This document shows, in pieces, positions 1 to 64,000 of a stretch of DNA of 64,000 nucleotides (positions within the stretch are counted from its first letter, which is position 1; every line of letters starts with the position of its first letter). A program made the position numbers and the translations under genes. The stretch comes from Chloranthus sessilifolius. Its lineage: Eukaryota; Streptophyta; Magnoliopsida; Chloranthales; Chloranthaceae. The notes below the pieces were generated by a model. It had not been told where the DNA came from. It searched no databases and worked only from the letters and a program-made list of their open reading frames with translations. The DNA lies in the NCBI GenBank assembly GCA_021018995.1, contig CM037587.1:62966104-63030103 (forward strand), read 5' to 3'.

Positions 1-1
1 A

Positions 2-2176
2 TACCCTGAGAAGCTCTCAGGAACTCGTCCTATTTGGGAGGAAAGTAGCTGTGATGACATGTGTCAGATTGGTGACAAAGATGGTCTAGAGATTGATGGT
101 TCAGCAATACACAATTCAACTGGAATGTTAGACCCCTTTAAGGTATTGTTTTACTAACCCTACACATGAATTTTTCCCCGTCAACCGTAAGGACCTATTG
201 GGTTTTGTTGCTAAGAAGAACAAGGATGTCGTTTAGCTAACCAGAGGTTACTATGAATTTATTTGTAGAGTTTTAATCCCATGTCCGAACCCTTTGACGG
301 TTGGCCAAGCAAGTTTGATGAAAGTCCAACACAAGGAATGAATTTGGAGGACTGCAGTGAATCAGTTAGCGGTGCTGCAGCCATTAGCTCTGGAACATCT
401 GGAAAGAAAGGAGAGGCTGATTTCACGTTTCCTTGTGGGCCTCCAACATGTGAGGATGATGAGGAACTTACGGAGTCAAAAATTAGAGCCTTCTTGGATG
501 AGAAGGTATGAGTGTTCTTATTTATTTATTTATTTTTGACGAGCGCTAGAGCTTCATTTTCTGTTGTATATGAATGGTGATCCAATACGGCATTGCACCA
601 TCTATGCTGCTTCTCTAACATGTCTACTATGCCATAAATGAAAATTTGAAAACTTCTGAATTGTTTCAAAGCCCAATTAAAGAGTAAACAACTATTATTC
701 CAGGCCTTGGAACTGACGAAGCTGCAGTCACCTCTTTATGAGGAGTTCTACACCTTAAATGCTACTGGTTCTTCAGGTGTTGGAATATATGATGAAACAA
801 ATTATATCAGGTTACCTCCCAAAAGCAGGTCATCGCCTAGCAGAGCAGTAACTGGAACATCAACCAGTCCACTCGATGCTGCAAATGCTACGAGCCCTGT
901 GAGTTGTTGCAGGCGAGTCTCTAATACTGGCAGTGTTCTCAGCTCAAACGTGAGAGAGGTTCCTTCACCTCAGCTTAAAGAAGCAACCACGTCTATTCTA
1001 GAAGATGCTCAGCAAGAACCAAGCAGCCCAAGGTTTGTTGGAGGAAATATATATTTTTTTCTTAATAGAAGAATACTTGTATCTGGGATTTGGTAGAAAG
1101 TGGATTAATACCACCCAATTAAGTGATCTTAGTGCTCAGGTCCTGAGACTTGATGCCCTATCATCTGATCTTTTAGAGGCGGGTTGAGTTCAGCTTAACA
1201 TGTTGTTTTCTATTTGCTTGAATTTACAGTATATAAAATTCTGTACACCAGATTCTTGCCCTTTTCAAATGGGTAATCTGTTTTAGGGCCAGTTGGGACA
1301 GAAAATCGAGGTAGATTAGATTAATGATGCTGCTCCTTAAGTAAAAATATTAAAAGTAGGTTATCAAAAAAACTAAAATAAAATAAAATTAAAAGTTGGC
1401 TATCCTATACTATTCACGGTGAACAATTTGGCCCAAATCATGATCAGTCTTATTTTTGATACGTATCATATATATTGGTTTTCTCGGCTACCAGGTCGAT
1501 ACATTGAATGTATCGATGTAACACCTATACATTGGTATGCATTGTCTAAAACCGATACTATCGTCCGCTTTTTGAGCTGGCAGATACGTACCAGAAAACC
1601 GGGATTTTGAACCTTGCTCGGAACGACTATGATCATCAGGTGGGGCAAATTGTTCAAGAGAATTAACAAGGATAGCCCTGCCTGTGATTATTTTAAATTT
1701 GGGGCAGCACCATTAATCTAATCTGATGAGGATTTATTTTTGTCCAAACTGGCCCTTTGATCATGCCCTTACATCTGTGTCAAAAATTGTCCTTACCTCT
1801 GTTTTAGATTATCTGTTTGAAATGGATAATCTGTGTTGGGTTTACTTTGCCATCTTACATCTGACTACATCTGAACGCTAAAACATGGATGCAGTGTGAG
1901 CTGTTCTGAGAGGGAGCGGAAGTGGAAAGAAGAGCTGGATCAAGAGCTTGAGAGGAAGCGAGGTGATCCCTAGTTAAACCCCATTTGTTTTACACTCTTA
2001 TCAGTTATGATTTTTTTTTCCTTTTGTGGAAACCTGATTGTGATGGAATTGTTTGTGCAGAAATGAAGCGCTTGGAAATGATGCGGCAGCCAGGTGTTGT
2101 TGGGAAAACATCTTCGCCAAAGGATAGAGCTTTCAATAAGAGAGATCGGTTGCGATTTGCATCCCCAGGAAAATAA
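2..2176 (+). CDS. Host gene, last five exons, unrecognised protein (partial at 5' end)
   Basis: Five exons stay in one frame across GT-AG introns: 2-142, 269-505, 704-1032, 1895-1962 and 2061-2176. Together they give roughly 296 C-terminal residues; the start lies left of the window. The protein is hydrophilic, with no membrane segment. In order there is an acidic, Ser-rich stretch; a likely helix (LTESKIRAFLDEKALELTKL) spanning the junction of exons two and three; a long Ser/Pro/Thr-rich region; a highly charged helix (RERKWKEELDQELERKR) in the two last exons; and a basic tail ending RLRFASPGK. The intron phases fit (0, 0, 2, 1), which supports the exon calls. I do not recognise the family; the helix and disordered composition would suit a cytoskeletal or scaffold protein, but that is only a guess. 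It is the only convincing host gene here. The 862-bp fourth intron holds a MITE. Confidence 0.72.
1285..1756. repeat. Foldback MITE inside the fourth intron of the host gene
   Basis: The ends are inverted repeats: AGGGCCAGTTGGGACA on the left matches the reverse complement of TGTCCAAACTGGCCCT on the right. The pairing continues inward through a GATTAGATTAATG block and a GGCTATCC...GAACAATTTG block (1398-1435 against about 1640-1677). The roughly 180-bp core is AT-rich and contains palindromic CGATAC/GTATCG pieces. There is no coding capacity. I could not find a clean target duplication, so the superfamily is open; the length and inverted structure fit a MITE. Confidence 0.7.
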
Positions 2177-2742
2177 ATGCAAGAATTTGTTTCCTGTTGA
2201 GGGGTATTACTGTATCAGGCAATTTTGGCGACTAGTCTAAAAAATGTATAGTGGTTGGTCATCCATCCCTCCATGAACTCTGTTAGCAGGCAATGCAGTT
2301 TCTCGTGGGTCAGCATGTCTATGAAACATGGTTGGAGATTTCAGTGGTTGGTCATCCCTCAATAACCAAGCTGAGCCTGTGGGGTAAGGCAGATTGGTTA
2401 TTGGCACAATATGAAGAATAAATGCAAGAAGAGCAGATGAAACTTTCAGTTGGTTTGGTTACAAGGTGTGGTGGTGGTCTGATCATCCTCCTACCTTGGC
2501 CTCACGGTCGCAGAAGCACGCTCACTGTTCCATTCACACTGGTTTCCTTTGTTTAGCTTGAGAGGAGTGGTTTTTATGAATCGATGTATTTGTTTTATGT
2601 AGATAAAATAGTATTATGTATGAGATGGCGCCGAATTGCATTGTATTTGGGTATATGGAGCAACATTGTATCGAATGGTGATGTTTGATTATGGTAAAAA
2701 CATGTGAAATTGTGTTGAAATTTGGAAAAACAGTTGAATAAA
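2177..2742 (+). other. Probable 3' UTR of the host gene
   Basis: Non-coding sequence follows the host stop codon. AATAAA occurs near 2415 and at 2737-2742, so the transcript probably ends near one of these. The phrase AGTGGTTGGTCATCC occurs twice, near 2250 and 2345, as a small local duplication. UTR status is inferred from position only. Confidence 0.5.
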
Positions 2743-3191
2743 GCACAGCTTATTATTTGAATTGCAAAACATTGATTTTACCAAATATTAAAAATGAAAA
2801 ATATAGAAAAAAAGGTTATAGAATGTAGTGCAATTTTGAGAAGCATTTAAGGAATCCAAAGTCTTAAGATGAAGTGCTTGCACAGTTCAGAATCTCAGAA
2901 TATGCATTTAGCATAATCATTTATTAACCTACCAAAGAATCAGAGAATCGGCTATGAAGTCCGTTTCCTACATCATCGAACCGGATTATGGTGTGATGAT
3001 GTGCCGCTGTTACAGAGGAAGGAGCTGTGGTGTGATGATGTGCCACTATTAAAGCCTTGTTCAATTGGGTATTGATGAAAATGCCAAGGTAGGGCAGATG
3101 GGTTTCTTTCCAGTGCCTAGCAGTATCACGAGAAGAATGGAACAAGTACGGGAAATGGTGAGAAACATCCACAATCCTAAGGGTCGTTACT
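2743..3191. other. Intergenic, no gene seen
   Basis: There is no convincing coding frame. A 17-bp phrase, TGGTGTGATGATGTGCC, occurs twice about 40 bp apart (near 2988 and 3029), a small tandem-type duplication. Nothing else is recognisable. Confidence 0.5.
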
Positions 3192-3569
3192 TACCTCTAC
3201 TATACGCCTACCTTTGAAACCTATTGACTCGTCAGAGATCGTTTTTTACCCCATTTTTGACACAATGGATCTGGAGATCATGGCGCACCTATCAGACTGT
3301 CAAAGTTTTGATTCTAGGTGGCACAGATCCCAAAAAGTAGCCCTAAACTCACATGTCATGCATCGCGCTGAAACATGAGTTTATTGCTTCATTTTGATAT
3401 TTGTACCACATGGAATCAAAATCTTCATCGTCTGATAAGTTCGCCATGATCTCAAGATCCATCGCGTCTAAGATTGGGGTGAAAAATGATCTTCATCGTC
3501 TGATTTCAAGCAGTTAATGGGCTTTAGCGTAGCCACCCACCAATAACCCCGTGGCCTCAAATAGAGGTA
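3192..3569. repeat. Foldback MITE, family M, copy 1
   Basis: Terminal inverted repeats begin TACCTCTA and are imperfect. Inside them a longer arm, GATCATGGCGCACCTATCAG (left, about 3276-3295), pairs with its near reverse complement on the right (about 3438-3457). The same arm occurs in copies 2 and 3 within the next 2 kb, so this is a real family. No coding capacity is visible. Confidence 0.7.
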
Positions 3570-3977
3570 TACTTCCTAGAATTGATTTATCAACTACCGA
3601 ATTAGAAGGAAGATGGAACACCGTCGATCATGAAATTGGCCTTTTCTATCTGCGATATCGGACATCTGGGCGGAGCGAAATTGAAGAATTTTGACAACTC
3701 GTCATGCCAACTTTCCCAATGACGATAATGCCCATCTGAAAAAAAAAAACAAATGAAAAGGTGTGTATCCAACGTCCAAACCCTGGACAGTGGCGCAAAA
3801 TTTTAAAGCACCAAATTTAAGCAGATGAAAAACTTTAATTTGAGATCAGATGCCACGTGACTGATCTCTCGAAAACAAGTAGTGTTTTGGGATCACGAAC
3901 CAAGTGGCATGTGATCCCAGATCCCACATCCGAACACGCAGATCAGACAGTGTAACTCGAATGCATGTTCCTATATA
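3570..3977. other. Intergenic, no gene seen
   Basis: AT-rich sequence with no supported frame. Short inverted phrases such as GGGATCA...TGATCCC (near 3890-3920) suggest further decayed foldback DNA, but I cannot set its borders. Confidence 0.4.
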
Positions 3978-4290
3978 GGAAAAGGGATTTGTCCTCCGGT
4001 CACTGTCCTCCAACCTTTCACGTGGAGCTCTACGTGACACTCAAAATATTTGTTCGAAGCCACGTGGACCTTGAGTGCATTTGCTTAAATCATCTTTAAA
4101 AAAAAATAAATTAAAAACTCATCGCCACTGTGTATTTTTTGAATCGTGAAATATAGACCAATGAAAACCGTCAAACTTGACTTGTCAGTTTAATTTTTTT
4201 TTTTAATATTGATCTAAACTGTCCACCTGTGCTCCACGTGGATCTTGGAGGATGGTCACCGTCCTCTATTGGAGGACCTAACCGGCTCCC
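3978..4290. repeat. MITE inserted in TA-rich DNA, second type
   Basis: The left end (TCCTCCGGTCACTGTCCTCC, then CACGTGGAGC) is inverted at the right end, which reads GCTCCACGTGG, then GGAGGATGGTCACCGTCCTC, ending GGCTCCC. Both sides abut TATATA sequence, as expected for an element that targets TA. It is non-coding. A Tc1/mariner (Stowaway-like) origin is a guess from the TA context only. Confidence 0.6.
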
Positions 4291-4351
4291 ATATATATAT
4301 ATATATATTGGAGGATGGTCACCGTCCTCTATTGGAGGACCTAACCGGTTC

Positions 4352-4370
<19 letters not shown>
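4245..4370 (+). repeat. 63-bp tandem duplication of a MITE end
   Basis: The unit starting TTGGAGGATGGTCACC at 4245 recurs at 4308 with one or two differences. Each copy ends in CCCATATATA. The second copy runs straight into the long (AT)n tract, so the duplication probably arose by slippage or unequal exchange through flanking TA repeats. Confidence 0.85.

Positions 4371-4413
<43 letters not shown>
4354..4413. repeat. (AT)n microsatellite, about 30 units
   Basis: Uninterrupted AT dinucleotides directly after the duplicated MITE end. Any reading frame across it is only the Tyr-Ile translation of the repeat. Confidence 0.98.
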
Positions 4414-4415
<2 letters not shown>

Positions 4416-4749
4416 AAAAATGATTCTCTCATTCCAGTCATGGGGCATAAGCTTATAGCGCGAGTTGTGAGTAATTGCACTCCACATTAACTGCTTTTGA
4501 AAAGTCTAAAGCAACTGTTGCAACCAATCACCACTTGAGTCATGGGCTTTATACTTGTGGCACAGGTGAGAGAACCGTTAATATATATCGTACTTACATA
4601 TACAAGAGAAAGGAATTCAAAATTTGGTAAGGTGCAAGTTAGTAAAACTCATGCTTATTGTAGCAAAATCTCAAACTATGCACACTTTATTAATACGCAA
4701 CAAAGCGTGATTATCAAAATCCCAAATGATAAAGACTTCATTTTGGTTG
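4414..4749. other. Intergenic, no gene seen
   Basis: AT-rich sequence without recognisable domains. A frame of about 110 codons starting near 4542 has no family likeness and runs into MITE copy 2, so it is not taken as a gene. Confidence 0.4.
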
Positions 4750-5147
4750 GGGTACCTCTGTTTGCACCCACACATTCTTTGAAAGCGGCCATACATTCTC
4801 TGAAAGCGCCCACGTACCAAACCCCTTCAAAATCATTGATTGCTTTGGATCAGATGATGGGGCGATATTCCACACAATAAATCTTGAGATCATGGCTCAC
4901 CTATCAGACCGTCATTTTTTACTCTATATGTCATAGATCCCAAAACAAATGACCCTTGAATCATATGATACACATCATGCTCAAACGTGAATTTAGGGTC
5001 ATTTTTTGAGAATCTGTGACACATGAAATCAATCAATGACCGTCTGATAGATGAGACATGATCTCAAGATGCAATTTGTGGAATATCGGGGTGAAACATG
5101 GAATGTGGGCGCTTTCAGAGAATGAGTGGGTGCAAACAGAGGTACCC
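4750..5147. repeat. Foldback MITE, family M, copy 2
   Basis: This copy has the best-kept ends: GGTACCTCTGTTTGCACCCA at the left and its reverse complement at the right (about 5128-5147), extended inward by TCTGAAAGCGCCCAC. The inner arm, CTTGAGATCATGGCTCACC, matches copies 1 and 3. No coding capacity and no certain target duplication. Confidence 0.8.
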
Positions 5148-5267
5148 ATCAATTTATTATAAAAATGAAATTATTTCTTTTTTGTAAGGAATCATATAAA
5201 CATATAATAATATCAATAATAAATAAAAATAAGGGAGGATTATTCATACCCATCTTTCCAAAATACA

Positions 5268-5532
5268 TGCCCTTTCACACGAAAAAACTGCCTTGAATCA
5301 AATGATGGAGATCATTTTTCGCCCTAATATTCCGTATAATAGATCTTGAGATAATGCTGCACCTATCAGACGGTTAGATAATTATTCCACGTGACACACA
5401 TCCCCAAAAGTGACCGTCATACATGTGTGCCATGATCTCAAGATCTATTTTGTGGAAGATTGGGACGAAAAATGATCTCCATCGTCTAATTCAAGGTAGC
5501 CAATGTTTTTGTCTCGCGAAAGAGTGCTCTTC
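5268..5532. repeat. Foldback MITE, family M, copy 3 (diverged)
   Basis: AGATCTTGAGATAATGCTGC on the left pairs with CATGATCTCAAGATCT on the right, the same arm as in copies 1 and 2. The outer ends (CCCTTTCACACGAAAA and TCTCGCGAAAGAGTGC) are less well matched, so the borders are approximate. Confidence 0.6.
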
Positions 5533-5953
5533 ATAGGAAAAACAAGTGCAAATAACTTCACCCTAAAAATAATTAATTATTCAAAACTACAGTAGAGATG
5601 CTTTTCATGTCAGTAATGTCACACAACCTTTCATTTAATTCATGGGTATTCAAACCAAGTGAATTAGCTTCAAGCATATGCATCTTGCTTACGGTTTGTC
5701 GCTTTAAATCGTATTGTCTTCATCTTATAGGCTTCAATCGTATGCATTTTACTTGAGCTTGAGTTACATTTTTTTTGTCTGTTCAGAATGGTATGCAAAG
5801 ACATAATAGATCTATTTTGACCATTTGTGTCAAAATAGACATAATAGATATATTGAGAAGGAAACTATCTAATAAAAGAGATTTTTTTTAATATAATAAG
5901 TGCTAATTAATTCATTGATGCATGTGAGCACCCAACACTTATTTGGTGCTCAA
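5533..5953. other. Intergenic, no gene seen
   Basis: AT-rich DNA with no supported frame. It ends at the target duplication of the SINE. Confidence 0.4.
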
Positions 5954-6168
5954 CAATATCCGTGCACCGATTGAGCAATAGCTCAACTGGTATCCTCTTC
6001 CCTTGCGGATCTAATCCGCAGGCCTGCTCCCGCCTTTTGTATGGGTCTCCTCCCAATGTGCTAGGCTAATAGTGGATCCTCAATGCATGCAAGTTTGCAC
6101 AAACACTACATTAGGGCTATCTATGAGGTATGACATCCCAAAAAAATAAAAAAATCAATATCAGTGCA
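5954..6168 (+). mobile_element. tRNA-derived SINE with target-site duplications
   Basis: A body of about 190 bp (5967-6155) is flanked by 13-bp direct repeats with one mismatch: CAATATCCGTGCA at 5954-5966 and CAATATCAGTGCA at 6156-6168. The head contains a pol III A-box-like TAGCTCAACTGG and, a little downstream, GGATCTAATCC, which resembles a B box (GGTTCGANTCC). The 3' end is an A-rich tail, AAAAAAATAAAAAAA. Head, tail and duplications together make a SINE likely. The spacing between the two boxes is shorter than in a tRNA, so this may be a shuffled or internally deleted head. Confidence 0.68.
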
Positions 6169-6343
6169 ACCCAATTGCAGCTCTGTTATCTATGAGTTGG
6201 TATTTAGTGCGCGAACTAATGCACCTATGATAAAATTGTACTTTAATAAATTAAATATATGAAAGTTTAAATAGGAGTTCGCCCAAAATGAAACATAAAA
6301 AATATTTTTAAAATTTGCATTGTAGCATTTTTTCTCCAAATAA

Positions 6344-6380
6344 ACGGCTCTCATGTGCATCGCACATTTGAGATCCACTA

Positions 6381-6444
<64 letters not shown>

Positions 6445-6484
6445 TAGTGCTAGTGGATCCCGCACGTGTGATGCACATGAGAGT
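6344..6484. repeat. Palindrome with (AT)n at its centre
   Basis: CTCTCATGTGCATC at about 6349-6362 pairs with GATGCACATGAGAG at about 6470-6483, followed inward by GGATCCACTAG and ACTAGTG arms. The centre is about 28 AT units (6386-6441). It looks like a small foldback element whose centre has expanded, or a MITE nested in AT repeats. Tyr-Ile-rich frames on both strands are translations of the repeat. Confidence 0.8.
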
Positions 6485-6531
6485 CGGGGATATGCGCCCG
6501 AGCATAGAGAAGTCTTTGCGCCTATAAAGGT

Positions 6532-7680
6532 TCATTCGAGGACTTTCTTATCGTAAGCCCTGACCACTCTCCTCTGATATACCTGAGCGTGATCAGTTGT
6601 CCTTAAATGTGTTTCATCGAGTTGCTCTAGCTGCGTGAATAGGGAAATTCTCCTCTCGTCTAAGGATAGCTCATCATCGAGTTGAATGCGTAAAGACGGT
6701 ACTTGTATCTCATATGGTAAAACTGCCTCCATCCTATAGGTAAGGAGGTAGGGAGTTTGGCTAGTTGTCGTACGAATATAGGTCCTATAGGCTCAAAGTG
6801 CTTCGGATAGTCGTTCAGGCTAGTCGACTCCATTGCTTGCTTCTACTGTGCGTTTTAAGATTCGGATTAGCGTTTTGTTCGTAGCTTCGATTGCCTTGAG
6901 CGTAGAACAGTGATGAGTGGCGTAGATCGATGCCGTACTTCTTGCATAGCTTTTTCGTCTTCGTGGTGAACTGTGGTCCATTGTCGGTAACAAACATCCT
7001 AGGTACTCCAAATTTGGTGATGATATTCCGAATGATAAATCTCACGAGTGTTGAAGCAGTGATTCTGACATAGGATCCAACTTCTACCCATTTGGTGTAG
7101 TATTAGGTCGCTCTGAGTATGAATGCGTGCTTGTGAGTGTTCCCAACTGTGTCAGTGAAAGGGCCAATGACGTCGAAGGCTCACATCAAGAATGGTCATG
7201 GCGAAGTCATAGTATTTAATGCAACTGAGGGAGCTTTAATGAGTGGGGTGTGTTCTTGGCATTGCTTGCAGGATTCTTGGATGATGTATTGTCTTTCGGC
7301 GGTAATGACGCATTGTAGTAGTACTCCTTTGGTGAAGGCTTTTTTGTATAATGTTTCGCCGAGTATGCAGAATCGGGCACATCGGTTCCTTATAGTCTTC
7401 CGTTCGATCTTCGTGGAATGTGGGGGGACATGTTGATATTTCAAGAAATTTTAGATATCAAAGTACAATGGTTGTCCATCGTCGGTTGGTGATTTTTCGA
7501 ATCTAAACATAGCGACTTCGGTTTCTGTCTTGTCATATTTTTCCAGGGAAATTACTCTTTTTGGTCCTGTACTTGTGGGGAGGATGGGTAATTCTCTTTT
7601 GACGGTCCATGCTACCTCGTGGGTGGGTACTGTCAACTTTTCAATGAAGATCTTGATATTTTGTCCGACAGGTATTTGGA
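6532..7680 (-). pseudogene. F1 integrase region
   Basis: Broken integrase segment. The core block ITKFGVPRMFVTDNGPQFT is clear near 6960-7030, and a C-terminal block (MEAVLPYEIQVPSLRIQLD) typical of Tat-lineage elements lies near 6675-6732. An upstream stretch around 7200-7440 reads like the zinc-binding N-terminal part (CVITAERQYIIQESCKQC). Function is lost. The assignment rests on family likeness. Confidence 0.82.
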
Positions 7681-8070
7681 TGATTGAAGCTAGCGTGGCT
7701 AAGGAATCTGCGAGCTCATTTTCTAATCTAGGGATGTGCATGAAAGAGATTGTTTCAAATTTATTTGCTAAATATTGAGCAGTTTCTAGGTATGCCATTA
7801 GTTTCATTTCCTTAGTTTTTCATTCTCTTATGACTTGTGAAATTACTAGTTTGGAGTCACCGATGATTTTTAATTGTTTAACTCCTAATTGTAATACTGC
7901 TCGTAGCCTTGCTATAAAAGCTTCGTATTCTGCAACATTATTAGTGACATGAAAATCTAGTTGAAAAGCTCTAGGTATGACAACTCCTTCTGGGCTCAGA
8001 GGACTATCCCAATGCCTTTTCCTTTATGATTTAGAGCGTCGTCAAAATAGAGGGTCCATGAGGTCTTATC
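7681..8070 (-). pseudogene. F1 archaeal-type RNase H region (Tat hallmark)
   Basis: This stretch between RNase H and integrase resembles the second, archaeal-type RNase H of Tat elements: WTLYFDDALNHKGKGIGIVL at its start, then FHVTNNVAEYEA and a KIIGDSKLVISQV block. A further piece, ETAQYLANKFETISFMHI with ENELADSLATLASI, continues just below 7800. Its presence sets the lineage. Fossil. Confidence 0.75.
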
Positions 8071-8684
8071 GGGCTCTTTGTTATGAATCTTGAATAGGTC
8101 TTCATCGGAAAAATCTGCGTGTATAGGTTCATTACTCAGGAGTGGGAGGTTTGCTAGATAATCAGTGATGGCTTGTCCTTTGATCGACTTCTGTGCGACA
8201 TAAGTGTCATCGAATTCTTGTAATAGCATGTGCCTGCGAGCGATCTTTCCTGATGTTGCAGGCTTTTTGAATACATGCTTTAGAGGGTCCATTCGGGTTA
8301 GTACTAGTTTTTATGTGCTTCAAAGTAGTGTCGCAATTTGGTCGAGGCCCACACCAATGTGAGGCAAGTCTTCTCCATCGGAGTATATTTTCATTCGTAT
8401 TCGTCCATCATCCTGCTGAGGTAGTAGATAGCTTTCTCTCTCTTGCCGTCTTTTGCGTATTGTCACAAAATTACTCTTATTGCTTTGTCGTTCGCTGAGA
8501 GGTATAAAATTAGGGGTTTTTCAGGGACAGGTGGCGACAGTATAGGTGGGTTAAGGAGGTATTTCTTGATATTGTCAAAGGTTTGCTGACACTGGTCATC
8601 TTAATTGAATTCAGCTCCTCCTTTAAGTAGCCTGTAGAAAGGATCACATCTGTCTGAATGCTGGGAGGTAAATCTCCTGATGAA
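8071..8684 (-). pseudogene. F1 RNase H region
   Basis: The block NPLK-like MDPLKHVFKKPATSGKIAR, then SIKGQAITDYLANLP, is the usual end of the first RNase H in Tat elements. The stretch up to the RT is more decayed. Fossil. Confidence 0.75.
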
Positions 8685-9860
8685 TTATAATCTTCCTATT
8701 AGGCCTCGTAATTCTTTGATATTACTCGAAGGCGGCATCTCGAGGATGGCCTTAATTTTTGCGGGGTCAACCTTGATCCCTCGCTTGCTAACTATAAAAT
8801 CAAGTAATTTCCCTAAGGTGACTCCAAAAACGCATTTCTTTGAGTTCATTTTTAGCTGATACTTCTTAGCTCTCTGTAAAACTAGTTGGAGGGCTTCAAC
8901 ATTCCCTACTTGCGTTTGCGACTTCACTAATATGCCATCAACGTAGACTTCTACACACTTATGCATAATATCGTGGAACATAGTCATCATAGCTCGTTAA
9001 TACGTGGCTCCTGCATTTTTGAGCCCAAAAGGCATGACAATGTAACAGTATGTTCCCCATGGTGTGGTGAAAGAAATCTTCTCTTGGTTGGACTCTGTTA
9101 ATTTGATCTGATTATATCCAGAGAAGCCGTCCATAAAGGATAGCATCTCATGTCCAGCGGTATTGTCAACTAGAGTGTCAATGTGTGGGAGTGGGAAGTT
9201 GTCTTTTGGGCACGCCTGGTTGAGATTTCGGGAGTCAATGCAAACTCGTACTCTGCCATCTTTCTTGGTAATGAGTATTATATTGGCGACCCACTTAGGG
9301 TAAAAAATGACTCGAATAAATTTGGCTTTGTGTAACTTGTCGACTTCTTCTTTGATTTGGAGGGCAATTTCTGGGAGCATCCTAAGGAGTTTTTGCTTAG
9401 CAGGCTTTGTGTCGGGTTCTAAGATAAGACGATGTCCTATTAAACTAGGGTCTAGATCGGGCATATCTTCATAGGACCATGCGAAGGAATCGAGGTGTTC
9501 TTGCAAGACTTGTGTAATTTGTTGGCGTTCCTTGGGATTGAGTGTTGCACTAATCAACAGCTTTTTAGGTTTCTCTTTAGTGTCAAAATTAAGTTCTTCG
9601 GTGAGTTCTGCGACAGCTTGGGTTTGTTCATCGAAACGCTTGATAACCCGTTGGAAGTCTAGTGTCTCCTCAGCAACTAGTGCTCTTTCTTCATCCTTGG
9701 TAAGTTCGTATACTGCGAAGTTACTATACTGGGGATTTGAATTTGCGAAAGGTAACCCTTCATCGGCATAATTTATAATCGAGAGATCTTTGGTAAGGTA
9801 AAGGTCAAGGTTATTGATCCTTCTCTCGAAGTCACGAAGTATCTCATCTGGTATGATCAC
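8685..9860 (-). pseudogene. F1 reverse transcriptase region
   Basis: Clear Ty3/gypsy RT blocks on the minus strand: VANIILITKKDGRVRVCIDS, NLNQACPKDNFPLPHIDTLV, MLSFMDGFSGYNQIKL, then MPFGLKNAGATY. The fingers and palm regions are complete enough for confident assignment. The preceding DSFAWSYEDMPDLDPSLIGH is the typical Tat lead-in to RT. Fossil. Confidence 0.92.
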
Positions 9861-9959
9861 TGGCTTCTTGTCTAGCCGGGACGCTTTACATTCCTGTGTG
9901 AAGAATGAGATAGAAATCTTAGGAGAAGAGTCTCCTTGTTGGCCACAAATCTGGTTAGG

Positions 9960-10090
9960 GATGAAGGGTTCCCTTTCTTTTCCAAGGTTTTCTATTTTTT
10001 TTGGATTTTATATTTTTGAATTTTTAGGATTTTCTATTTTTTTTTTAATTTTTTTTGATTTTTGATAATAAATATGATACAGGGTCGATC
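9960..10090 (-). other. F1 A-rich spacer between protease and RT
   Basis: On the minus strand this is a run of A-rich sequence (AAAAATCAAAAAAAATT and similar) just upstream of the RT lead-in. A matching A-rich spacer sits at the equivalent place in F2 (38615-38715). Ogre-type elements are known to carry an intron or spacer between their gag-protease and RT parts. Confidence 0.6.
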
Positions 10091-11165
10091 ACCTCAAGAG
10101 GCGCCGGGATAATTGCTTCTTCTAGTTGAGAGAGCGAGACGGTTGATGGAGCAGTTTGAGCGATCTTTCGAGAAATGTAGACTTATTATAAATTTGACAT
10201 TTTTTTTTTTTGAGTCTTCAGCTAATGAGACCTTTTGAATGAGTGACGCAAGTGATAGTGACACTGATGTTCGGCTTTCCTCTATCATGTTAATGGCCTC
10301 TTCATTGAAGAAACTCTGAAGATCATAGTCAGTGGAGCTATCCGCTTCTGAGTCAAATATGGTGGTTCTTCCCACTGAGGGGGATCTCCCAAAGGATCCT
10401 CAAGGGTAGCAACTTCTTTCCCTTGATCTTCATGATACGTTGGGATGAGTACGCATGCTCGGTAGTGAGGTTGATAATGGTGAAGAATACAGGGGGATTC
10501 CCAAGGGCATTCCCACTCTTCTAAATTAGAATCGAAGACGGTATCGAACTCATCTTCTTGATCTGATAGCGCTTGAAGACCTAAATTAGCTCGCTCGGCT
10601 AACTTGAGTATAGGGAAATCTATCCAGTAGTCTTTGTCATCACTTGGGAGAGGTTGCCATTCCTCGTCAAGAGATTTTCAAAATATTTAGAGTTGCAACG
10701 AATCCGGGGATGTAGAAGTGTCTAGTTTGAGTTCCTCCTCAAACTCTATAAGAGTGGGTTGAGTGTTTCCTTTTAGATCAATCAGATAACCATCGGAATT
10801 TTCTGCTTCTTGTGCGGGTAGCTGAGCTATTAGGTCATTGCTAGTTTATGTCATCGCGGGGTTGGAATGGTTTGGTCCCTTTATCGCAGACCGTCGGGCC
10901 CACTCGGTGAAGCGTTCTAATATACTGGTGCATGCCTTACAGCGGGGCTGGTAAGGGTGAACGATACAAAGGAGAATCCCACGGGCATTCTCCCTCCAAG
11001 GCCAAGGCCAAGGCGGATGCTATGTGGGTTAAGATTCTTTAGTGGAGCGTCATCCTCTTCCCATGTTGGGTGCAAGTGTTCTTCATCATCTTGTAGGGCA
11101 ACTATATGAAAGTCTTCGTCATCGGTAGATTCCCAATCTTCTAATCGTGGTTTGGTTTTCGGAGG
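10091..11165 (-). other. F1 acidic linker region, strongly decayed
   Basis: Minus-strand translations are acidic and Ser-rich (for example SEADSSTDYDLQSFFNEEA near 10325). This fits the long linker between protease and RT in Tat elements. No catalytic domain is visible. Confidence 0.45.
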
Positions 11166-12303
11166 TTATTCTCTCCTCTCATCTATGAACTCTTTAGGAT
11201 CAAACAAGGGTTTGACTCCTTCGAGTGGTCTATCGATATCGTCGTTGAGACTTGTCAATTTGTTGAATGCTTTGGCCATTCGTTTAATTTCTCTTTCTTG
11301 GGATTTGGCGAAGGATACTTCCTTATGCTTCGGTACGTCAGCTTTCTTAGTGGTCCCATAGACTAAGTGATCATATAGAGACCATTTCGGTGAGGTAGGG
11401 TATAAGTCGCCTTGTGAGCCATCCGATCGATAACCTAACCCTATGTGTTTGCATATTTTCGTTGGAATGACAGGTCCTATACGATCATGCTTATTCTTAC
11501 TGAGTCCGGTGTGAGGGACATATCCATGTTGGTAAATGAGATCCCACCCTTTTGTCGTGGAGGGGTTGATGTCGTAAAGTTTGGCCAGGTCTGGACCAAT
11601 CTCTCTCTTCAGTAAGTTTTGTTGATGCATTGGGGGAGAACTAAGACGGTCAGGGGGATGGACTTCCGCAACGGTTGCCTCTCCAAAAATTTGGGTCTTT
11701 TGAATGTGGCCTGTGTTTAATACCAAATCATGGGCTATCGGGATGCTTGTCGCGTAATCAGTGTCTATCTCCTGAAGGGGTGCATCAGCATATATACGAA
11801 CGATGGAGTCCTCGTATGGGAATTTGACGTATTGATGGTATATGGATGCGACGACCTTTATAGACTCTAGCCATTTTCTTCCTAAGATAAGATTGTACGT
11901 ACTAGTCGAATTGGAAATATGGAAGATAACGTCTTTTGTTACGGGTCCAAGGCAAACTTGCAACTTAATAGTTCCTTTCATGAAACAACGCGAGCCATCG
12001 TAAGCTGAGTGATAGGGCGGAGGGCCTAATGCCTTGTTCTGTGTATTCGAGAGTTTTTAACGTGGTGCAAGGGCAGATGCTAAGTCTTGCTCTTGTGTCA
12101 ACTAGCGCGTGTGGTACGGAGAATTCTCTAATTATGATCGTAAGATATATGGGGGCCGCACTTCCGCAGAGGGACTCTTTAAGCATGTCTGTGTTTGTGA
12201 ACGTAAGCGCAAGGGATTGCGCCATGACCGAAGCGAGTTGATGAAGTTTGTCTAGGGTCGTGTCCTCGTCCACTTGCGTGTCTTTGAGTGTCCTTACCAA
12301 CAA
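11166..12303 (-). pseudogene. F1 protease region
   Basis: Retropepsin-like segment typical of Tat elements. An active-site-like block, SVPHALVDTRARLSICP, is followed by GTIKLQVCLGPVTKDVIFHI and the flap-side block STYNLILGRKWLESIKVVAS with IYHQYVKFPYE. The lineage marker is the YNLILGRxW...HQ.VKFP wording. Fossil. Confidence 0.82.
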
Positions 12304-14399
12304 CCGGTGATGATCAGACTATTTCTTAATGAGTTCTAGTATGGATATTTGGGCTGGGATTTTTTAGAGATGTCGCAGATCATATTCTTGTCCTGTCTTG
12401 AGTGTCACTTCTTTGCCTAGCCGGTGAACCTTGGGTGCAGGTGGTTGGATTGGTTGATGTGCATGGATTGGTGGAGGGATGACATGAGGCGGGGGAGGTA
12501 AGTTGAGCTCTCTCTCTCTCTCTCAAATTCCCCTCTGGTGGTTGTGTGCTTGTGAAATCTTTACTTCGAGGCAAAGGAGGTGGATAATTAGTTCCCGACT
12601 TGAGAATCGGGCACGTCGGCTGCTGGCTAGACCCGACCCGAGTCGACGTCGATGTATTTGTGAAGCGAGTGAAATTGGGGGTCGAAGCGTGTGCTTGTAC
12701 GGCACTGTTCTAAGGTGGGAGATACTGTGTGTAATCCTCCTCTTCTATGAAAGTAGAGACCAGTGTCTCACACGGGTCAGGGTGTTCTTCTTGCCCTCTT
12801 TCTCCCACATTCAGTAAACATTCAGTCTTTGTTTCACTCTCTCGGCTTGGGGCCTTACGAGTGACACTTTCTACCCGTGCAGCGATTTGGGCTGCAGTTT
12901 GGAGAATGTGCTCTCCGCACTCGGACTCAGAATCGAATGAAGGGAGTGGTAGGGATGTTGGTTCAGGGTTTAAAGGGATTGAAGGTTCTAGTGGGTGACA
13001 ATGGAGGAATGGTCTCCTGGCTCTAAAAGAATGTACTCGTATTTGAGTAAATTTTGGGTATGGAGGCGGGTTTGACGGGGCGATTCGAGTGATCAAGGTC
13101 GAGGGATGTAGGGGTGAAGGAACTCTTACTGGTGTGGTGAAAGCAGTAGAGGGTTGGATGTGAGTGATTAAAGTAGAGGGCCGGAAAGAAGGTTGACTGG
13201 GGAGATCCACAGTAATGACTTGGGTAGGTGTTGGTTGGTTGTGGTGGGGCATGGGGTTGTTTATGATCCCTAAATTTTGTTGGGGTTGGTTAGTATTAGG
13301 GTTGGGATTTCTAAGCGCTTCCCAATCAATTTGATTTCGGTCGCTCATATCATAAATCACATCCCTAATGACCCAATAGTCCTTTAAATCGTGTCCTGTA
13401 TATCGATGGAAGGCACAAAATTTAATATAGTCTAGATTTGCAGGCCATTGGCGAGGTTTCTCCTACGAGAATCGGAGGAGGTTCTGAGTATTAAGGAGAT
13501 GAAAGATGTTGGGAATTGTGTCCACTAAAGGGGGATAGTGGTCCCGCCTCGGTTGGTAAGGGCCTCTGGCTGGATTGAAGTTCTACGGTGGGGGTACGTT
13601 ATTATAATTCGGCAAGTGGGCCGGTTAATTTCGTCTCATGTTTTGGTTCTGATAGGTGTTAGGGTACTGATTCCTATTTTGATATTGGCCTTGACTTTGA
13701 TTGTGGCCTTGGTTTTGGTTTGCGTATCTCTACTGATTAGCACCTTGATTTTGAATAGTATACCATTGTTGATTTTGGTTATATCCGAAATTTCGCAATT
13801 GGAAGTTTTCGTTATTGGAGTTTTGCCCTTGGTTGGCAACGGTGTAAACTTGCTCAGCCCCTAAGGCTTTTATATTATTTTTTGATTTGGATTCACTAGA
13901 AGAGCCTATTTTGCACATGACTATGGATAGAGCAAGGTCTCCGCCTTTAATGTGTCGTGCTAATCGGGATGCCCGAGAGTGAAGTGCAGTGAAGTCGAGG
14001 CAATCACTTATGACGAGTGCGCTCTTTAACGGTTCCCTAGTGTTGTCGATAATAATATCAACCGAGTCCTTCTCTTTCATAGAAGTGACGGTCCTAGTAG
14101 CGAGTTTTCTCTATCTAGCGATGAAGTCAGTGAATTATTTGTCAGGTCCTTGCTTAGCTGCCATTAGGTCGCTGAGACTAACTGTCTCTTGGATTAAGTG
14201 TTTCTATTGGTCTAGGAATTGACCGACTAATTCATCGAAGGTTTGGATCTTATAAAGCGGGAGTCCCCCAAACCAATCTAAAGCTTCTCCTTCTAATGAG
14301 CGCTGGAAGTAGTGAATGAGAAGTCCTTGATTGTCACGTATGGGTTGACAATCATTACAAAAGAGGGCCAAGTGATGATTCGGATGTTCAGTGTTGTTG
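12304..14399 (-). pseudogene. F1 gag region, cut at its 5' side by D
   Basis: The capsid-like block NQGLLIHYFQRSLEGEALDW with FDELVGQFLDQ lies at about 14204-14330. It is followed by a Gln/Asn-rich linker near 13740-13850 and a Pro-rich C-terminal part at 12710-13360. The upstream gag sequence is missing because D inserted at 14399/14400. A (CT)n run at 12506-12525 lies in the tail. Fossil. Confidence 0.8.
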
Positions 14400-16836
14400 T
14401 GTAATGTCCCAACCTTTTGGGCCTTGATCTGTAAGACTCGGGGCGCGTGCCGATGGATCATGCACCGAGGACCCCTTTAACAATGATGTAATGTCTATAG
14501 ATCAAATCCAACGGACCGGATCGATCTTATGTAGACTGGATGTGGGAGCTTGAAACTCTCACACACGTCCCTTTGGTGTAGCTATTTTACACTCAAACGT
14601 AGGAGCTAGAGTATGAAAAGAAACCTAGGGAATTTAATTTCATATTAAATGCTGTACTTGAGAGTTAAGAAGAGAGGGAAACCCTAGGGAATTGAAGGCC
14701 CGTGATTGCTGAGATCGATCGGTTAGCGCGGAGAGAAGCAGCTGCTCGATCGAGGACCAGATTCAACTACATTGACTCAGTGAGAACCCTATCTCTTCTT
14801 GAAACAAGGAAGAGGATTCGTTTGAATCAAGGTAAGGAGTGTGAATACATGTTTTAGATCGTGTTGGGTGGAGTTAAATTAGTGTGTGTTCATATGAGAT
14901 TCATAAGAAAGTGAGATCGATTCAAAGTGAGAAGAAATCGGGGGTGAAAAACCCAGAAATGAGCGAAATCTGCTCATTTTGATCAATCGAATTATGATTC
15001 GATCGATCGAAATGACATTAAAAATGGAAAAAAAAATGAAGTCCTGAGAAATTCGTTCGATCGAACGAAAAGTTTTCGATCGATCGACAGCTATAGTTCG
15101 ATCGATCGAGGGGTATAGAAACATAACTATGGAAATTTTGTTGAGGGGATTCGACCGATCAAAATTAATTCGATTGATCAAATTATGTGTTTTTGATCGA
15201 CCGAATTGAGATTCGTTCAATCGAATTTTGTTAAGGGATATACCTTCTGAGAACTCGATCAATCGAATTTGGTTTAGATCGATCGATTTATTTTCATTCG
15301 ATCAGTGGGGAAAATTCGTCCGGTCGAATGAAAATATGTTTTATAGTTTCTGAGAGAGGTCGACCGATCGAAATTTATTTCGATCGATCGAAAATGGGTT
15401 TCGATCGATCGAAACAGGGACTCGATTGATTGAATTTCCCAGATTTCTGCGTTTGGTGAGTTTTGACTTTGAGATTTCAAGGGGACCTTTGGCAATGTGT
15501 TTTGTATCATTCTGATGAATGAAAATGATCATGTTTAGGTGAGCCTTGTGAGTAGGATGAACCTGACCTTTGTGAAGGCTTGAGGACGCACGGGTCGAAT
15601 CCGTGAGGTAGGGAAAGCTTGATATCATGTGCATTAATTTCGTTAATACGTGTGTTATGATATGATGCATTTTTCGCTTTGACTAGGTGATTTTCGCATA
15701 TGACTTCGAACTGATAAGGCATGTGATACATTTGATTTGACAATATGTGAAGCTTATGAAATCTTTGAGATCCTTTGTGACGTGTATGTGAGATCTCCAT
15801 ATTTCATTCTGGTTTTGACATAAATTATAATTATCACTTTACACGGTGATAAGCTATATGTATGCACTTCTGATTTAAGGTTATGTGAATACCCGACAGA
15901 CGCGGCGGTATAACCGTGACTGACGTAGCAGGATATCCGTGACCGGTACGGCGGCTAATCCGTACACCCCTTGTGATATGTGCTTTGTGTGATTTCTATC
16001 GTATAACGGTAAATACGTGTTCGGCCAAGTGTCCAACTCTACGGGACCTTGGATTTATGTGCAAATGACTCATGTGAGTGACGACGGTGGGTATTCCATC
16101 GGGGGCTTGAGGCTATAGTTCCTCATTCTAGTACCTTAAGTAAAGCATCTTTAAGTTTCTTCTTTCTTATGTCGGAATGGAAATGTGAGCATATTCATGA
16201 AACCATCAACATTGCATATGTGTGTTAAAGCTATGAGAATCACCACTTTGCATGTGTTCAGAACTACTTCGTTTTCATCATGCCATAATGTATGTGTTTG
16301 ATGATATGATAAGCATGCTATGAGATTTTCCCTATTGAGCTTGGATGAAGCTCATTCCTTTACAAATGTCATAGGTTCAGGTGAAGGTGTTGAGGCGGAG
16401 ATTTCGGAGAAGGAAGATCCGGACTACTTCCCCTACGAAGACCTTGAGGAGCCCCATCCCGAGGATTGTTTCCTTTGCGCTAGACCTGGGTAGGTCCGGC
16501 CCTGAGTCATGTATTAAATTTTGCTTTGTTTTGGATAAGGAGAGAGGGATGACTTCTAAATGGTATAATTGATTTGTTGGTTGAACCATGTTTCGGTAAG
16601 GAAAGGTCCTTACCGGTGGCTCTCAACGGTTCTTTTTCCATAGGCTTTCTTATGGAATTAGAACCGTCTTTTGGGTTTTTGGGCAGAATGATAATGTTCA
16701 TTATTTTGTTTATGCTACGAGTTTGAAATGGTTCTGCTTAGATTCCGCTGTGCATGTTGTGACGCGACATGATCCGTTCGGGGCTCGGCCTTAGCGACCC
16801 TAATTATGTGAGTTTGAGCGTAAAATCCGGTATCCA
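14400..16836 (+). repeat. D 5' LTR
   Basis: About 2.4 kb, from TGTAATGTCC to TATCCA just before the primer site. It contains the TCGA-motif array (14991-15440) and a GC-rich phrase block near 15890-15970 with repeated CCGTGAC-type words. The left border is set by the switch from F1 gag coding to non-coding DNA. The 5 bases before it, TGTTG, would be the target duplication, but the other side is not seen. Confidence 0.78.
14991..15440 (+). promoter_or_regulatory. Array of TTCGATCGATCGAA-type motifs in the D LTR
   Basis: About 16 exact or near copies of the palindrome TTCGATCGATCGAA or its variant TTCGACCGATCGAA. In the best run the sites start at 15359, 15379, 15400 and 15421, a spacing of 20-21 bp or two helical turns. 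A second array of the same motif lies upstream of ORF3 at 21909-22252. This looks like a phased binding-site array. The protein that binds is unknown. Confidence 0.82.
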
Positions 16837-16838
16837 AT

Positions 16839-16856
16839 TGGTATCAGAGCATGGTT
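16839..16856 (+). other. D primer-binding site, initiator Met tRNA
   Basis: TGGTATCAGAGC followed by ATGG, two bases after the LTR end. This is the usual complement of the plant initiator-Met tRNA 3' end used by Tekay elements. Confidence 0.88.
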
Positions 16857-16957
16857 TTAGAGACGTTCGACGGGTCTTAACCTTTCGAGATTGAGATTTT
16901 ATCAAATACGAGGAACCTTCTGTTAATGAGACTTTTGTTTCATTGTGACAGATCCTA

Positions 16958-18222
16958 ATGGAACATCGTGGAAGGGGTCGACTGAGAGGCAGTCGCCAAA
17001 GAAGTGAGAGGCGTACTGAAGATATCCCTTCAGGATCTGGGAGAGAATTGAGACTACCTCCAGAGGCCGAGGGAAGCCGTAGAGATGAACCTACAGACAA
17101 GTTGACCAGGGCCATGGAGACGATTGGTAATGCAATGGCCCAACAGACGACGTTGCTTGCTGCCAACAGCAACCAGCAGCATCAGCCACCACCACCACCT
17201 CCTCCTGCCCTCTTGCCATCCTCATTTATAGATTTCAGGAGATTGAGACCTCCTGTATTCCATGGGCAAACGGATATGCTTGAAGCAGAGAAATGGTTAA
17301 AACAGATGGAGAAGTTACTGGAGAGATTACAGAGCCCAGAGCATGAGAAAGTAGGATGGGCATCTTTTCAGTTGGAGGGTGACGCAGACGCATGGTGGAA
17401 GTCTGTGTTGCGAAAAAGAGAAGTGGAGGGTCCATACACTCAATGGACTTGGGCAGAATTTGTAGCAGCTTTCAACAAGGAGTATTTTCCCAAGCAAGTC
17501 CGCAACCAGTTGAAGGACTTTATGAACCTAGTCCAAGGGAACATGACCGTACGAGAGTACGGTAATGAGTTTGTGAGATTATCGAGATTTGCTCCCGAAT
17601 TAGTTGCTACAGAAGAAATGAAGGCTGGAAGGTTTGAAGAAAGCCTGAGACCGAATATCCAAGAAAGAGTATCCATCTTTGAGCTAGAAACATATGCCGA
17701 ACTCATGGGAAAGGCGATTGTCACGGAAAGGGACATAAACAAGAGGAGAGACTGGAAAAGTAAACCAAGTTCGGGAGGGGCAAGTGAATATGACTACTCG
17801 AGGAATAAAAAGCCGAGGTTGTCTACACCTGCTCCAATGTCAAGACCAGCCTATTCAAAATTTCAAAGGTCTAACACCTCTACCCCGACGAGACCGTTCA
17901 GAAGAGAGGCCCTACTCAGACTCAGACGTCTGGGGCATCAGTTACTCAAGGACCTTCTCGAGCTGCATCTTCCAGTCCACAATTAAAGTGTGCTCGTTGC
18001 GGTAAGCCGCATAAGACGTTCGACTGTAGAAGAGATACGGGCGGATGTTTTAAATGTGGGAAGGTTGGTCACATGATTCGAGAGTGCCCAGAGATGAAGA
18101 AAGAGGGCTCCGTTTCGGCCACTACAGCATCGAAGCCTGCACAGTCCACGAGACCAGTTGTGAAGGGACGTGCATTCGCTATAACCGCCGAAGACGCCCG
18201 CACGAGCAACGACGTGATCTAA
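16958..18222 (+). pseudogene. D gag region
   Basis: Capsid precursor of a Tekay element. An Arg-rich start (MEHRGRGRLRGSRQRSERR) and a Pro run precede the capsid core (FHGQTDMLEAEKWLKQMEKL ... DAWWKSVLRKREVEGPYTQW). Two zinc knuckles of the C-X2-C-X4-H-X4-C type lie near 17995-18105 (CARCGKPHKTFDC and CFKCGKVGHMIREC). The chosen start has a good context and follows the primer site by about 100 bp. Fossil, with the N-terminal two thirds well kept. Confidence 0.88.
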
Positions 18223-18369
18223 GGTATAATTTTTCTTTGGTGTTTAAGTTCACTTGTTTGTTTTCTAGATGAAGAAAGTGCATTAATAGAAAAGATTTAG
18301 GTTCATGTTGGTGTATGTGTGTGCATGACATGCATGTCTAAATGTTAGTTTGTGTCTTAAATCATATAG
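18223..18369 (+). other. D spacer between zinc knuckles and protease
   Basis: T-rich, non-coding stretch of roughly 150 bp with intron-like edges (GTATAA near its start, ATATAG at its end). I do not know of an intron at this place in Tekay elements, so this is only noted. Confidence 0.4.
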
Positions 18370-18790
18370 GTACACTACAACTCTATCATGAAAACGACGG
18401 CGATCGTTGTGTAGCACGAGTTCTGATAGACCCAGGGTCTACCCACTAGTATATAACCCCGGAGTTTGCAGAGAGGTTAAAGATTGTTCCCGAGGAGTTA
18501 GAGTTCACACTGGATGTTACAGTTCCTACAGGTAGCGCCGTGACTGCAGACATGTGTTGCCGATCAGTCATTGTGCAAGTGGAAGATCAGAAGACAGTCA
18601 CGGACCTCATTTTGTTGAATATGAGAGGACTCGATGTACTTCTTGGCATGAACTGGCTATCTGCATATTATGCAAGCATTGATTGCCTACGGAAGGTAGT
18701 TACTTTCTGTCCTCTGAGATAGAAGTCGTTTCGATTCGTTGGTGAGAAAGGAAAGGTAGCACCGATCATCTCAGCAGTACGAGCTGAACG
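18370..18790 (+). pseudogene. D protease region
   Basis: The retropepsin-type block RVLIDPGSTH is followed by the later block DLILLNMRGLDVLLGMNWLS, with the usual spacing for Ty3/gypsy proteases. Fossil. Confidence 0.82.
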
Positions 18791-19942
18791 GATGATGAGA
18801 AATGAATGCGATGGATATCTAGCATTCCTGCAGGAGAAAGAGGAGATGAAGAATGTTATCAACGATATTCGAATTGCCTGTGAGTTTGAGGACGTATTTC
18901 CTGACGAATTACCAGGATTACCACCTGATCGGGAGATCGACTTTGCTATCGACTTAGCTCCAGGTATCGAACCTGTATCCAAAGCTCCATATCGAATGGC
19001 ACCTGCCGAACTGAAAGAGTTGAAGGAGCAACTGCAAGAACTATTGGATAAGGGTTTTATAAGATCGAGTGTGTCTCCTTGGGGAGCATCGGTCCTGTTT
19101 GTTAAGAAGAAAGACGGGTTGATGAGACTTTGCATCGACTATCGTCAGTTAAACAAGCTCATGATCAAGAACAAGTATCCGTTACCTAGGATCAACGATC
19201 TATTCGACTAGTTGCAAGGAGCAAAATACTTTTCAAAGATCGACTTGAGATCCGGGTACCATCAATTAAGGGTGAAGACCGAAGATGTGCAGAAGACCAC
19301 ACTCAGAACTAGGTATGGGCATTACGAATTCTTAGTGATGCCTTTCGGCTTGACGAATGCTCCAGCTTCATTCATGGACCTCATGAATCGGGTCTTTAAA
19401 CGATACCTTGATACGTGTGTGGTGGTGTTTGTGGACGACATTCTCATTTATTCAAAGACCAGGGAGGAACACGAACATCACTTACGCATTGCATTGCAGA
19501 CCCTTCGAGAGCATCATCTGTATGCCAAACTCAGTAAGTGCGAGTTTTGGTTGGAACAAGTGAGCTTTCTTGGTCACGTAGTATCTGAAGCAGGCTTGAC
19601 CGTTGACTCAGCAAAGATTGAGGCAGTGCTAGATTGGGAGCAACCCAAGACCGTGACGGAGATTCACAGTTTTCTCGGTCTAGCAGCATACTACCGATGC
19701 TTTGTGGAAGGTTTCTCCAAGATTTCGGGACCACTTACCCGACTTACAAGAAAGAATACAAAATTTGAATGGACCAAAGAATGTGAAGAAAGCTTCCAAG
19801 AACTCAAAAAACGGCTTACTTCTGCTCCAGTGTTGACCATTCCATCAGGTAGTGGAGGTTTTTCTGTTTACAGTGATGCGTTATATGGTGGTCTGGGGTG
19901 TGTATTGAATCAGCACAGTAAAGTTGTCACCTACGGCTCATG
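18791..19942 (+). pseudogene. D reverse transcriptase region
   Basis: Well-preserved chromovirus RT blocks: [76 protein letters not shown], and the catalytic [13 protein letters not shown], followed by [14 protein letters not shown]. The start of RNase H ([20 protein letters not shown]) is joined on. Fossil. Confidence 0.93.
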
Positions 19943-20400
19943 ACAGTTGAAAGAGCATGAAATGAATTATCCGACTCACGATTTAGAGTTAGCCGCGGTG
20001 GTGTTTGCGCTCAAAATTTGGAGGCATTACTTGTACGGTGAAACCTTTGAGATCTTTACGGACCACAAAAGCCTCAAGTATTTGTTTACGTAGAAAGAGT
20101 TGAAAATGAGGCAATGACAGTGGATTGAGTTCCTCAAAGACTATGACTGCACAATTCAATATCACCCAGGTAAAGCCAACGTTGTGGCTGACGCACTGAG
20201 CTGGAAGCATACATCCCAAATAGCTAGTCTCATCACAGGACTTCACAGGTGGAAGTTATTAGAAGACCTTTCGCTGTATGATAAGGCTATTACAACCAAG
20301 GATACGAGAGTATTGTTGGCAAACCTTACGATCAGACCAGCTGTCTTTGATCGCATTTATGAACTTCAGATGAAAGATGAAGAACTTGTGAAACTCTGAC
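19943..20400 (+). pseudogene. D RNase H region and connection
   Basis: The RNase H words [33 protein letters not shown] and [13 protein letters not shown] appear in the usual order for Ty3/gypsy, followed by the variable connection to integrase. Fossil. Confidence 0.85.
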
Positions 20401-21765
20401 AAAAGGCAACTGAAAATGGGGACTTCACTATCAAGGAAGATGGGTCACTACTCTTTCGTGGACGATTATGTATACCGGTTGATGCCGAGCTGAGGCAAAC
20501 CATTCTGGACGAGGCTCATAAGTCCAAATACGCCATTCATCCGGGTGGTACTAAGATGTACTAGGATTTACGGAAATGCTATTGGTGGAGAGGACTGAAG
20601 AAAGACATTGGCGAATATGTATCAAAATGCCTGGTGTGTCAACAGGTAAAGGTGGACCATCGACACCCAGCAGGCCTCTTGCAACCTCTACCGATACTGG
20701 AATGGAAGTGGGAGTCCATTTCTATTGATTTCATTGTGGGATTGCCGAGGACATTGAGACGCTACAATGCCATATGGGTGATAGTGGATCGACTGACCAA
20801 GTCGCACACTTTTTGCCCTATAACATAGCATACACTGCAAGCAAGTTGGTAGAATTATACATGAAAGAAATTGTCCGACTGCACGGTATTCCTACGAGCA
20901 TTGTGTCCGATCGTGATCCATTGTATACGTCGATATTCTGGCAAAGATTTCAAGAAGGCATGGGCACGAGATTGGACTTTAGTTCTGCATTCCATCCTCA
21001 GACTGATGGTCAGACAGAGAGAGTCAATCAGATCATTGAGGACATGTTGCGAGCATGTATGATAGATTTTCAGGGATCATGGGATCAACATCTTCCTATG
21101 ATAGAGTTCGCGTATAATAGTAGCTTTCAGTAGAGCATTGGAATGGCTCCATATGAAGCCTTATATGGACGGAGATGTAGATCTCCGATCAACTGGGAGG
21201 AAACCGGTGATAAGTTTGTGTTGGGACGGGAAGCTATTAGGAAGAATGCCGAAACTGTGCGTATTATTAGAGAAAGAATCAGAACAGCACAGAGTCGTCA
21301 GAAGAGCTACGCAGACATTAAGCGTACAAGCATGGATTTCCAAGTGGGAGATCATGCGTTTATCAAGATATCCCCAATGAAGGGTGTGATGCCCTTTGGA
21401 AGGCGCAGAAAGTTAGATCCTCGCTACATCGGACCGTTCGAGGTATTGGGAGAGTTGGTGAAGTTGCATATAGGGTTGCATTACCCCCGCAGCTTGATCG
21501 AGTGCACGACGTATTTCATATTTCTATGTTGCGGAAGTACGTGCGCGATCCGACTCATATCCTCGATGCACCACCAGTGGAAGTCTACCGAGATTTGACG
21601 GTCATCGAAGAACCAATGCACATTTTAGACCAAACTGAGCAAGTATTGAGCACAAGACGAATTCCTCTGGTATTGGTCCAATGGAAGAACCACTCTAGAG
21701 AGGAAGCAACGTGGGAACGCGAGACCGAGATTCGTGCTCAGTATCCCTTGTTATTTACTGATTGA
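20401..21765 (+). pseudogene. D integrase with chromodomain-type tail
   Basis: The zinc-binding N-terminal part ends in CLVCQQVKVDHRHPAG. The catalytic core follows (ISIDFIVGLP, IVSDRDPLYTSIFWQRFQ, FHPQTDGQTERVNQIIEDML), then the C-terminal GPFEVL block. The end, about 21500-21765, reads VHDVFHISMLRKYV-like and then RIPLVLVQWKNHSREEATWE, which is the chromodomain-type tail of chromoviruses. This tail defines the lineage. Fossil. Confidence 0.9.
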
Positions 21766-21908
21766 GATATCAGAGGCGATTGTAGAAAGCAAATTATACC
21801 TCGGTATATGTAAACGCACCGAAGCATGAATATAAAACATGATTTTGAGGTTGATTGTGTCAAAATGTTAATGAGCAGGTGAAAATGCAAAGATCAAGTG
21901 TTTTCTGG

Positions 21909-22272
21909 AAATTCGACCGATCGAAGTATGAGTTCGACCGATCGAATTATACTGGCAGAGACAGACTAAATTTTTTTACCTAAGGCTAGGTGAATTCGAC
22001 CGGATGAAAATTCCTTTCGTTCGATCAAGCCTTCTTATAGCTTGAGAAATTCGACCGATTGAAATTTTTTTTCGATCGATCGAATTATGGATTTCGACCG
22101 ATTGAATTTAGATTCGTTCGATCGAAATTGTGAAAACCAGTAATTGATGAACGAATTTCGATCGATCGAAATGAATTCGATCGATCGAAATCGATTCAGT
22201 TCCTATTAAAGTTGATTTTCGACCGATCGAAACAAATTCGATCGATCGAATTTCTTCTATATATATAAAAAA
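21909..22272 (+). promoter_or_regulatory. Second motif array plus TATA box upstream of ORF3 in D
   Basis: Twelve copies of TTCGATCGATCGAA or TTCGACCGATCGAA in about 345 bp. Starts at 21912 and 21933 are 21 bp apart; 22050, 22071, 22093 and 22113 are 21, 22 and 20 apart; two further pairs are 19 apart. A TATA-type sequence, TATATATATAAAAAA, follows directly at 22258-22272, about 250 bp before the ORF3 start. Two telo-box words (AAACCCTA) lie in the leader near 22486 and 22507. This looks like an internal promoter with the same sites as the LTR. Confidence 0.75.
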
Positions 22273-22523
22273 TGGTGTTTTCTTTTCTTTTGTCCATTCA
22301 AATTTTTTGCAATTTTGGGGGGTTCTGTTTGGGTTTTTCGTGGGTTTCAGATTTGGGAGACTATCGGACATCAGATTGCGCCAAAATTGCTACGGGAATC
22401 GAACCCAATACTCTAAAAAATGGTAAGCATTTGTTTTGGGTTATAGATTTTCTATTTTTTTTTGCCTAAATTTTGAATCTCCCCTAAACCCTAGTTTTCT
22501 TTCCAAAACCCTAATTTTTCTTC

Positions 22524-23137
22524 ATGGCACCAAAGAGGAAGGTTGCCACATCCAAGATCCCAGCGTTGAAGCGACCCAAATCCGCTACGGGTCCTTCATA
22601 ACCATCCGTTCCCCCACCTCAACCACCCATTCGACCACCTGTTCCGCCACCCACATTGCCTGCCGAGCAACTCGATGCTCCGCAAGCACCTCAATGTAAT
22701 CTGCCCAACCAGTGGTGGGCGGACAAGGGCTTCGCATTCGAATATACCATCGACCCAGCCCTTTTTGAAACACCCGATGTGCCCGACATTGATGCTTGGG
22801 CACTCGACTATTTGGGTAAGGTAGGGCTTGATAACCTTTTGAAGCCCATTCATCCTTATTTCTATCCGCGCCTTGTACGCTTATTTTACCAAAATATGTT
22901 TGATGGGCCAAACCCCGATATCACAATATGTACCAAGGTCGATGGCAAGACCTATACTTTTACCCATACGATGGCCTGTGCGGCCTTAGAGTGTTTTGAC
23001 GCCTACGGCGAAGGGATCGATTTATTACCATCCAACCCCCTAATTTAACCCATACCTTTATAGCCCAACGGATGACGCAAGGACGTGTTGCAAAAGGGCG
23101 AGCCATTAAACGAGCTCCCTTGGGCAAATCAGGTGGT
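22524..23137 (+). pseudogene. ORF3-like gene downstream of D integrase (truncated)
   Basis: Starts MAPKRKVATSKIPALKRP in a good context (ATGGC), with a basic NLS-like motif, then a Pro-rich stretch. It then has a domain homologous to ORF3 of the Athila elements here: YLGKVGLDNLLKPIHPYFYP followed by RLVRLFYQNM. I believe this corresponds to the domain often annotated 'putative plant transposon protein'. Coding character ends abruptly at about 23137 where segment G begins. No signal peptide or membrane segment is seen. Fossil. Confidence 0.7.
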
Positions 23138-23642
23138 TGAAATTGAAAATAGACTAAATTTTTGGACCGTGAAATAGTGTTTTGGACTTTTTGGAGTTGA
23201 TTTCGGAATGATAATTATGAATTAAATTGTAAAGCTAGAATTATAAGACTGAAACTATATTTAGAATTTTTTAGAAATATTAAAATAAGAAACTAAAATT
23301 AAGACTAAATTTTAAAGACCGAATTCGGGTCTGAAATCAAGAAATCAGGCCGTATGATTAAGGACTGGTTCTGAATCGAAGGATTAGAACCAGAGATTAA
23401 CGATATGACTGTAAATCGAGATTTTAGAACTGAATTAAAGTCTAAGAGATCAGTATATCGCACTGATAGATTAAGAACTGGTTCTAAAAACAGAGAACTA
23501 GAACCAGATATATAGAATTTCGGTCCGAACGAGGTGCTACAGTCTAAAACTGAAAATAAAAATTAATAGAATTCCTAGATCTAGAGATTAGAAGCTATGG
23601 TTGTGAATTAAAAGATTAAATCCTTACCTAGGGTTGGGGGCT
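23138..23642 (-). repeat. G, left half: LTR/leader-like segment on the minus strand
   Basis: AT-rich non-coding DNA. Read on the minus strand it starts AACCCTAGGTAAGG and continues as a leader-like sequence. It is the continuation of 36306 onward, interrupted by element A, as shown by the GGGCT duplication. Identity is uncertain: a solo LTR or truncated LTR in minus orientation is most likely. Confidence 0.45.
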
Positions 23643-25714
23643 TGTTGGAGTATTTGCCTAACCTCAAATGAGGGTCTAAAATCACCAATAAAACTAGGCA
23701 GAACACACTCACACAAACCTGCAAGTAATCAGGGTTTGTTGTAATAAGTTTTAAAAAGATGGTGAGTAAGGGAATGTCCACAGGGAGGTTGGTTTAGAAA
23801 TGTGATAAATCTCCAGATCTGTATGAGATCTGGCACCCTAACTAGTGCTACATTAGCTAAAAGACAGGGGAGAGGTTTGGAATGGATTGTCACTTAAGCT
23901 AAGCTAAAATTAAACATAGACTAACTTGGATTGAGTTTGGGAACTTAAATCTTGCAGCGGGAAAGAGTAAAAAGCAGAAAATGGAGAAGAGTAGCTTGGA
24001 GATTGGTCTTCACTGAAATCAGATTCAATTAATCATGCTACAGAGGTTCAGAGCACACAATTCCCTCAACTGGCTATAAGCACAACTGCAGGGTAGAAAG
24101 ATCCACTCCAAATTGCAGGATCCACCTGGTCTTAAGGCTATGATCTGTCCACTTTAATGGTCACAGACCATCCTATAGATTTTATCTGCTCCATGAATTT
24201 GTAGCAGACGAATCCAATTGGAACCTGAGCTTGGACTAATCTTAAGGTTATGATCTGTCCACTTTAATGGTCACAGACCATCCTAGGGATCTCCTCCAAA
24301 GATAAAGCATCAATTAGAACAATTAAAACCACTATAGATGCTGTAATTCTTAGGTCACAGACTCAAGGATTCATAAGAGTATCAGATTCAGGGAGATCGG
24401 GTGGTATCCAAGAGGCCTACCAGTTAAGTGGGTGAGCTGATCTACAGACTCCTCTACACAAATCTGATCGATCACCAAATGAAACCAAAGGAACTTTAGA
24501 TCTAATTAAAATATTAAAAACAATATTTACATTGCAATCAAAATCACTCTACAATGGAAATACTCTCAGATCTGTAGTCTGTGTAGGTGAGAACCCACAA
24601 TAGCAATCTTAACCTTACCCAATTACATATCTAACCTCCCTCCTCGGTACTCCAGGGGAATTAGCCAAACATTGTTGGGCTAAAGGAGGAAAAATGGAAT
24701 TGCTCTGCAAGCTCTAATCTCCAGAATTTGGCTCAGATCTCGATCTCCCCCAATTGCAATTGGGGGTCTCTATATAAAACTTTCTCCTCTATTTTTCCCG
24801 CCAAAAATCCCTTCTAGAAGGTCCTTAGAGCTTGTTAGAGTTCTGTTAGAGCACATGGCGGTTAGGATTTCCTAGGGCATCTTCTGGAACCGTCGTGTCG
24901 GTCACCAAGTGCCACGGGTTGCGTGCAGCAGGTCACCAAGTCACAGCGTGTGCATAACTAAATTTCTGAGAAGTTTTACACACGATTTCGACAGGTTCAG
25001 GAAGCTTTCGACAGGTTCAAATAGAGCTTTTTGGTCCTTTCACTAGGTTCTTAGATCTCTTCGATAGGTTCCGATAGGATGAACCTTCTCTTAGAGTTTT
25101 AGCATTCTCAGCCCTTGGCCTGGAGTATTCGACAGGTTGGGGAAGCTTTTCGACAGGTTGGAGCACCATTTTGATAGGTTCTGTTCCAGCGTCTTCATCT
25201 TGATAGGTTCAGGAAACCATTCGATAGGTGCCCTTTACACCTCAGGCAGGTTTTCGATAAGATGGTTTTTTCCTTCCTTTCAGTTGCTCGATAGGTTCTT
25301 GGATCCTATCGAACTCCTCAATCCACACGAATCCATCCTTCTTCTGCCTTCAGATCCTATCGAAACCTTTTCAACTGTACAAATTTCTCATTTCTTTGCT
25401 TTCAGCTCCTATCGAAGTCTTTAGGTGACCTCCTGATAGGATGTTTTCAGCCTGTTTTTACTTCCTTCGCCTTGCCCTGCAGTAGCCACGCACTCCAAGG
25501 GTCTAGTGATGTGCTACCCTCTGGTGTGCTGTTGCTGGGTTTGTCCTGTGCTGAGAGATGACCCCTTTTTGGGCATTCTTGAGTGGCTTTCTGCATTAGT
25601 GTCATCTTTTATTACTGTCTACAAAATGCACTCGACAGAGGCTTATTAGTGTGCTCACAGGCCTATCAATGGTCAGGTTAAAGGGTGAAAAGTGGCATTT
25701 TTCACCACTTAATA
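23643..25714 (-). repeat. A 3' LTR
   Basis: Runs, on the plus strand, from TGTTGGAGTATTTGCC to ACCACTTAATA next to the polypurine tract. It contains two copies of the hairpin block (24140-24171 and 24250-24281), a TATA box near 24771 and a motif array at 24995-25440. Its partner is at 34228-36300. Confidence 0.92.
24995..25440 (-). promoter_or_regulatory. Array of CCTATCGAA-type motifs in the A 3' LTR
   Basis: More than a dozen CGATAGG/CGACAGG words (plus-strand spelling), upstream of the TATA box near 24771 when read in element orientation. Same family of sites as in the internal array at 30680-31045. Confidence 0.8.
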
Positions 25715-25725
25715 CACCCCCAAAC
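25715..25725 (-). other. A polypurine tract
   Basis: On the minus strand the sequence TTAGGTTTGGGGGTG runs directly into the 3' LTR, the expected place and composition for plus-strand priming. Element B has the same tract. Confidence 0.75.
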
Positions 25726-27548
25726 CTAAGCTTTGCTAGTCTCTGAGCAAAGGAGAATTCAAAGGAAATAAAAATGCCACTTTCCTAGGGAGCACAGATG
25801 CATTTAGCATATGCACCAAGCCTTTTAAACACCTAGGTGATCCCTAGTGGAGGAGTGAAGTTTCCTGAGGGTTTTCAGTGAAGGTACCCACAAACTTCTC
25901 CAATAAGGTTAGTTAATCGTAGTGCAACCTGCTAAACAGAGTTTCAGTAAAATAGAATAAATTCACACTGTGTCTTTTCAATTCATTAGAGGAGTTTCAA
26001 TCAGAAAGAAAATCAGTTCCAAACTTGAAAGTATGCTACAATCCTTAATCATCACTCAACTCATGTCAAGGCATTGCTCTAAAGAATTAAGGCATGGCTC
26101 ACCTTTCACTTGAGAATTCTATTTTGATACTACCCCCACCAAATTTTGATTTTAGACCCAAGTCTCACCAGGGCTGTTCACTCACAACAAAAAGAATGAA
26201 GGGTGTAGAATTACACACAGCTCAAGAGCAGTTACAACCCTCAAATAGGACTGTAAGCATCAGCATAGGCATTGCTCTAATTCCTGGAAGCTCTCTAGCT
26301 CTTCACACCATAGATTAAACAATTCTTTATCTCCACATGACAACTCAATTCATTTCAGATCAGTAAGGTCATTTTACTGGGTTGTAATGTGGCTTAGGGA
26401 TGAGGTTTGTAAAAGAATGAATGGATAAAAGGGATTCAAATTGAGAAATCAGTAAAGGTAAGGAGATGGTCTGCAGCTCAACCTTCTTCTTTTAAACTCC
26501 TCTTCAATTTCTTTGTGGAATTTCAGATTTGAAGTGATCAGCTTCTTATCTTCTTATAGATTTTCAAATGAAGTGACTTCTCTTTCTCATCCTTTTACTC
26601 TTATATATATATTATTATTATTATTATTATTTTTTTTTTTTTTATGGATCGAAATGCTACAACTATACATCACACTAGCCTTCAGATATTCTTATTTTTT
26701 TATTATTTTATTATTTTTTGTTTTTTTTGCCAGACATCGAACCTTGCACTTCTAACCTCACTTCTCTTCTTATTTTCTGAGTTCTCAGGTTGAGGGTGAA
26801 CTGAAATAGGTCAAAAGGTTTTGGATTCAAAATTTCTTGTTTTTATCAAAGAAAAACTGTGATTTTAAAGTCTCAACTGGTGTGTATCAAGGGCAGTTCA
26901 AAGGTGGGGTACTTTAGGCTCAAACTATCCAAGGGATGGCCTTACTTCATGTCTTCAATGTCATGAATGCTGTCAAGCTGTTTCAACTTGGAATTGCCTA
27001 ACTTCTAGTGATTAAAATTAAATTCCATCAGTCCTTAGAGCAGAAAAAATTGCCAAGACACTCTTCAAAGAAAATTTTTCAGGCCCAAATCTCACTGGGT
27101 ATGGCCTTCCATCAAATTTTTCAGGGGTGTATCTTCACAATCTTCTCTCATTTTAGGTTTACTACACATCAAAATTATTTTTCACAACTTGTTGACATTT
27201 GCCTCATGAAATCTGTTGGACTACAGCTTATTTCAGTTTCAAACAGTTTTTTAATTTCCTCTTTTTACAAAAAATTAAGTGAGAATTTACTCTAATTAAT
27301 TCCAAACACTCCTTTTTAGCCTAGCTGCACTAAAATTAACTAATTTATTGGCATACATGCCACACCCACAAACCTAAACTAAACAGTGTTCTTACTATTT
27401 TACACTATGAAATTAGGAGAGAGGCATGGGGGGAAAAGAGCGATATAGAGAAAAAAAACAAAACTACATGAAGACAAAATAGTATTAAAATGCCAAATAT
27501 ATACATGAGATAAGTGAGGAAGAAACTTAAAATAAAAAATTGCCATAG
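25726..27548 (-). other. A long non-coding region between ORF3 and polypurine tract
   Basis: About 1.8 kb with no supported frame. It matches the equivalent part of B (59021-60784). A conserved block near 27380-27420, which on the minus strand reads AACACTGTTTAGTTTAGG, is a polypurine-tract-like relic shared with B and C. An ATT/AT-rich simple repeat lies at 26601-26642. Confidence 0.7.
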
Positions 27549-30376
27549 CTATTTACAGGCATCATCTGGCCAGTCATAGAGGTCAGCCAGGTTTTTTAGA
27601 TCATCCTTAGATAAAGGAGCTTTTCCTTTAGATTTAGCTTTCGGTTGCGGCTTCTTTGTTGCCTCCTTAGACTGGGCAGCGGGTTGTTTTCCTTTGGGAT
27701 CAATAGCAGCAACAGAATCTGAATCTGAACCAGAAGAAAAAAGGGCAGTGGGGTCCAATCCGAGAGCCACATCAGCCTTCCTTCTTTTCGCCCTTGACAG
27801 TAAGGTGAAGGAGGCGTCAGGTTGGGTAGGGGGCTGGGTGGGGGTGGCGTCTTGAGACTGGGTAGTAGGCTTCATTCCTTTCTTGACAGAAGCAGCAGAA
27901 GGAGCAGATCTTTTGGCAGTAACTTTCTTCTTGGGGGGAGCCCATTTAGGTTTTGGAGGGGCAGGTTGAGTAGGGGGGGGACCCTGGGCTGGAGGAGGGG
28001 GCACATCCACAGGGGGGTTGGGAGGAGGTTGAGTTGTAGAAGGGGGATAGGATTGAGTGGAAGGAGGTGCAAGAGGAGGTGCGGTGGCGAGAGGGGTAGG
28101 TTGAAATGGCTGAGAGGTAAGGGAAGCAACCTTTTTCTCCAATATGCCAATTTGTTTTGCGGCATAGCAGGTTGGCATCAGAGAGTTCCTTGGTGGCCTT
28201 GAGTATCTCCTGAGCATTGGCTAATTTTTTCTTGAGAAGCTCAGAATTCTTCTTCTCATATTTGGCAATGAGACTCTCAGCAGCTACCAACAATTTTGCA
28301 GACTCATAACGAGCCAGGATTTCAGACCACCCTTGAGAGATATCTCGGAGCTTAATTCTGTGCTCCAATTCGATGTTGGAAATCCTCTCCTCATAAGGGG
28401 CCACAATGGAAGCGTGGAGTGCAGCCATACCTCTCAGGACATCCCTGTGGATGTAAGGGTTGTCCCTCATGGCATACAGTAGGGTGAGGTAAGGGGGATG
28501 TACATGGTTTGTCTAAGGACAATGGGCAAGGACAGGGGTGTAGTGGATGAAGAGGAGGGGGTGGAGAGAACCAGATCCTCCCATGGATCAGTTTGGGTGG
28601 AGGCATCATGGAAAACAGGTGGGGAGGTGGTGAAGGGTAGAGGAGATTCAGCTACTGCGGAGGCTAGTAAATCTGGTGATGAGGGTAAAGTGGCCGGCGG
28701 TGAGGAAAGTATGGGGAGAGCTGGTGCGGCTACTTCCTCAGGCTGGGCAGCCACAAGGTGTGGGGTAGGTATGGGTGAGGAAGGAGGGGATATGTGAGGG
28801 GGTTGAGGGGCGAAAAAAGGTGTGGTAAGGGTGGATTGAATTGATTGGAGGCATGAGCTCATGAGGGTCTGGTTGTCGGTGTTGATGGTTAATTGGGATT
28901 GAATGGATTGGAGAAGGGATAGAATTTGAGTGAGGGTGTCAAGCATGGTGGGGGTAGAAGGGGCAGGTGTTTGGACATGATGGAAGGGAGAAGAGGGTCA
29001 TGGTTAAAATGAGGAGGAGTAGGGCGTGGGGAGTCAGGAAGTGGAGTGTACTCATGAGCCACATCCTCCACAATTGAGGTCATGAGGGCCGTGAACCCAA
29101 TAGTGGTGAATAGGTCCACACCCTGTGGATGTAGAGGGGTTTGTGATGGGGGGAAATTAGGAATGGGTTGGGTAATGGGTGGAGAAGAAATGGTCAGGTT
29201 GGAAAACCTGGGAGGTGGGTGAAGATAAAACAGGTTCAGAGGTGGGTGGAGAGAGGTCTGTTGGAAGAGGGACTGATACAAACGAAAAAAGCAAAGTGGG
29301 TGGAGGTGTGGGTAATGGGACAGGTATGGTAGGTGGAGGGATGGATGAGAGTATCTCTGTAGGAGTCTCTGTTGCCACGGTAGTGGGTGCCTTCTCAGCC
29401 TCCTCCCTTCCGACTGGCTGACTCTTCTTAATCAAGGTGAGGCTGGTTGACCATTCCCGCTTTCCATATAATTTGATGGTCAGCTTCTCCATTGGCTCAT
29501 TTTGCTTGATCACATACTTTCCAGTTTTGAGCAGACATATGATGAATCTACAGAAAGGCAGACCTCCTCCCTTAGCAAAAGCTTGTCTCTTCAGCACCTT
29601 GTCATTGATATCCACCATTGTTTCAAAAATCAGCTTAGGTGCATTCACAAATTGCCCCTTTGAGCAGAAGTATAGGGCATCCACTAATGGGGCCCTTCTC
29701 TCTTGCAAATGGCCAGAGACATAGAATTTTTTCTCAAAATGGTATCGATGAGTCTTAGGGTAGGATGGAGGTCTCTTCTCATCAAGGATTCACCAGAGCC
29801 CACTATTCCGTTAGTAAGCTATTTAGCCATTTCCCTAAATGTAGCCCCTATGGGTGCTCCCTCAGCTTTGGTAGAGTCAAATTGATATGGGACTCCCAAA
29901 GCCATCCCAATGTCTCTGTAATCGACAGTTAGCTGCCAGTCATCAATCAAGATTTCTAGCATATCCTCAGCCCCAGGTACCACCTTCTTTGTCAGGTTCT
30001 GGTACCACAATTTCACCAACCCGGGGTAGATATTTTCCTTCAAAGGTGAAAGCAGGGGCAACAGACCTTCTTTCTTCAAATATTCCAATGTCTCTTGGCA
30101 CTCTCCAATGTTGGCAAAATAAGCCAGATCAAAATCTGTCTCAGGGACAAGACTCAATTTTTCTATAAACTCATTGGGGGTAGTTAACCTAGCTTGCAGC
30201 TCCTAAATCTCAACAACTTTATCTTTCTTAGCTTTAGGAGCCTTTTTGGGTGTCATCTCAGTGAGATTCCTCTTAACAGGTGGTTTGGAAACTGGCTTCG
30301 ATTTCTTAGAAGATTTGAGGGTAGAAGCAGCTGGTCTCCGGAGTAGGCTTGCTAGGGTTTCCTCAAGTTCCACCAT
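27549..30376 (-). pseudogene. A ORF3 (nuclear-type accessory gene)
   Basis: Minus strand, about 2.8 kb, homologous over its whole length to ORF3 of B. In order: a basic N-terminus (KPPVKRNLTEMTPKKAPK); the conserved domain (FIEKLSLVPETDFDLAYFAN, then EGLLPLLSPLKENIYP and LVKLWYQNL); a long Pro/Ser/Thr-rich region; a charged helical region (NPYIHRDVLRGMAALHAS, then KYEKKNSELLKKKLANAQ); and a Pro/Lys-rich tail ending NLADLYDWPDDACK. No signal peptide or membrane helix is seen. The basic N-terminus and composition suggest a nuclear protein, not an envelope. Fossil. Confidence 0.75.
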
Positions 30377-30639
30377 TTACTCACAGGGATTGTTCACCCA
30401 CCAACTTGTAATGAAATTCAGAGGTTGACAATTGGAACAATGACATATTGGTGGTGGGAAGGCAACTTACCCCAAAATTCCTAGGGTTGGATAGAAATCG
30501 CAATACACAGCTCTAAATTCTCTAAAATCATATGCACAATGCTCCTTTGCGCAAGCTGAATGTACTGACAAAATGGCAGACTGAACAACTGAAGGTTCTG
30601 TGAGGATTTAGTGCAGAAAGGGGGAGGCGAAAGAAAAAA

Positions 30640-31045
30640 GAAAAGAGCTAGGGTTTTGCAGAAGGTATAGAATGAGGCACAAATGACCTATCGATAGGTA
30701 TATAAGGGGTGAAATACGATTCCGATAGGATGAACTGGATGGTTTCGATAGGTTCATGCGTCCCGTCGAAAACATAGTAGACAAAACTTTAAAAGGGAAT
30801 GATTCGATAGGATCCCGATAGGTGGAATTATCCTTCCGATAAGTTTAAATAGCAGATGAGTCATCATTTCGATAGGTTCCCGATCGGTATCCAGAACCTA
30901 TCAAAATCTCCGTTTTGCCCTTTTTAACCGATTGAGAAGTTAGTTTCACCTGTCGAGAAGTTCAGTGCCTATTGAAACCATCAAACAGCCTGCCGAAATC
31001 ACCATGTGACCTAACAAAAGGTGAACTTGACCTGTCAAAGACTCC
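30640..31045 (-). promoter_or_regulatory. A internal promoter module: motif array, TATA box, telo-box
   Basis: The array of CGATAGG/CCTATCG words (30680-31045) lies upstream of ORF3. A TATA-type word, minus strand CCTTATATAC (30699-30708), is at its ORF3 side, and AAAACCCTAG near 30650 follows in the leader. The same order occurs in B at 55500-55900. Confidence 0.72.
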
Positions 31046-31329
31046 TAAAAATCAAATAAGGCTGCATTTTTGGGCACTCACAGTCTCAGTTCTCAGCAGG
31101 CTCTGTTGCTGTGGTGCCCCATGATTTGATTCTCTTGTGGACAGCTCCCATTACCTCAGGACAACTGGTAATATTGAAATGATGGCCTAGTACTAAGCAT
31201 GGCAGTTTTGTTTCTCTCTCTTTATTTATTATTTATTTTTTATTATTATAGGAAATAAAAAAAAATCAATTGACAACAAAGTAAACACCTAAAAAAAAAA
31301 AGTTTGGTACATATGATACATACTGACTT

Positions 31330-32440
31330 CAGGGGCTAATCTGGAGGGTCTGGGAGGTCTATAGTCTCCTCGGGCTCATCAAACTTGACACCTTTCGTGG
31401 ATCTTTTCCTCAGCTAGTGTCCATTCATTGGGTGCAATTTTTGATCTGTGAACCAAGCATTGTCCTGCAACAGCCAATGTGTATTTTCATGAATCACTTT
31501 CCTTTGGGCATTAATGGAGAAGCAAGCCTCTTCAGGAGAGGGTTGATAGCCAGTGCTATACACATTCAACTTAACCTTCATATTTCTAAATGACACTTCC
31601 ATGATTCCATACCTGCATTATATGTGAGCATTGGCAGTCGCCAAAAAGGGCCTGCCTAGAATCATAGGTATGGAAGAAGCACATTTGCTTGGTTCCATTT
31701 CCAGTACCAAAAAGTCAGCAGGATAGAAGAATTTGTTAACTCCAACCAAAACATCCTCAATTATTCCCATAGGTTTCCTTTCAGATCTGTCAGCCAGCTG
31801 TAGGACCACATGTGTGGGCTTCAATTCTCCCAAGCCTAGCTTCTCATATAGTGAATATAGAAGCAAATTTACACTGGCTCCAAGATCTAATAAGGCTTTA
31901 TCAATGATGTGCTCCCCAATGATGCAGGGGATAGTGGGGGTTTCAGGGTCTTGAAATTTGGTTGGGGTTGCAATCGACAAAATTTGTTTCACTTTCTCTG
32001 CTGAAAAGACTTTCTTGAATAGGTGTATCCTGGATTGTCTTTTATAGGTGCATAGTTTTTTTAAAAACTTGGCATAGGCTGGGACTTGTTTAATGGCATC
32101 AAGTAAGGGCAAATTGATATTTACTTATTTGAAAGTCTCCATCATTGCCTCAATTTTTCTTTGCCCTTTATCAAAAAGTGAAGGTGCTTGCAGTGCCTTA
32201 GGAAATGGCAAATGTGGGAGTGCTTCTTCACTTGCAGCCTTAACCAATGGGGTCTCTATTTTTTTAGTTTTTTTCTTTCTTTGAGGATCCTCATTATCCT
32301 CTTTATTCTCAGCTGATTGTTCCTTCAGGTCCACCACTGGTGGTCTTTGTTGTGTTCGTGCAGAAATCACTTCATTTTCTTCCTCCAAGTTCCTCTCAGG
32401 CTCATAGCCCACTTGGTTTTCCACTAGCTTACCACTTCTC
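31330..32440 (-). pseudogene. A protease region (end of the gag-protease frame)
   Basis: Athila-type protease: ALLDLGASVNLLLYSLYEKL, then LKPTHVVLQLADRSERKP, GIIEDVLVGVNKFFYPADFL and SIPMILGRPFLATANAHI. Past this the frame ends with an acidic tail (KFDEPEETIDLPDPPD), shared with B. Nothing resembling RT follows. Fossil. Confidence 0.85.
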
Positions 32441-33910
32441 AAATAGTAACAGATTTGGCTTCCTCATAGGTGGAGGAGACTTCACCCACTACAAACTATC
32501 TTCGTGGGTTGTCCTGTGGTTGGCTAGGCAACCTTCCTCCCTCTCTCCTAGTCAGAGCATCAGATAGTTGACTAAGTTGGTCTTTTATCTTTTTGATGCT
32601 CTGGTTGTGAGAGTGCATAGTTTAGGTTAGGGAGTTCAAATTCTGCAGTGAAGACAAAACTTGTTCCTCAAAGAAAGATGCTCTCGTAGTTGGGGGAGGT
32701 GCAGATTGCTGCATAGGAGGAGGTACAGGTTGAGCCATGGGTTGCTGATACTGAGGCCTTAGGACATAACCTTCTCGATAGGGCTGAACATTTCTATAGG
32801 GAATCGGCTGGTGGGGCTGCTACTGCTGGCTGGGGTATGCATCTTGTCTCCACCTCAGATTGGGGTGGTTTCTCCATAAGACTTCATACAGCAGCCACAT
32901 GCTCTATTATAAAATCAGGAAACTGGTCAGCAGATGGGCATTCTTTAGGAGAGTGAGCAGGGGACTGACATATGGCACATGCCTCCTCCACCCTAGCAGC
33001 CACAGGTGACTGCATTGTTCCCATCAGCCTATCAAATTTCAAGGCTAGGGTGTCCGCTTTCCTTTCTAAATCACTTGGCACACTCACTTCATATATCTTC
33101 CCTCTTGAAGGATTCTCCTTCAACAATCTGGGAGGCTCTAGATCTCTAGCCAAGGTTTCCCTTTGCATAGAGTTCTCACTGATGATATTAAAGAGCTCTC
33201 ATGCCTCCTCAGTAGTTTATGAAGGTAGGTGCCACCACAAGAAGCATCTACCATGTCCCTGCTCTTAGAATCAATTCCCTGATAAAAGCTTTGAACCAAT
33301 TGCCATTCAGGGATTTGATGGTGGGGGCATTTCTTCAGGAGTTCCTTGAATCTCTCCCAAGCTTGGTGAAAATCCTCAGTTGGGTCTTAGGCAAATGAGA
33401 TGATGCCCTTCCTCAACTGGCTTGTTTTTGACATAGGGAGGAACTTGGCCAGAAATTGACATTAGAGATCACTCTAGGACTGAATGCTGTTGGGTGGAAG
33501 CATGGACAATCAGGTCCCAGCTCTGTCCTTTTATGAAAAAGGAAAGAGTCTCATCCTGGTGGCCTCCTCCCCCAAACCTGTGATGTTAAATGTAGTGCAC
33601 AGTTCCAAGAACTCATCAATGTGCTTGTAGGGGTCTTCTTTAGTCAGGCCATGAAATGAGGGCAGCATTTGAATTATGGATGATTTTATCTCATAGTTTT
33701 CCTGAGCAGCTGGGAATTGAATGCAGAAGGGAGAATTGTAAACCCCTGGTGCATTAAATTCCTTAAGAGTTCTAGGCTACTGTTGCTCACCCAATTCTAC
33801 AGAGTCAAGTGCAACAGATGTGGGTATAGTTGGTATGGATCTGAGAAGTCATTCAACCTCTGGATTTAGTGGAATAATCTGAGGTTGGAGGGTTCTCCTA
33901 CCAAACATAC
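32441..33910 (-). pseudogene. A gag region
   Basis: Decayed Athila-type gag. The zinc knuckle CAICQSPAHSPKEC fits C-X2-C-X4-H-X4-C and lies near 32950-32985. The helical block upstream (LERKADTLALKFDRLMGTMQ) and the capsid core near 33350-33700 match B and C. Fossil. Confidence 0.78.
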
Positions 33911-34203
33911 AACACTCAAATTCTGAATGCAGAATAGATCCTCAACACAACAAGTAGAATCAACCAAAACTTTCTAACTATTCTAAGAGAAATATCAACA
34001 GATATGAAAAATAACAGGGGAGTAGAGGGGTGCAAACTACAGAGCAGTCTCCAGCACAATTCTCCTCTCGCTGCCAGCCTTGGATTTGATGAAATATACA
34101 CAAAATACAGAAAAACAATAAAACTTACAAATGCAGTTAGTAAAATAAAACAAAACTACAGATCTATGATCAAAACTTAGATCTATCAATTTCTAAACAC
34201 ACC

Positions 34204-34221
34204 TCCCCGGTAGCGGCACCA
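34204..34221 (-). other. A primer-binding site
   Basis: Minus strand TGGTGCCGCTACCGGGGA, a few bases inside the 5' LTR. It is a variant of the Athila-type primer site found in B and C (TGGCGCCGCTGCCGGGGA), classically ascribed to tRNA-Asp. Confidence 0.85.
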
Positions 34222-34227
34222 AAAACT

Positions 34228-36300
34228 TGTTGAAGTGTTTGCCTAACCTCAAATGAGGGTCTAAAGTCACCAATAAAACTAGGCAGAACACACTCACACA
34301 GACCTGCAAGTAATCAGAGTCTGTTGTAGCAAGTTTTAAAAAGATGGTGAGTAAGGGAATGCCCACAGGGAGGTTGGTTTAGAAATGTTATAAATCTCCA
34401 GATATGTATGAGATCTGGCACCCTAACTAATGCTATGTTAGCTAAAAGACAGGGGAAAGGTTTGGAATAGATTGTCAGTTAAGCTAAGCTAAAATTAAAC
34501 ATAGACTAACTTGGATCGAGTTTGGGAACTTAGATCTTGCAGGGGGAAAGAGTAAAAAGCAAAAAATGGAGAAGAGTAGCTTGGAGATTGGTCTTCACCG
34601 AAATCAGATTCAATTAATCATGCTACAGAGGTTCAGAGCACACAATTCCCTCAACTAGCTATAAGCACAGCTGCAGGGTAGAAAGCTCCACTCCAAATCG
34701 CAGGATCCACTTGGTCTGAAGGCTATGATTTGTCCACTTTAATGGTCACAGACCATCCTATAGACTTTATCTGATCCATGGATTTACAGCAGACGGATCC
34801 AATTGGAGCCTGAGCTTGGACTAATCTTAAGGTTATGATCTGTCTACTTTAATGGTCACAGACCATCCTAGGGATCTCCTCCAAAGCTAAAACATCAATT
34901 AGAACAATTAAAACTACTATTGATGCTGTAATTCCCAGGTCACAGACTCAAGGAGTCACAAGAGTATCAGATCCAGGGAGATCGGGTGGTATCCAAGAGG
35001 CCTACCAGTTAAGTGGGTGAGCTGATCTACAGACTCCTTTACACAAATCTTATCGATCACCAAATGAAAGTAAAGGAACTTTAGATCTAATTAAAACATT
35101 AAAAATAATATTTACATTGCAATCAAAATTACTCTATAATGGAAATACTCTCAGATCTGTAGTCAGTGCAGCTGGGAACCCACAATACCAATCTTAACCT
35201 TACCCAATTACAGATCTAACCTCTCTCCTCGGCACTCTAGGGGAATTAGCCAACCATTGTTGAGCTAAAGGAGGAAAAATGGAATTGCTCTGTAAGCTCT
35301 AATCTCTAAAATTTAGCTCAGATCTCGATCTCCCCCAATTGCAATTGGGGGTCTCTATATATAGCTTTCTCCTCTATTTTTCCTGCCAAAAATCCCTTCT
35401 AGAAGGTCCTCAGAGTTTGTTAGAGTTCTGTTAGAGCACGTGGGTTGGTTAGGATTTCCTAGGGCATCTTCTGGAACCGTCGTGTCGGTCACCAAGTGCC
35501 TCAGGTTGCGTGCAGCAGGTCAACAAGTCACAGCGTGTGTACAGCTAAATTTCTGAGAAGTTTTGCACATAATTTTGACAGGTTCAGGAAGCTTTTGACA
35601 GGTTTAAATAGAGATTTTTGGTCATTTTGCTAGGTTCTCAGATCTCTTTGATAGGTTTCGATAGGATGAGCATTTTCTTAGAGTTTCAGCATTCTTAGCC
35701 CTTGGCCTGAAGTATTCGACAGGTTGGGAAAGCTTTTCGACAGGTTGGAGGTCCATTTCGATAGGTTATGTTCTAGCGTCTTCATCTCGATAGGTTCAGG
35801 AAACCATTCCATAGGTGCCCTTTAAACCTCAGGCAAGTTTTTGATAGGATGGTTTCTTCCTTCCTTTCAGCTGCTCGATAGGTTCTTAGATCCTATCGAA
35901 CTCCTCAATCCACACGAATCCATCCTTCTTCTGCCTTCAGATCCTATCGAAACCTTTTCAACTGCATGAATGCCTCCTTTCTTTGCTTTTATCTCCTATC
36001 AAAGTCTTCAGGTGACCTCTCGATAGGATGTTTTCAGCCTGTTTTCACTTCCTTCGCCTTGCCCTGCTTAGCCACGCGCTCTAAGGGTCCAGTGATGTGC
36101 TACCCTCTGGTGTGTTGTTGCTGGGTTTGTCCTATGCTGAGAGATGGCCCCTTTTTGGGCATTCTTGAGTGATTTTTTACATTAGTATCATCTTTTATTG
36201 CTATCTACAAAATGCACTCGACATAGACTTATTAGTGTGGTCACAGGCCTATCAATGGTCAGGTTAAAGGGTGAAAAGTGGCATTTTTCACTAGTTAACA
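34228..36300 (-). repeat. A 5' LTR
   Basis: 2073 bp; plus-strand ends TGTTGAAGTG and TAGTTAACA. Hairpin blocks lie at 34735-34756 and 34835-34866, the TATA box at 35355-35364 and a motif array at 35575-36030. It is followed by target duplication GGGCT. Confidence 0.92.
35575..36030 (-). promoter_or_regulatory. Array of CCTATCGAA-type motifs in the A 5' LTR
   Basis: Many CGATAGG/CGACAGG words just upstream (in element sense) of the LTR TATA box at 35355-35364. Equivalent to the array in the A 3' LTR and in both B LTRs. Confidence 0.8.
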
Positions 36301-36305
36301 GGGCT

Positions 36306-36960
36306 GCGGAGAGAAATCTCAAAGATTAGAAGCTTGAATCTCAAAACCATGATTAAGATGCTCTATGGGGTGATTCTCGGAGTTCTTTGGTTTCTGAATC
36401 CCAAAAAAAAAATCCGTTCTCTCTCGAAAAATTGCTAGCCTCTCTTCGGGAAAAAAAGTTGTTATAGGTTTTCCTTCAATTACGCACTCTATTTAAGGCG
36501 TTTAACTGAATTGCCCATCAGTTTCCTGGCACTTAATTGCTTTGAGTCGCTCACCGACTCAGTGAGCGACTGGTTGACTTGCTCAGCGAGTTTCCCAATC
36601 CTAACAAAATTAGGGCTAATTGCGCGCGTATTGGCAGGTGCGCAATCTGATTAAGCGTTCAGTCATGAGACTAGGTTGGGTGTAGGCCAATTACGCACTG
36701 GTTTTATGACACTCAATCCGATCACGCGTCCGATTTCAGGAGCGTGATCGAGTCTCGAATAGGTTTGAGAAAGGAAGTTTGGTCAGAAGGGAGACTGATT
36801 GCGCGTCTGTGGTATAGCGCGTAATCGAATTACACGCGGGGTTTCAAGCGCTTAATTCAAGGTTGTCTAGGTTTGGTCTCTAGAATGAAATGTAAGGCTA
36901 TTGTTTCAGTCTACATTTCGACTACATACCGTCGTTTCAGTATATAGTTTCCCCACATCG
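36306..36960 (-). repeat. G, right half: minus-strand promoter-like segment with its own motif array
   Basis: Read on the minus strand, an array of GCGCGTAATC-like words (about 36560-36860, including GCGCGTAATCGAATTACACG) precedes a TATA-type word (CTTAAATAGAG, 36487-36497) and then a leader that continues in the left half at 23642. This is the layout of an LTR promoter. The owner is not identified. The borders are approximate. Confidence 0.45.
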
Positions 36961-37059
36961 AGATCTAAGCCACAAAGCTATTGTTGCAGCCTGTGTTCAG
37001 CCATGCACTATTGTTTTAGTGCATGGTTCTCATATCAAGGTTAAAAAGGAGGTCGAAGG

Positions 37060-37740
37060 TTGACCGAACAAAATATATTTCAAGAAGGCAAAATGGGGGT
37101 GTCTACACCCTTTGGAAAAATGAGCAAAGGGCACATATTGGAAACACAGTTGAAGAGAGTGTCAACCCACATTACCGTTTGGGACCTATTAATGGCATCC
37201 CCGCTTCACTTCCAAGCTCTAATGGGAGCATTAAAAGATGCACACCTATCCGACAAGGTCTCACCAGATGAAATACAGCAAATGATTGGGCGGGTGATGG
37301 CTCCCAACGCCATCTCATTTTCAGACGCTGACCTACCAAGTGAGGGAAGCAATCATTCCAAACCCCTCAACATCACGGTAGAATCAAAGGACTTAATATT
37401 CCCTTTGGTGCTGATAGACAATGGTTCGGCATTGAATGTATGCCCCCTCAAAACTACAACCAAAATAGGGGTTGATCCCTCCATGCTCAGGCCAGCCAGA
37501 AGAAGTACAAGAGGGTTTGATAATATCAGGAGGGAGGTGATAAGAGAAGTCGATCTTGAGCCCACCATTGGGCCAATGACCTTCTCAATCCCATTCCAAG
37601 TGATGGACATGAAGTCCTCCTTCAACCTGTTACTAGGACGCTTGTGGCTGCATGAAATCGGGGCGGTGCCCTCCACTCTACACCAATAGCTCAAATTCAT
37701 ATTAGAGCAGAAGGTCATAACAATCATGGGAGAAGGGAAA
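37060..37740 (+). pseudogene. F2 protease region
   Basis: The retropepsin-type block LVLIDNGSALNVCPLKTTTK is followed by RSTRGFDNIRREVIREVDL, TIGPMTFSIPFQVMDMKSSF and the terminal LLGRLWLHEIGAVPSTLHQ. The order and wording are those of Ogre/Tat proteases. Fossil. Confidence 0.88.
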
Positions 37741-38200
37741 GAAGAAAGAGAGAAAATAGCCCACAGTATCGGAAATCTCAAGGTACTGGATGTAGGCCAC
37801 ACAACTAAAGACACAGATCTTCACAGCTTCCAGTATGATGTGTCAACATTGGGGTCAGAACCTATCAATGAGGTCACCACAAAAATCGAAGGTGGAATGA
37901 TTGCAATAGTAGTCATGCTCCAAAAGTGGGGCTATCAGAAAGGAAAAGGATTGGGTCCCCGTTTGCAAGATAGGAGAGACCCAGTAAGAGCGAAAGGCGG
38001 CCAACATGTCAGATTTGGGTTACGTTACAAGCCCACTGAGGAGGAGGTTCAGGAAGCCAACGAGAAGGTACGAACCATAGCCGCTACCAATGCCAAGGGG
38101 ATAGACCTGGAAGACGAACCCCGCCCGAGACCTCACGTCCGTAATACATTCATGAGTACGGGGGTTGTAAAAATTGATCAGAATGGGGCAACATAGCTGA
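37741..38200 (+). pseudogene. F2 G-patch-like segment
   Basis: The sequence MLQKWGYQKGKGLGPRLQDR, with RFGLRYKPTEEEV downstream, resembles the G-patch-like motif (GY..G.GLG) known between protease and RT of Ogre/Tat elements. Fossil. Confidence 0.72.
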
Positions 38201-38614
38201 CCCCACGTAAGCAGGTGGCCCTCCACCAAACCAATTCCCAAATCATCCCTCCAAAAGTTGAAATAGACTTTGCCTCATTATCACTTTTCGAGGAGGAGAT
38301 ACCCATGCCTATATAGCCACCCATCCTAAACCATTCCAAACTAGTGTTGACCTCTGAGGTTGAGGCTCAAGATGAGCCAAGGATAAACATGATGGAGCCT
38401 GACTCCCAAAATCCATCTTAATTAGCCTCCTCCATAAGGCTAGGTAAAAGGGCGGTACCTCAGGTGAGGAATTGGGCGTCAATGCTCCTAACTCTGGAAG
38501 CATCAAATGACTGCAAATACGACACTGACTTTCTAAAAATAAATAACCTTTAAAAAGAGAGGTTAGCCTTTGGCAAGCAATACCATGTGTATATAGGGAC
38601 CTACCTTGCCAAGG

Positions 38615-38715
38615 GCCTGTTTTTGAAGAAAAAGAAAAATCTAAAAAAATAAAATAAATGTAAAATAATCCTAAAAAATTATCTTTTAAAATTCCTAAGA
38701 AAAAAAAAATCCCTT
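38615..38715 (+). other. F2 A-rich spacer before RT lead-in
   Basis: Lys/Asn-type A-rich DNA (GAAGAAAAAGAAAAATC, later AAGAAAAAAAAAATCCC). It is followed by a decayed RT lead-in (LLDQFVEHGPTLIVEE) up to the C insertion. Matches the F1 spacer in place and composition. Confidence 0.6.
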
Positions 38716-38935
38716 AATAGATAAACCCGTCCCACGTGAAATCAACCCCTTTCCTATAGAAATACAAGAAAAGATAAGAGTCAAGAGTCTGGACAAGGAG
38801 ATCCCTACTGAGGAGCTCACCAATGAGCTCCTTGACCAATTTGTCGAGCATGGCCCTACCCTAATCGTTGAAGAAACATAAGACATCAACCTGGGTACAA
38901 AGGAGGTTCCTTGAATCACTAAGATCAGAACGTCG

Positions 38936-41202
38936 TGTTGAGCAGTGAAAAATACCAATTTTCACCTCCTAACCTAACCTTTGATGGACCTTTGAGTTGA
39001 CTAATAAAGTGTTTTGAGTGTGTTTTGTAGATAAATAATAAATTATAGTTTTAGTGCAGACAGGCCTCTAAAAATGCCAAAGAATAGATCTGCTGCCTCA
39101 ACATGTGCTTATGCAGCCCAAAAGGCCAGCCATCAAGTAGTCCACAGAGCCTCAGAGCTCCATGGCAATGACATGTGTCCACATGGGCACACATGGGAGC
39201 AAGACCAGCTACATTTGATGAGGATTGAACCCACCAAGAGGCTACTGTGTGCTGACAGATGAAGGACAACACCTCAAGGAGGTGTGCCAGTTGTGGTAGC
39301 AAAGAATAGGACCTGTTGAGAGGTCCCTCCAAGCTATTGAGAGGATGGAATGCTCAAATATGAAGTTGTCGAGAGGTTCCCAGTACCTGTCGAGCAGTTG
39401 AGACTGAAGAAACCAAGATGTCGAGAGGTTTTGAAGGTGTATTTCAAGCTGTCAATAGGTACTGAGGTGGAAAAGTGAAGATCTTGAGAGGTTGGTAGAA
39501 CCTATTAAGAGGATGAAGCTACAGTGGATGAACCTATCGAACAACAGACTGTTACCTGTCGAAGAAGTACTTGAAGACGTAGGGGAGCTTGAGAGGATCC
39601 ACCTACATATCGAGATGTTCTTGTGAACCTAGCGAATAGTCAAAGTCAACCTCACAAGGGCTTACCTGATGCTGTGTTCATTAGCGCGAGGTTGAAGCAA
39701 CCTGTCGAGAAGCAGAACATATCCTGTCGAAAGCTCAACTGGAGCCTTATAAGGAGTCGACAAGTTGAATTATAACCTGTCGAGAGGATGAGTGGAGTCC
39801 GGACAGAAGTTAAGATTTGGCTCCAATCCTGTCGAACAGTTTTCAGAACCGGTCGAGAAGTCACAGATCCTGTCGAGAGCCTACACCAACCTATCGAATG
39901 GAGTACTAATTGGAATCAGAAGCTGTCGAGAGGTTCCCTGAACCTCTCGACACTTGATTTGGGAACTTCTCAGTTCCAGCCACTTAAGTTGCTTACTTCA
40001 GTGCTTTGTGCACATGTTTCAAGGCACTTAAACAACCCTTGGGGGTATTTTTAGAATGCATATGGGCACAAATGAGAACTTTTTAGTTACTTTACATATA
40101 CTTCTCCAATCTGGACCAATGGGTGAAGAGCTTTTAGAAGAGAAATCAGCGACATCAGCAACTAAGAATAACTGAAATATTTCCTTGAGCTCTAAGGAAA
40201 TAGATCTAAGGACAGAAGAGAAGAGTACAAATGGCTGAGAAGTTACACTAATGAACCATCTAGAATTGAGAGAACTAGAGCTAAATTCGAATTTCATTTT
40301 TCCCTCCAAAATCCTTTCCCTCTTTCTCCTTCCCCCATTCTCTCCTTAGCTAATTATGGTTGGTTAAACCCCTTTAGTAGCTAGGGTGAGGTTCAGAGCT
40401 ATAAATTGAGAGGTTCAAGGCTTTATATGTGGATTGGATGTTGCACAGATTGTAGATCTGAGAACAATTGGACTGTAAGTTGTATTGATTCAGTAATTGT
40501 TGAATGCAAAGTTAATTTTGATCTATAAATTTTGTGGTTGTCATTTGATTTCTTAGATTAAATATCCCTGTGGATGCCTGAGCTTGTAGCCTTGCATCCA
40601 CATCATTTGTAATAGTTTACTTATTCTAATTGAGATCCTTGAATTAGAAGAATCTTTGGGATGATCTGTGACCATTCAAGCGGACAGATCATAGCCTTAG
40701 GATTACTCTAATTCTCTGGTCTAGATTAGATTCTTATACCTTGCATTTGATCTTCTAGCCAGATGAAGGATTGTTGCAAATCAGTTACATGCATTGCCTT
40801 TGAACCAATTGATTTTCAGTAAAGACCAAAATCCCTGGCTGCTCTCCACCTTTTGATTTTAATCCTTTTCTTCATTTCCTTAAATCTGAGTTTCAATCAG
40901 TTCTAGATCATTTGCAATTGATTTTTATAGTTTTTAGTAAAGTGACAACCCTTGAAACTTCTCTTCTTTCCTTTCCTTGCATTAGTTTAGGATACAGTGC
41001 CTGATATCGTATAGATATGGAGATTTATCATAGTTTAAAGCATAGTTTCTTGTGGACATTCCCTAACTTACCCCTTAAAGCTTGCTGCAACAGCCCTGGT
41101 TCTTTCAGGACCGATTATTTACTTTGATCCCATTGTGATGTACTTTGTCCTATTAATTTGATATTTTAACCCTTTAATAATTGTAAGGTAAGCAAGCCAA
41201 CA
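38936..41202 (+). repeat. C 5' LTR
   Basis: About 2.27 kb, from TGTTGAGCAGTG to AAGCCAACA. It holds a motif array (39310-39960), a TATA-like CTATAAATT at 40399-40407 and one copy of the hairpin block (40661-40692). Its 3' partner is not in the window. Confidence 0.88.
39310..39960 (+). promoter_or_regulatory. Array of CCTGTCGAGAGGTT-type motifs in the C LTR
   Basis: More than fifteen exact or near words in both orientations. Sites at 39921 and 39942 are 21 bp apart. The array is upstream of the LTR TATA-like box. The same spelling is used in the C internal array at 47290-47690. Confidence 0.8.
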
Positions 41203-41208
41203 AGTTTT

Positions 41209-41226
41209 TGGCGCTGCTGCCGGGGA
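41209..41226 (+). other. C primer-binding site
   Basis: TGGCGCTGCTGCCGGGGA, six bases after the LTR, an Athila-type primer site with one difference from B. Confidence 0.9.
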
Positions 41227-41642
41227 ACTGTGTTTTTAGAATTGGTAGATCTAAGTTTTTCTTATTTTAGATTTAAATTTATAATTGCCTGTTTTGTGTT
41301 TGACTAATTGCTACTGTAGTTTTTTGTAGTTTAATTTTGTGTTTTAGATCTAGATCTGTGGTTCTAAGAGGAGCATTATGCTTTTTGGAGGAGCAAGCTA
41401 TGCTAAAGTTTGCATTTCCTAACTCTCTTTACATTTCTAGATCTGTAATTTTTAGATCTACAACATTAGTTGTGTATTTTTGAAATTGTTTTGCTGAAAT
41501 TTGTGCTGTAATTTTTGTGTGTTATACTTGGTTTCTGTTGTGTGTGTGCTTGGTAGGAGATCTCTCAAACTTGAGATTCTCCCTTTATAACTTGATGTTG
41601 AGAGGCTTCTCAGACCTAAGCAGTCCCTATACACCTGTGGTT

Positions 41643-43230
41643 AAGTCTAAGATTTCTGTAATGGGTGAGCAACCCAGGACGACATTGAAAGAATTTAATG
41701 CACCAGGGGTCTACAATTCCCCCTTCTGCATTCAATTCCCTGTTGTCCAAGGGAACTATGAGATTAAATCTTCCATCATATAGATGTTGCCCTCATATCA
41801 TGGCCTGAGTAACAAAGACCCATACAAGAACATTGATAAATTTCTGGGACTGTGCACTACTTTCAATATTGCAGGTTTGAGGGAGGAAGCAACCAGTGGT
41901 ATTCAATCTTGGAATGACATTCATTGTCAATTTTTGGCCAAAATTTTCCTCATGTCCAAAACAAGTCAGCTGAGGAAGAGCATCATTTCATTTGCTCAAG
42001 CCCCAACTGAAGACTTTCACTAAGCATGGGAGAGATTTAAGGATCTCTTGAAGTAATGGCCCCATCACCAAATTCCTGAATGGAAACTTGTTCAAAGTTT
42101 CTATCAAGGAATTGATCCCAAGAGTAGGGACATGGTTGATGCCTCATGTGGTGGTACTTACCTCCACAAGACAGCTGATGAGGTTTAGGAGTTGTTTGAT
42201 ATCATTAGTGAAAACTCCATGCAAAGGAAGACTTTGTCAAGGGACATAGAGACTCCTGTTAGATTGGTGAGAGAGAACACTGCAAGAGGGAAAATGTATG
42301 AGGTTAGTGGTTACAATGATTTGGAAAGGAAAGTGAATAGCTTGACTCAAAAATTTGATAAGCTCATGGGAGCAATGCAGTCGCCAAAGTAGAGGAGACA
42401 TTTGTGATATGCCAGTCCCCTACTCACTACCTTGAGAAATATCCTTCTGCTGCCTAATTTTCAGACCTTGTTATGGAACATGTGAATGTTGCTCAGTCCT
42501 TTGGACAGCAGCCTATTGCTGGTTATCATTGGAGAAACCACCCTAATTTGAGGTGGAGGCAAGATACTTTCTAAAACCAACAGCAACAGTAGCAGCCACA
42601 ACAACAGTCTATACCCTTTAAAAATGCTCAATCTTACCAGCAGAAATACTTCTCAAGGCCCCAATACCAGCAGCCTATGACCCAGCCAATGGCACAACCT
42701 GTGCATAAAAGTGCACCAGCCCCAGCACCCTCTAGATCCCTCATATTTGTAGAGCAAGTTCTGGCTTTATTGCAGAATTTGGGCTCTTTGTCACAAACTG
42801 TTAACTCCCATAGCCAAAGTACTAAAATGATAGAGATCACCTTGGTCAGCTATTTAATACTTTGACTAGGAGAGAGAAGGGAAAATTGCCTAGTCAGCCC
42901 ATGAATAACCCAAAAGGGCAGTATATGGTGAGTGAGACTTCTTCACATGAAGAAGCTAAATCTGTCACCACTTTGAGGAGTGGAAGGCTGGTTGACAACA
43001 AAGTTGGTGTTGAGCCTGATGAGAAAAGTGCCGGAAATGAAAGAACAACCCAAACTGATATACAACAGGAGCAGCATATGAGAAATAAGGGGGGTATTGA
43101 TGTGCCCCAACAGAAAAGTGAAAACAAAAATAAAGAAAATCTGATGAGATTGCTAAGACAGCAAATGGGAGATCAGTCCCTCATTTGCCATTTCCTAAGG
43201 CACTTCAAGCACCTTCTCCTTTTGACAAGG
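41643..43230 (+). pseudogene. C gag region
   Basis: Athila-type gag. The start-side block TTLKEFNAPGVYNSPFCIQF and the capsid core MLPSYHGLSNKDPYKNIDKF are followed by LGLCTTFNIAGL. A spacer with Gln-rich and Pro-rich words leads to the protease. Matches A and B, but more decayed. Fossil. Confidence 0.82.
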
Positions 43231-44390
43231 GGAATGCGAAAGTTGAGGAAATGATGGAGACATTTAAATAAGTGAAGATTAACTTGCCCTTACTTGATGT
43301 CATCAAGCAAGTTTCAGCTTATGTAAAATTTTTGAAAGATTTTTACACACACAAAAGATAATCTAGGATACACCTATCTAAGAAAGTATTTGGTGTTGAG
43401 AAAGTAAATCAAGTGCTATCCATTGTAACCCCAATAAAGCTCTAAGACCCTAGAGTTCCCACAATCCCTTGCATCATTAGGGATCACACCATTGAGAAAG
43501 CCTTGTTAGATCTGGGAGCTAGTGTAAACCTACTTCCATATTTAGTTTATGAGAAGTTAGGTTTAGGAGAATTGAAGCCCACACATATGGTGCTACAGCT
43601 GGCTGACAGATCTGAAAGGAGGCTTGTGGGAATGATAGAAGATGTGCTAGTTAGGGTTGACAAGTTTTTTTATCCAGCAGATTTTCTGGTTATTGACATG
43701 GAGCCAGGCAGTGTACTACCTCCATTCTTGTGACTTTAGGCAAGCCTTTCTTGGCCACTGTCAATGCTTGTATACAATATAGATAAGGTGTAATAGAGGT
43801 ATCTTTTGACAACATGAAAGTAAAATTGAATGTTTACGATACAGTAAGTCAGCCTCACTTGGATAGTGAGGATTGCTTTTTGATTAATGTGTTGGATGAG
43901 CTTGTAGAAGAGACTTTGCCCAAGCTGTTGCATTGTGATGATTTGTGTGATGTTTTTAAAAATGTGTGGAGTGAAATTGTGGAAGAGAAGGCCCCCACAC
44001 CTTTGGTTCAAGAGGTAAAAGCCTTAAATTCTGAAGTGGGGCCAGCAGCAAGGTATTCACCTTGGAAACAAGTTGTGTTGCCCCCCTTCCACCACCATCA
44101 AAGGCACCTTTGTTGCCTTCACTCATAAAAGTCCACCTGATGTGGAGTTAAAACAGTTGCCCAAGTCCTTGAAATATTTTTTTGGGGGTAAACCAGAAGT
44201 TGCCCGTGATCATTTCTTCCTCCCTCACTGATGAGCAAGAGGAAGAGCTGTTGTGTATTTTAAAGAAGCATAAGAGAGTAATAGGCAGGACTATTACTGA
44301 CCTTGGGGGCATCAGCCCTACTGTGTGCATGCATAAGATCCACTTGAAAGAAGAAAGTTAAACCCTCTAGAGAGATACAGAGAAAGTTAA
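43231..44390 (+). pseudogene. C protease region and linker to RT
   Basis: The protease block LLDLGASVNLLPYLVYEKLG is followed by KPTHMVLQLADRSERRLVGM and VRVDKFFYPADFLVIDM. The linker beyond it (EDCFLINVLDELVEE) leads into RT, which is the part that A and B lack. Fossil. Confidence 0.82.
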
Positions 44391-45240
44391 ACCCCCACAT
44401 GCAAGAAGTGGTGATGAAGGAGGTGGTCAAATTGCTAGATGCAGGAGTCATCTATCCCATTTCAGATTTTGAATGGGTGGCACCTACCCAGGTGGTACCT
44501 AAGAAATCTGTAATCACTGTAGTGAAATTTGATTCTGGTGAGCTAATTCCAACTAGGGAAACCACATGTTGGAGGGTGTACATTGACTATCAAAAGCTCA
44601 ATTTAAAAATCAGAAAAGACCACTTTCCTTTGCCCTTCATAGACCTGATTTTGGACAAGTTAGTAGGCAAAGCTTTCTAGTGCTTTCTAGATGGATATTC
44701 TGGGTATAACCAAATTCTTGTTTATCCATAAGATCAAGAGAAAACTATTTTTGCATGTCCATTTGGCACCTTTGCCTATCGAAGGAAGCCATTTGGATTG
44801 TGCAATGCCTCTACAACTTTTCAAAGGTGTATGTATGCTATCTTTTCTGACATGATTGATCAGTTTTTAGAGATATTCATAGATGATTTCTCTGTCTTTG
44901 GAGATAGTTTTAGCCAATGTCAACACCATCTCAGCCTTGTGTTGCTGAGATGTGCAAAAACCAACTTACTTTTGAGTTGGGAAAAGAGTCATTTTATAGT
45001 CAATCAAGTTATTGTCTTTGGCCATATTATTTCCCACAGAGGCATTGAGGTAGACAAGGCTAAAATTGATTTGATTGCACATTTGCCCCCACCTAAAACT
45101 ACGAAACAAGTCAGATCTTTCTTGGGGCATGCTGGTTTTATAGGAGATTCATCGAAGATTTCAGTAAAATCTCAAAACCTCTTTGTCACTTGTTGTGTCA
45201 AGAGGTTTCTTTTAAATTTAATGATGAATGTCCTATTGCT
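44391..45240 (+). pseudogene. C reverse transcriptase region
   Basis: Athila-type RT: EVVKLLDAGVIYPISDFEWV, then VYIDYQKLNLKIRKDHFPLP, CNASTTFQRCMYAIFSDMID, the catalytic-type block EIFIDDFSVFGDSF, and VFGHIISHRGIEVDKAKIDL. Fossil. Confidence 0.9.
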
Positions 45241-45760
45241 TTTGAGCTTTTGAAAGACTATTTAACCTCTGCACCTATCCTTCAAGCACATGATTTTTCT
45301 TTTCCATTTGAGCTGATGTGTGATGCATCAGATTTTGCTATTGGTGCAATTTTGGGGCAAAGAAAGGACAAAGCACCTTGTGTGATTGCTTATGCAAGCA
45401 AGATAATGATTAATGCTCAATTAAATTACACCACAACTGAGAAGGAATTGTTAGCAATTATATATGCTTTAGAAAAATTCAGGTCTTATGTGTTGGGATC
45501 TAGGATTGTGGTGTTCAGTGCCACTTAGCCTGAAGTTCCTTTTATCTAAAAAGGATGCAGAGCCAAGATTAATTAGATGAATCCTCCTATTACAGGAGTT
45601 TGACCTTGAGATTAAGGATAAAAAATGGGTTAAAAATGTGGTTGCAAACCACCTATCCAGGATCCTAGCTGCTGAGTTTGATAGGCTGCCTATCAATGAC
45701 TTTTTCCCTGATGGACAACTGTTGATTGTCAGCACTTCTGCACCTTAGTTTGCAAACATA
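45241..45760 (+). pseudogene. C RNase H region
   Basis: FPFELMCDASDFAIGAILGQ, NYTTTEKELLAIIYALEKFR and the later KNVVANHLSR-like block follow the RT in the normal order. Fossil. Confidence 0.85.
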
Positions 45761-47038
45761 GTGAACTATTTGGCTGTGGGTAGGATTCCCCCACATTGGA
45801 ACAAAATGGATAAGGAGCTGTTCTTTTCCCATATCAGACATTACATGTGGGAGGATCCATACCTGTTCATGCATTGTGCAGACCAAGTTGTGAGGAGGTG
45901 TGTCCCTGAGGATGAATTCCACAACATACTAACCATGTGTCATGAGTAGGCTTGTGGAGGCCATTTCAAAGGTAATAAGACAGCTACAAAGGTGCTCCAA
46001 AGTGGACTTTATTGGCCCACTCTCTTCAAGGATGCATGGCAGCATTGTGAAGATTGTGAAAGATGCCAAAAAATGGGAAGTATCTCCAACAGAAACTTCA
46101 TGCCTTTATAACCTATACTTGTTATTGAACTCTTTGACATTTGGGGGATTGACTTCATGGGTCCTTTCCCCCCTTCCTATGGATATAATTTTATTCTTGT
46201 GGCTGTGGACTATGTGTCCAAATGAGTTGAGGCCATAGCCACAAGAACCAATGATCACAAAGTTATCCTCAACTTCTTGAAGGACAACATTTTCTCTAGG
46301 TTTGGCACCCCCAGAGCTATCATTAGTGATGGGAGAAGTCATTTATGTCATAAATAGTTTCAGAACTTACTTAGAAAGAACTCTTTGACACATAGAGTTG
46401 TCACCCCATACCACCCACAAACCAGTGGATAGGTGGAAATTTCTAATAGAGAAATCAAACACATTTTGGAGAAAACTGTGAGAGGAGATAGGAAGGATTG
46501 GTCCCTGAGGTTAACTGATACTCTTTGGGCCTATAGAACTGCTTATAAGACCCCAATAGGGATGCCTCTCTTTAGGCTGGTGTATGGCAAGGCATGCCAT
46601 TTACCAGTAGAGTTAGAACACAAAGCCTATTGCGCTATTAAATCATTGAATATTTATCTAACTTCTGTTGGCATGCACAGGAGGCTCTAGCTGTCAGAGC
46701 TGGAAGAATTGAGATTGGAAGCCTACTCCAATGCCAGAATCTACAAAGAGAAAACCAAGGTTTTTTATGACAAGCAATTGTTGAGAAAGGAGTTCACTGC
46801 TGGCAACAAGGTATGGCTTTTCAATTCTAAATTGAAATTTTTCACAGGAAAGTTGAGATCTAGATGGGAGGGACCTTATAATGTAGTGCATGTATCTCCA
46901 TCTAAAGCTGTTGAAATCATGGATCCAAAAGATGGTAGGATCATGAAAGTTAAGGGTCAAAGGCTCAAACTCTTTGTGGAAAATATAGTAGAGCATGTGG
47001 TGACCATTCACCTTCAAGAACCTCCCAAGTGTGATTGA
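45761..47038 (+). pseudogene. C integrase region
   Basis: The zinc-binding part near 45950-46070 precedes the core words [12 protein letters not shown]-like and VTPYHPQTSG-like (46130-46440). These are followed by [20 protein letters not shown] and [20 protein letters not shown]. The C-terminal LRSRWEGPYNVVHVSPSKAV and MKVKGQRLKLFVENI blocks are typical of Athila. Fossil. Confidence 0.88.
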
Positions 47039-47279
47039 TTTTCAACAACGTATACTATGTATCATAACTGTTATTTTTGTCAATTTTGTAGTTGTTTTTG
47101 TTTTCAACTCTGTTTAGCATTGTACATGGGTTGCAATTTTGTTTAAGTGTTTCATGTAGGTTACTGAGTCAACCTTGTTTAAGTTACAAATGCCCTCAAT
47201 CTATGAGAAATCCAATGGGAACATAGCAGAATTGAAAAATCTCTGTGAATGGAGACAAAGGAATTGCTGAGAAATAAGT

Positions 47280-48079
47280 TTAGAATGCAAAACAGATCTG
47301 TCGAGAGGTTTGAATTGATGTTCGACAGGTTCTGAGGCCTCCCAATGTGCATTTTAACATGTATTATGACCTGTCGAGAGGTTTAGGTTGATTCTCGACA
47401 GGTACTAAAGCTATGCATGAGCAATTCGATAGGATATGTGTACTTATCGAAATATTGGGAGAACTAGTCGAGAGGTACTGAAGACTTTTGGGTTTTGATA
47501 GGTTCAGATTACCTATCGAGAGGTTCCATGAACCTCTCGAATTGATTTTGTTTGAAGCCTTGAACCTGTCGACAGGGTTGAATGAACCTCTCGAGACCTT
47601 CAACCTGATTCTAACTCTTTCACAGGTTGATGCAACCTATCGAAACCTTCTCTCCAATCCTGTCGAAATAAGATTTTGGTTGTTTTAAACCCATCAACAA
47701 CTTAATCCATTCACTCGACAGCTTCTGCTCTGAGCTCCATTCCTTGTCTGTCGATTTCCCAGTTCCCTCTTCTTCCTCCATCTCACTGGTTTCTACTCCA
47801 ATCACTCGGCCATTGTTCCAATTGCTTCAATTCCTCAAGGGCGACATTTTGCACCTGGTCTGTGCCAGTTTGGTGTCGTGTACATCAAGATCTAAAAAAC
47901 CCTAGGGTTTATATGGGTAAGTTCTTTTTTAGCTCCACTCTATGATTTCCAAGCTCTGTACTTCCATTTCTAATTTGTGTGGCTACTTTGATTGAGAGAA
48001 GAGGTTTGTGTGGCTACTTTGATTGAGCGAAGAGGTTTGTTGTGGTTGTTGAGGGTGATTGTTTGAATTTTTGTGACCA
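47280..48079 (+). promoter_or_regulatory. C internal array of CCTGTCGAGAGGTT-type motifs before ORF3
   Basis: About a dozen words between 47290 and 47690, such as CCTGTCGAGAGGTT and its reverse AACCTCTCGA. Sites at 47511 and 47532 are 21 bp apart. A telo-box AAACCCTA lies near 47897 in the presumed leader. A TATA box is less clear than in A, B and D. Confidence 0.72.
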
Positions 48080-50172
48080 ATGGTTGACCGTGAGGATACT
48101 TTAGCGGCTATGTTCAAAGCCCTTTCCAAATCTGCCCAGAAATCCACTAGAAAATCTAGTAGGCTAGCCACACAGCCCAAAGAGAACCCACCTGCTAAGA
48201 GAAAGTTAATCATGGATAGATCTAACAAACCTAAGAAAGTTAAGAAATCCAAGAAGGCCAAAATCACTAAGGAAATTGCTGAGGAAATTGTTGAGAATGT
48301 GCCAGTGCCTGAACGTAACCCAGAGGCTGAACCTGAAATCCCTATGAACCTATCTACTCCCAATGAGTTTGTGGATGCCTTAGACCTGATCCCTGAGACA
48401 AATTTTGACATACCTTATTTTTCTATGGTAGAGGAGTGCAAGGACACCTTGGACTATTTGGTGAAGGCAGGGCTGACATCCTTATTGACCCCATTGCAAG
48501 AAAAATCCTACCCTAGACTGGTCAAATTGTGGTATCAAAATATCAGGAAGAAAATGAAGCCAGGGCTGACATCCTTATTGACCCCATTGCAAGAAAAATC
48601 CTACCCTAGACTGGTCAAATTGTGGTATCAAAATATCAGGAAGAAAATGAAGCCAGGGTCAACTGAGCCTACCCTTGTAATCTTGATTGATAATTGGGAG
48701 CTTGTTGTGGACTAGAGTGATATAGAATTAGTTTTAGGGGTCCCATCTGTTTATGACTCAGTATATGGTTTAGGAGCACCTGAGAAGGTGTCATTTAGAG
48801 CAATGGCCAGACAACTGACTCAAGGCATTGTGGGGTCTGGGGAATCACTGATGAGAAGAGATCTAAACCCTAGCCTGTTGTTCATAGATTCAATTTTGAG
48901 GAAAAATATATATGTCAGTGGACATCAGCAGGAGAGGAGAACCCCCAATAGTGGATGCCTTGTACTTTTTCTCCAAGGGCCAGTTCATGAATGCCCCTCA
49001 ACTGATCTTTGAGTCCATGGTAGATGTGAATGATAAAATCAGAAGAGCACAGACCTTGCCAGGGTTACCCTACAGCAGGCTCATCACTGCTTTGTTAAGA
49101 AAAGGGAAGTTTGAGATCCAAAAGGATGAGCCAATGGAAAAGGTGACTCCAAAAGTGTTTAGGAAGAGGGCCTAGTCTACAAGTAGGACCCTGATTGGGA
49201 AAAGCAAGAATAAATAAGTTGAGGATCCTGCTTTGGAAGCATCTCAGGCAGCCACATCAGCAGCTACACCTGTTATACCCACAGCTCCATCACCCATTAA
49301 GAATTGCAATGGGACTTCTACATCGCTAGAGCTGAGCTTACACCTTCACGGGTCCTAGCTCAGAGCCTCCACCTATGACCTTTGCACCCATACTCATCCC
49401 TTCCACTGATGTACTTTTGCCTGATATCAGCTCTGCTATTGCCAATATCTCCATTCCATCACCCTCTCTACCATCCATCTCAGTTCCTATACCATCCATT
49501 TTAGTCCCCATACCTCCTAGCAGCTTAGTCATCCTTTCCACCATCACCACATCCACACCTTTGTCAGCTCCTCCTACCACAGACCTCATCCCTACCTTAC
49601 CTTCACTCCCCATCACATCCACCTACCAGAGAATATAAAAAACAACCCCTCCAGTCAGCCCATCCATCCCAACTGTTGAACCCTTGATCCCTGCACCATC
49701 TACATCAACTAACCCAGTCATTTCCTCTCCACCATCCATACCCTTTGACTTTGAGCATATTACCTCCATATCACTTCCACATACCCAGGATTTGGACCAC
49801 TTAACCATTGAGGGATATTCATCCCTAATTGACTCCATTGTGGAGGACATTGGGCATGAATATACCCCCTTATCTGACTCCCCACAACACCCAATTCTAG
49901 CCTACTCCCACCCCACCTTTTCAACATGCCCCCACATCTCATTTCCAGCTCATTATCCCTATTCCACCTATTGCCCAAGCCCAAGTCCTACTAGAGGCTT
50001 CTGCCCAAACCCTTTCCCTTCTCACCACCATCCTAGCCCAGCTCCAAACCAACACAGCTAATCAAGCTGCTATGGCCACCTGCCAACAAGCCACCCAATC
50101 AACCTTAAGCCCTATTATCCCAACCTCCCATCCTCTTCCAATCCCTACTTTTACACCTACTCCTGTACCCAC
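48080..50172 (+). pseudogene. C ORF3, first part
   Basis: Starts MVDREDTLAAMFKALSKSAQ. A strongly basic region with NLS-like words (PPAKRKL, KPKKVKKSKKAK) precedes the shared domain (FVDALDLIPETNFDIPYFSM, then AGLTSLLTPLQEKSYP and RLVKLWYQNI), followed by a long Pro/Ser/Thr-rich part. A 93-bp unit is tandemly duplicated in frame (48468-48653). The gene is interrupted by B and resumes at 62896. No envelope features are seen. Fossil. Confidence 0.78.
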
Positions 50173-52292
50173 TATTAAGTGGTGAAAAATGCCACTTTTC
50201 ACCCTCTAACCTGACCATTGATATACCTGTGAACACACTAATAAGCTTCTGTCAAAAGCATTTTATAAACAACAATAAAAAAGGATATTAATGCAGAAAA
50301 CCACTCAAGAATGCCCAAAAAGGGGTTATCTCTCAGCATAGGACAAACCCAGCAACAACACACCAGAGGGTAGCACATCACTGGACCCTTGGAGTACGTG
50401 GCTACAGCAAGGCAAGGCGAAGGAAGTGAAAGCAGGCTAAAAACGTCCTATCGATTGGTCACCTGAAAATTTTGATAGGAGCTGAAAGCAAAGAAAGGAA
50501 GAATTCGTGAAGTTAAAGAAGTTTTCGATAGGATCTGAAGGCAGAAGAAAGATGAATTCGTGTGGACAGAGGAGTTTGATAGGATTCAAGAACCTATCGA
50601 GCAGCTGAAAGGAAGGAAGAAATCATCCTATCGAAAACCTACCTGAAGCGTCAAAGGAACCTATCGAATGGTTTCTTGATCCTATCGAAGGGTGATTGAG
50701 CCTTTCGATAAGACTGAAAGCAAACCTATCGAAATGGTGGAATGCAGAGCGGAACCTGTCGAAATGGTTCTCCAACCTGTCGAAGAGCCCTTCCAACCTG
50801 TCGAATACTCCAAGCCAAGGGCAGAGAATGCTGAAACTCTAAGAGAAGGCTCATCCTATCGAAACCTATCGAAGAGATCTGAGAACCTAGCGAAAGGACC
50901 AAAATGCTCTATTCCAACCTGTCAAAAGCTTCCTGAACCTGTCAAAATTGTGTGTAGAACTTCTCAGAAATTCAGCTATGCACATGTTGTGATTCAGTGA
51001 CCTGCTGCATGTAACTCGAGGCACTTGGTGACCGACACAACGGTTCTAGAAGATGTCCTAGGAAGCCCTAACCAACTCACGTGCTCTAACAGAACTCTAA
51101 CAAACTTTGACGACCTTCTAGAAGGGATTTTTGGCAGGAAAAATAGAGGAGAAAGCTATATATAGAGACCCCCAATTGCCATTGGGGGGGGATCGAGATC
51201 TGAGCTAAATTCTTGAGATTAACACTTGTAGAGCAATTCCATTTTCCCTCCTTTAGCCCAACAATGGCTGGCTAATTCCCCTGGAGTAGCAAGGAGAGAG
51301 GTTAGATCTGTAATTGGGTAAGGTTAAGATTGCTATTGTGGGTTCTCAGTTGCACAGACTACAGATCTGAGAGTGTTTTCCATTGTAGAGTGACTTTAAT
51401 TGCAATGTAAATGCTGCTTTTAATACTTTAATTAGTTCTAAAGTTTCTTTGGTTCCATTTGGTGATCGATCAGATTTGTGTAGAGGAGTTGTAGATCAGC
51501 TCACTCACTTAACTGGTAGGCCTCTTAGATACCACCCGATCTCCCTGGATATGATACTCCTGTGATTCCTTGAGTCTGTGACCTAGGAATTGTAGCATCT
51601 GTAGTGGTTTTAATTGCTCTAATTGATGTTCTAGCTCTGGAGGAGATCCTTAGGATGGTCTGTGACCATTAAAGTGGACAGATCATAACCTTAAGATTAG
51701 CCCAAGCTCAGGCTCCAATTGGATTTGTCTGCTGTAAATCCATAGATTCGATAAAGTCTATAGGATGGTCTGTGACCATTAAAGTGGACAGATCATAGCC
51801 TTAAGACCAGGTGTATCCTGTGAATTGGAGTAGAATTTATACCCTGCAGCTGTCCTTATAGCCAACGAGGGATTTGTGTGCTCTGAACCTCTGTAGCACG
51901 ATTAATTGAATCTGATTTCAATGAAGACCAATCTCTAAGCTACTCTTCTCTATTTTCTACTTTTTACTCTCTTCCCCTGTAAGATCTAAGTTCTTAAACT
52001 TGATCCAATTTTAGCCTATGTTTAATTTTAGCGTAGTTTAAGTGACAATCCATTTTGAACCTCTCCCCTGCCTTTTAGCTAACTTAGCAATAGTTAGGGT
52101 GCCAGATCTAATACAGATATGGAGATTTATCATATTTTTAAACTAACCTCCCTGTGGACATTCCCTTATTCACCATTTCTATAAAACTTGCTACAACAGA
52201 CCTTGACTACTTGCAGGTCTGTGTGAGTGTGTCTGCCTAGTTTTATTGATGATTTTAGACCCTCATTTGAGGGGAGGCAAACACAACCAACA
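50173..52292 (+). repeat. B 5' LTR
   Basis: Runs from TATTAAGTGGTGAAAA to ACAACCAACA. Array at 50440-50960, TATA box TATATATAG at 51157-51165, hairpin blocks at 51655-51686 and 51765-51796. Partner at 60795-62895. Confidence 0.93.
50440..50960 (+). promoter_or_regulatory. Phased array of CCTATCGAA/CCTGTCGAA motifs in the B 5' LTR
   Basis: About 18 words in 520 bp, upstream of the TATA box. Two runs show exact 21-bp phasing: starts at 50659, 50680 and 50701, and at 50754, 50775 and 50796. This is two turns of the helix, so bound proteins would sit on one face. Confidence 0.85.
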
Positions 52293-52298
52293 AGTTTT

Positions 52299-52316
52299 TG
52301 GCGCCGCTGCCGGGGA
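52299..52316 (+). other. B primer-binding site
   Basis: TGGCGCCGCTGCCGGGGA, six bases after the LTR; the standard Athila-type site. Confidence 0.93.
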
Positions 52317-52587
52317 GGCAGTTTAGAAATTGATAGATCTAAGTTTTGATCATAGATCTGTAGTTTTTATTTGATTTTTACTAACTGCATTTGTAAGTTT
52401 TGTTGTTTTTCAGTAGTTTGTGTGCATTTCATCAGATCTAAGGCTACCAGTGAGAGGAGAATCATGCTGGAGACTTCTCTGTAGTTTTTATCCCTCTACT
52501 CCCCTGTTATTTTTCAGATCTGTTGATAATTTTATTAGAATAGTTAGAAAATTTGGTTGATTTTGCTTGTGGTGTTGAAAATATGTT

Positions 52588-54233
52588 ATGTATTCAGATT
52601 TTGAGTGGTGTATGTTTGGTAGGAGAACTCTGCAACCTCAGATTATTCCACTAAATCCAGAGGTTGAAAGACTTCTCAGATCCAGACCAACTACACCCAC
52701 ATCTATTGCATTTGATTCTTTAGAAATGGGTGAGGAACAACAGCCAAGAACCCTTAAGGAGTTTAATGCACCAGGGTCTATAATTCTCTCTTCTGCATTC
52801 AATTCCCAGCTGCTCAGTGAAACTATGAGATAAAATCATCCATCATTCAAATGCTGCCCTCATTTCATGGCCTGACCAAAGAAGACCCCTACAAGCACAT
52901 TGGTGAGTTCTTGGGACTGTGCACTACATTTAATATCATAGGTTTGGAGGAAGAGGCCACCATGATGAGACTCTTTCCTTTTTCATTAAAGGACAGAGCC
53001 AGGACTTGGTTTTCCTTGCTTCCACCCAAAATCATTTAGTCCTGGAGTGATCTCCAATGTCAATTTCTGGCCAAATTTTTCCCTATGTCAAAGACCAGCC
53101 AGTTGAGGAAGGGTATCATCTCTTTTACCCAAGATCCAACTGAAGATTTTCATTAATCTTGGGAGAGATTTAAAGAACTCCTCAAGAAATGCCCCCACCA
53201 TCAAATCCCTGAATGGCAATTGGTTCAAATCTTTTATCAAGAAATTGATGCTAAAAGCAAAGATATGATAGATGCTTCCTGTGGTGGCACCTATCTCCAT
53301 AAAACTGCTTGAGGCATGGGAGCTCTTTGATATTATTAGTGAGAACTCTATGCAAAGGGAAACCTTGGCAAGAGATCTAGAGCCTCCTAGAGTGATGAAG
53401 GAGAACACCTCAAGGGGAAAGGTATATGAAGTGAGTGTACCAAGTGAGTTGGAAAGGAAAGTGGACAGCTTAACCCTGAAATTTGATAGGCTAATGGGAG
53501 CAATTCAGTCACCTGTGGCTGCTAGAGTGGAAGTGGCATGTGCCATATGCCAGTCCCCTGCTCATCCCCTGGAAGAATGCCCATCTATTGACCAGTTTCC
53601 TGATTTTATAACGGAGCATGTGACTGCAGCTCAGTCTTATGGGCAGCAGCCTGCTGCTGGGTATCAATGGAGGAACCACCCCAATCTGAGGTGGCGACAA
53701 GATGCATACCCCAGCCAGCAGTAGCAGCCCCAGCAGCCCATGCCCTGCAGAAGTGCTCAACCCTATAGAGAAAATTATGTCCCAAGGCCTCAACATCAGC
53801 AACCCATGGCCCAACCTGTAGCTCCTCCTGTGCAGCAAGCTGCACCTCCTCCAACTGTGAGAACACCATCCTTTGAGGAACAAGTTCTATCCTCACTGCA
53901 GAGCTTAAACACCTTAACCCAAACTGTGCACTCTCACAATCAGAGTATCAAAAAGATAGAGGACCAACTTGGTCAGCTGTCTGATGCTCTGACTAGGAGA
54001 GAGGGAGGAAGGCTGCCCAGCCAACCACAGGACAACTCACGAAGGCAGTTTGTAGTGGGTGAAATGTTCTCCACCTATGAGGAAGCCAAATCTTTACAAC
54101 TTTGAGAAGTGGTAAGCTAGTGGACAACCAAGTGGGCTGTGAGCCTGTGAGGAACTTGGAGGAAGAAAATGAAGTGATTTCTACCAGCACACAACAAAGA
54201 CCACCAATGGTGGACTTGAAGGAATAATCAGCT
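52588..54233 (+). pseudogene. B gag region
   Basis: Athila-type gag: RTLKEFNAPG near the start, MLPSFHGLTKEDPYKHIGEF then LFPFSLKDRARTWFSLLPP as the capsid core. The zinc knuckle CAICQSPAHPLEEC lies near 53545, followed by a Gln/Pro-rich linker and a helical segment (SIKKIEDQLGQLSDALTRRE). Better preserved than in C. Fossil. Confidence 0.86.
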
Positions 54234-55208
54234 GTGAATAAAGAGGATAATGAGGATCCTCAAGAAAAGAAAAAAATAAAAAAGAAAGAGGCCCCATTGG
54301 CTAAGGCTGTAAGTGAGGGAGCAATCCCACATTTGCCATTTCCTAAGGCACTACAAGCACCCTCCCCTTTTGATAAAGGGCAAGGAAAAATTAAGGAAAT
54401 GATGGAGACTTTCAAGCAAGTAAAGATCAATTTACCTTTACTTGATGCCATTAAACAGGTCCCAGCCTATGCCAAGTTTTTAAAAGACCTGTGCACCCAT
54501 AAAAGACAGTCTAGGATACACCTATCCATGAAGGTCTTTTCAGCAGAAAAAGTTAAGCAAGTCCTGTCGATTGAAACTCCCCCCAAACTTCAAGATCCTG
54601 GCCTCCCCACTATCCCCTGTATCATTGGGGATCATACCATTGATAAAGCCTTATTAGATCTGGGAGCCAGTGTAAATTTGCTTCCATATTCAGTATATGA
54701 GAAGCTGGGCTTAGACAAATTAAAGCCCACACATGTGGTCCTCCAGCTGGCCGACAGATTTGAAAGGAAACCTGTGGGGATAATTGAGGATGTTTTGGTT
54801 GGAGTTGACAAATTCTTCTATCCTGCTGACTTTTTGTTATTGGACATGAAACCAAGCAAATGTGCTTCTTCCATACCTATGATTCTAGGTAGGCCCTTTT
54901 TGGCCACTGCCAATGCCCACATACAATGTAGGTATGGGATCATGGAAGTGTCATTTGGGAACATAAAGATTAAGCTGAATGTGTATAACACTGGCTATCA
55001 ACCCTCTCTTGAAGAGGCTTGCTTTTCCATTAATGCCCAAAAGAAAGTGATGCATGATAATCCACATTGGCTGGTGCAGGACAATGCTTGGTTCACAGAT
55101 AGAAAATTGCACCCAGGGAATGGACACTTCCTGAGGAAAAGATCTATGAAAAGTGCCAAGTTTGATGAGCCTGAGGGGACTATGGATCTTCCAGACCCTC
55201 CAGATTAA
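54234..55208 (+). pseudogene. B protease region, end of the gag-protease frame
   Basis: A long well-kept stretch: KALLDLGASVNLLPYSVYEK, LKPTHVVLQLADRFERKP, VLVGVDKFFYPADFLLLDM, SIPMILGRPFLATANAHIQC, and an acidic tail EGTMDLPDPPD. The tail is shared with A and is followed by non-coding DNA, so this end looks like a family trait. Part of a fossil element. Confidence 0.88.
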
Positions 55209-55499
55209 CCCCTGTGGTCAGTATGTATCATATGTACCATACTTTGCTTTTGTTTTAGGTGTTTACTTTATTGTTAATTGATTTTTTTTATTTCTTGCAA
55301 CATGAAAAGAAAAAAAAAATTAGGGAGAGAAACAAAACTGCCATGCTTAATACTAGGCCATCATTTCAGTATTACCAGTTATCCTGAGATAATGGGAGCT
55401 TCGCCACAGGGAAAACAAATTATAGAGCAGCACTGCAGACGAGCCTACTGAGTGCTAAAACTAAAAGTACCCCGAAATGCAGCCTTATTTGATTTTTAG

Positions 55500-55900
55500 A
55501 AGTCTTCAACAGGTCAAGTTCACCTTTCGATAGGTCACATGGTGATTTTGGCAGGATATTTGATGGTTTCGATAGGCACTGAACTTCTCGATAGGTGAAA
55601 TTAACTTTTCGATCAGTTAAAAAGAGCAAAACAGAGATTTCGATAGGTTCTCGATACCAATCAGGAACCTATCGAAATGAAGATTCAGCTGCCGTTTAAA
55701 CTGATCGAAAGGATAGTTTCACCTATCGGGATCCTATCGAATCTTCCCCTTTCAGAGTTTTGTCTGCCATGTTTTCGACAGGACGCATGAACTTATCGAA
55801 ACCATCCAATTCACCATATCAGAATTGTATTCCACCCCTTATATACCTGTCGAGAGGTCATTTGTACCACATTCCATACCTTCTGCAAAACCCTAGTTCT
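55500..55900 (+). promoter_or_regulatory. B internal promoter module: motif array, TATA box, telo-box
   Basis: About 14 CGATAGG/CCTATCGAA words at 55500-55860, TATA-type CTTATATACC at 55839-55848, and AAAACCCTAG near 55888. ORF3 begins about 280 bp further on. The layout repeats that of the LTR promoter (array, then TATA box). Confidence 0.75.
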
Positions 55901-56169
55901 TGTCCTCTCTCTTTCGCCTCCCTCTTTCTCCACTAATTCCTCACAGAACCTTCAGCTGTGCAGGCTGCCATTTTGTTAGTACATTTAGCTTACACAGAGG
56001 AGCATTTTACCCCTAATTTTGGAAAAATTGAAGCTGTGCAGTGTGATTTTTGTTAAACCCTAGGTATTCCGAGGACAGTTGCTTTTCCACCATCAATCTG
56101 TCGCTCCTCTAAACTTTAAACTTCAAACTCCACTTCAAGTTGGTGAGTGCTTAATTTCTGAAGAGTACA

Positions 56170-59020
56170 ATGGATGAGTCGGAGGAAACTCTCATGAACA
56201 TACGCCGGAGAACAATTGCTTCCACCCCCAAATCCTCTAAGAAGTCAAAGCCAGCTGACAAACCACCTGTCAAGAGGAAGCTCACTGAGATGTCACCCAA
56301 AAAGACTCCTAAAGACAAGAAAGCGAAAGTTGTTGAGATTCAGGAGCCTAGAATAGAAGAAACCTTAGCGAGAGCTGCCCCTCTAGTAGAGTTGCCAGCG
56401 GGGTTAACTACCCCCAATGAGTTTGTAGAAAAATTGAGTCTTGTCCCTGAGACGGATTTTGATCTGGCATATTTTGCCAACATTGGAGAGTGCCAGGGGA
56501 CATTGGAATATTTGAAAAAAGAAGGTCTGCTACCTCTGCTTTCACCCTTGAAGGAAAATGTCTACCCCAGGTTAGTGAAATTGTGGTACCAGAACCTGAA
56601 AAAGAAGGTGGTGCTGGGAGCTGAGGATACACTAGAAATCTTGATTGATGATTGGCAGCTGACTGTCGATTACAGAGATACTGGGATGGCTTTGGGAGTC
56701 CCATATCAATTTGACTCCCAAAGCTGAGGGAGCACCTACAGGGGCCACATTTCGGGAAATGGCTAAACAGCTTACTAATGGAATAGTGGGCTCTGGTGAA
56801 TCCTTGATGAGAAGAGACCTCCATCCTACACTCAGACTTATTGATACCATTCTGAGGAAAAATGTCTGTCTCTGGCCATTTGCAAGAGAGAAGGGCCCCA
56901 TTAGTGGATGCCCTATACTTCTGTTCAAAGGGGCAATTTGTGAATGCACCTAAGCTGATTTTTGAAACCATGATGGACATCAATGACAAGGTGCTAAAGA
57001 GGCAAGTTTTTGCTAAAGGAGGAGGCCTAACTTTCTGCAGACTCATCACATGTTTGATCAAGACTGGAAAGTATGTGATCAAGCGACATGAGCCTATGGA
57101 GAAACTGACCATCAAATTGTATGGAAAAAGGGAATGGTCAACTAGCCTCACCTTGATTAAGAAGAGTCAGCCAGTTGGAAGGGAGGAGGCTGAGAAGGCA
57201 CCCACTACTGTGGCAGCAGAGATTCCTGCAGAGATACCCTTATCCACCCCTCCACCTACCATACCTATCCCATTACCCACACCTACACCCACTTTGCTTT
57301 TTCCAGTTGTATCAGCACCCCCCCCACAGACCTCTCTCCACCCACTTTTGAACCCCTTTTACCTTCACCCACCTCCCCAGTGTTCCAATCGAACATCCTG
57401 GAACCTCCCACATTCTTCGAGCTTACCCCTACCATTTCTGCTCCCCCATCACAAACCCCTCTGCACCCTCAGGGTGTGGACTTGTTCACCACTACTGGGT
57501 TCACGGCCCTCATGACCTCCATTGTGGAGGATGTTGCTCATGAGTACACTCCACTTCCTGACTCCCCACGCCCCACTCCTCCTCGCACCCTCTTCTCCCT
57601 TCCATCATGTCCAAACACCTACCCCTTCTACCCCTACCATGCCTGACACCCTCACTCAAATTCTATCCCTCCTTCAAACCATTCAGTCCCAATTAACTAT
57701 CAATACCAACAACCAGACCCTCATGACCTCATGTCTCCAATCAATTCAGTCCACCCTTATCCCATCCTATCCCGCTACTCAATCCCCTCACATATCCCCT
57801 CCTACTTCCCCTATACTTACCCCACACCCTGTGGCTGCCCAGCTTGAGGAAGTGGCCGCACCAGCTCACCCCATATTTTCTTCCCCACAGGCCACTCTAC
57901 CCTCCTCCCCAGATTTACTGGCCTCAGCAGTAGCTGAATGCCCTCTACCTTTCACCACCCCCCACCTATTTTCTAGGATGCCTCTACCAAAATTAATCCC
58001 TGGGAGGATCTGGTTCTCTCCACCCCCTCCTCTTCATCCACTCCACCCCTGTCCTTACCCATTGTCCTTAGACAATTCATGTACACACCCCCTTACCTCA
58101 CCCTCTTGTATGCCATGAGGGATAACCCTTACATCCACAGGGATGTCCTGAGAGGTATGGCTGCACTCCGAGCTTCCACTGAGGCCCCTTATGAGGAGAG
58201 GATTGCCAACATCGAATTGGAACACAGAATTAAACTCCGCGATATCTCTCAAGGGTGGTCTGAAATCCTGACTCGTTATGACTCAGAAAAACAATTGGCA
58301 GCTGCTGAGAGTCTCATTGCCAAATATGAGAAGAAGAATTCTGAGCTTCTTAAGAAAAAATTAGCCAATGTTCAAGAGATACTCAAGGCCACCAAGGAAC
58401 TCTCTGATGCCAACCTACTCTATGCCACCAAATAAATTGATATCTTAGAGAAAAAGGTTGCTTCCCTTACCTCAGCCATTTCAGCCTACCCCTCTCGCCA
58501 CCGCACCTCCTTCCACTCCCACCTGCCCCCCTTCTACAACTCAACCCCCACCCTCTGTGGATGTAAACCCTCCCCCAGCCCAGGAGCCTCCCCCTACTCA
58601 ACCTGCCCCTCCAAAACCTAAAAGGGCTCCCCCCAAGAAGAAAGTTACTTCAAAGAGATCTGCTCCTTCGGCTGCTACTGTCAAGATTAGACAGCTGCCT
58701 GATGCCCGGTCTAAAGACGCTCCTCCCACTCAACCCCCAACCCAACCTGATGCCTCTTTCACCTTACTGTCAAGGGAGGAGAGAAGGAAGGTTGCTGCGG
58801 CTCTCGGATTGGACCCCATTGCCCTTTTTCCTTCTGATTTTGATTCAGATTTTGTTACTGCTGCTGATCCCAAAGGAAAACAACCTGCTGCCCAGTCTGA
58901 GGAGGCAACAAAGAAGCCGCAACCGAAGGCTAAATCTAAAGAGAAAGCTCCCTTATCTAAGGATGAGCTGAAAAACCTGGCTGACCTCTATGATTGGCCA
59001 AATGATGCCTATAAATAGCT
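56170..59020 (+). pseudogene. B ORF3 (nuclear-type accessory gene)
   Basis: About 2.85 kb. The basic start (KKSKPADKPPVKRKLTEMSP) is followed by the shared domain (FVEKLSLVPETDFDLAYFAN, EGLLPLLSPLKENVYP, RLVKLWYQNL, ILIDDWQLTVDYRD) and a LIDTILRKNV and LVDALYFCSKGQFVNAPKLI block. After a long Pro/Ser/Thr-rich stretch come a charged helical region (NPYIHRDVLRGMAALRAS; KKNSELLKKKLANVQEILKA) and a Lys/Pro-rich tail ending NLADLYDWPNDAYK. No signal peptide or membrane helix is seen. Homologous to A and C ORF3, more distantly to the gene after D. Fossil. Confidence 0.8.
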
Positions 59021-60783
59021 ATGGCAGTTTTGTTGTTTTAGTTTCTCCCTCACTTTTCTCATGTATATATGTAGCTTTTTAAATACAATTTTGTCTTCAT
59101 GTAGTTTTGTTATTTTTTCTTTCTGTATCACTCATTTCACCCTCATGCCTCTCTCCTACTTTCATAGTGTAAAATAGTGAGGACACTGTTTAGTTTAGGT
59201 TTGAGGGTATGGCATGTATGTATGCGAATAAATTGGTTACTTTTAGTACAACTAGGCTAAAATGAAGTGTTTGGAATTAATTACAGTAAATTTCCACTGG
59301 AATTTTTGTAAAAAGAGGAAATTAAGAAAACAACTATTTGAAACTGAAATAAGCCGTAGTTCAACAGACTTCATGAGGCAAATGTCAACAATTTGTGAAA
59401 AATAATTTTGAATGTGCAGTAAACCTGAAATGAGGAAATTGTGAAGACACACCCCTGAAAATTAGATGGAAGGCCATACCCAGTGAGATTTGGGCCTGAA
59501 AAAGTTTCCTTGAAGAGTGCCTTGGCAAATTTTCTGCTCTATGGATTGACTGGATCTAATTTTAACCACTAGAAGTTAGGCAATTCCAAGTTGAAACAGC
59601 TTGACAACATTCATGACATTGAGGACATGAAGTAAGGCCATTCCTTGGTCAGTTTGAGCTTAAAATGTCCCACCTTTGAATTGCCCTTGATGCACACCAC
59701 TTGAGCCTTAAAAGTCCCAATTTTCTTTAATGAAAACCAGAAATTTTAAACCCAAAACATTTTGACCTATTTCAGTTCACCCCCAATCTGAGAAATCAGG
59801 AAGAGGAAGGAGAAGCAAGGTTAGAGGAGCAAGGTGTTAAATCTGGTTGAAAGAAAAAAAAACACAGTTGGTGGTATTTGTGGTATTCCAACTTAAAAAA
59901 AAAAAAAAAAAAAAAAACAGAGTAAAAGAATGAGAGAGAGAAGTCATTTCATTGAAAGATTGAAAGAAAAGAGAAGAAGTTGGCCATTTTGGCTCTGAAA
60001 ATTCAAGAAATAAATGGAATTGTGCTGAAATGATGAAGGTGTTGTCTAGACCACCTCCTTACCTTTACTGATTTCTCAATTTGAATCCCTTTTACCCTGT
60101 CATTCTTTTACAAACCTCATCCCTAAGCTACACTACAACCCAATAAAAAGACCTTACTGATCTAGAATAGATTGAGCTGCCATGTGGAGATAAGGATCTG
60201 TCCAATCTATGGTGAAAAGAGTTAGAAAATTTCAGAGATTAGAGCAATGCCTATGCTCATGCTTACAACCCTATTTGAGGACTGTAACTGCTCTTGAGCT
60301 GTGTGAAATTCTATACCCTTCATTGTTGTTGTGAGCTAACAACCCTGGTGAGACTTGGGCCTGAAATCCAATTTGATGGGGGTAGTATCAAAACAGAATT
60401 CTCAAGTGAAAGGTGAGCCATGCATCAATCTTCAGACACAATGTCATGAACTGAGTGATGATGAAGGAATTACTACAAAATTTCATGATTTAAGTTGGTG
60501 ACTTTTCTGCTGAAAACCCTCTAGAAGTGAAAAGACATGGTGAGAATTTATTCTAGTTTACTGAAACTCTGTTTAGCAGGATGCATTATGATTAACTAAC
60601 ATTATTGGAGAAGTTTGTGGGTACCTTCACTGAAAACCCTCAGGAGACTTCACTCCTCCACTAGGGATCACCTAGGAGTTTAAAAGGCTTGGTGCATATA
60701 CTAAATGCATCCGTGCTCCCTATGAAAGTGGCATTTTAATTATGTTTTATCATTCTCCTTTGCTCAGGGACTAGCAAAGCTTA
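59021..60783 (+). other. B non-coding region between ORF3 and polypurine tract
   Basis: 1.76 kb without a supported frame, colinear with the same region of A. The conserved block AAATAGTGAGGACACTGTTT at 59172-59191 is followed by AGGTTTGAGGG. A poly-A run lies near 59896-59918. Confidence 0.7.
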
Positions 60784-60794
60784 GGTTTGGGGTG
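60784..60794 (+). other. B polypurine tract
   Basis: AGGTTTGGGGTG lies directly before the 3' LTR start (TGCTAAGTGG at 60795). It is the same sequence as in A. Confidence 0.75.
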
Positions 60795-62895
60795 TGCTAA
60801 GTGGTGAAAAATGCCACTTTTCACCCTCTAACCTGACCATTGATAGACTTGTGAGCACACTAATAAGCTTATGTCAAGAGCATTTTGTAGAGAGTAGTAA
60901 AAAAGGATATTAATGTAGAAAATCACTCAAGAATGCCCAAAAAGGGGTTATCTCTCAGCACAGGACAAACCCAGCAACAACACACCAGAGGGTAGCACAT
61001 CACTGGACCCTTGGAGCGCGTGGCTACAACAGGGCAAGGCGAAGGAAGTGAAAGCAAGCTGAAAACGTCCTATCGATTGGTCACCTGAAGATTTCGATAG
61101 GAGCTGAAAGCAAAGAAAGGAAGAATTCGTGCAGTTGAAGAGGTTTTCGATAGGATCTAAAGGCAGAAAAAGGATGAATTCGTGTGGACAGAGGAGTTCG
61201 ATAGGGTCTAAGAACCTATCGAGCAGCTGAAACGAAGGAAGAAATCATCCTATCGAAAACCTGCCTCAGCATCAAAGGAACCTATCGAATGGTTTCTTGA
61301 ACCTATCGAAGGGTGATTGAGCCTTTCGATAAGACTGAAAGCAAACCTATCGAAATGGTGGAATGCAGAGCGGAACGTATCGAAATGGTTCTCCAACCTG
61401 TCGAAGAGCCCTTCCAACCTGTCGAATACTCCAAGCCAAGGGCAGAGAATGCTGAAACTCTAAGAGAAGGCTCATCCTATCGAAACCTATCGAAGAGATC
61501 TGAGAACCTAGCGAAAGGACTAAAATGCTCTATTCCAACTTGTCAAAAGCTTCCCGAACCTGTCGAAATCGTGTGCAGAACTTCTCAGAAATTTAGCTGT
61601 GCACACATTGTGATTTAGTGGCCTACTGCACGCAACTCGAGGCACTTGGTGACTGACACGATGGTTCCAGAAGATGCCCTAGGAAGCCATAACCGACCCA
61701 CGTGCTCTAACAGAACTCTAACAAACTCTGACGACCTTCTAGAAGGGATTTTTGGCAGGAAAAATAGAGGAGAAAGCTATATATAAAGACCCCCAATTGC
61801 CATTGGGGAGGATCGAGATCTGAGCTAAATTCTGGACATTAGCACTTGCAGAGCAATTCCATTTTCCCTCCTTTAGCCTAACAATGGTTGGTTAATTTCC
61901 CTGGAGTAGCAAGGAGAGAGGTTAGATCTGTAATTGGGTAAGGTTAAGATTGCTATTATGGGTTCTCAGTTGCATAGACTACAGATCTGAGAGTGTTTTC
62001 CATTATAGAGTGACTTTAATTGCAATGTAAATGCTATTTTTAATGCTTTAATTAGATCTAAAGTTCCTTTAGTTTCATTTGGTGATCGATCGGATTTGTG
62101 TAGAGGAGTTGTAGATCAGCTCACCCACTTAACTGGTAGGCCTCTTGGATACCACCTGATCTCCCTGGATCTGATACTCTTGTGATTCCTTGAGTCAGTG
62201 ACCTAGGAATTGTAGCATCTGCAGTGGTTTTAATTGCTCTAATTGATGTTCTAGCTCTGGAGGAGATCCCTAGGATGGTCTGTGACCATTAAAGTGGACA
62301 GATCATAACCTTAAGATTAGCCCAAGCTTAGGCTCCAATAGGATTTGTCTACTGCAAATCCATAGATTCGATAAAGTCTATAGGATGGTTAGTGACCATT
62401 AAAGTGGACAGATCATAGCCTTAAGACCAGGTGGATCCTGTGATTTGGAGTAGAATTTATACCCTACAGCTGTGCTTATAGCCAGCGAGGGATTTGTGTG
62501 CTCTGAACCTCTGTAGCATGATTAATTGAATCTGATTTCAGTGAAGACCAATCTCTAAGCTACTCTTCTCCATTTTCTACTTTTTACTCTCTTCCCTTGC
62601 AAGATCTAAGTTCCTAAAATCGATCCAATTTTAGCGTAGTTTAAGTGACAATCCATTTTGAACCTCTCCCCTGCCTTTTAGCTAACTTAGCAATAGTTAG
62701 GGTGCCAGATCTAATACAGATCTGGAGATTTATCATATTTTTAAACTAACCTCCTTGTGGACATTCCCTTATTCACCATTTCTATAAAACTTACTACAAC
62801 AGACCCTGACTACTTGCAGGTTTGTGTCAGTGTGTCTGCCTGGTTTTATTGATGATTTTAGACCCTCATTTGAGGGGAGGCAAACACAGCCAACA
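60795..62895 (+). repeat. B 3' LTR
   Basis: Array at 61065-61575, TATA-type box near 61779, hairpin blocks at 62275-62306 and about 62385-62416. Ends ACAGCCAACA, followed by the target duplication CCCAC. Confidence 0.93.
61065..61575 (+). promoter_or_regulatory. Phased TCGA-motif array in the B 3' LTR
   Basis: Copy of the 50440-50960 array with few differences in the motif words themselves, upstream of the TATA-type box near 61779. Confidence 0.82.
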
Positions 62896-63680
62896 CCCAC
62901 TCCACCTCCATCTCCTTTAGCAGTGGTTTCCATTGCTGAGGTGGAAGAACCACTCCCTGCCCCCATTGTAGCCCCTTCCACCAGAGACTTCTCCACTCAA
63001 ACTGACTTTGAGGAGGCAATTATGCCTTCTCTACCTTTTACCCACCCTTCCACCTCACCTGAGCCTGTTACTGAGGTAGAGGAGCTGACACCTACCATCC
63101 CACTTACCCCTTCTCGTCTATCATCTTCATCCACTCCCTACCATTTGTTTGCTGACCTCACTGAGAGGGCCATTGTCCCTAAATACCTCCTCCCTACACC
63201 CCCATTTTCCACTCTTTACAAAGTAATGGGTGATAATCCCTACATCAGGAGGGATGTTATCAAAGGGATGGCTGTATTGAAAACCTAGGTGAGGCAGCTC
63301 TTGGTGTAGAGATTGACCAGCTGAAGCTGGAGCAGAGGGTGGAGAAGCTTCATTGGGAGAAATTGTGTAAGCAAGCCCTCACTTTATATGAAGCAGAGAA
63401 ACAAAAAGCTGAGATGCTAGCCAGGCTAGCTAACACCTTGCAGTCCACTTTAATGGGAGGGATACTATCCTCAGCAGCTGGGGAGTCCCTAAATGAGCCC
63501 ACCAAGCCCTAGGCCAGCCCCAAGCCTCGAAAGCCCTCTGCCAAAAGGACCAAAGAGGGTGCTGCCAACACTGAGAGATTGAAAAGGAGGGAGAATTTCA
63601 AGAAAGAATATGACAAAATTGCTGAGCAACAAGGATGGGAGCCCATGATCCTTTCAAGTACTAACTCAGAGTTTGATTAA
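62896..63680 (+). pseudogene. C ORF3, second part
   Basis: Continuation of the C ORF3 after B. A Pro-rich acidic stretch leads to YKVMGDNPYIRRDVIKGMAV, which matches NPYIHRDVLRGMAALRAS of B. Then come a charged helical region with Lys/Glu/Leu words and a Lys-rich tail ending near SSTNSEFD. Fossil. Confidence 0.78.
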
Positions 63681-64000
63681 GAGTAGACTGTGTTTAGAAT
63701 TTGGTTGTAATTAGTTGTATGTAGGGTTTTGCTGCACATATTTTTGTTACATTTAGCTTGTACTATTTATTTTGGTACTTTGTAATTTTTTGTGCATAAT
63801 ATAATTTTTGTTTTGCCAGTTCCCAATCTGTCTCTTGTTTTTCTTTGTATTTTCATTTGTTCTAACTTTCCTTTGTGCTTAAACATGTTCTAGAATATTC
63901 TTTTTGCTAGAATTAGTTACTGCCCTTGTACCTACCCTATTGATTCCTTTTGTTCTATCTCTAAAATAGTGAGGACACTGTTCCTCATAGGTTTGGGGGT
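63681..64000 (+). other. C region downstream of ORF3, window edge
   Basis: Non-coding, T-rich. The last bases contain AAATAGTGAGGACACTGTTC and end AGGTTTGGGGGT, the block found after ORF3 in A and B. By position it matches the internal relic, not the final tract before the LTR, but this cannot be settled because the window stops here. Confidence 0.6.

What the first reader, a model, noticed from the sequence alone, without database searches (positions are those of the whole stretch)
14991..61575. Helically phased TCGA-core motif arrays occur twice per element, with element-specific spelling
Seen: elements A, B, C and D each carry an array of a short palindromic or near-palindromic motif in the LTR and a second array just upstream of ORF3. 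The spelling differs by family (TTCGATCGATCGAA in D; CCTATCGAA in A and B; CCTGTCGAGAGGTT in C) but is the same in both arrays of one element. Sites are often 19-22 bp apart: 15359/15379/15400/15421 and 22050/22071/22093/22113 in D, 50659/50680/50701 and 50754/50775/50796 in B, 39921/39942 and 47511/47532 in C. Known: VANC proteins of Arabidopsis VANDAL elements act against silencing through short motif arrays in their own element. Inference: an element-encoded or host factor reads these sites and has co-evolved with them, linking LTR and ORF3 promoters.
Basis: partly seen in the sequence, partly recalled or inferred. Interest (0 to 1): 0.9.

Follow-up and report, generated by a model that had tools for sequence, protein, structure and literature searches.

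The report
Helix-phased site arrays in retrotransposons
Several families of jumping genes in this plant genome carry clusters of short mirror-like DNA words near the start of their end repeats and again in front of an extra gene, mostly set whole turns of the double helix apart, which looks like a landing strip for a protein that switches the element on.

Summary
Every 400-bp bin with 8 or more TCGA lies in an LTR or just upstream of ORF3. LTR and internal arrays of one element share 8-mers at 69-112 per kb against 0.3-0.5 in the rest of the window, with unrelated spacers in B and D. In Athila and Tekay the gaps are whole helical turns: 67 gaps, period 10.5 bp, 91% within 2 bp of a multiple, odd multiples included. 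Of four further TCGA clusters met in fetched stretches, three are phased (32 of 33 gaps), one is not (5 of 10). TTCGATCGATCGAA occurs 14,269 times genome-wide, its reversed control 10 times. A random Athila has another dyad, CCTCGCGAGG, before ORF3; my noted prediction of the same dyad in its LTRs was met in the 5' LTR, weakly in the 3', without 10.5-bp phase. Best reading: binding arrays for a dimeric factor serving the LTR promoter and an internal ORF3 promoter. An ORF3-less chromovirus shares the Tekay spelling in its LTRs, so ORF3 as reader is unproven. Closest precedent: Sirevirus repeated motifs (Bousios 2010). Hypomethylation is unsupported.

The parts
14400..23642 (+). Element D, Tekay-type chromovirus with ORF3, cut off here by the insertion of A; LTR start at 14400 is inferred, the 3' LTR was not found
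   Evidence: gag, RT, SH3_Tf2-1 hits; iMet-type PBS after about 16870 (PBS type recalled); chromodomain-like end (recalled); no D LTR match in the next 10 kb
14746..15430 (.). D LTR array, TTCGATCGATCGAA and variants
21910..22250 (.). D internal array upstream of ORF3, same spelling
22258..22269 (+). TATATATATAAA, 7 bp after the last D internal site: candidate internal promoter
22524..23045 (+). D ORF3, broken by a stop after the N-terminal MAPKRKV stretch; carries the domain shared with Athila ORF3
   Evidence: Transposase_32 hit below its cut-off (17.5 against 45 bits)
23643..36300 (-). Element A, Athila, TSD AGCCC; no RT or RNase H match
24988..25420 (.). A 3' LTR array
30691..30960 (.). 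A internal array upstream of ORF3, abutting a TATATA box
35590..36030 (.). A 5' LTR array
38936..50172 (+). Element C, Athila with RT and RNase H, TSD CGTCG; interrupted by B, its 3' LTR ends at L024:3894
39300..39970 (.). C 5' LTR array, CCTSTCGASAGG-type dyads
47295..47755 (.). C internal array upstream of ORF3; no TATA box found between it and ORF3
50173..62895 (+). Element B, Athila, TSD CCCAC; protease present, no RT or RNase H match
50445..50930 (.). B 5' LTR array, AACCTATCGATAGGTT-type dyads
55520..55860 (.). B internal array upstream of ORF3
55840..55845 (+). TATATA box touching the last B internal site: candidate internal promoter
56170..59015 (+). B ORF3 region, broken by stops and frame changes; basic N-terminus, shared domain
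61070..61570 (.). B 3' LTR array

Best explanation
The arrays are clusters of binding sites for a dimeric, sequence-specific nuclear protein, placed upstream of two Pol II promoters of the element: the LTR promoter, and an internal promoter that drives ORF3. In most families seen, neighbouring dyads lie whole helical turns apart, so bound dimers would face the same side and could bind cooperatively. The same protein would switch on the LTR transcript and ORF3 together. Shown: the arrays, shared spelling within an element, unrelated spacers (B, D), 10.5-bp phasing in Athila and Tekay, TATA boxes at the internal arrays of A, B and D. Inferred: that a protein binds, that it is a dimer, that it activates, that the internal promoter is used.
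For: Shared 8-mers within an element with no spacer similarity in B and D. Period 10.5 bp, bootstrap 10.40-10.70, 0 of 5000 jittered sets as good, also without the 19-23 bp gaps; this is the pitch of B-form DNA (recalled), as expected of sites read on DNA. Among 16 self-complementary tetramers in the window only TCGA is strongly phased. TATA boxes touch or closely follow the last internal site in A, B and D, and ATATATA follows the array of the random Athila L027. LTR arrays lie a few hundred bp into the LTR and, in A, B and the ORF3-less chromovirus, a TATA box follows. The dyad before ORF3 of L027 also clusters in its 5' LTR, as predicted beforehand. 14,269 against 10 and 193 against 0 genome-wide.
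Against: No binding, transcript or methylation data. The CGCG Athila is not phased at 10.5. The ORF3-less chromovirus is out of phase apart from its 21-bp gaps. With bare TCGA positions D is not phased, only with the dyad model. A alone is weakly phased (30 of 5000 at 10.5, 511 of 5000 over the period scan). C has no TATA box before ORF3, and no TATA box was found in the D LTR. One of two ORF3 relatives in the random sample has no clear array. A review states that env-like genes are driven from the 5' LTR (passage), and splice acceptors have been predicted for Athila (passage).
Confidence: 0.66

Rival explanations
1. One reading: each ORF3-bearing family encodes an activator or anti-silencing factor whose binding word has drifted together with its arrays.
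For: Related Athila families in one nucleus use different words (CCTATCGATAGG-type in A and B, CCTSTCGASAGG-type in C, CCTCGCGAGG in L027), which a single host factor would not explain. The ORF3 domain is shared by Athila and D (hhalign probability 95.5) and ORF3 N-termini are basic. Internal arrays stand before ORF3.
Against: An ORF3-less chromovirus carries the D word in its LTRs. No DNA-binding fold could be shown: the model of a B ORF3 piece is poor (pLDDT 42). Pfam gives no DNA-binding family above its cut-off in the pieces scanned.
Confidence: 0.33
2. The reader is a host transcription factor family; elements have gathered its sites as enhancers, and ORF3-bearing elements need a second set for the second promoter.
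For: D and an ORF3-less chromovirus with RT about 42% identical share one word. LTR arrays exist without ORF3. Internal arrays go with the second gene, as in Sireviruses, where ENV-less elements lack linker copies (section read).
Against: Spelling differs among related Athila families in the same genome, so several host paralogues would be needed. I could name no plant factor for these words.
Confidence: 0.33
3. The palindromes act in RNA (hairpins, packaging or siRNA production) rather than as DNA sites.
For: U3 and the internal array both lie in the genomic RNA of an LTR element; palindromic LTR arrays have been linked with small RNAs elsewhere (recalled, for maize Sireviruses).
Against: The period of 10.40-10.70 bp matches B-form DNA and has no obvious reason in single-stranded RNA; internal arrays end at TATA boxes in A, B and D.
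Confidence: 0.1
4. Neutral 21-bp minisatellites, or copies of the LTR array pasted before ORF3.
For: 21 bp is the commonest gap; 30 of 67 gaps are two turns. One 75-bp stretch of the two D arrays is 81% alike. Masked C spacers score better than 298 of 300 shuffles.
Against: Flanks of neighbouring sites are nearly unrelated (identity 0.26-0.37) and odd multiples of 10.5 are common, 24 of the 37 gaps outside 19-23 bp. Masked B and D spacers are no more alike than shuffles.
Confidence: 0.05

Closest known systems
Sirevirus repeated motifs (RM), Bousios et al. 2010, PMC2829016 (passages and section 9 read)
   Same: Palindromic family-specific words, many copies in the upper half of the LTR starting 200-400 bp in, further copies upstream of the ENV gene, TATA box after the LTR cluster; ENV-less elements have LTR copies only, as the ORF3-less chromovirus here.
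   Different: Sireviruses are Ty1/copia; the paper calls the RM Sirevirus-specific with a CGG-CCG core (except Tnd-1, ACAATCGATTGT). Here Ty3/gypsy lineages, TCGA or CGCG cores. In the passages seen the spacing of RMs is not analysed (the word 'spacing' occurs only in a reference title, 'helical' only in another).
VANC / VANDAL anti-silencing, PMC5735166 (passages read)
   Same: Short family-specific words in dense arrays in non-coding parts of a transposon, differing between related families.
   Different: VANDALs are DNA transposons; the VANC21 word is not a palindrome, is arrayed in one orientation and grows by tandem repeats; here dyads with unrelated spacers. Demethylation not testable here.
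Foamy virus Tas with LTR promoter and internal promoter (abstract of PMC4929722)
   Same: Proposed logic: one factor acts on the LTR and on an internal promoter upstream of the accessory gene.
   Different: No factor or internal transcript has been shown here; unrelated elements.
Additional ORFs of Athila and Tekay: PMC11728184 (passages), PMC12844716 (passages and discussion part 1), review PMC7264820 (passages)
   Same: Athila extra ORF with partial Transposase_32 similarity; aORF proteins reported with nuclear localization signals; the 2026 paper suggests that LTR elements may shape their own methylation.
   Different: In the passages read, no motif arrays are described in Athila or Tekay; the review puts env-like transcription under the 5' LTR promoter.

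Membership tests
Sirevirus repeated motif (RM) | Carried by a Ty1/copia Sirevirus | tested here: not met
   A, B, C have Athila-type PBS (recalled type) and D has gypsy gag, RT and SH3_Tf2-1 hits
Sirevirus repeated motif (RM) | Palindromic word in many copies in the upper half of the LTR | tested here: met
   Arrays about 280-1030 bp into LTRs of 2.1-2.5 kb (D LTR start inferred)
Sirevirus repeated motif (RM) | Extra copies upstream of the ENV-like gene, absent where that gene is absent | tested here: met
   Internal arrays before ORF3 in A-D; the ORF3-less chromovirus has arrays in its LTRs, 6 of 10 loci examined showing the LTR pair
Sirevirus repeated motif (RM) | CGG-CCG core | tested here: not met
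   Cores are TCGA or CGCG
VANC-type anti-silencing system | Element encodes a VANC protein | tested here: not met
   No DUF1985 or other VANC-like Pfam hit in the ORF3 pieces scanned; pieces are broken, so this is weak
VANC-type anti-silencing system | Target words in tandem repeats of one orientation | tested here: not met
   Spacers unrelated; half-sites in both orientations
VANC-type anti-silencing system | Loss of methylation around the arrays | tested here: inconclusive
   CpG decay proxy: 18 of 51 against 27 of 55, P 0.17; no methylation data
Dual-promoter transactivator (Tas-like) | Internal promoter before the accessory gene with the same sites as the LTR | tested here: inconclusive
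   Same words and a TATA box in A, B, D; C without TATA box; no transcript data
Dual-promoter transactivator (Tas-like) | The accessory protein binds both promoters | not testable with these tools
   Needs EMSA or DAP-seq

The most novel reading that the evidence does not exclude
The ORF3 protein family shared by Athila and Tekay is a sequence-specific self-activator. It binds helically phased dyads in the LTR and at its own promoter, its binding word changes from family to family, and shorter elements without ORF3 carry the word so as to be driven in trans. That would give the puzzling 'env-like' gene of plant retrotransposons a regulatory role and make it the LTR-element counterpart of VANC and Tas.
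Probability: 0.28. Interest if true: 0.92.

Novelty: new variant of a known kind. Interest (0 to 1): 0.74.

Why it matters
A similar layout was described for Sireviruses in 2010 and called specific to them. Here it appears in Ty3/gypsy lineages, with other cores and a helical spacing rule. The rule makes such arrays easy to find in any plant genome. It also makes an old question directly testable: what is the env-like ORF3 for, and does it bind its own array? If so, it would tie retrotransposon self-activation to the known anti-silencing systems.

Tried and rejected
A 21-bp minisatellite origin was rejected; a recent copy of the LTR array into the interior found no support in B or D. A coding reading of the 21-bp period was set aside because many gaps are not multiples of three. 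Structure prediction of a B ORF3 piece failed (mean pLDDT 42.4), so no fold search was run. A protein search with the B ORF3 piece found nothing at E 0.001; two viral-contig scans found no relative. CpG decay as a stand-in for methylation was inconclusive; CpGs inside arrays but outside TCGA (0 of 2 decayed in A, 2 of 9 in B, 2 of 9 in C) were left out of the pooled count. Over the whole random sample TCGA gaps are not phased (P 133 of 1000) while TTAA gaps are (0 of 1000), which I did not pursue. A genome-wide gap spectrum and a list of ORF3 loci could not be had. Dropped before counts: gaps over 110 bp; over 160 bp (one 179-bp gap of L024, also left out); A arrays from the pooled tests, reported apart. 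One search left out the L028 cluster, which one search shows unphased.
Full report
WHAT IS THERE. The window lies in a 2.17-Gb genome of 32 contigs, a plant judging by its elements. It holds nested LTR elements: a Tekay-type chromovirus D with an ORF3, interrupted by the Athila A on the minus strand; and the Athila C, interrupted by the Athila B. A and B are about 86% alike and have no RT or RNase H match; integrase loss was not tested, since the D integrase query does not even find C's. C has RT and RNase H. The names Athila and Tekay rest on PBS, chromodomain and ORF3 type, partly recalled.

THE ARRAYS. All 400-bp bins with 8 or more TCGA lie at nine of ten array places; the tenth, A internal, has 6. 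Shuffles reached at most 6 in 100 runs; one stretch of D pol reaches 7. Commonest 8-mers include TCGATCGA in D, CCTATCGA in A and B, and CCTGTCGA with CCTCTCGA in C. Those with three or more copies in an LTR array recur in the internal array of the same element at 69-112 per kb, against 0.3-0.5 per kb in the rest of the window. D against the Athilas gives 0-10 per kb; A or B against C 11-53; A against B 62-80, no lower than within A or B. So spelling differs sharply between D and the Athilas, by degree between C and A/B, and not between A and B.

HELICAL PHASE. Dyads were found with a 16-bp (Athila) or 14-bp (D) model. In six arrays not redundant by descent (B, C, D; LTR and internal), 67 gaps up to 110 bp fit a period of 10.5 bp with score 0.678; a control that jitters gaps by up to 5 bp reached this in 0 of 5000 runs, and in 0 of 5000 for the 37 gaps outside 19-23 bp. 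The result holds from 2 to 5 mismatches; bootstrap range 10.40-10.70 at 4 mismatches; 91% of gaps within 2 bp of a multiple of 10.5 (43% if uniform), against 60% for multiples of 21 (24% if uniform). Of 16 self-complementary tetramers in the window TCGA scores 0.33 (0 of 1000 jittered sets as good); AATT is weaker (0.10, 9 of 1000) and ACGT has only 12 gaps (42 of 1000). With bare TCGA positions, B and C arrays stay phased, D does not, and TCGA outside arrays is not. A alone is weak. Flanks of neighbouring sites are nearly unrelated (0.26-0.37). With sites masked, LTR and internal arrays are no more alike than shuffles in B and D (189 and 57 of 300 as good, forward) but somewhat in C (2 of 300).

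BEYOND THE WINDOW. TTCGATCGATCGAA occurs 14,269 times against 10 for its reversed control; AACCTATCGATAGGTT 193 against 0, four of them exactly 21 bp apart at C1:103470128-103470206. I fetched 19 stretches at the first listed places of the D word. DNA matches to D are at most 130 bp; 9 of 19 have a D RT match and 0 of 19 an ORF3 match at E 1e-4. Of 10 examined for repeats, 6 show LTR pairs with arrays around an RT: a chromovirus of about 7 kb with LTRs of about 1 kb. In three copies, the 723-761 bp from the integrase match to the 3' LTR are largely one open frame continuing the integrase in L020 and pieces of it in L009 and L014, with a chromodomain-like stretch in L014 (recalled); a TATA box follows the array at 419-487. 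Its gaps are often exactly 21 (83 of 173); without 19-23 bp they are out of phase (71 gaps, score -0.226).

OTHER ARRAYS. Ten kb past the window (L024) lie the C 3' LTR and another Athila LTR; six 9.9-kb stretches were drawn at round-number coordinates and two more beside one of them. In these nine stretches five TCGA clusters reach 8 per 400 bp. The C 3' LTR is phased (17 of 17 gaps). Of the other four, L024 4693-5348, L026 6845-7106 and L032 5909-6463 are phased (32 of 33 gaps within 2 bp) and L028 1168-1756 is not (5 of 10). I had seen the gaps before testing them; the elements of L026 and L032 were not identified.

A DIFFERENT WORD. L027 holds an Athila with only 4 TCGA in 9.9 kb; before its ORF3 stands an array of AGCCTCGCGAGGCT and variants, then ATATATA and an AAACCCTAG box. 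I noted the prediction that its LTRs carry the same dyad, then fetched them. In the 5' LTR side 9 of 10 CGCG of 6 kb lie within 500 bp; in the 3' stretch 3 of 4 do. Sites at 9/10 or better: 5 in each LTR (letter shuffles 0.9 and 0.6), not all within the array zone; 11 before ORF3 (0.2); 1 in gag-pol (1.1). At 8/10: 19 (6.8), 13 (6.3), 17 (3.4) and 14 (11.1). Gaps of 11 and 38-40 bp recur in LTR and internal arrays, but there is no 10.5-bp phase. L029, the other ORF3 relative in the sample, shows no clear array.

PROMOTERS AND ORF3. The last internal site touches a TATATA box in A and B and lies 7 bp before TATATATATAAA in D; C has none. An AAACCCTA box precedes ORF3 in all four. In the LTRs a TATA box follows the array by about 230 bp in A and B and 450 bp in C; none was found in the D LTR. 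ORF3 pieces have basic N-termini (MAPKRKV in D, PPVKRKL and KKTPKDKKAK in B) and share a domain between Athila and D (hhalign probability 95.5, E 1.4e-8, 66 columns). Pfam gives only a sub-threshold Transposase_32 hit, for D.

METHYLATION FOOTPRINT. If arrays were hypomethylated, their CpGs should decay less between the LTRs of one copy. B fits (2 of 15 against 12 of 22), A does not (7 of 14 against 10 of 24), C little (9 of 22 against 5 of 9); pooled 18 of 51 against 27 of 55, P 0.17. Between A and B, motif columns are more alike than array spacers (0.886 against 0.817; 0.891 against 0.803), but about as alike as the rest of the LTR (0.892, 0.901), and motif columns were chosen by matching.

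VERDICT. The layout resembles the Sirevirus repeated motifs, in another superfamily, with other cores and a helical rule. Ten searches of the paper library, judged by listings and the passages I opened, showed no report of such arrays in Athila or Tekay; the library lacks most subscription journals. Binding by a dimeric factor is the best reading; whether ORF3 or the host supplies it is open.

Noticed in passing
window 37045-38193 (+): A protease-like stretch (by eye) followed by a G-patch domain (PF01585, E 8.7e-05), between A and C; an older retroelement piece.
   Followed up: no
window 8325-9155 (-), ORFs to 13462: A third gypsy-type RT (30-36% to those of C and D) with no TCGA cluster nearby.
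   Followed up: partly
window 48462-48658 (+): A 93-bp direct repeat (99%) duplicates 31 residues inside C ORF3, in the shared domain.
   Followed up: no
window 23643-36300 and 50173-62895: A and B have lost RT and RNase H matches but keep LTR arrays, internal array and ORF3 remnants, as in non-autonomous elements.
   Followed up: partly
L028 2885-3560: Up to 32 TTAA per 400 bp with repeated 10-bp palindromes AATTCGAATT and AATTTAAATT; may explain the phased TTAA gaps of the random sample.
   Followed up: no
L027 4800-5320 and L031 2300-2400: CGCG-type dyads recur at 11 and 38-40 bp in both LTR and internal arrays rather than at whole turns.
   Followed up: partly
L029 2519-3220: An ORF3 relative (43% to D, 47% to Athila pieces) with no clear array upstream; loose ATCGT/ACGAT words by eye.
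   Followed up: partly
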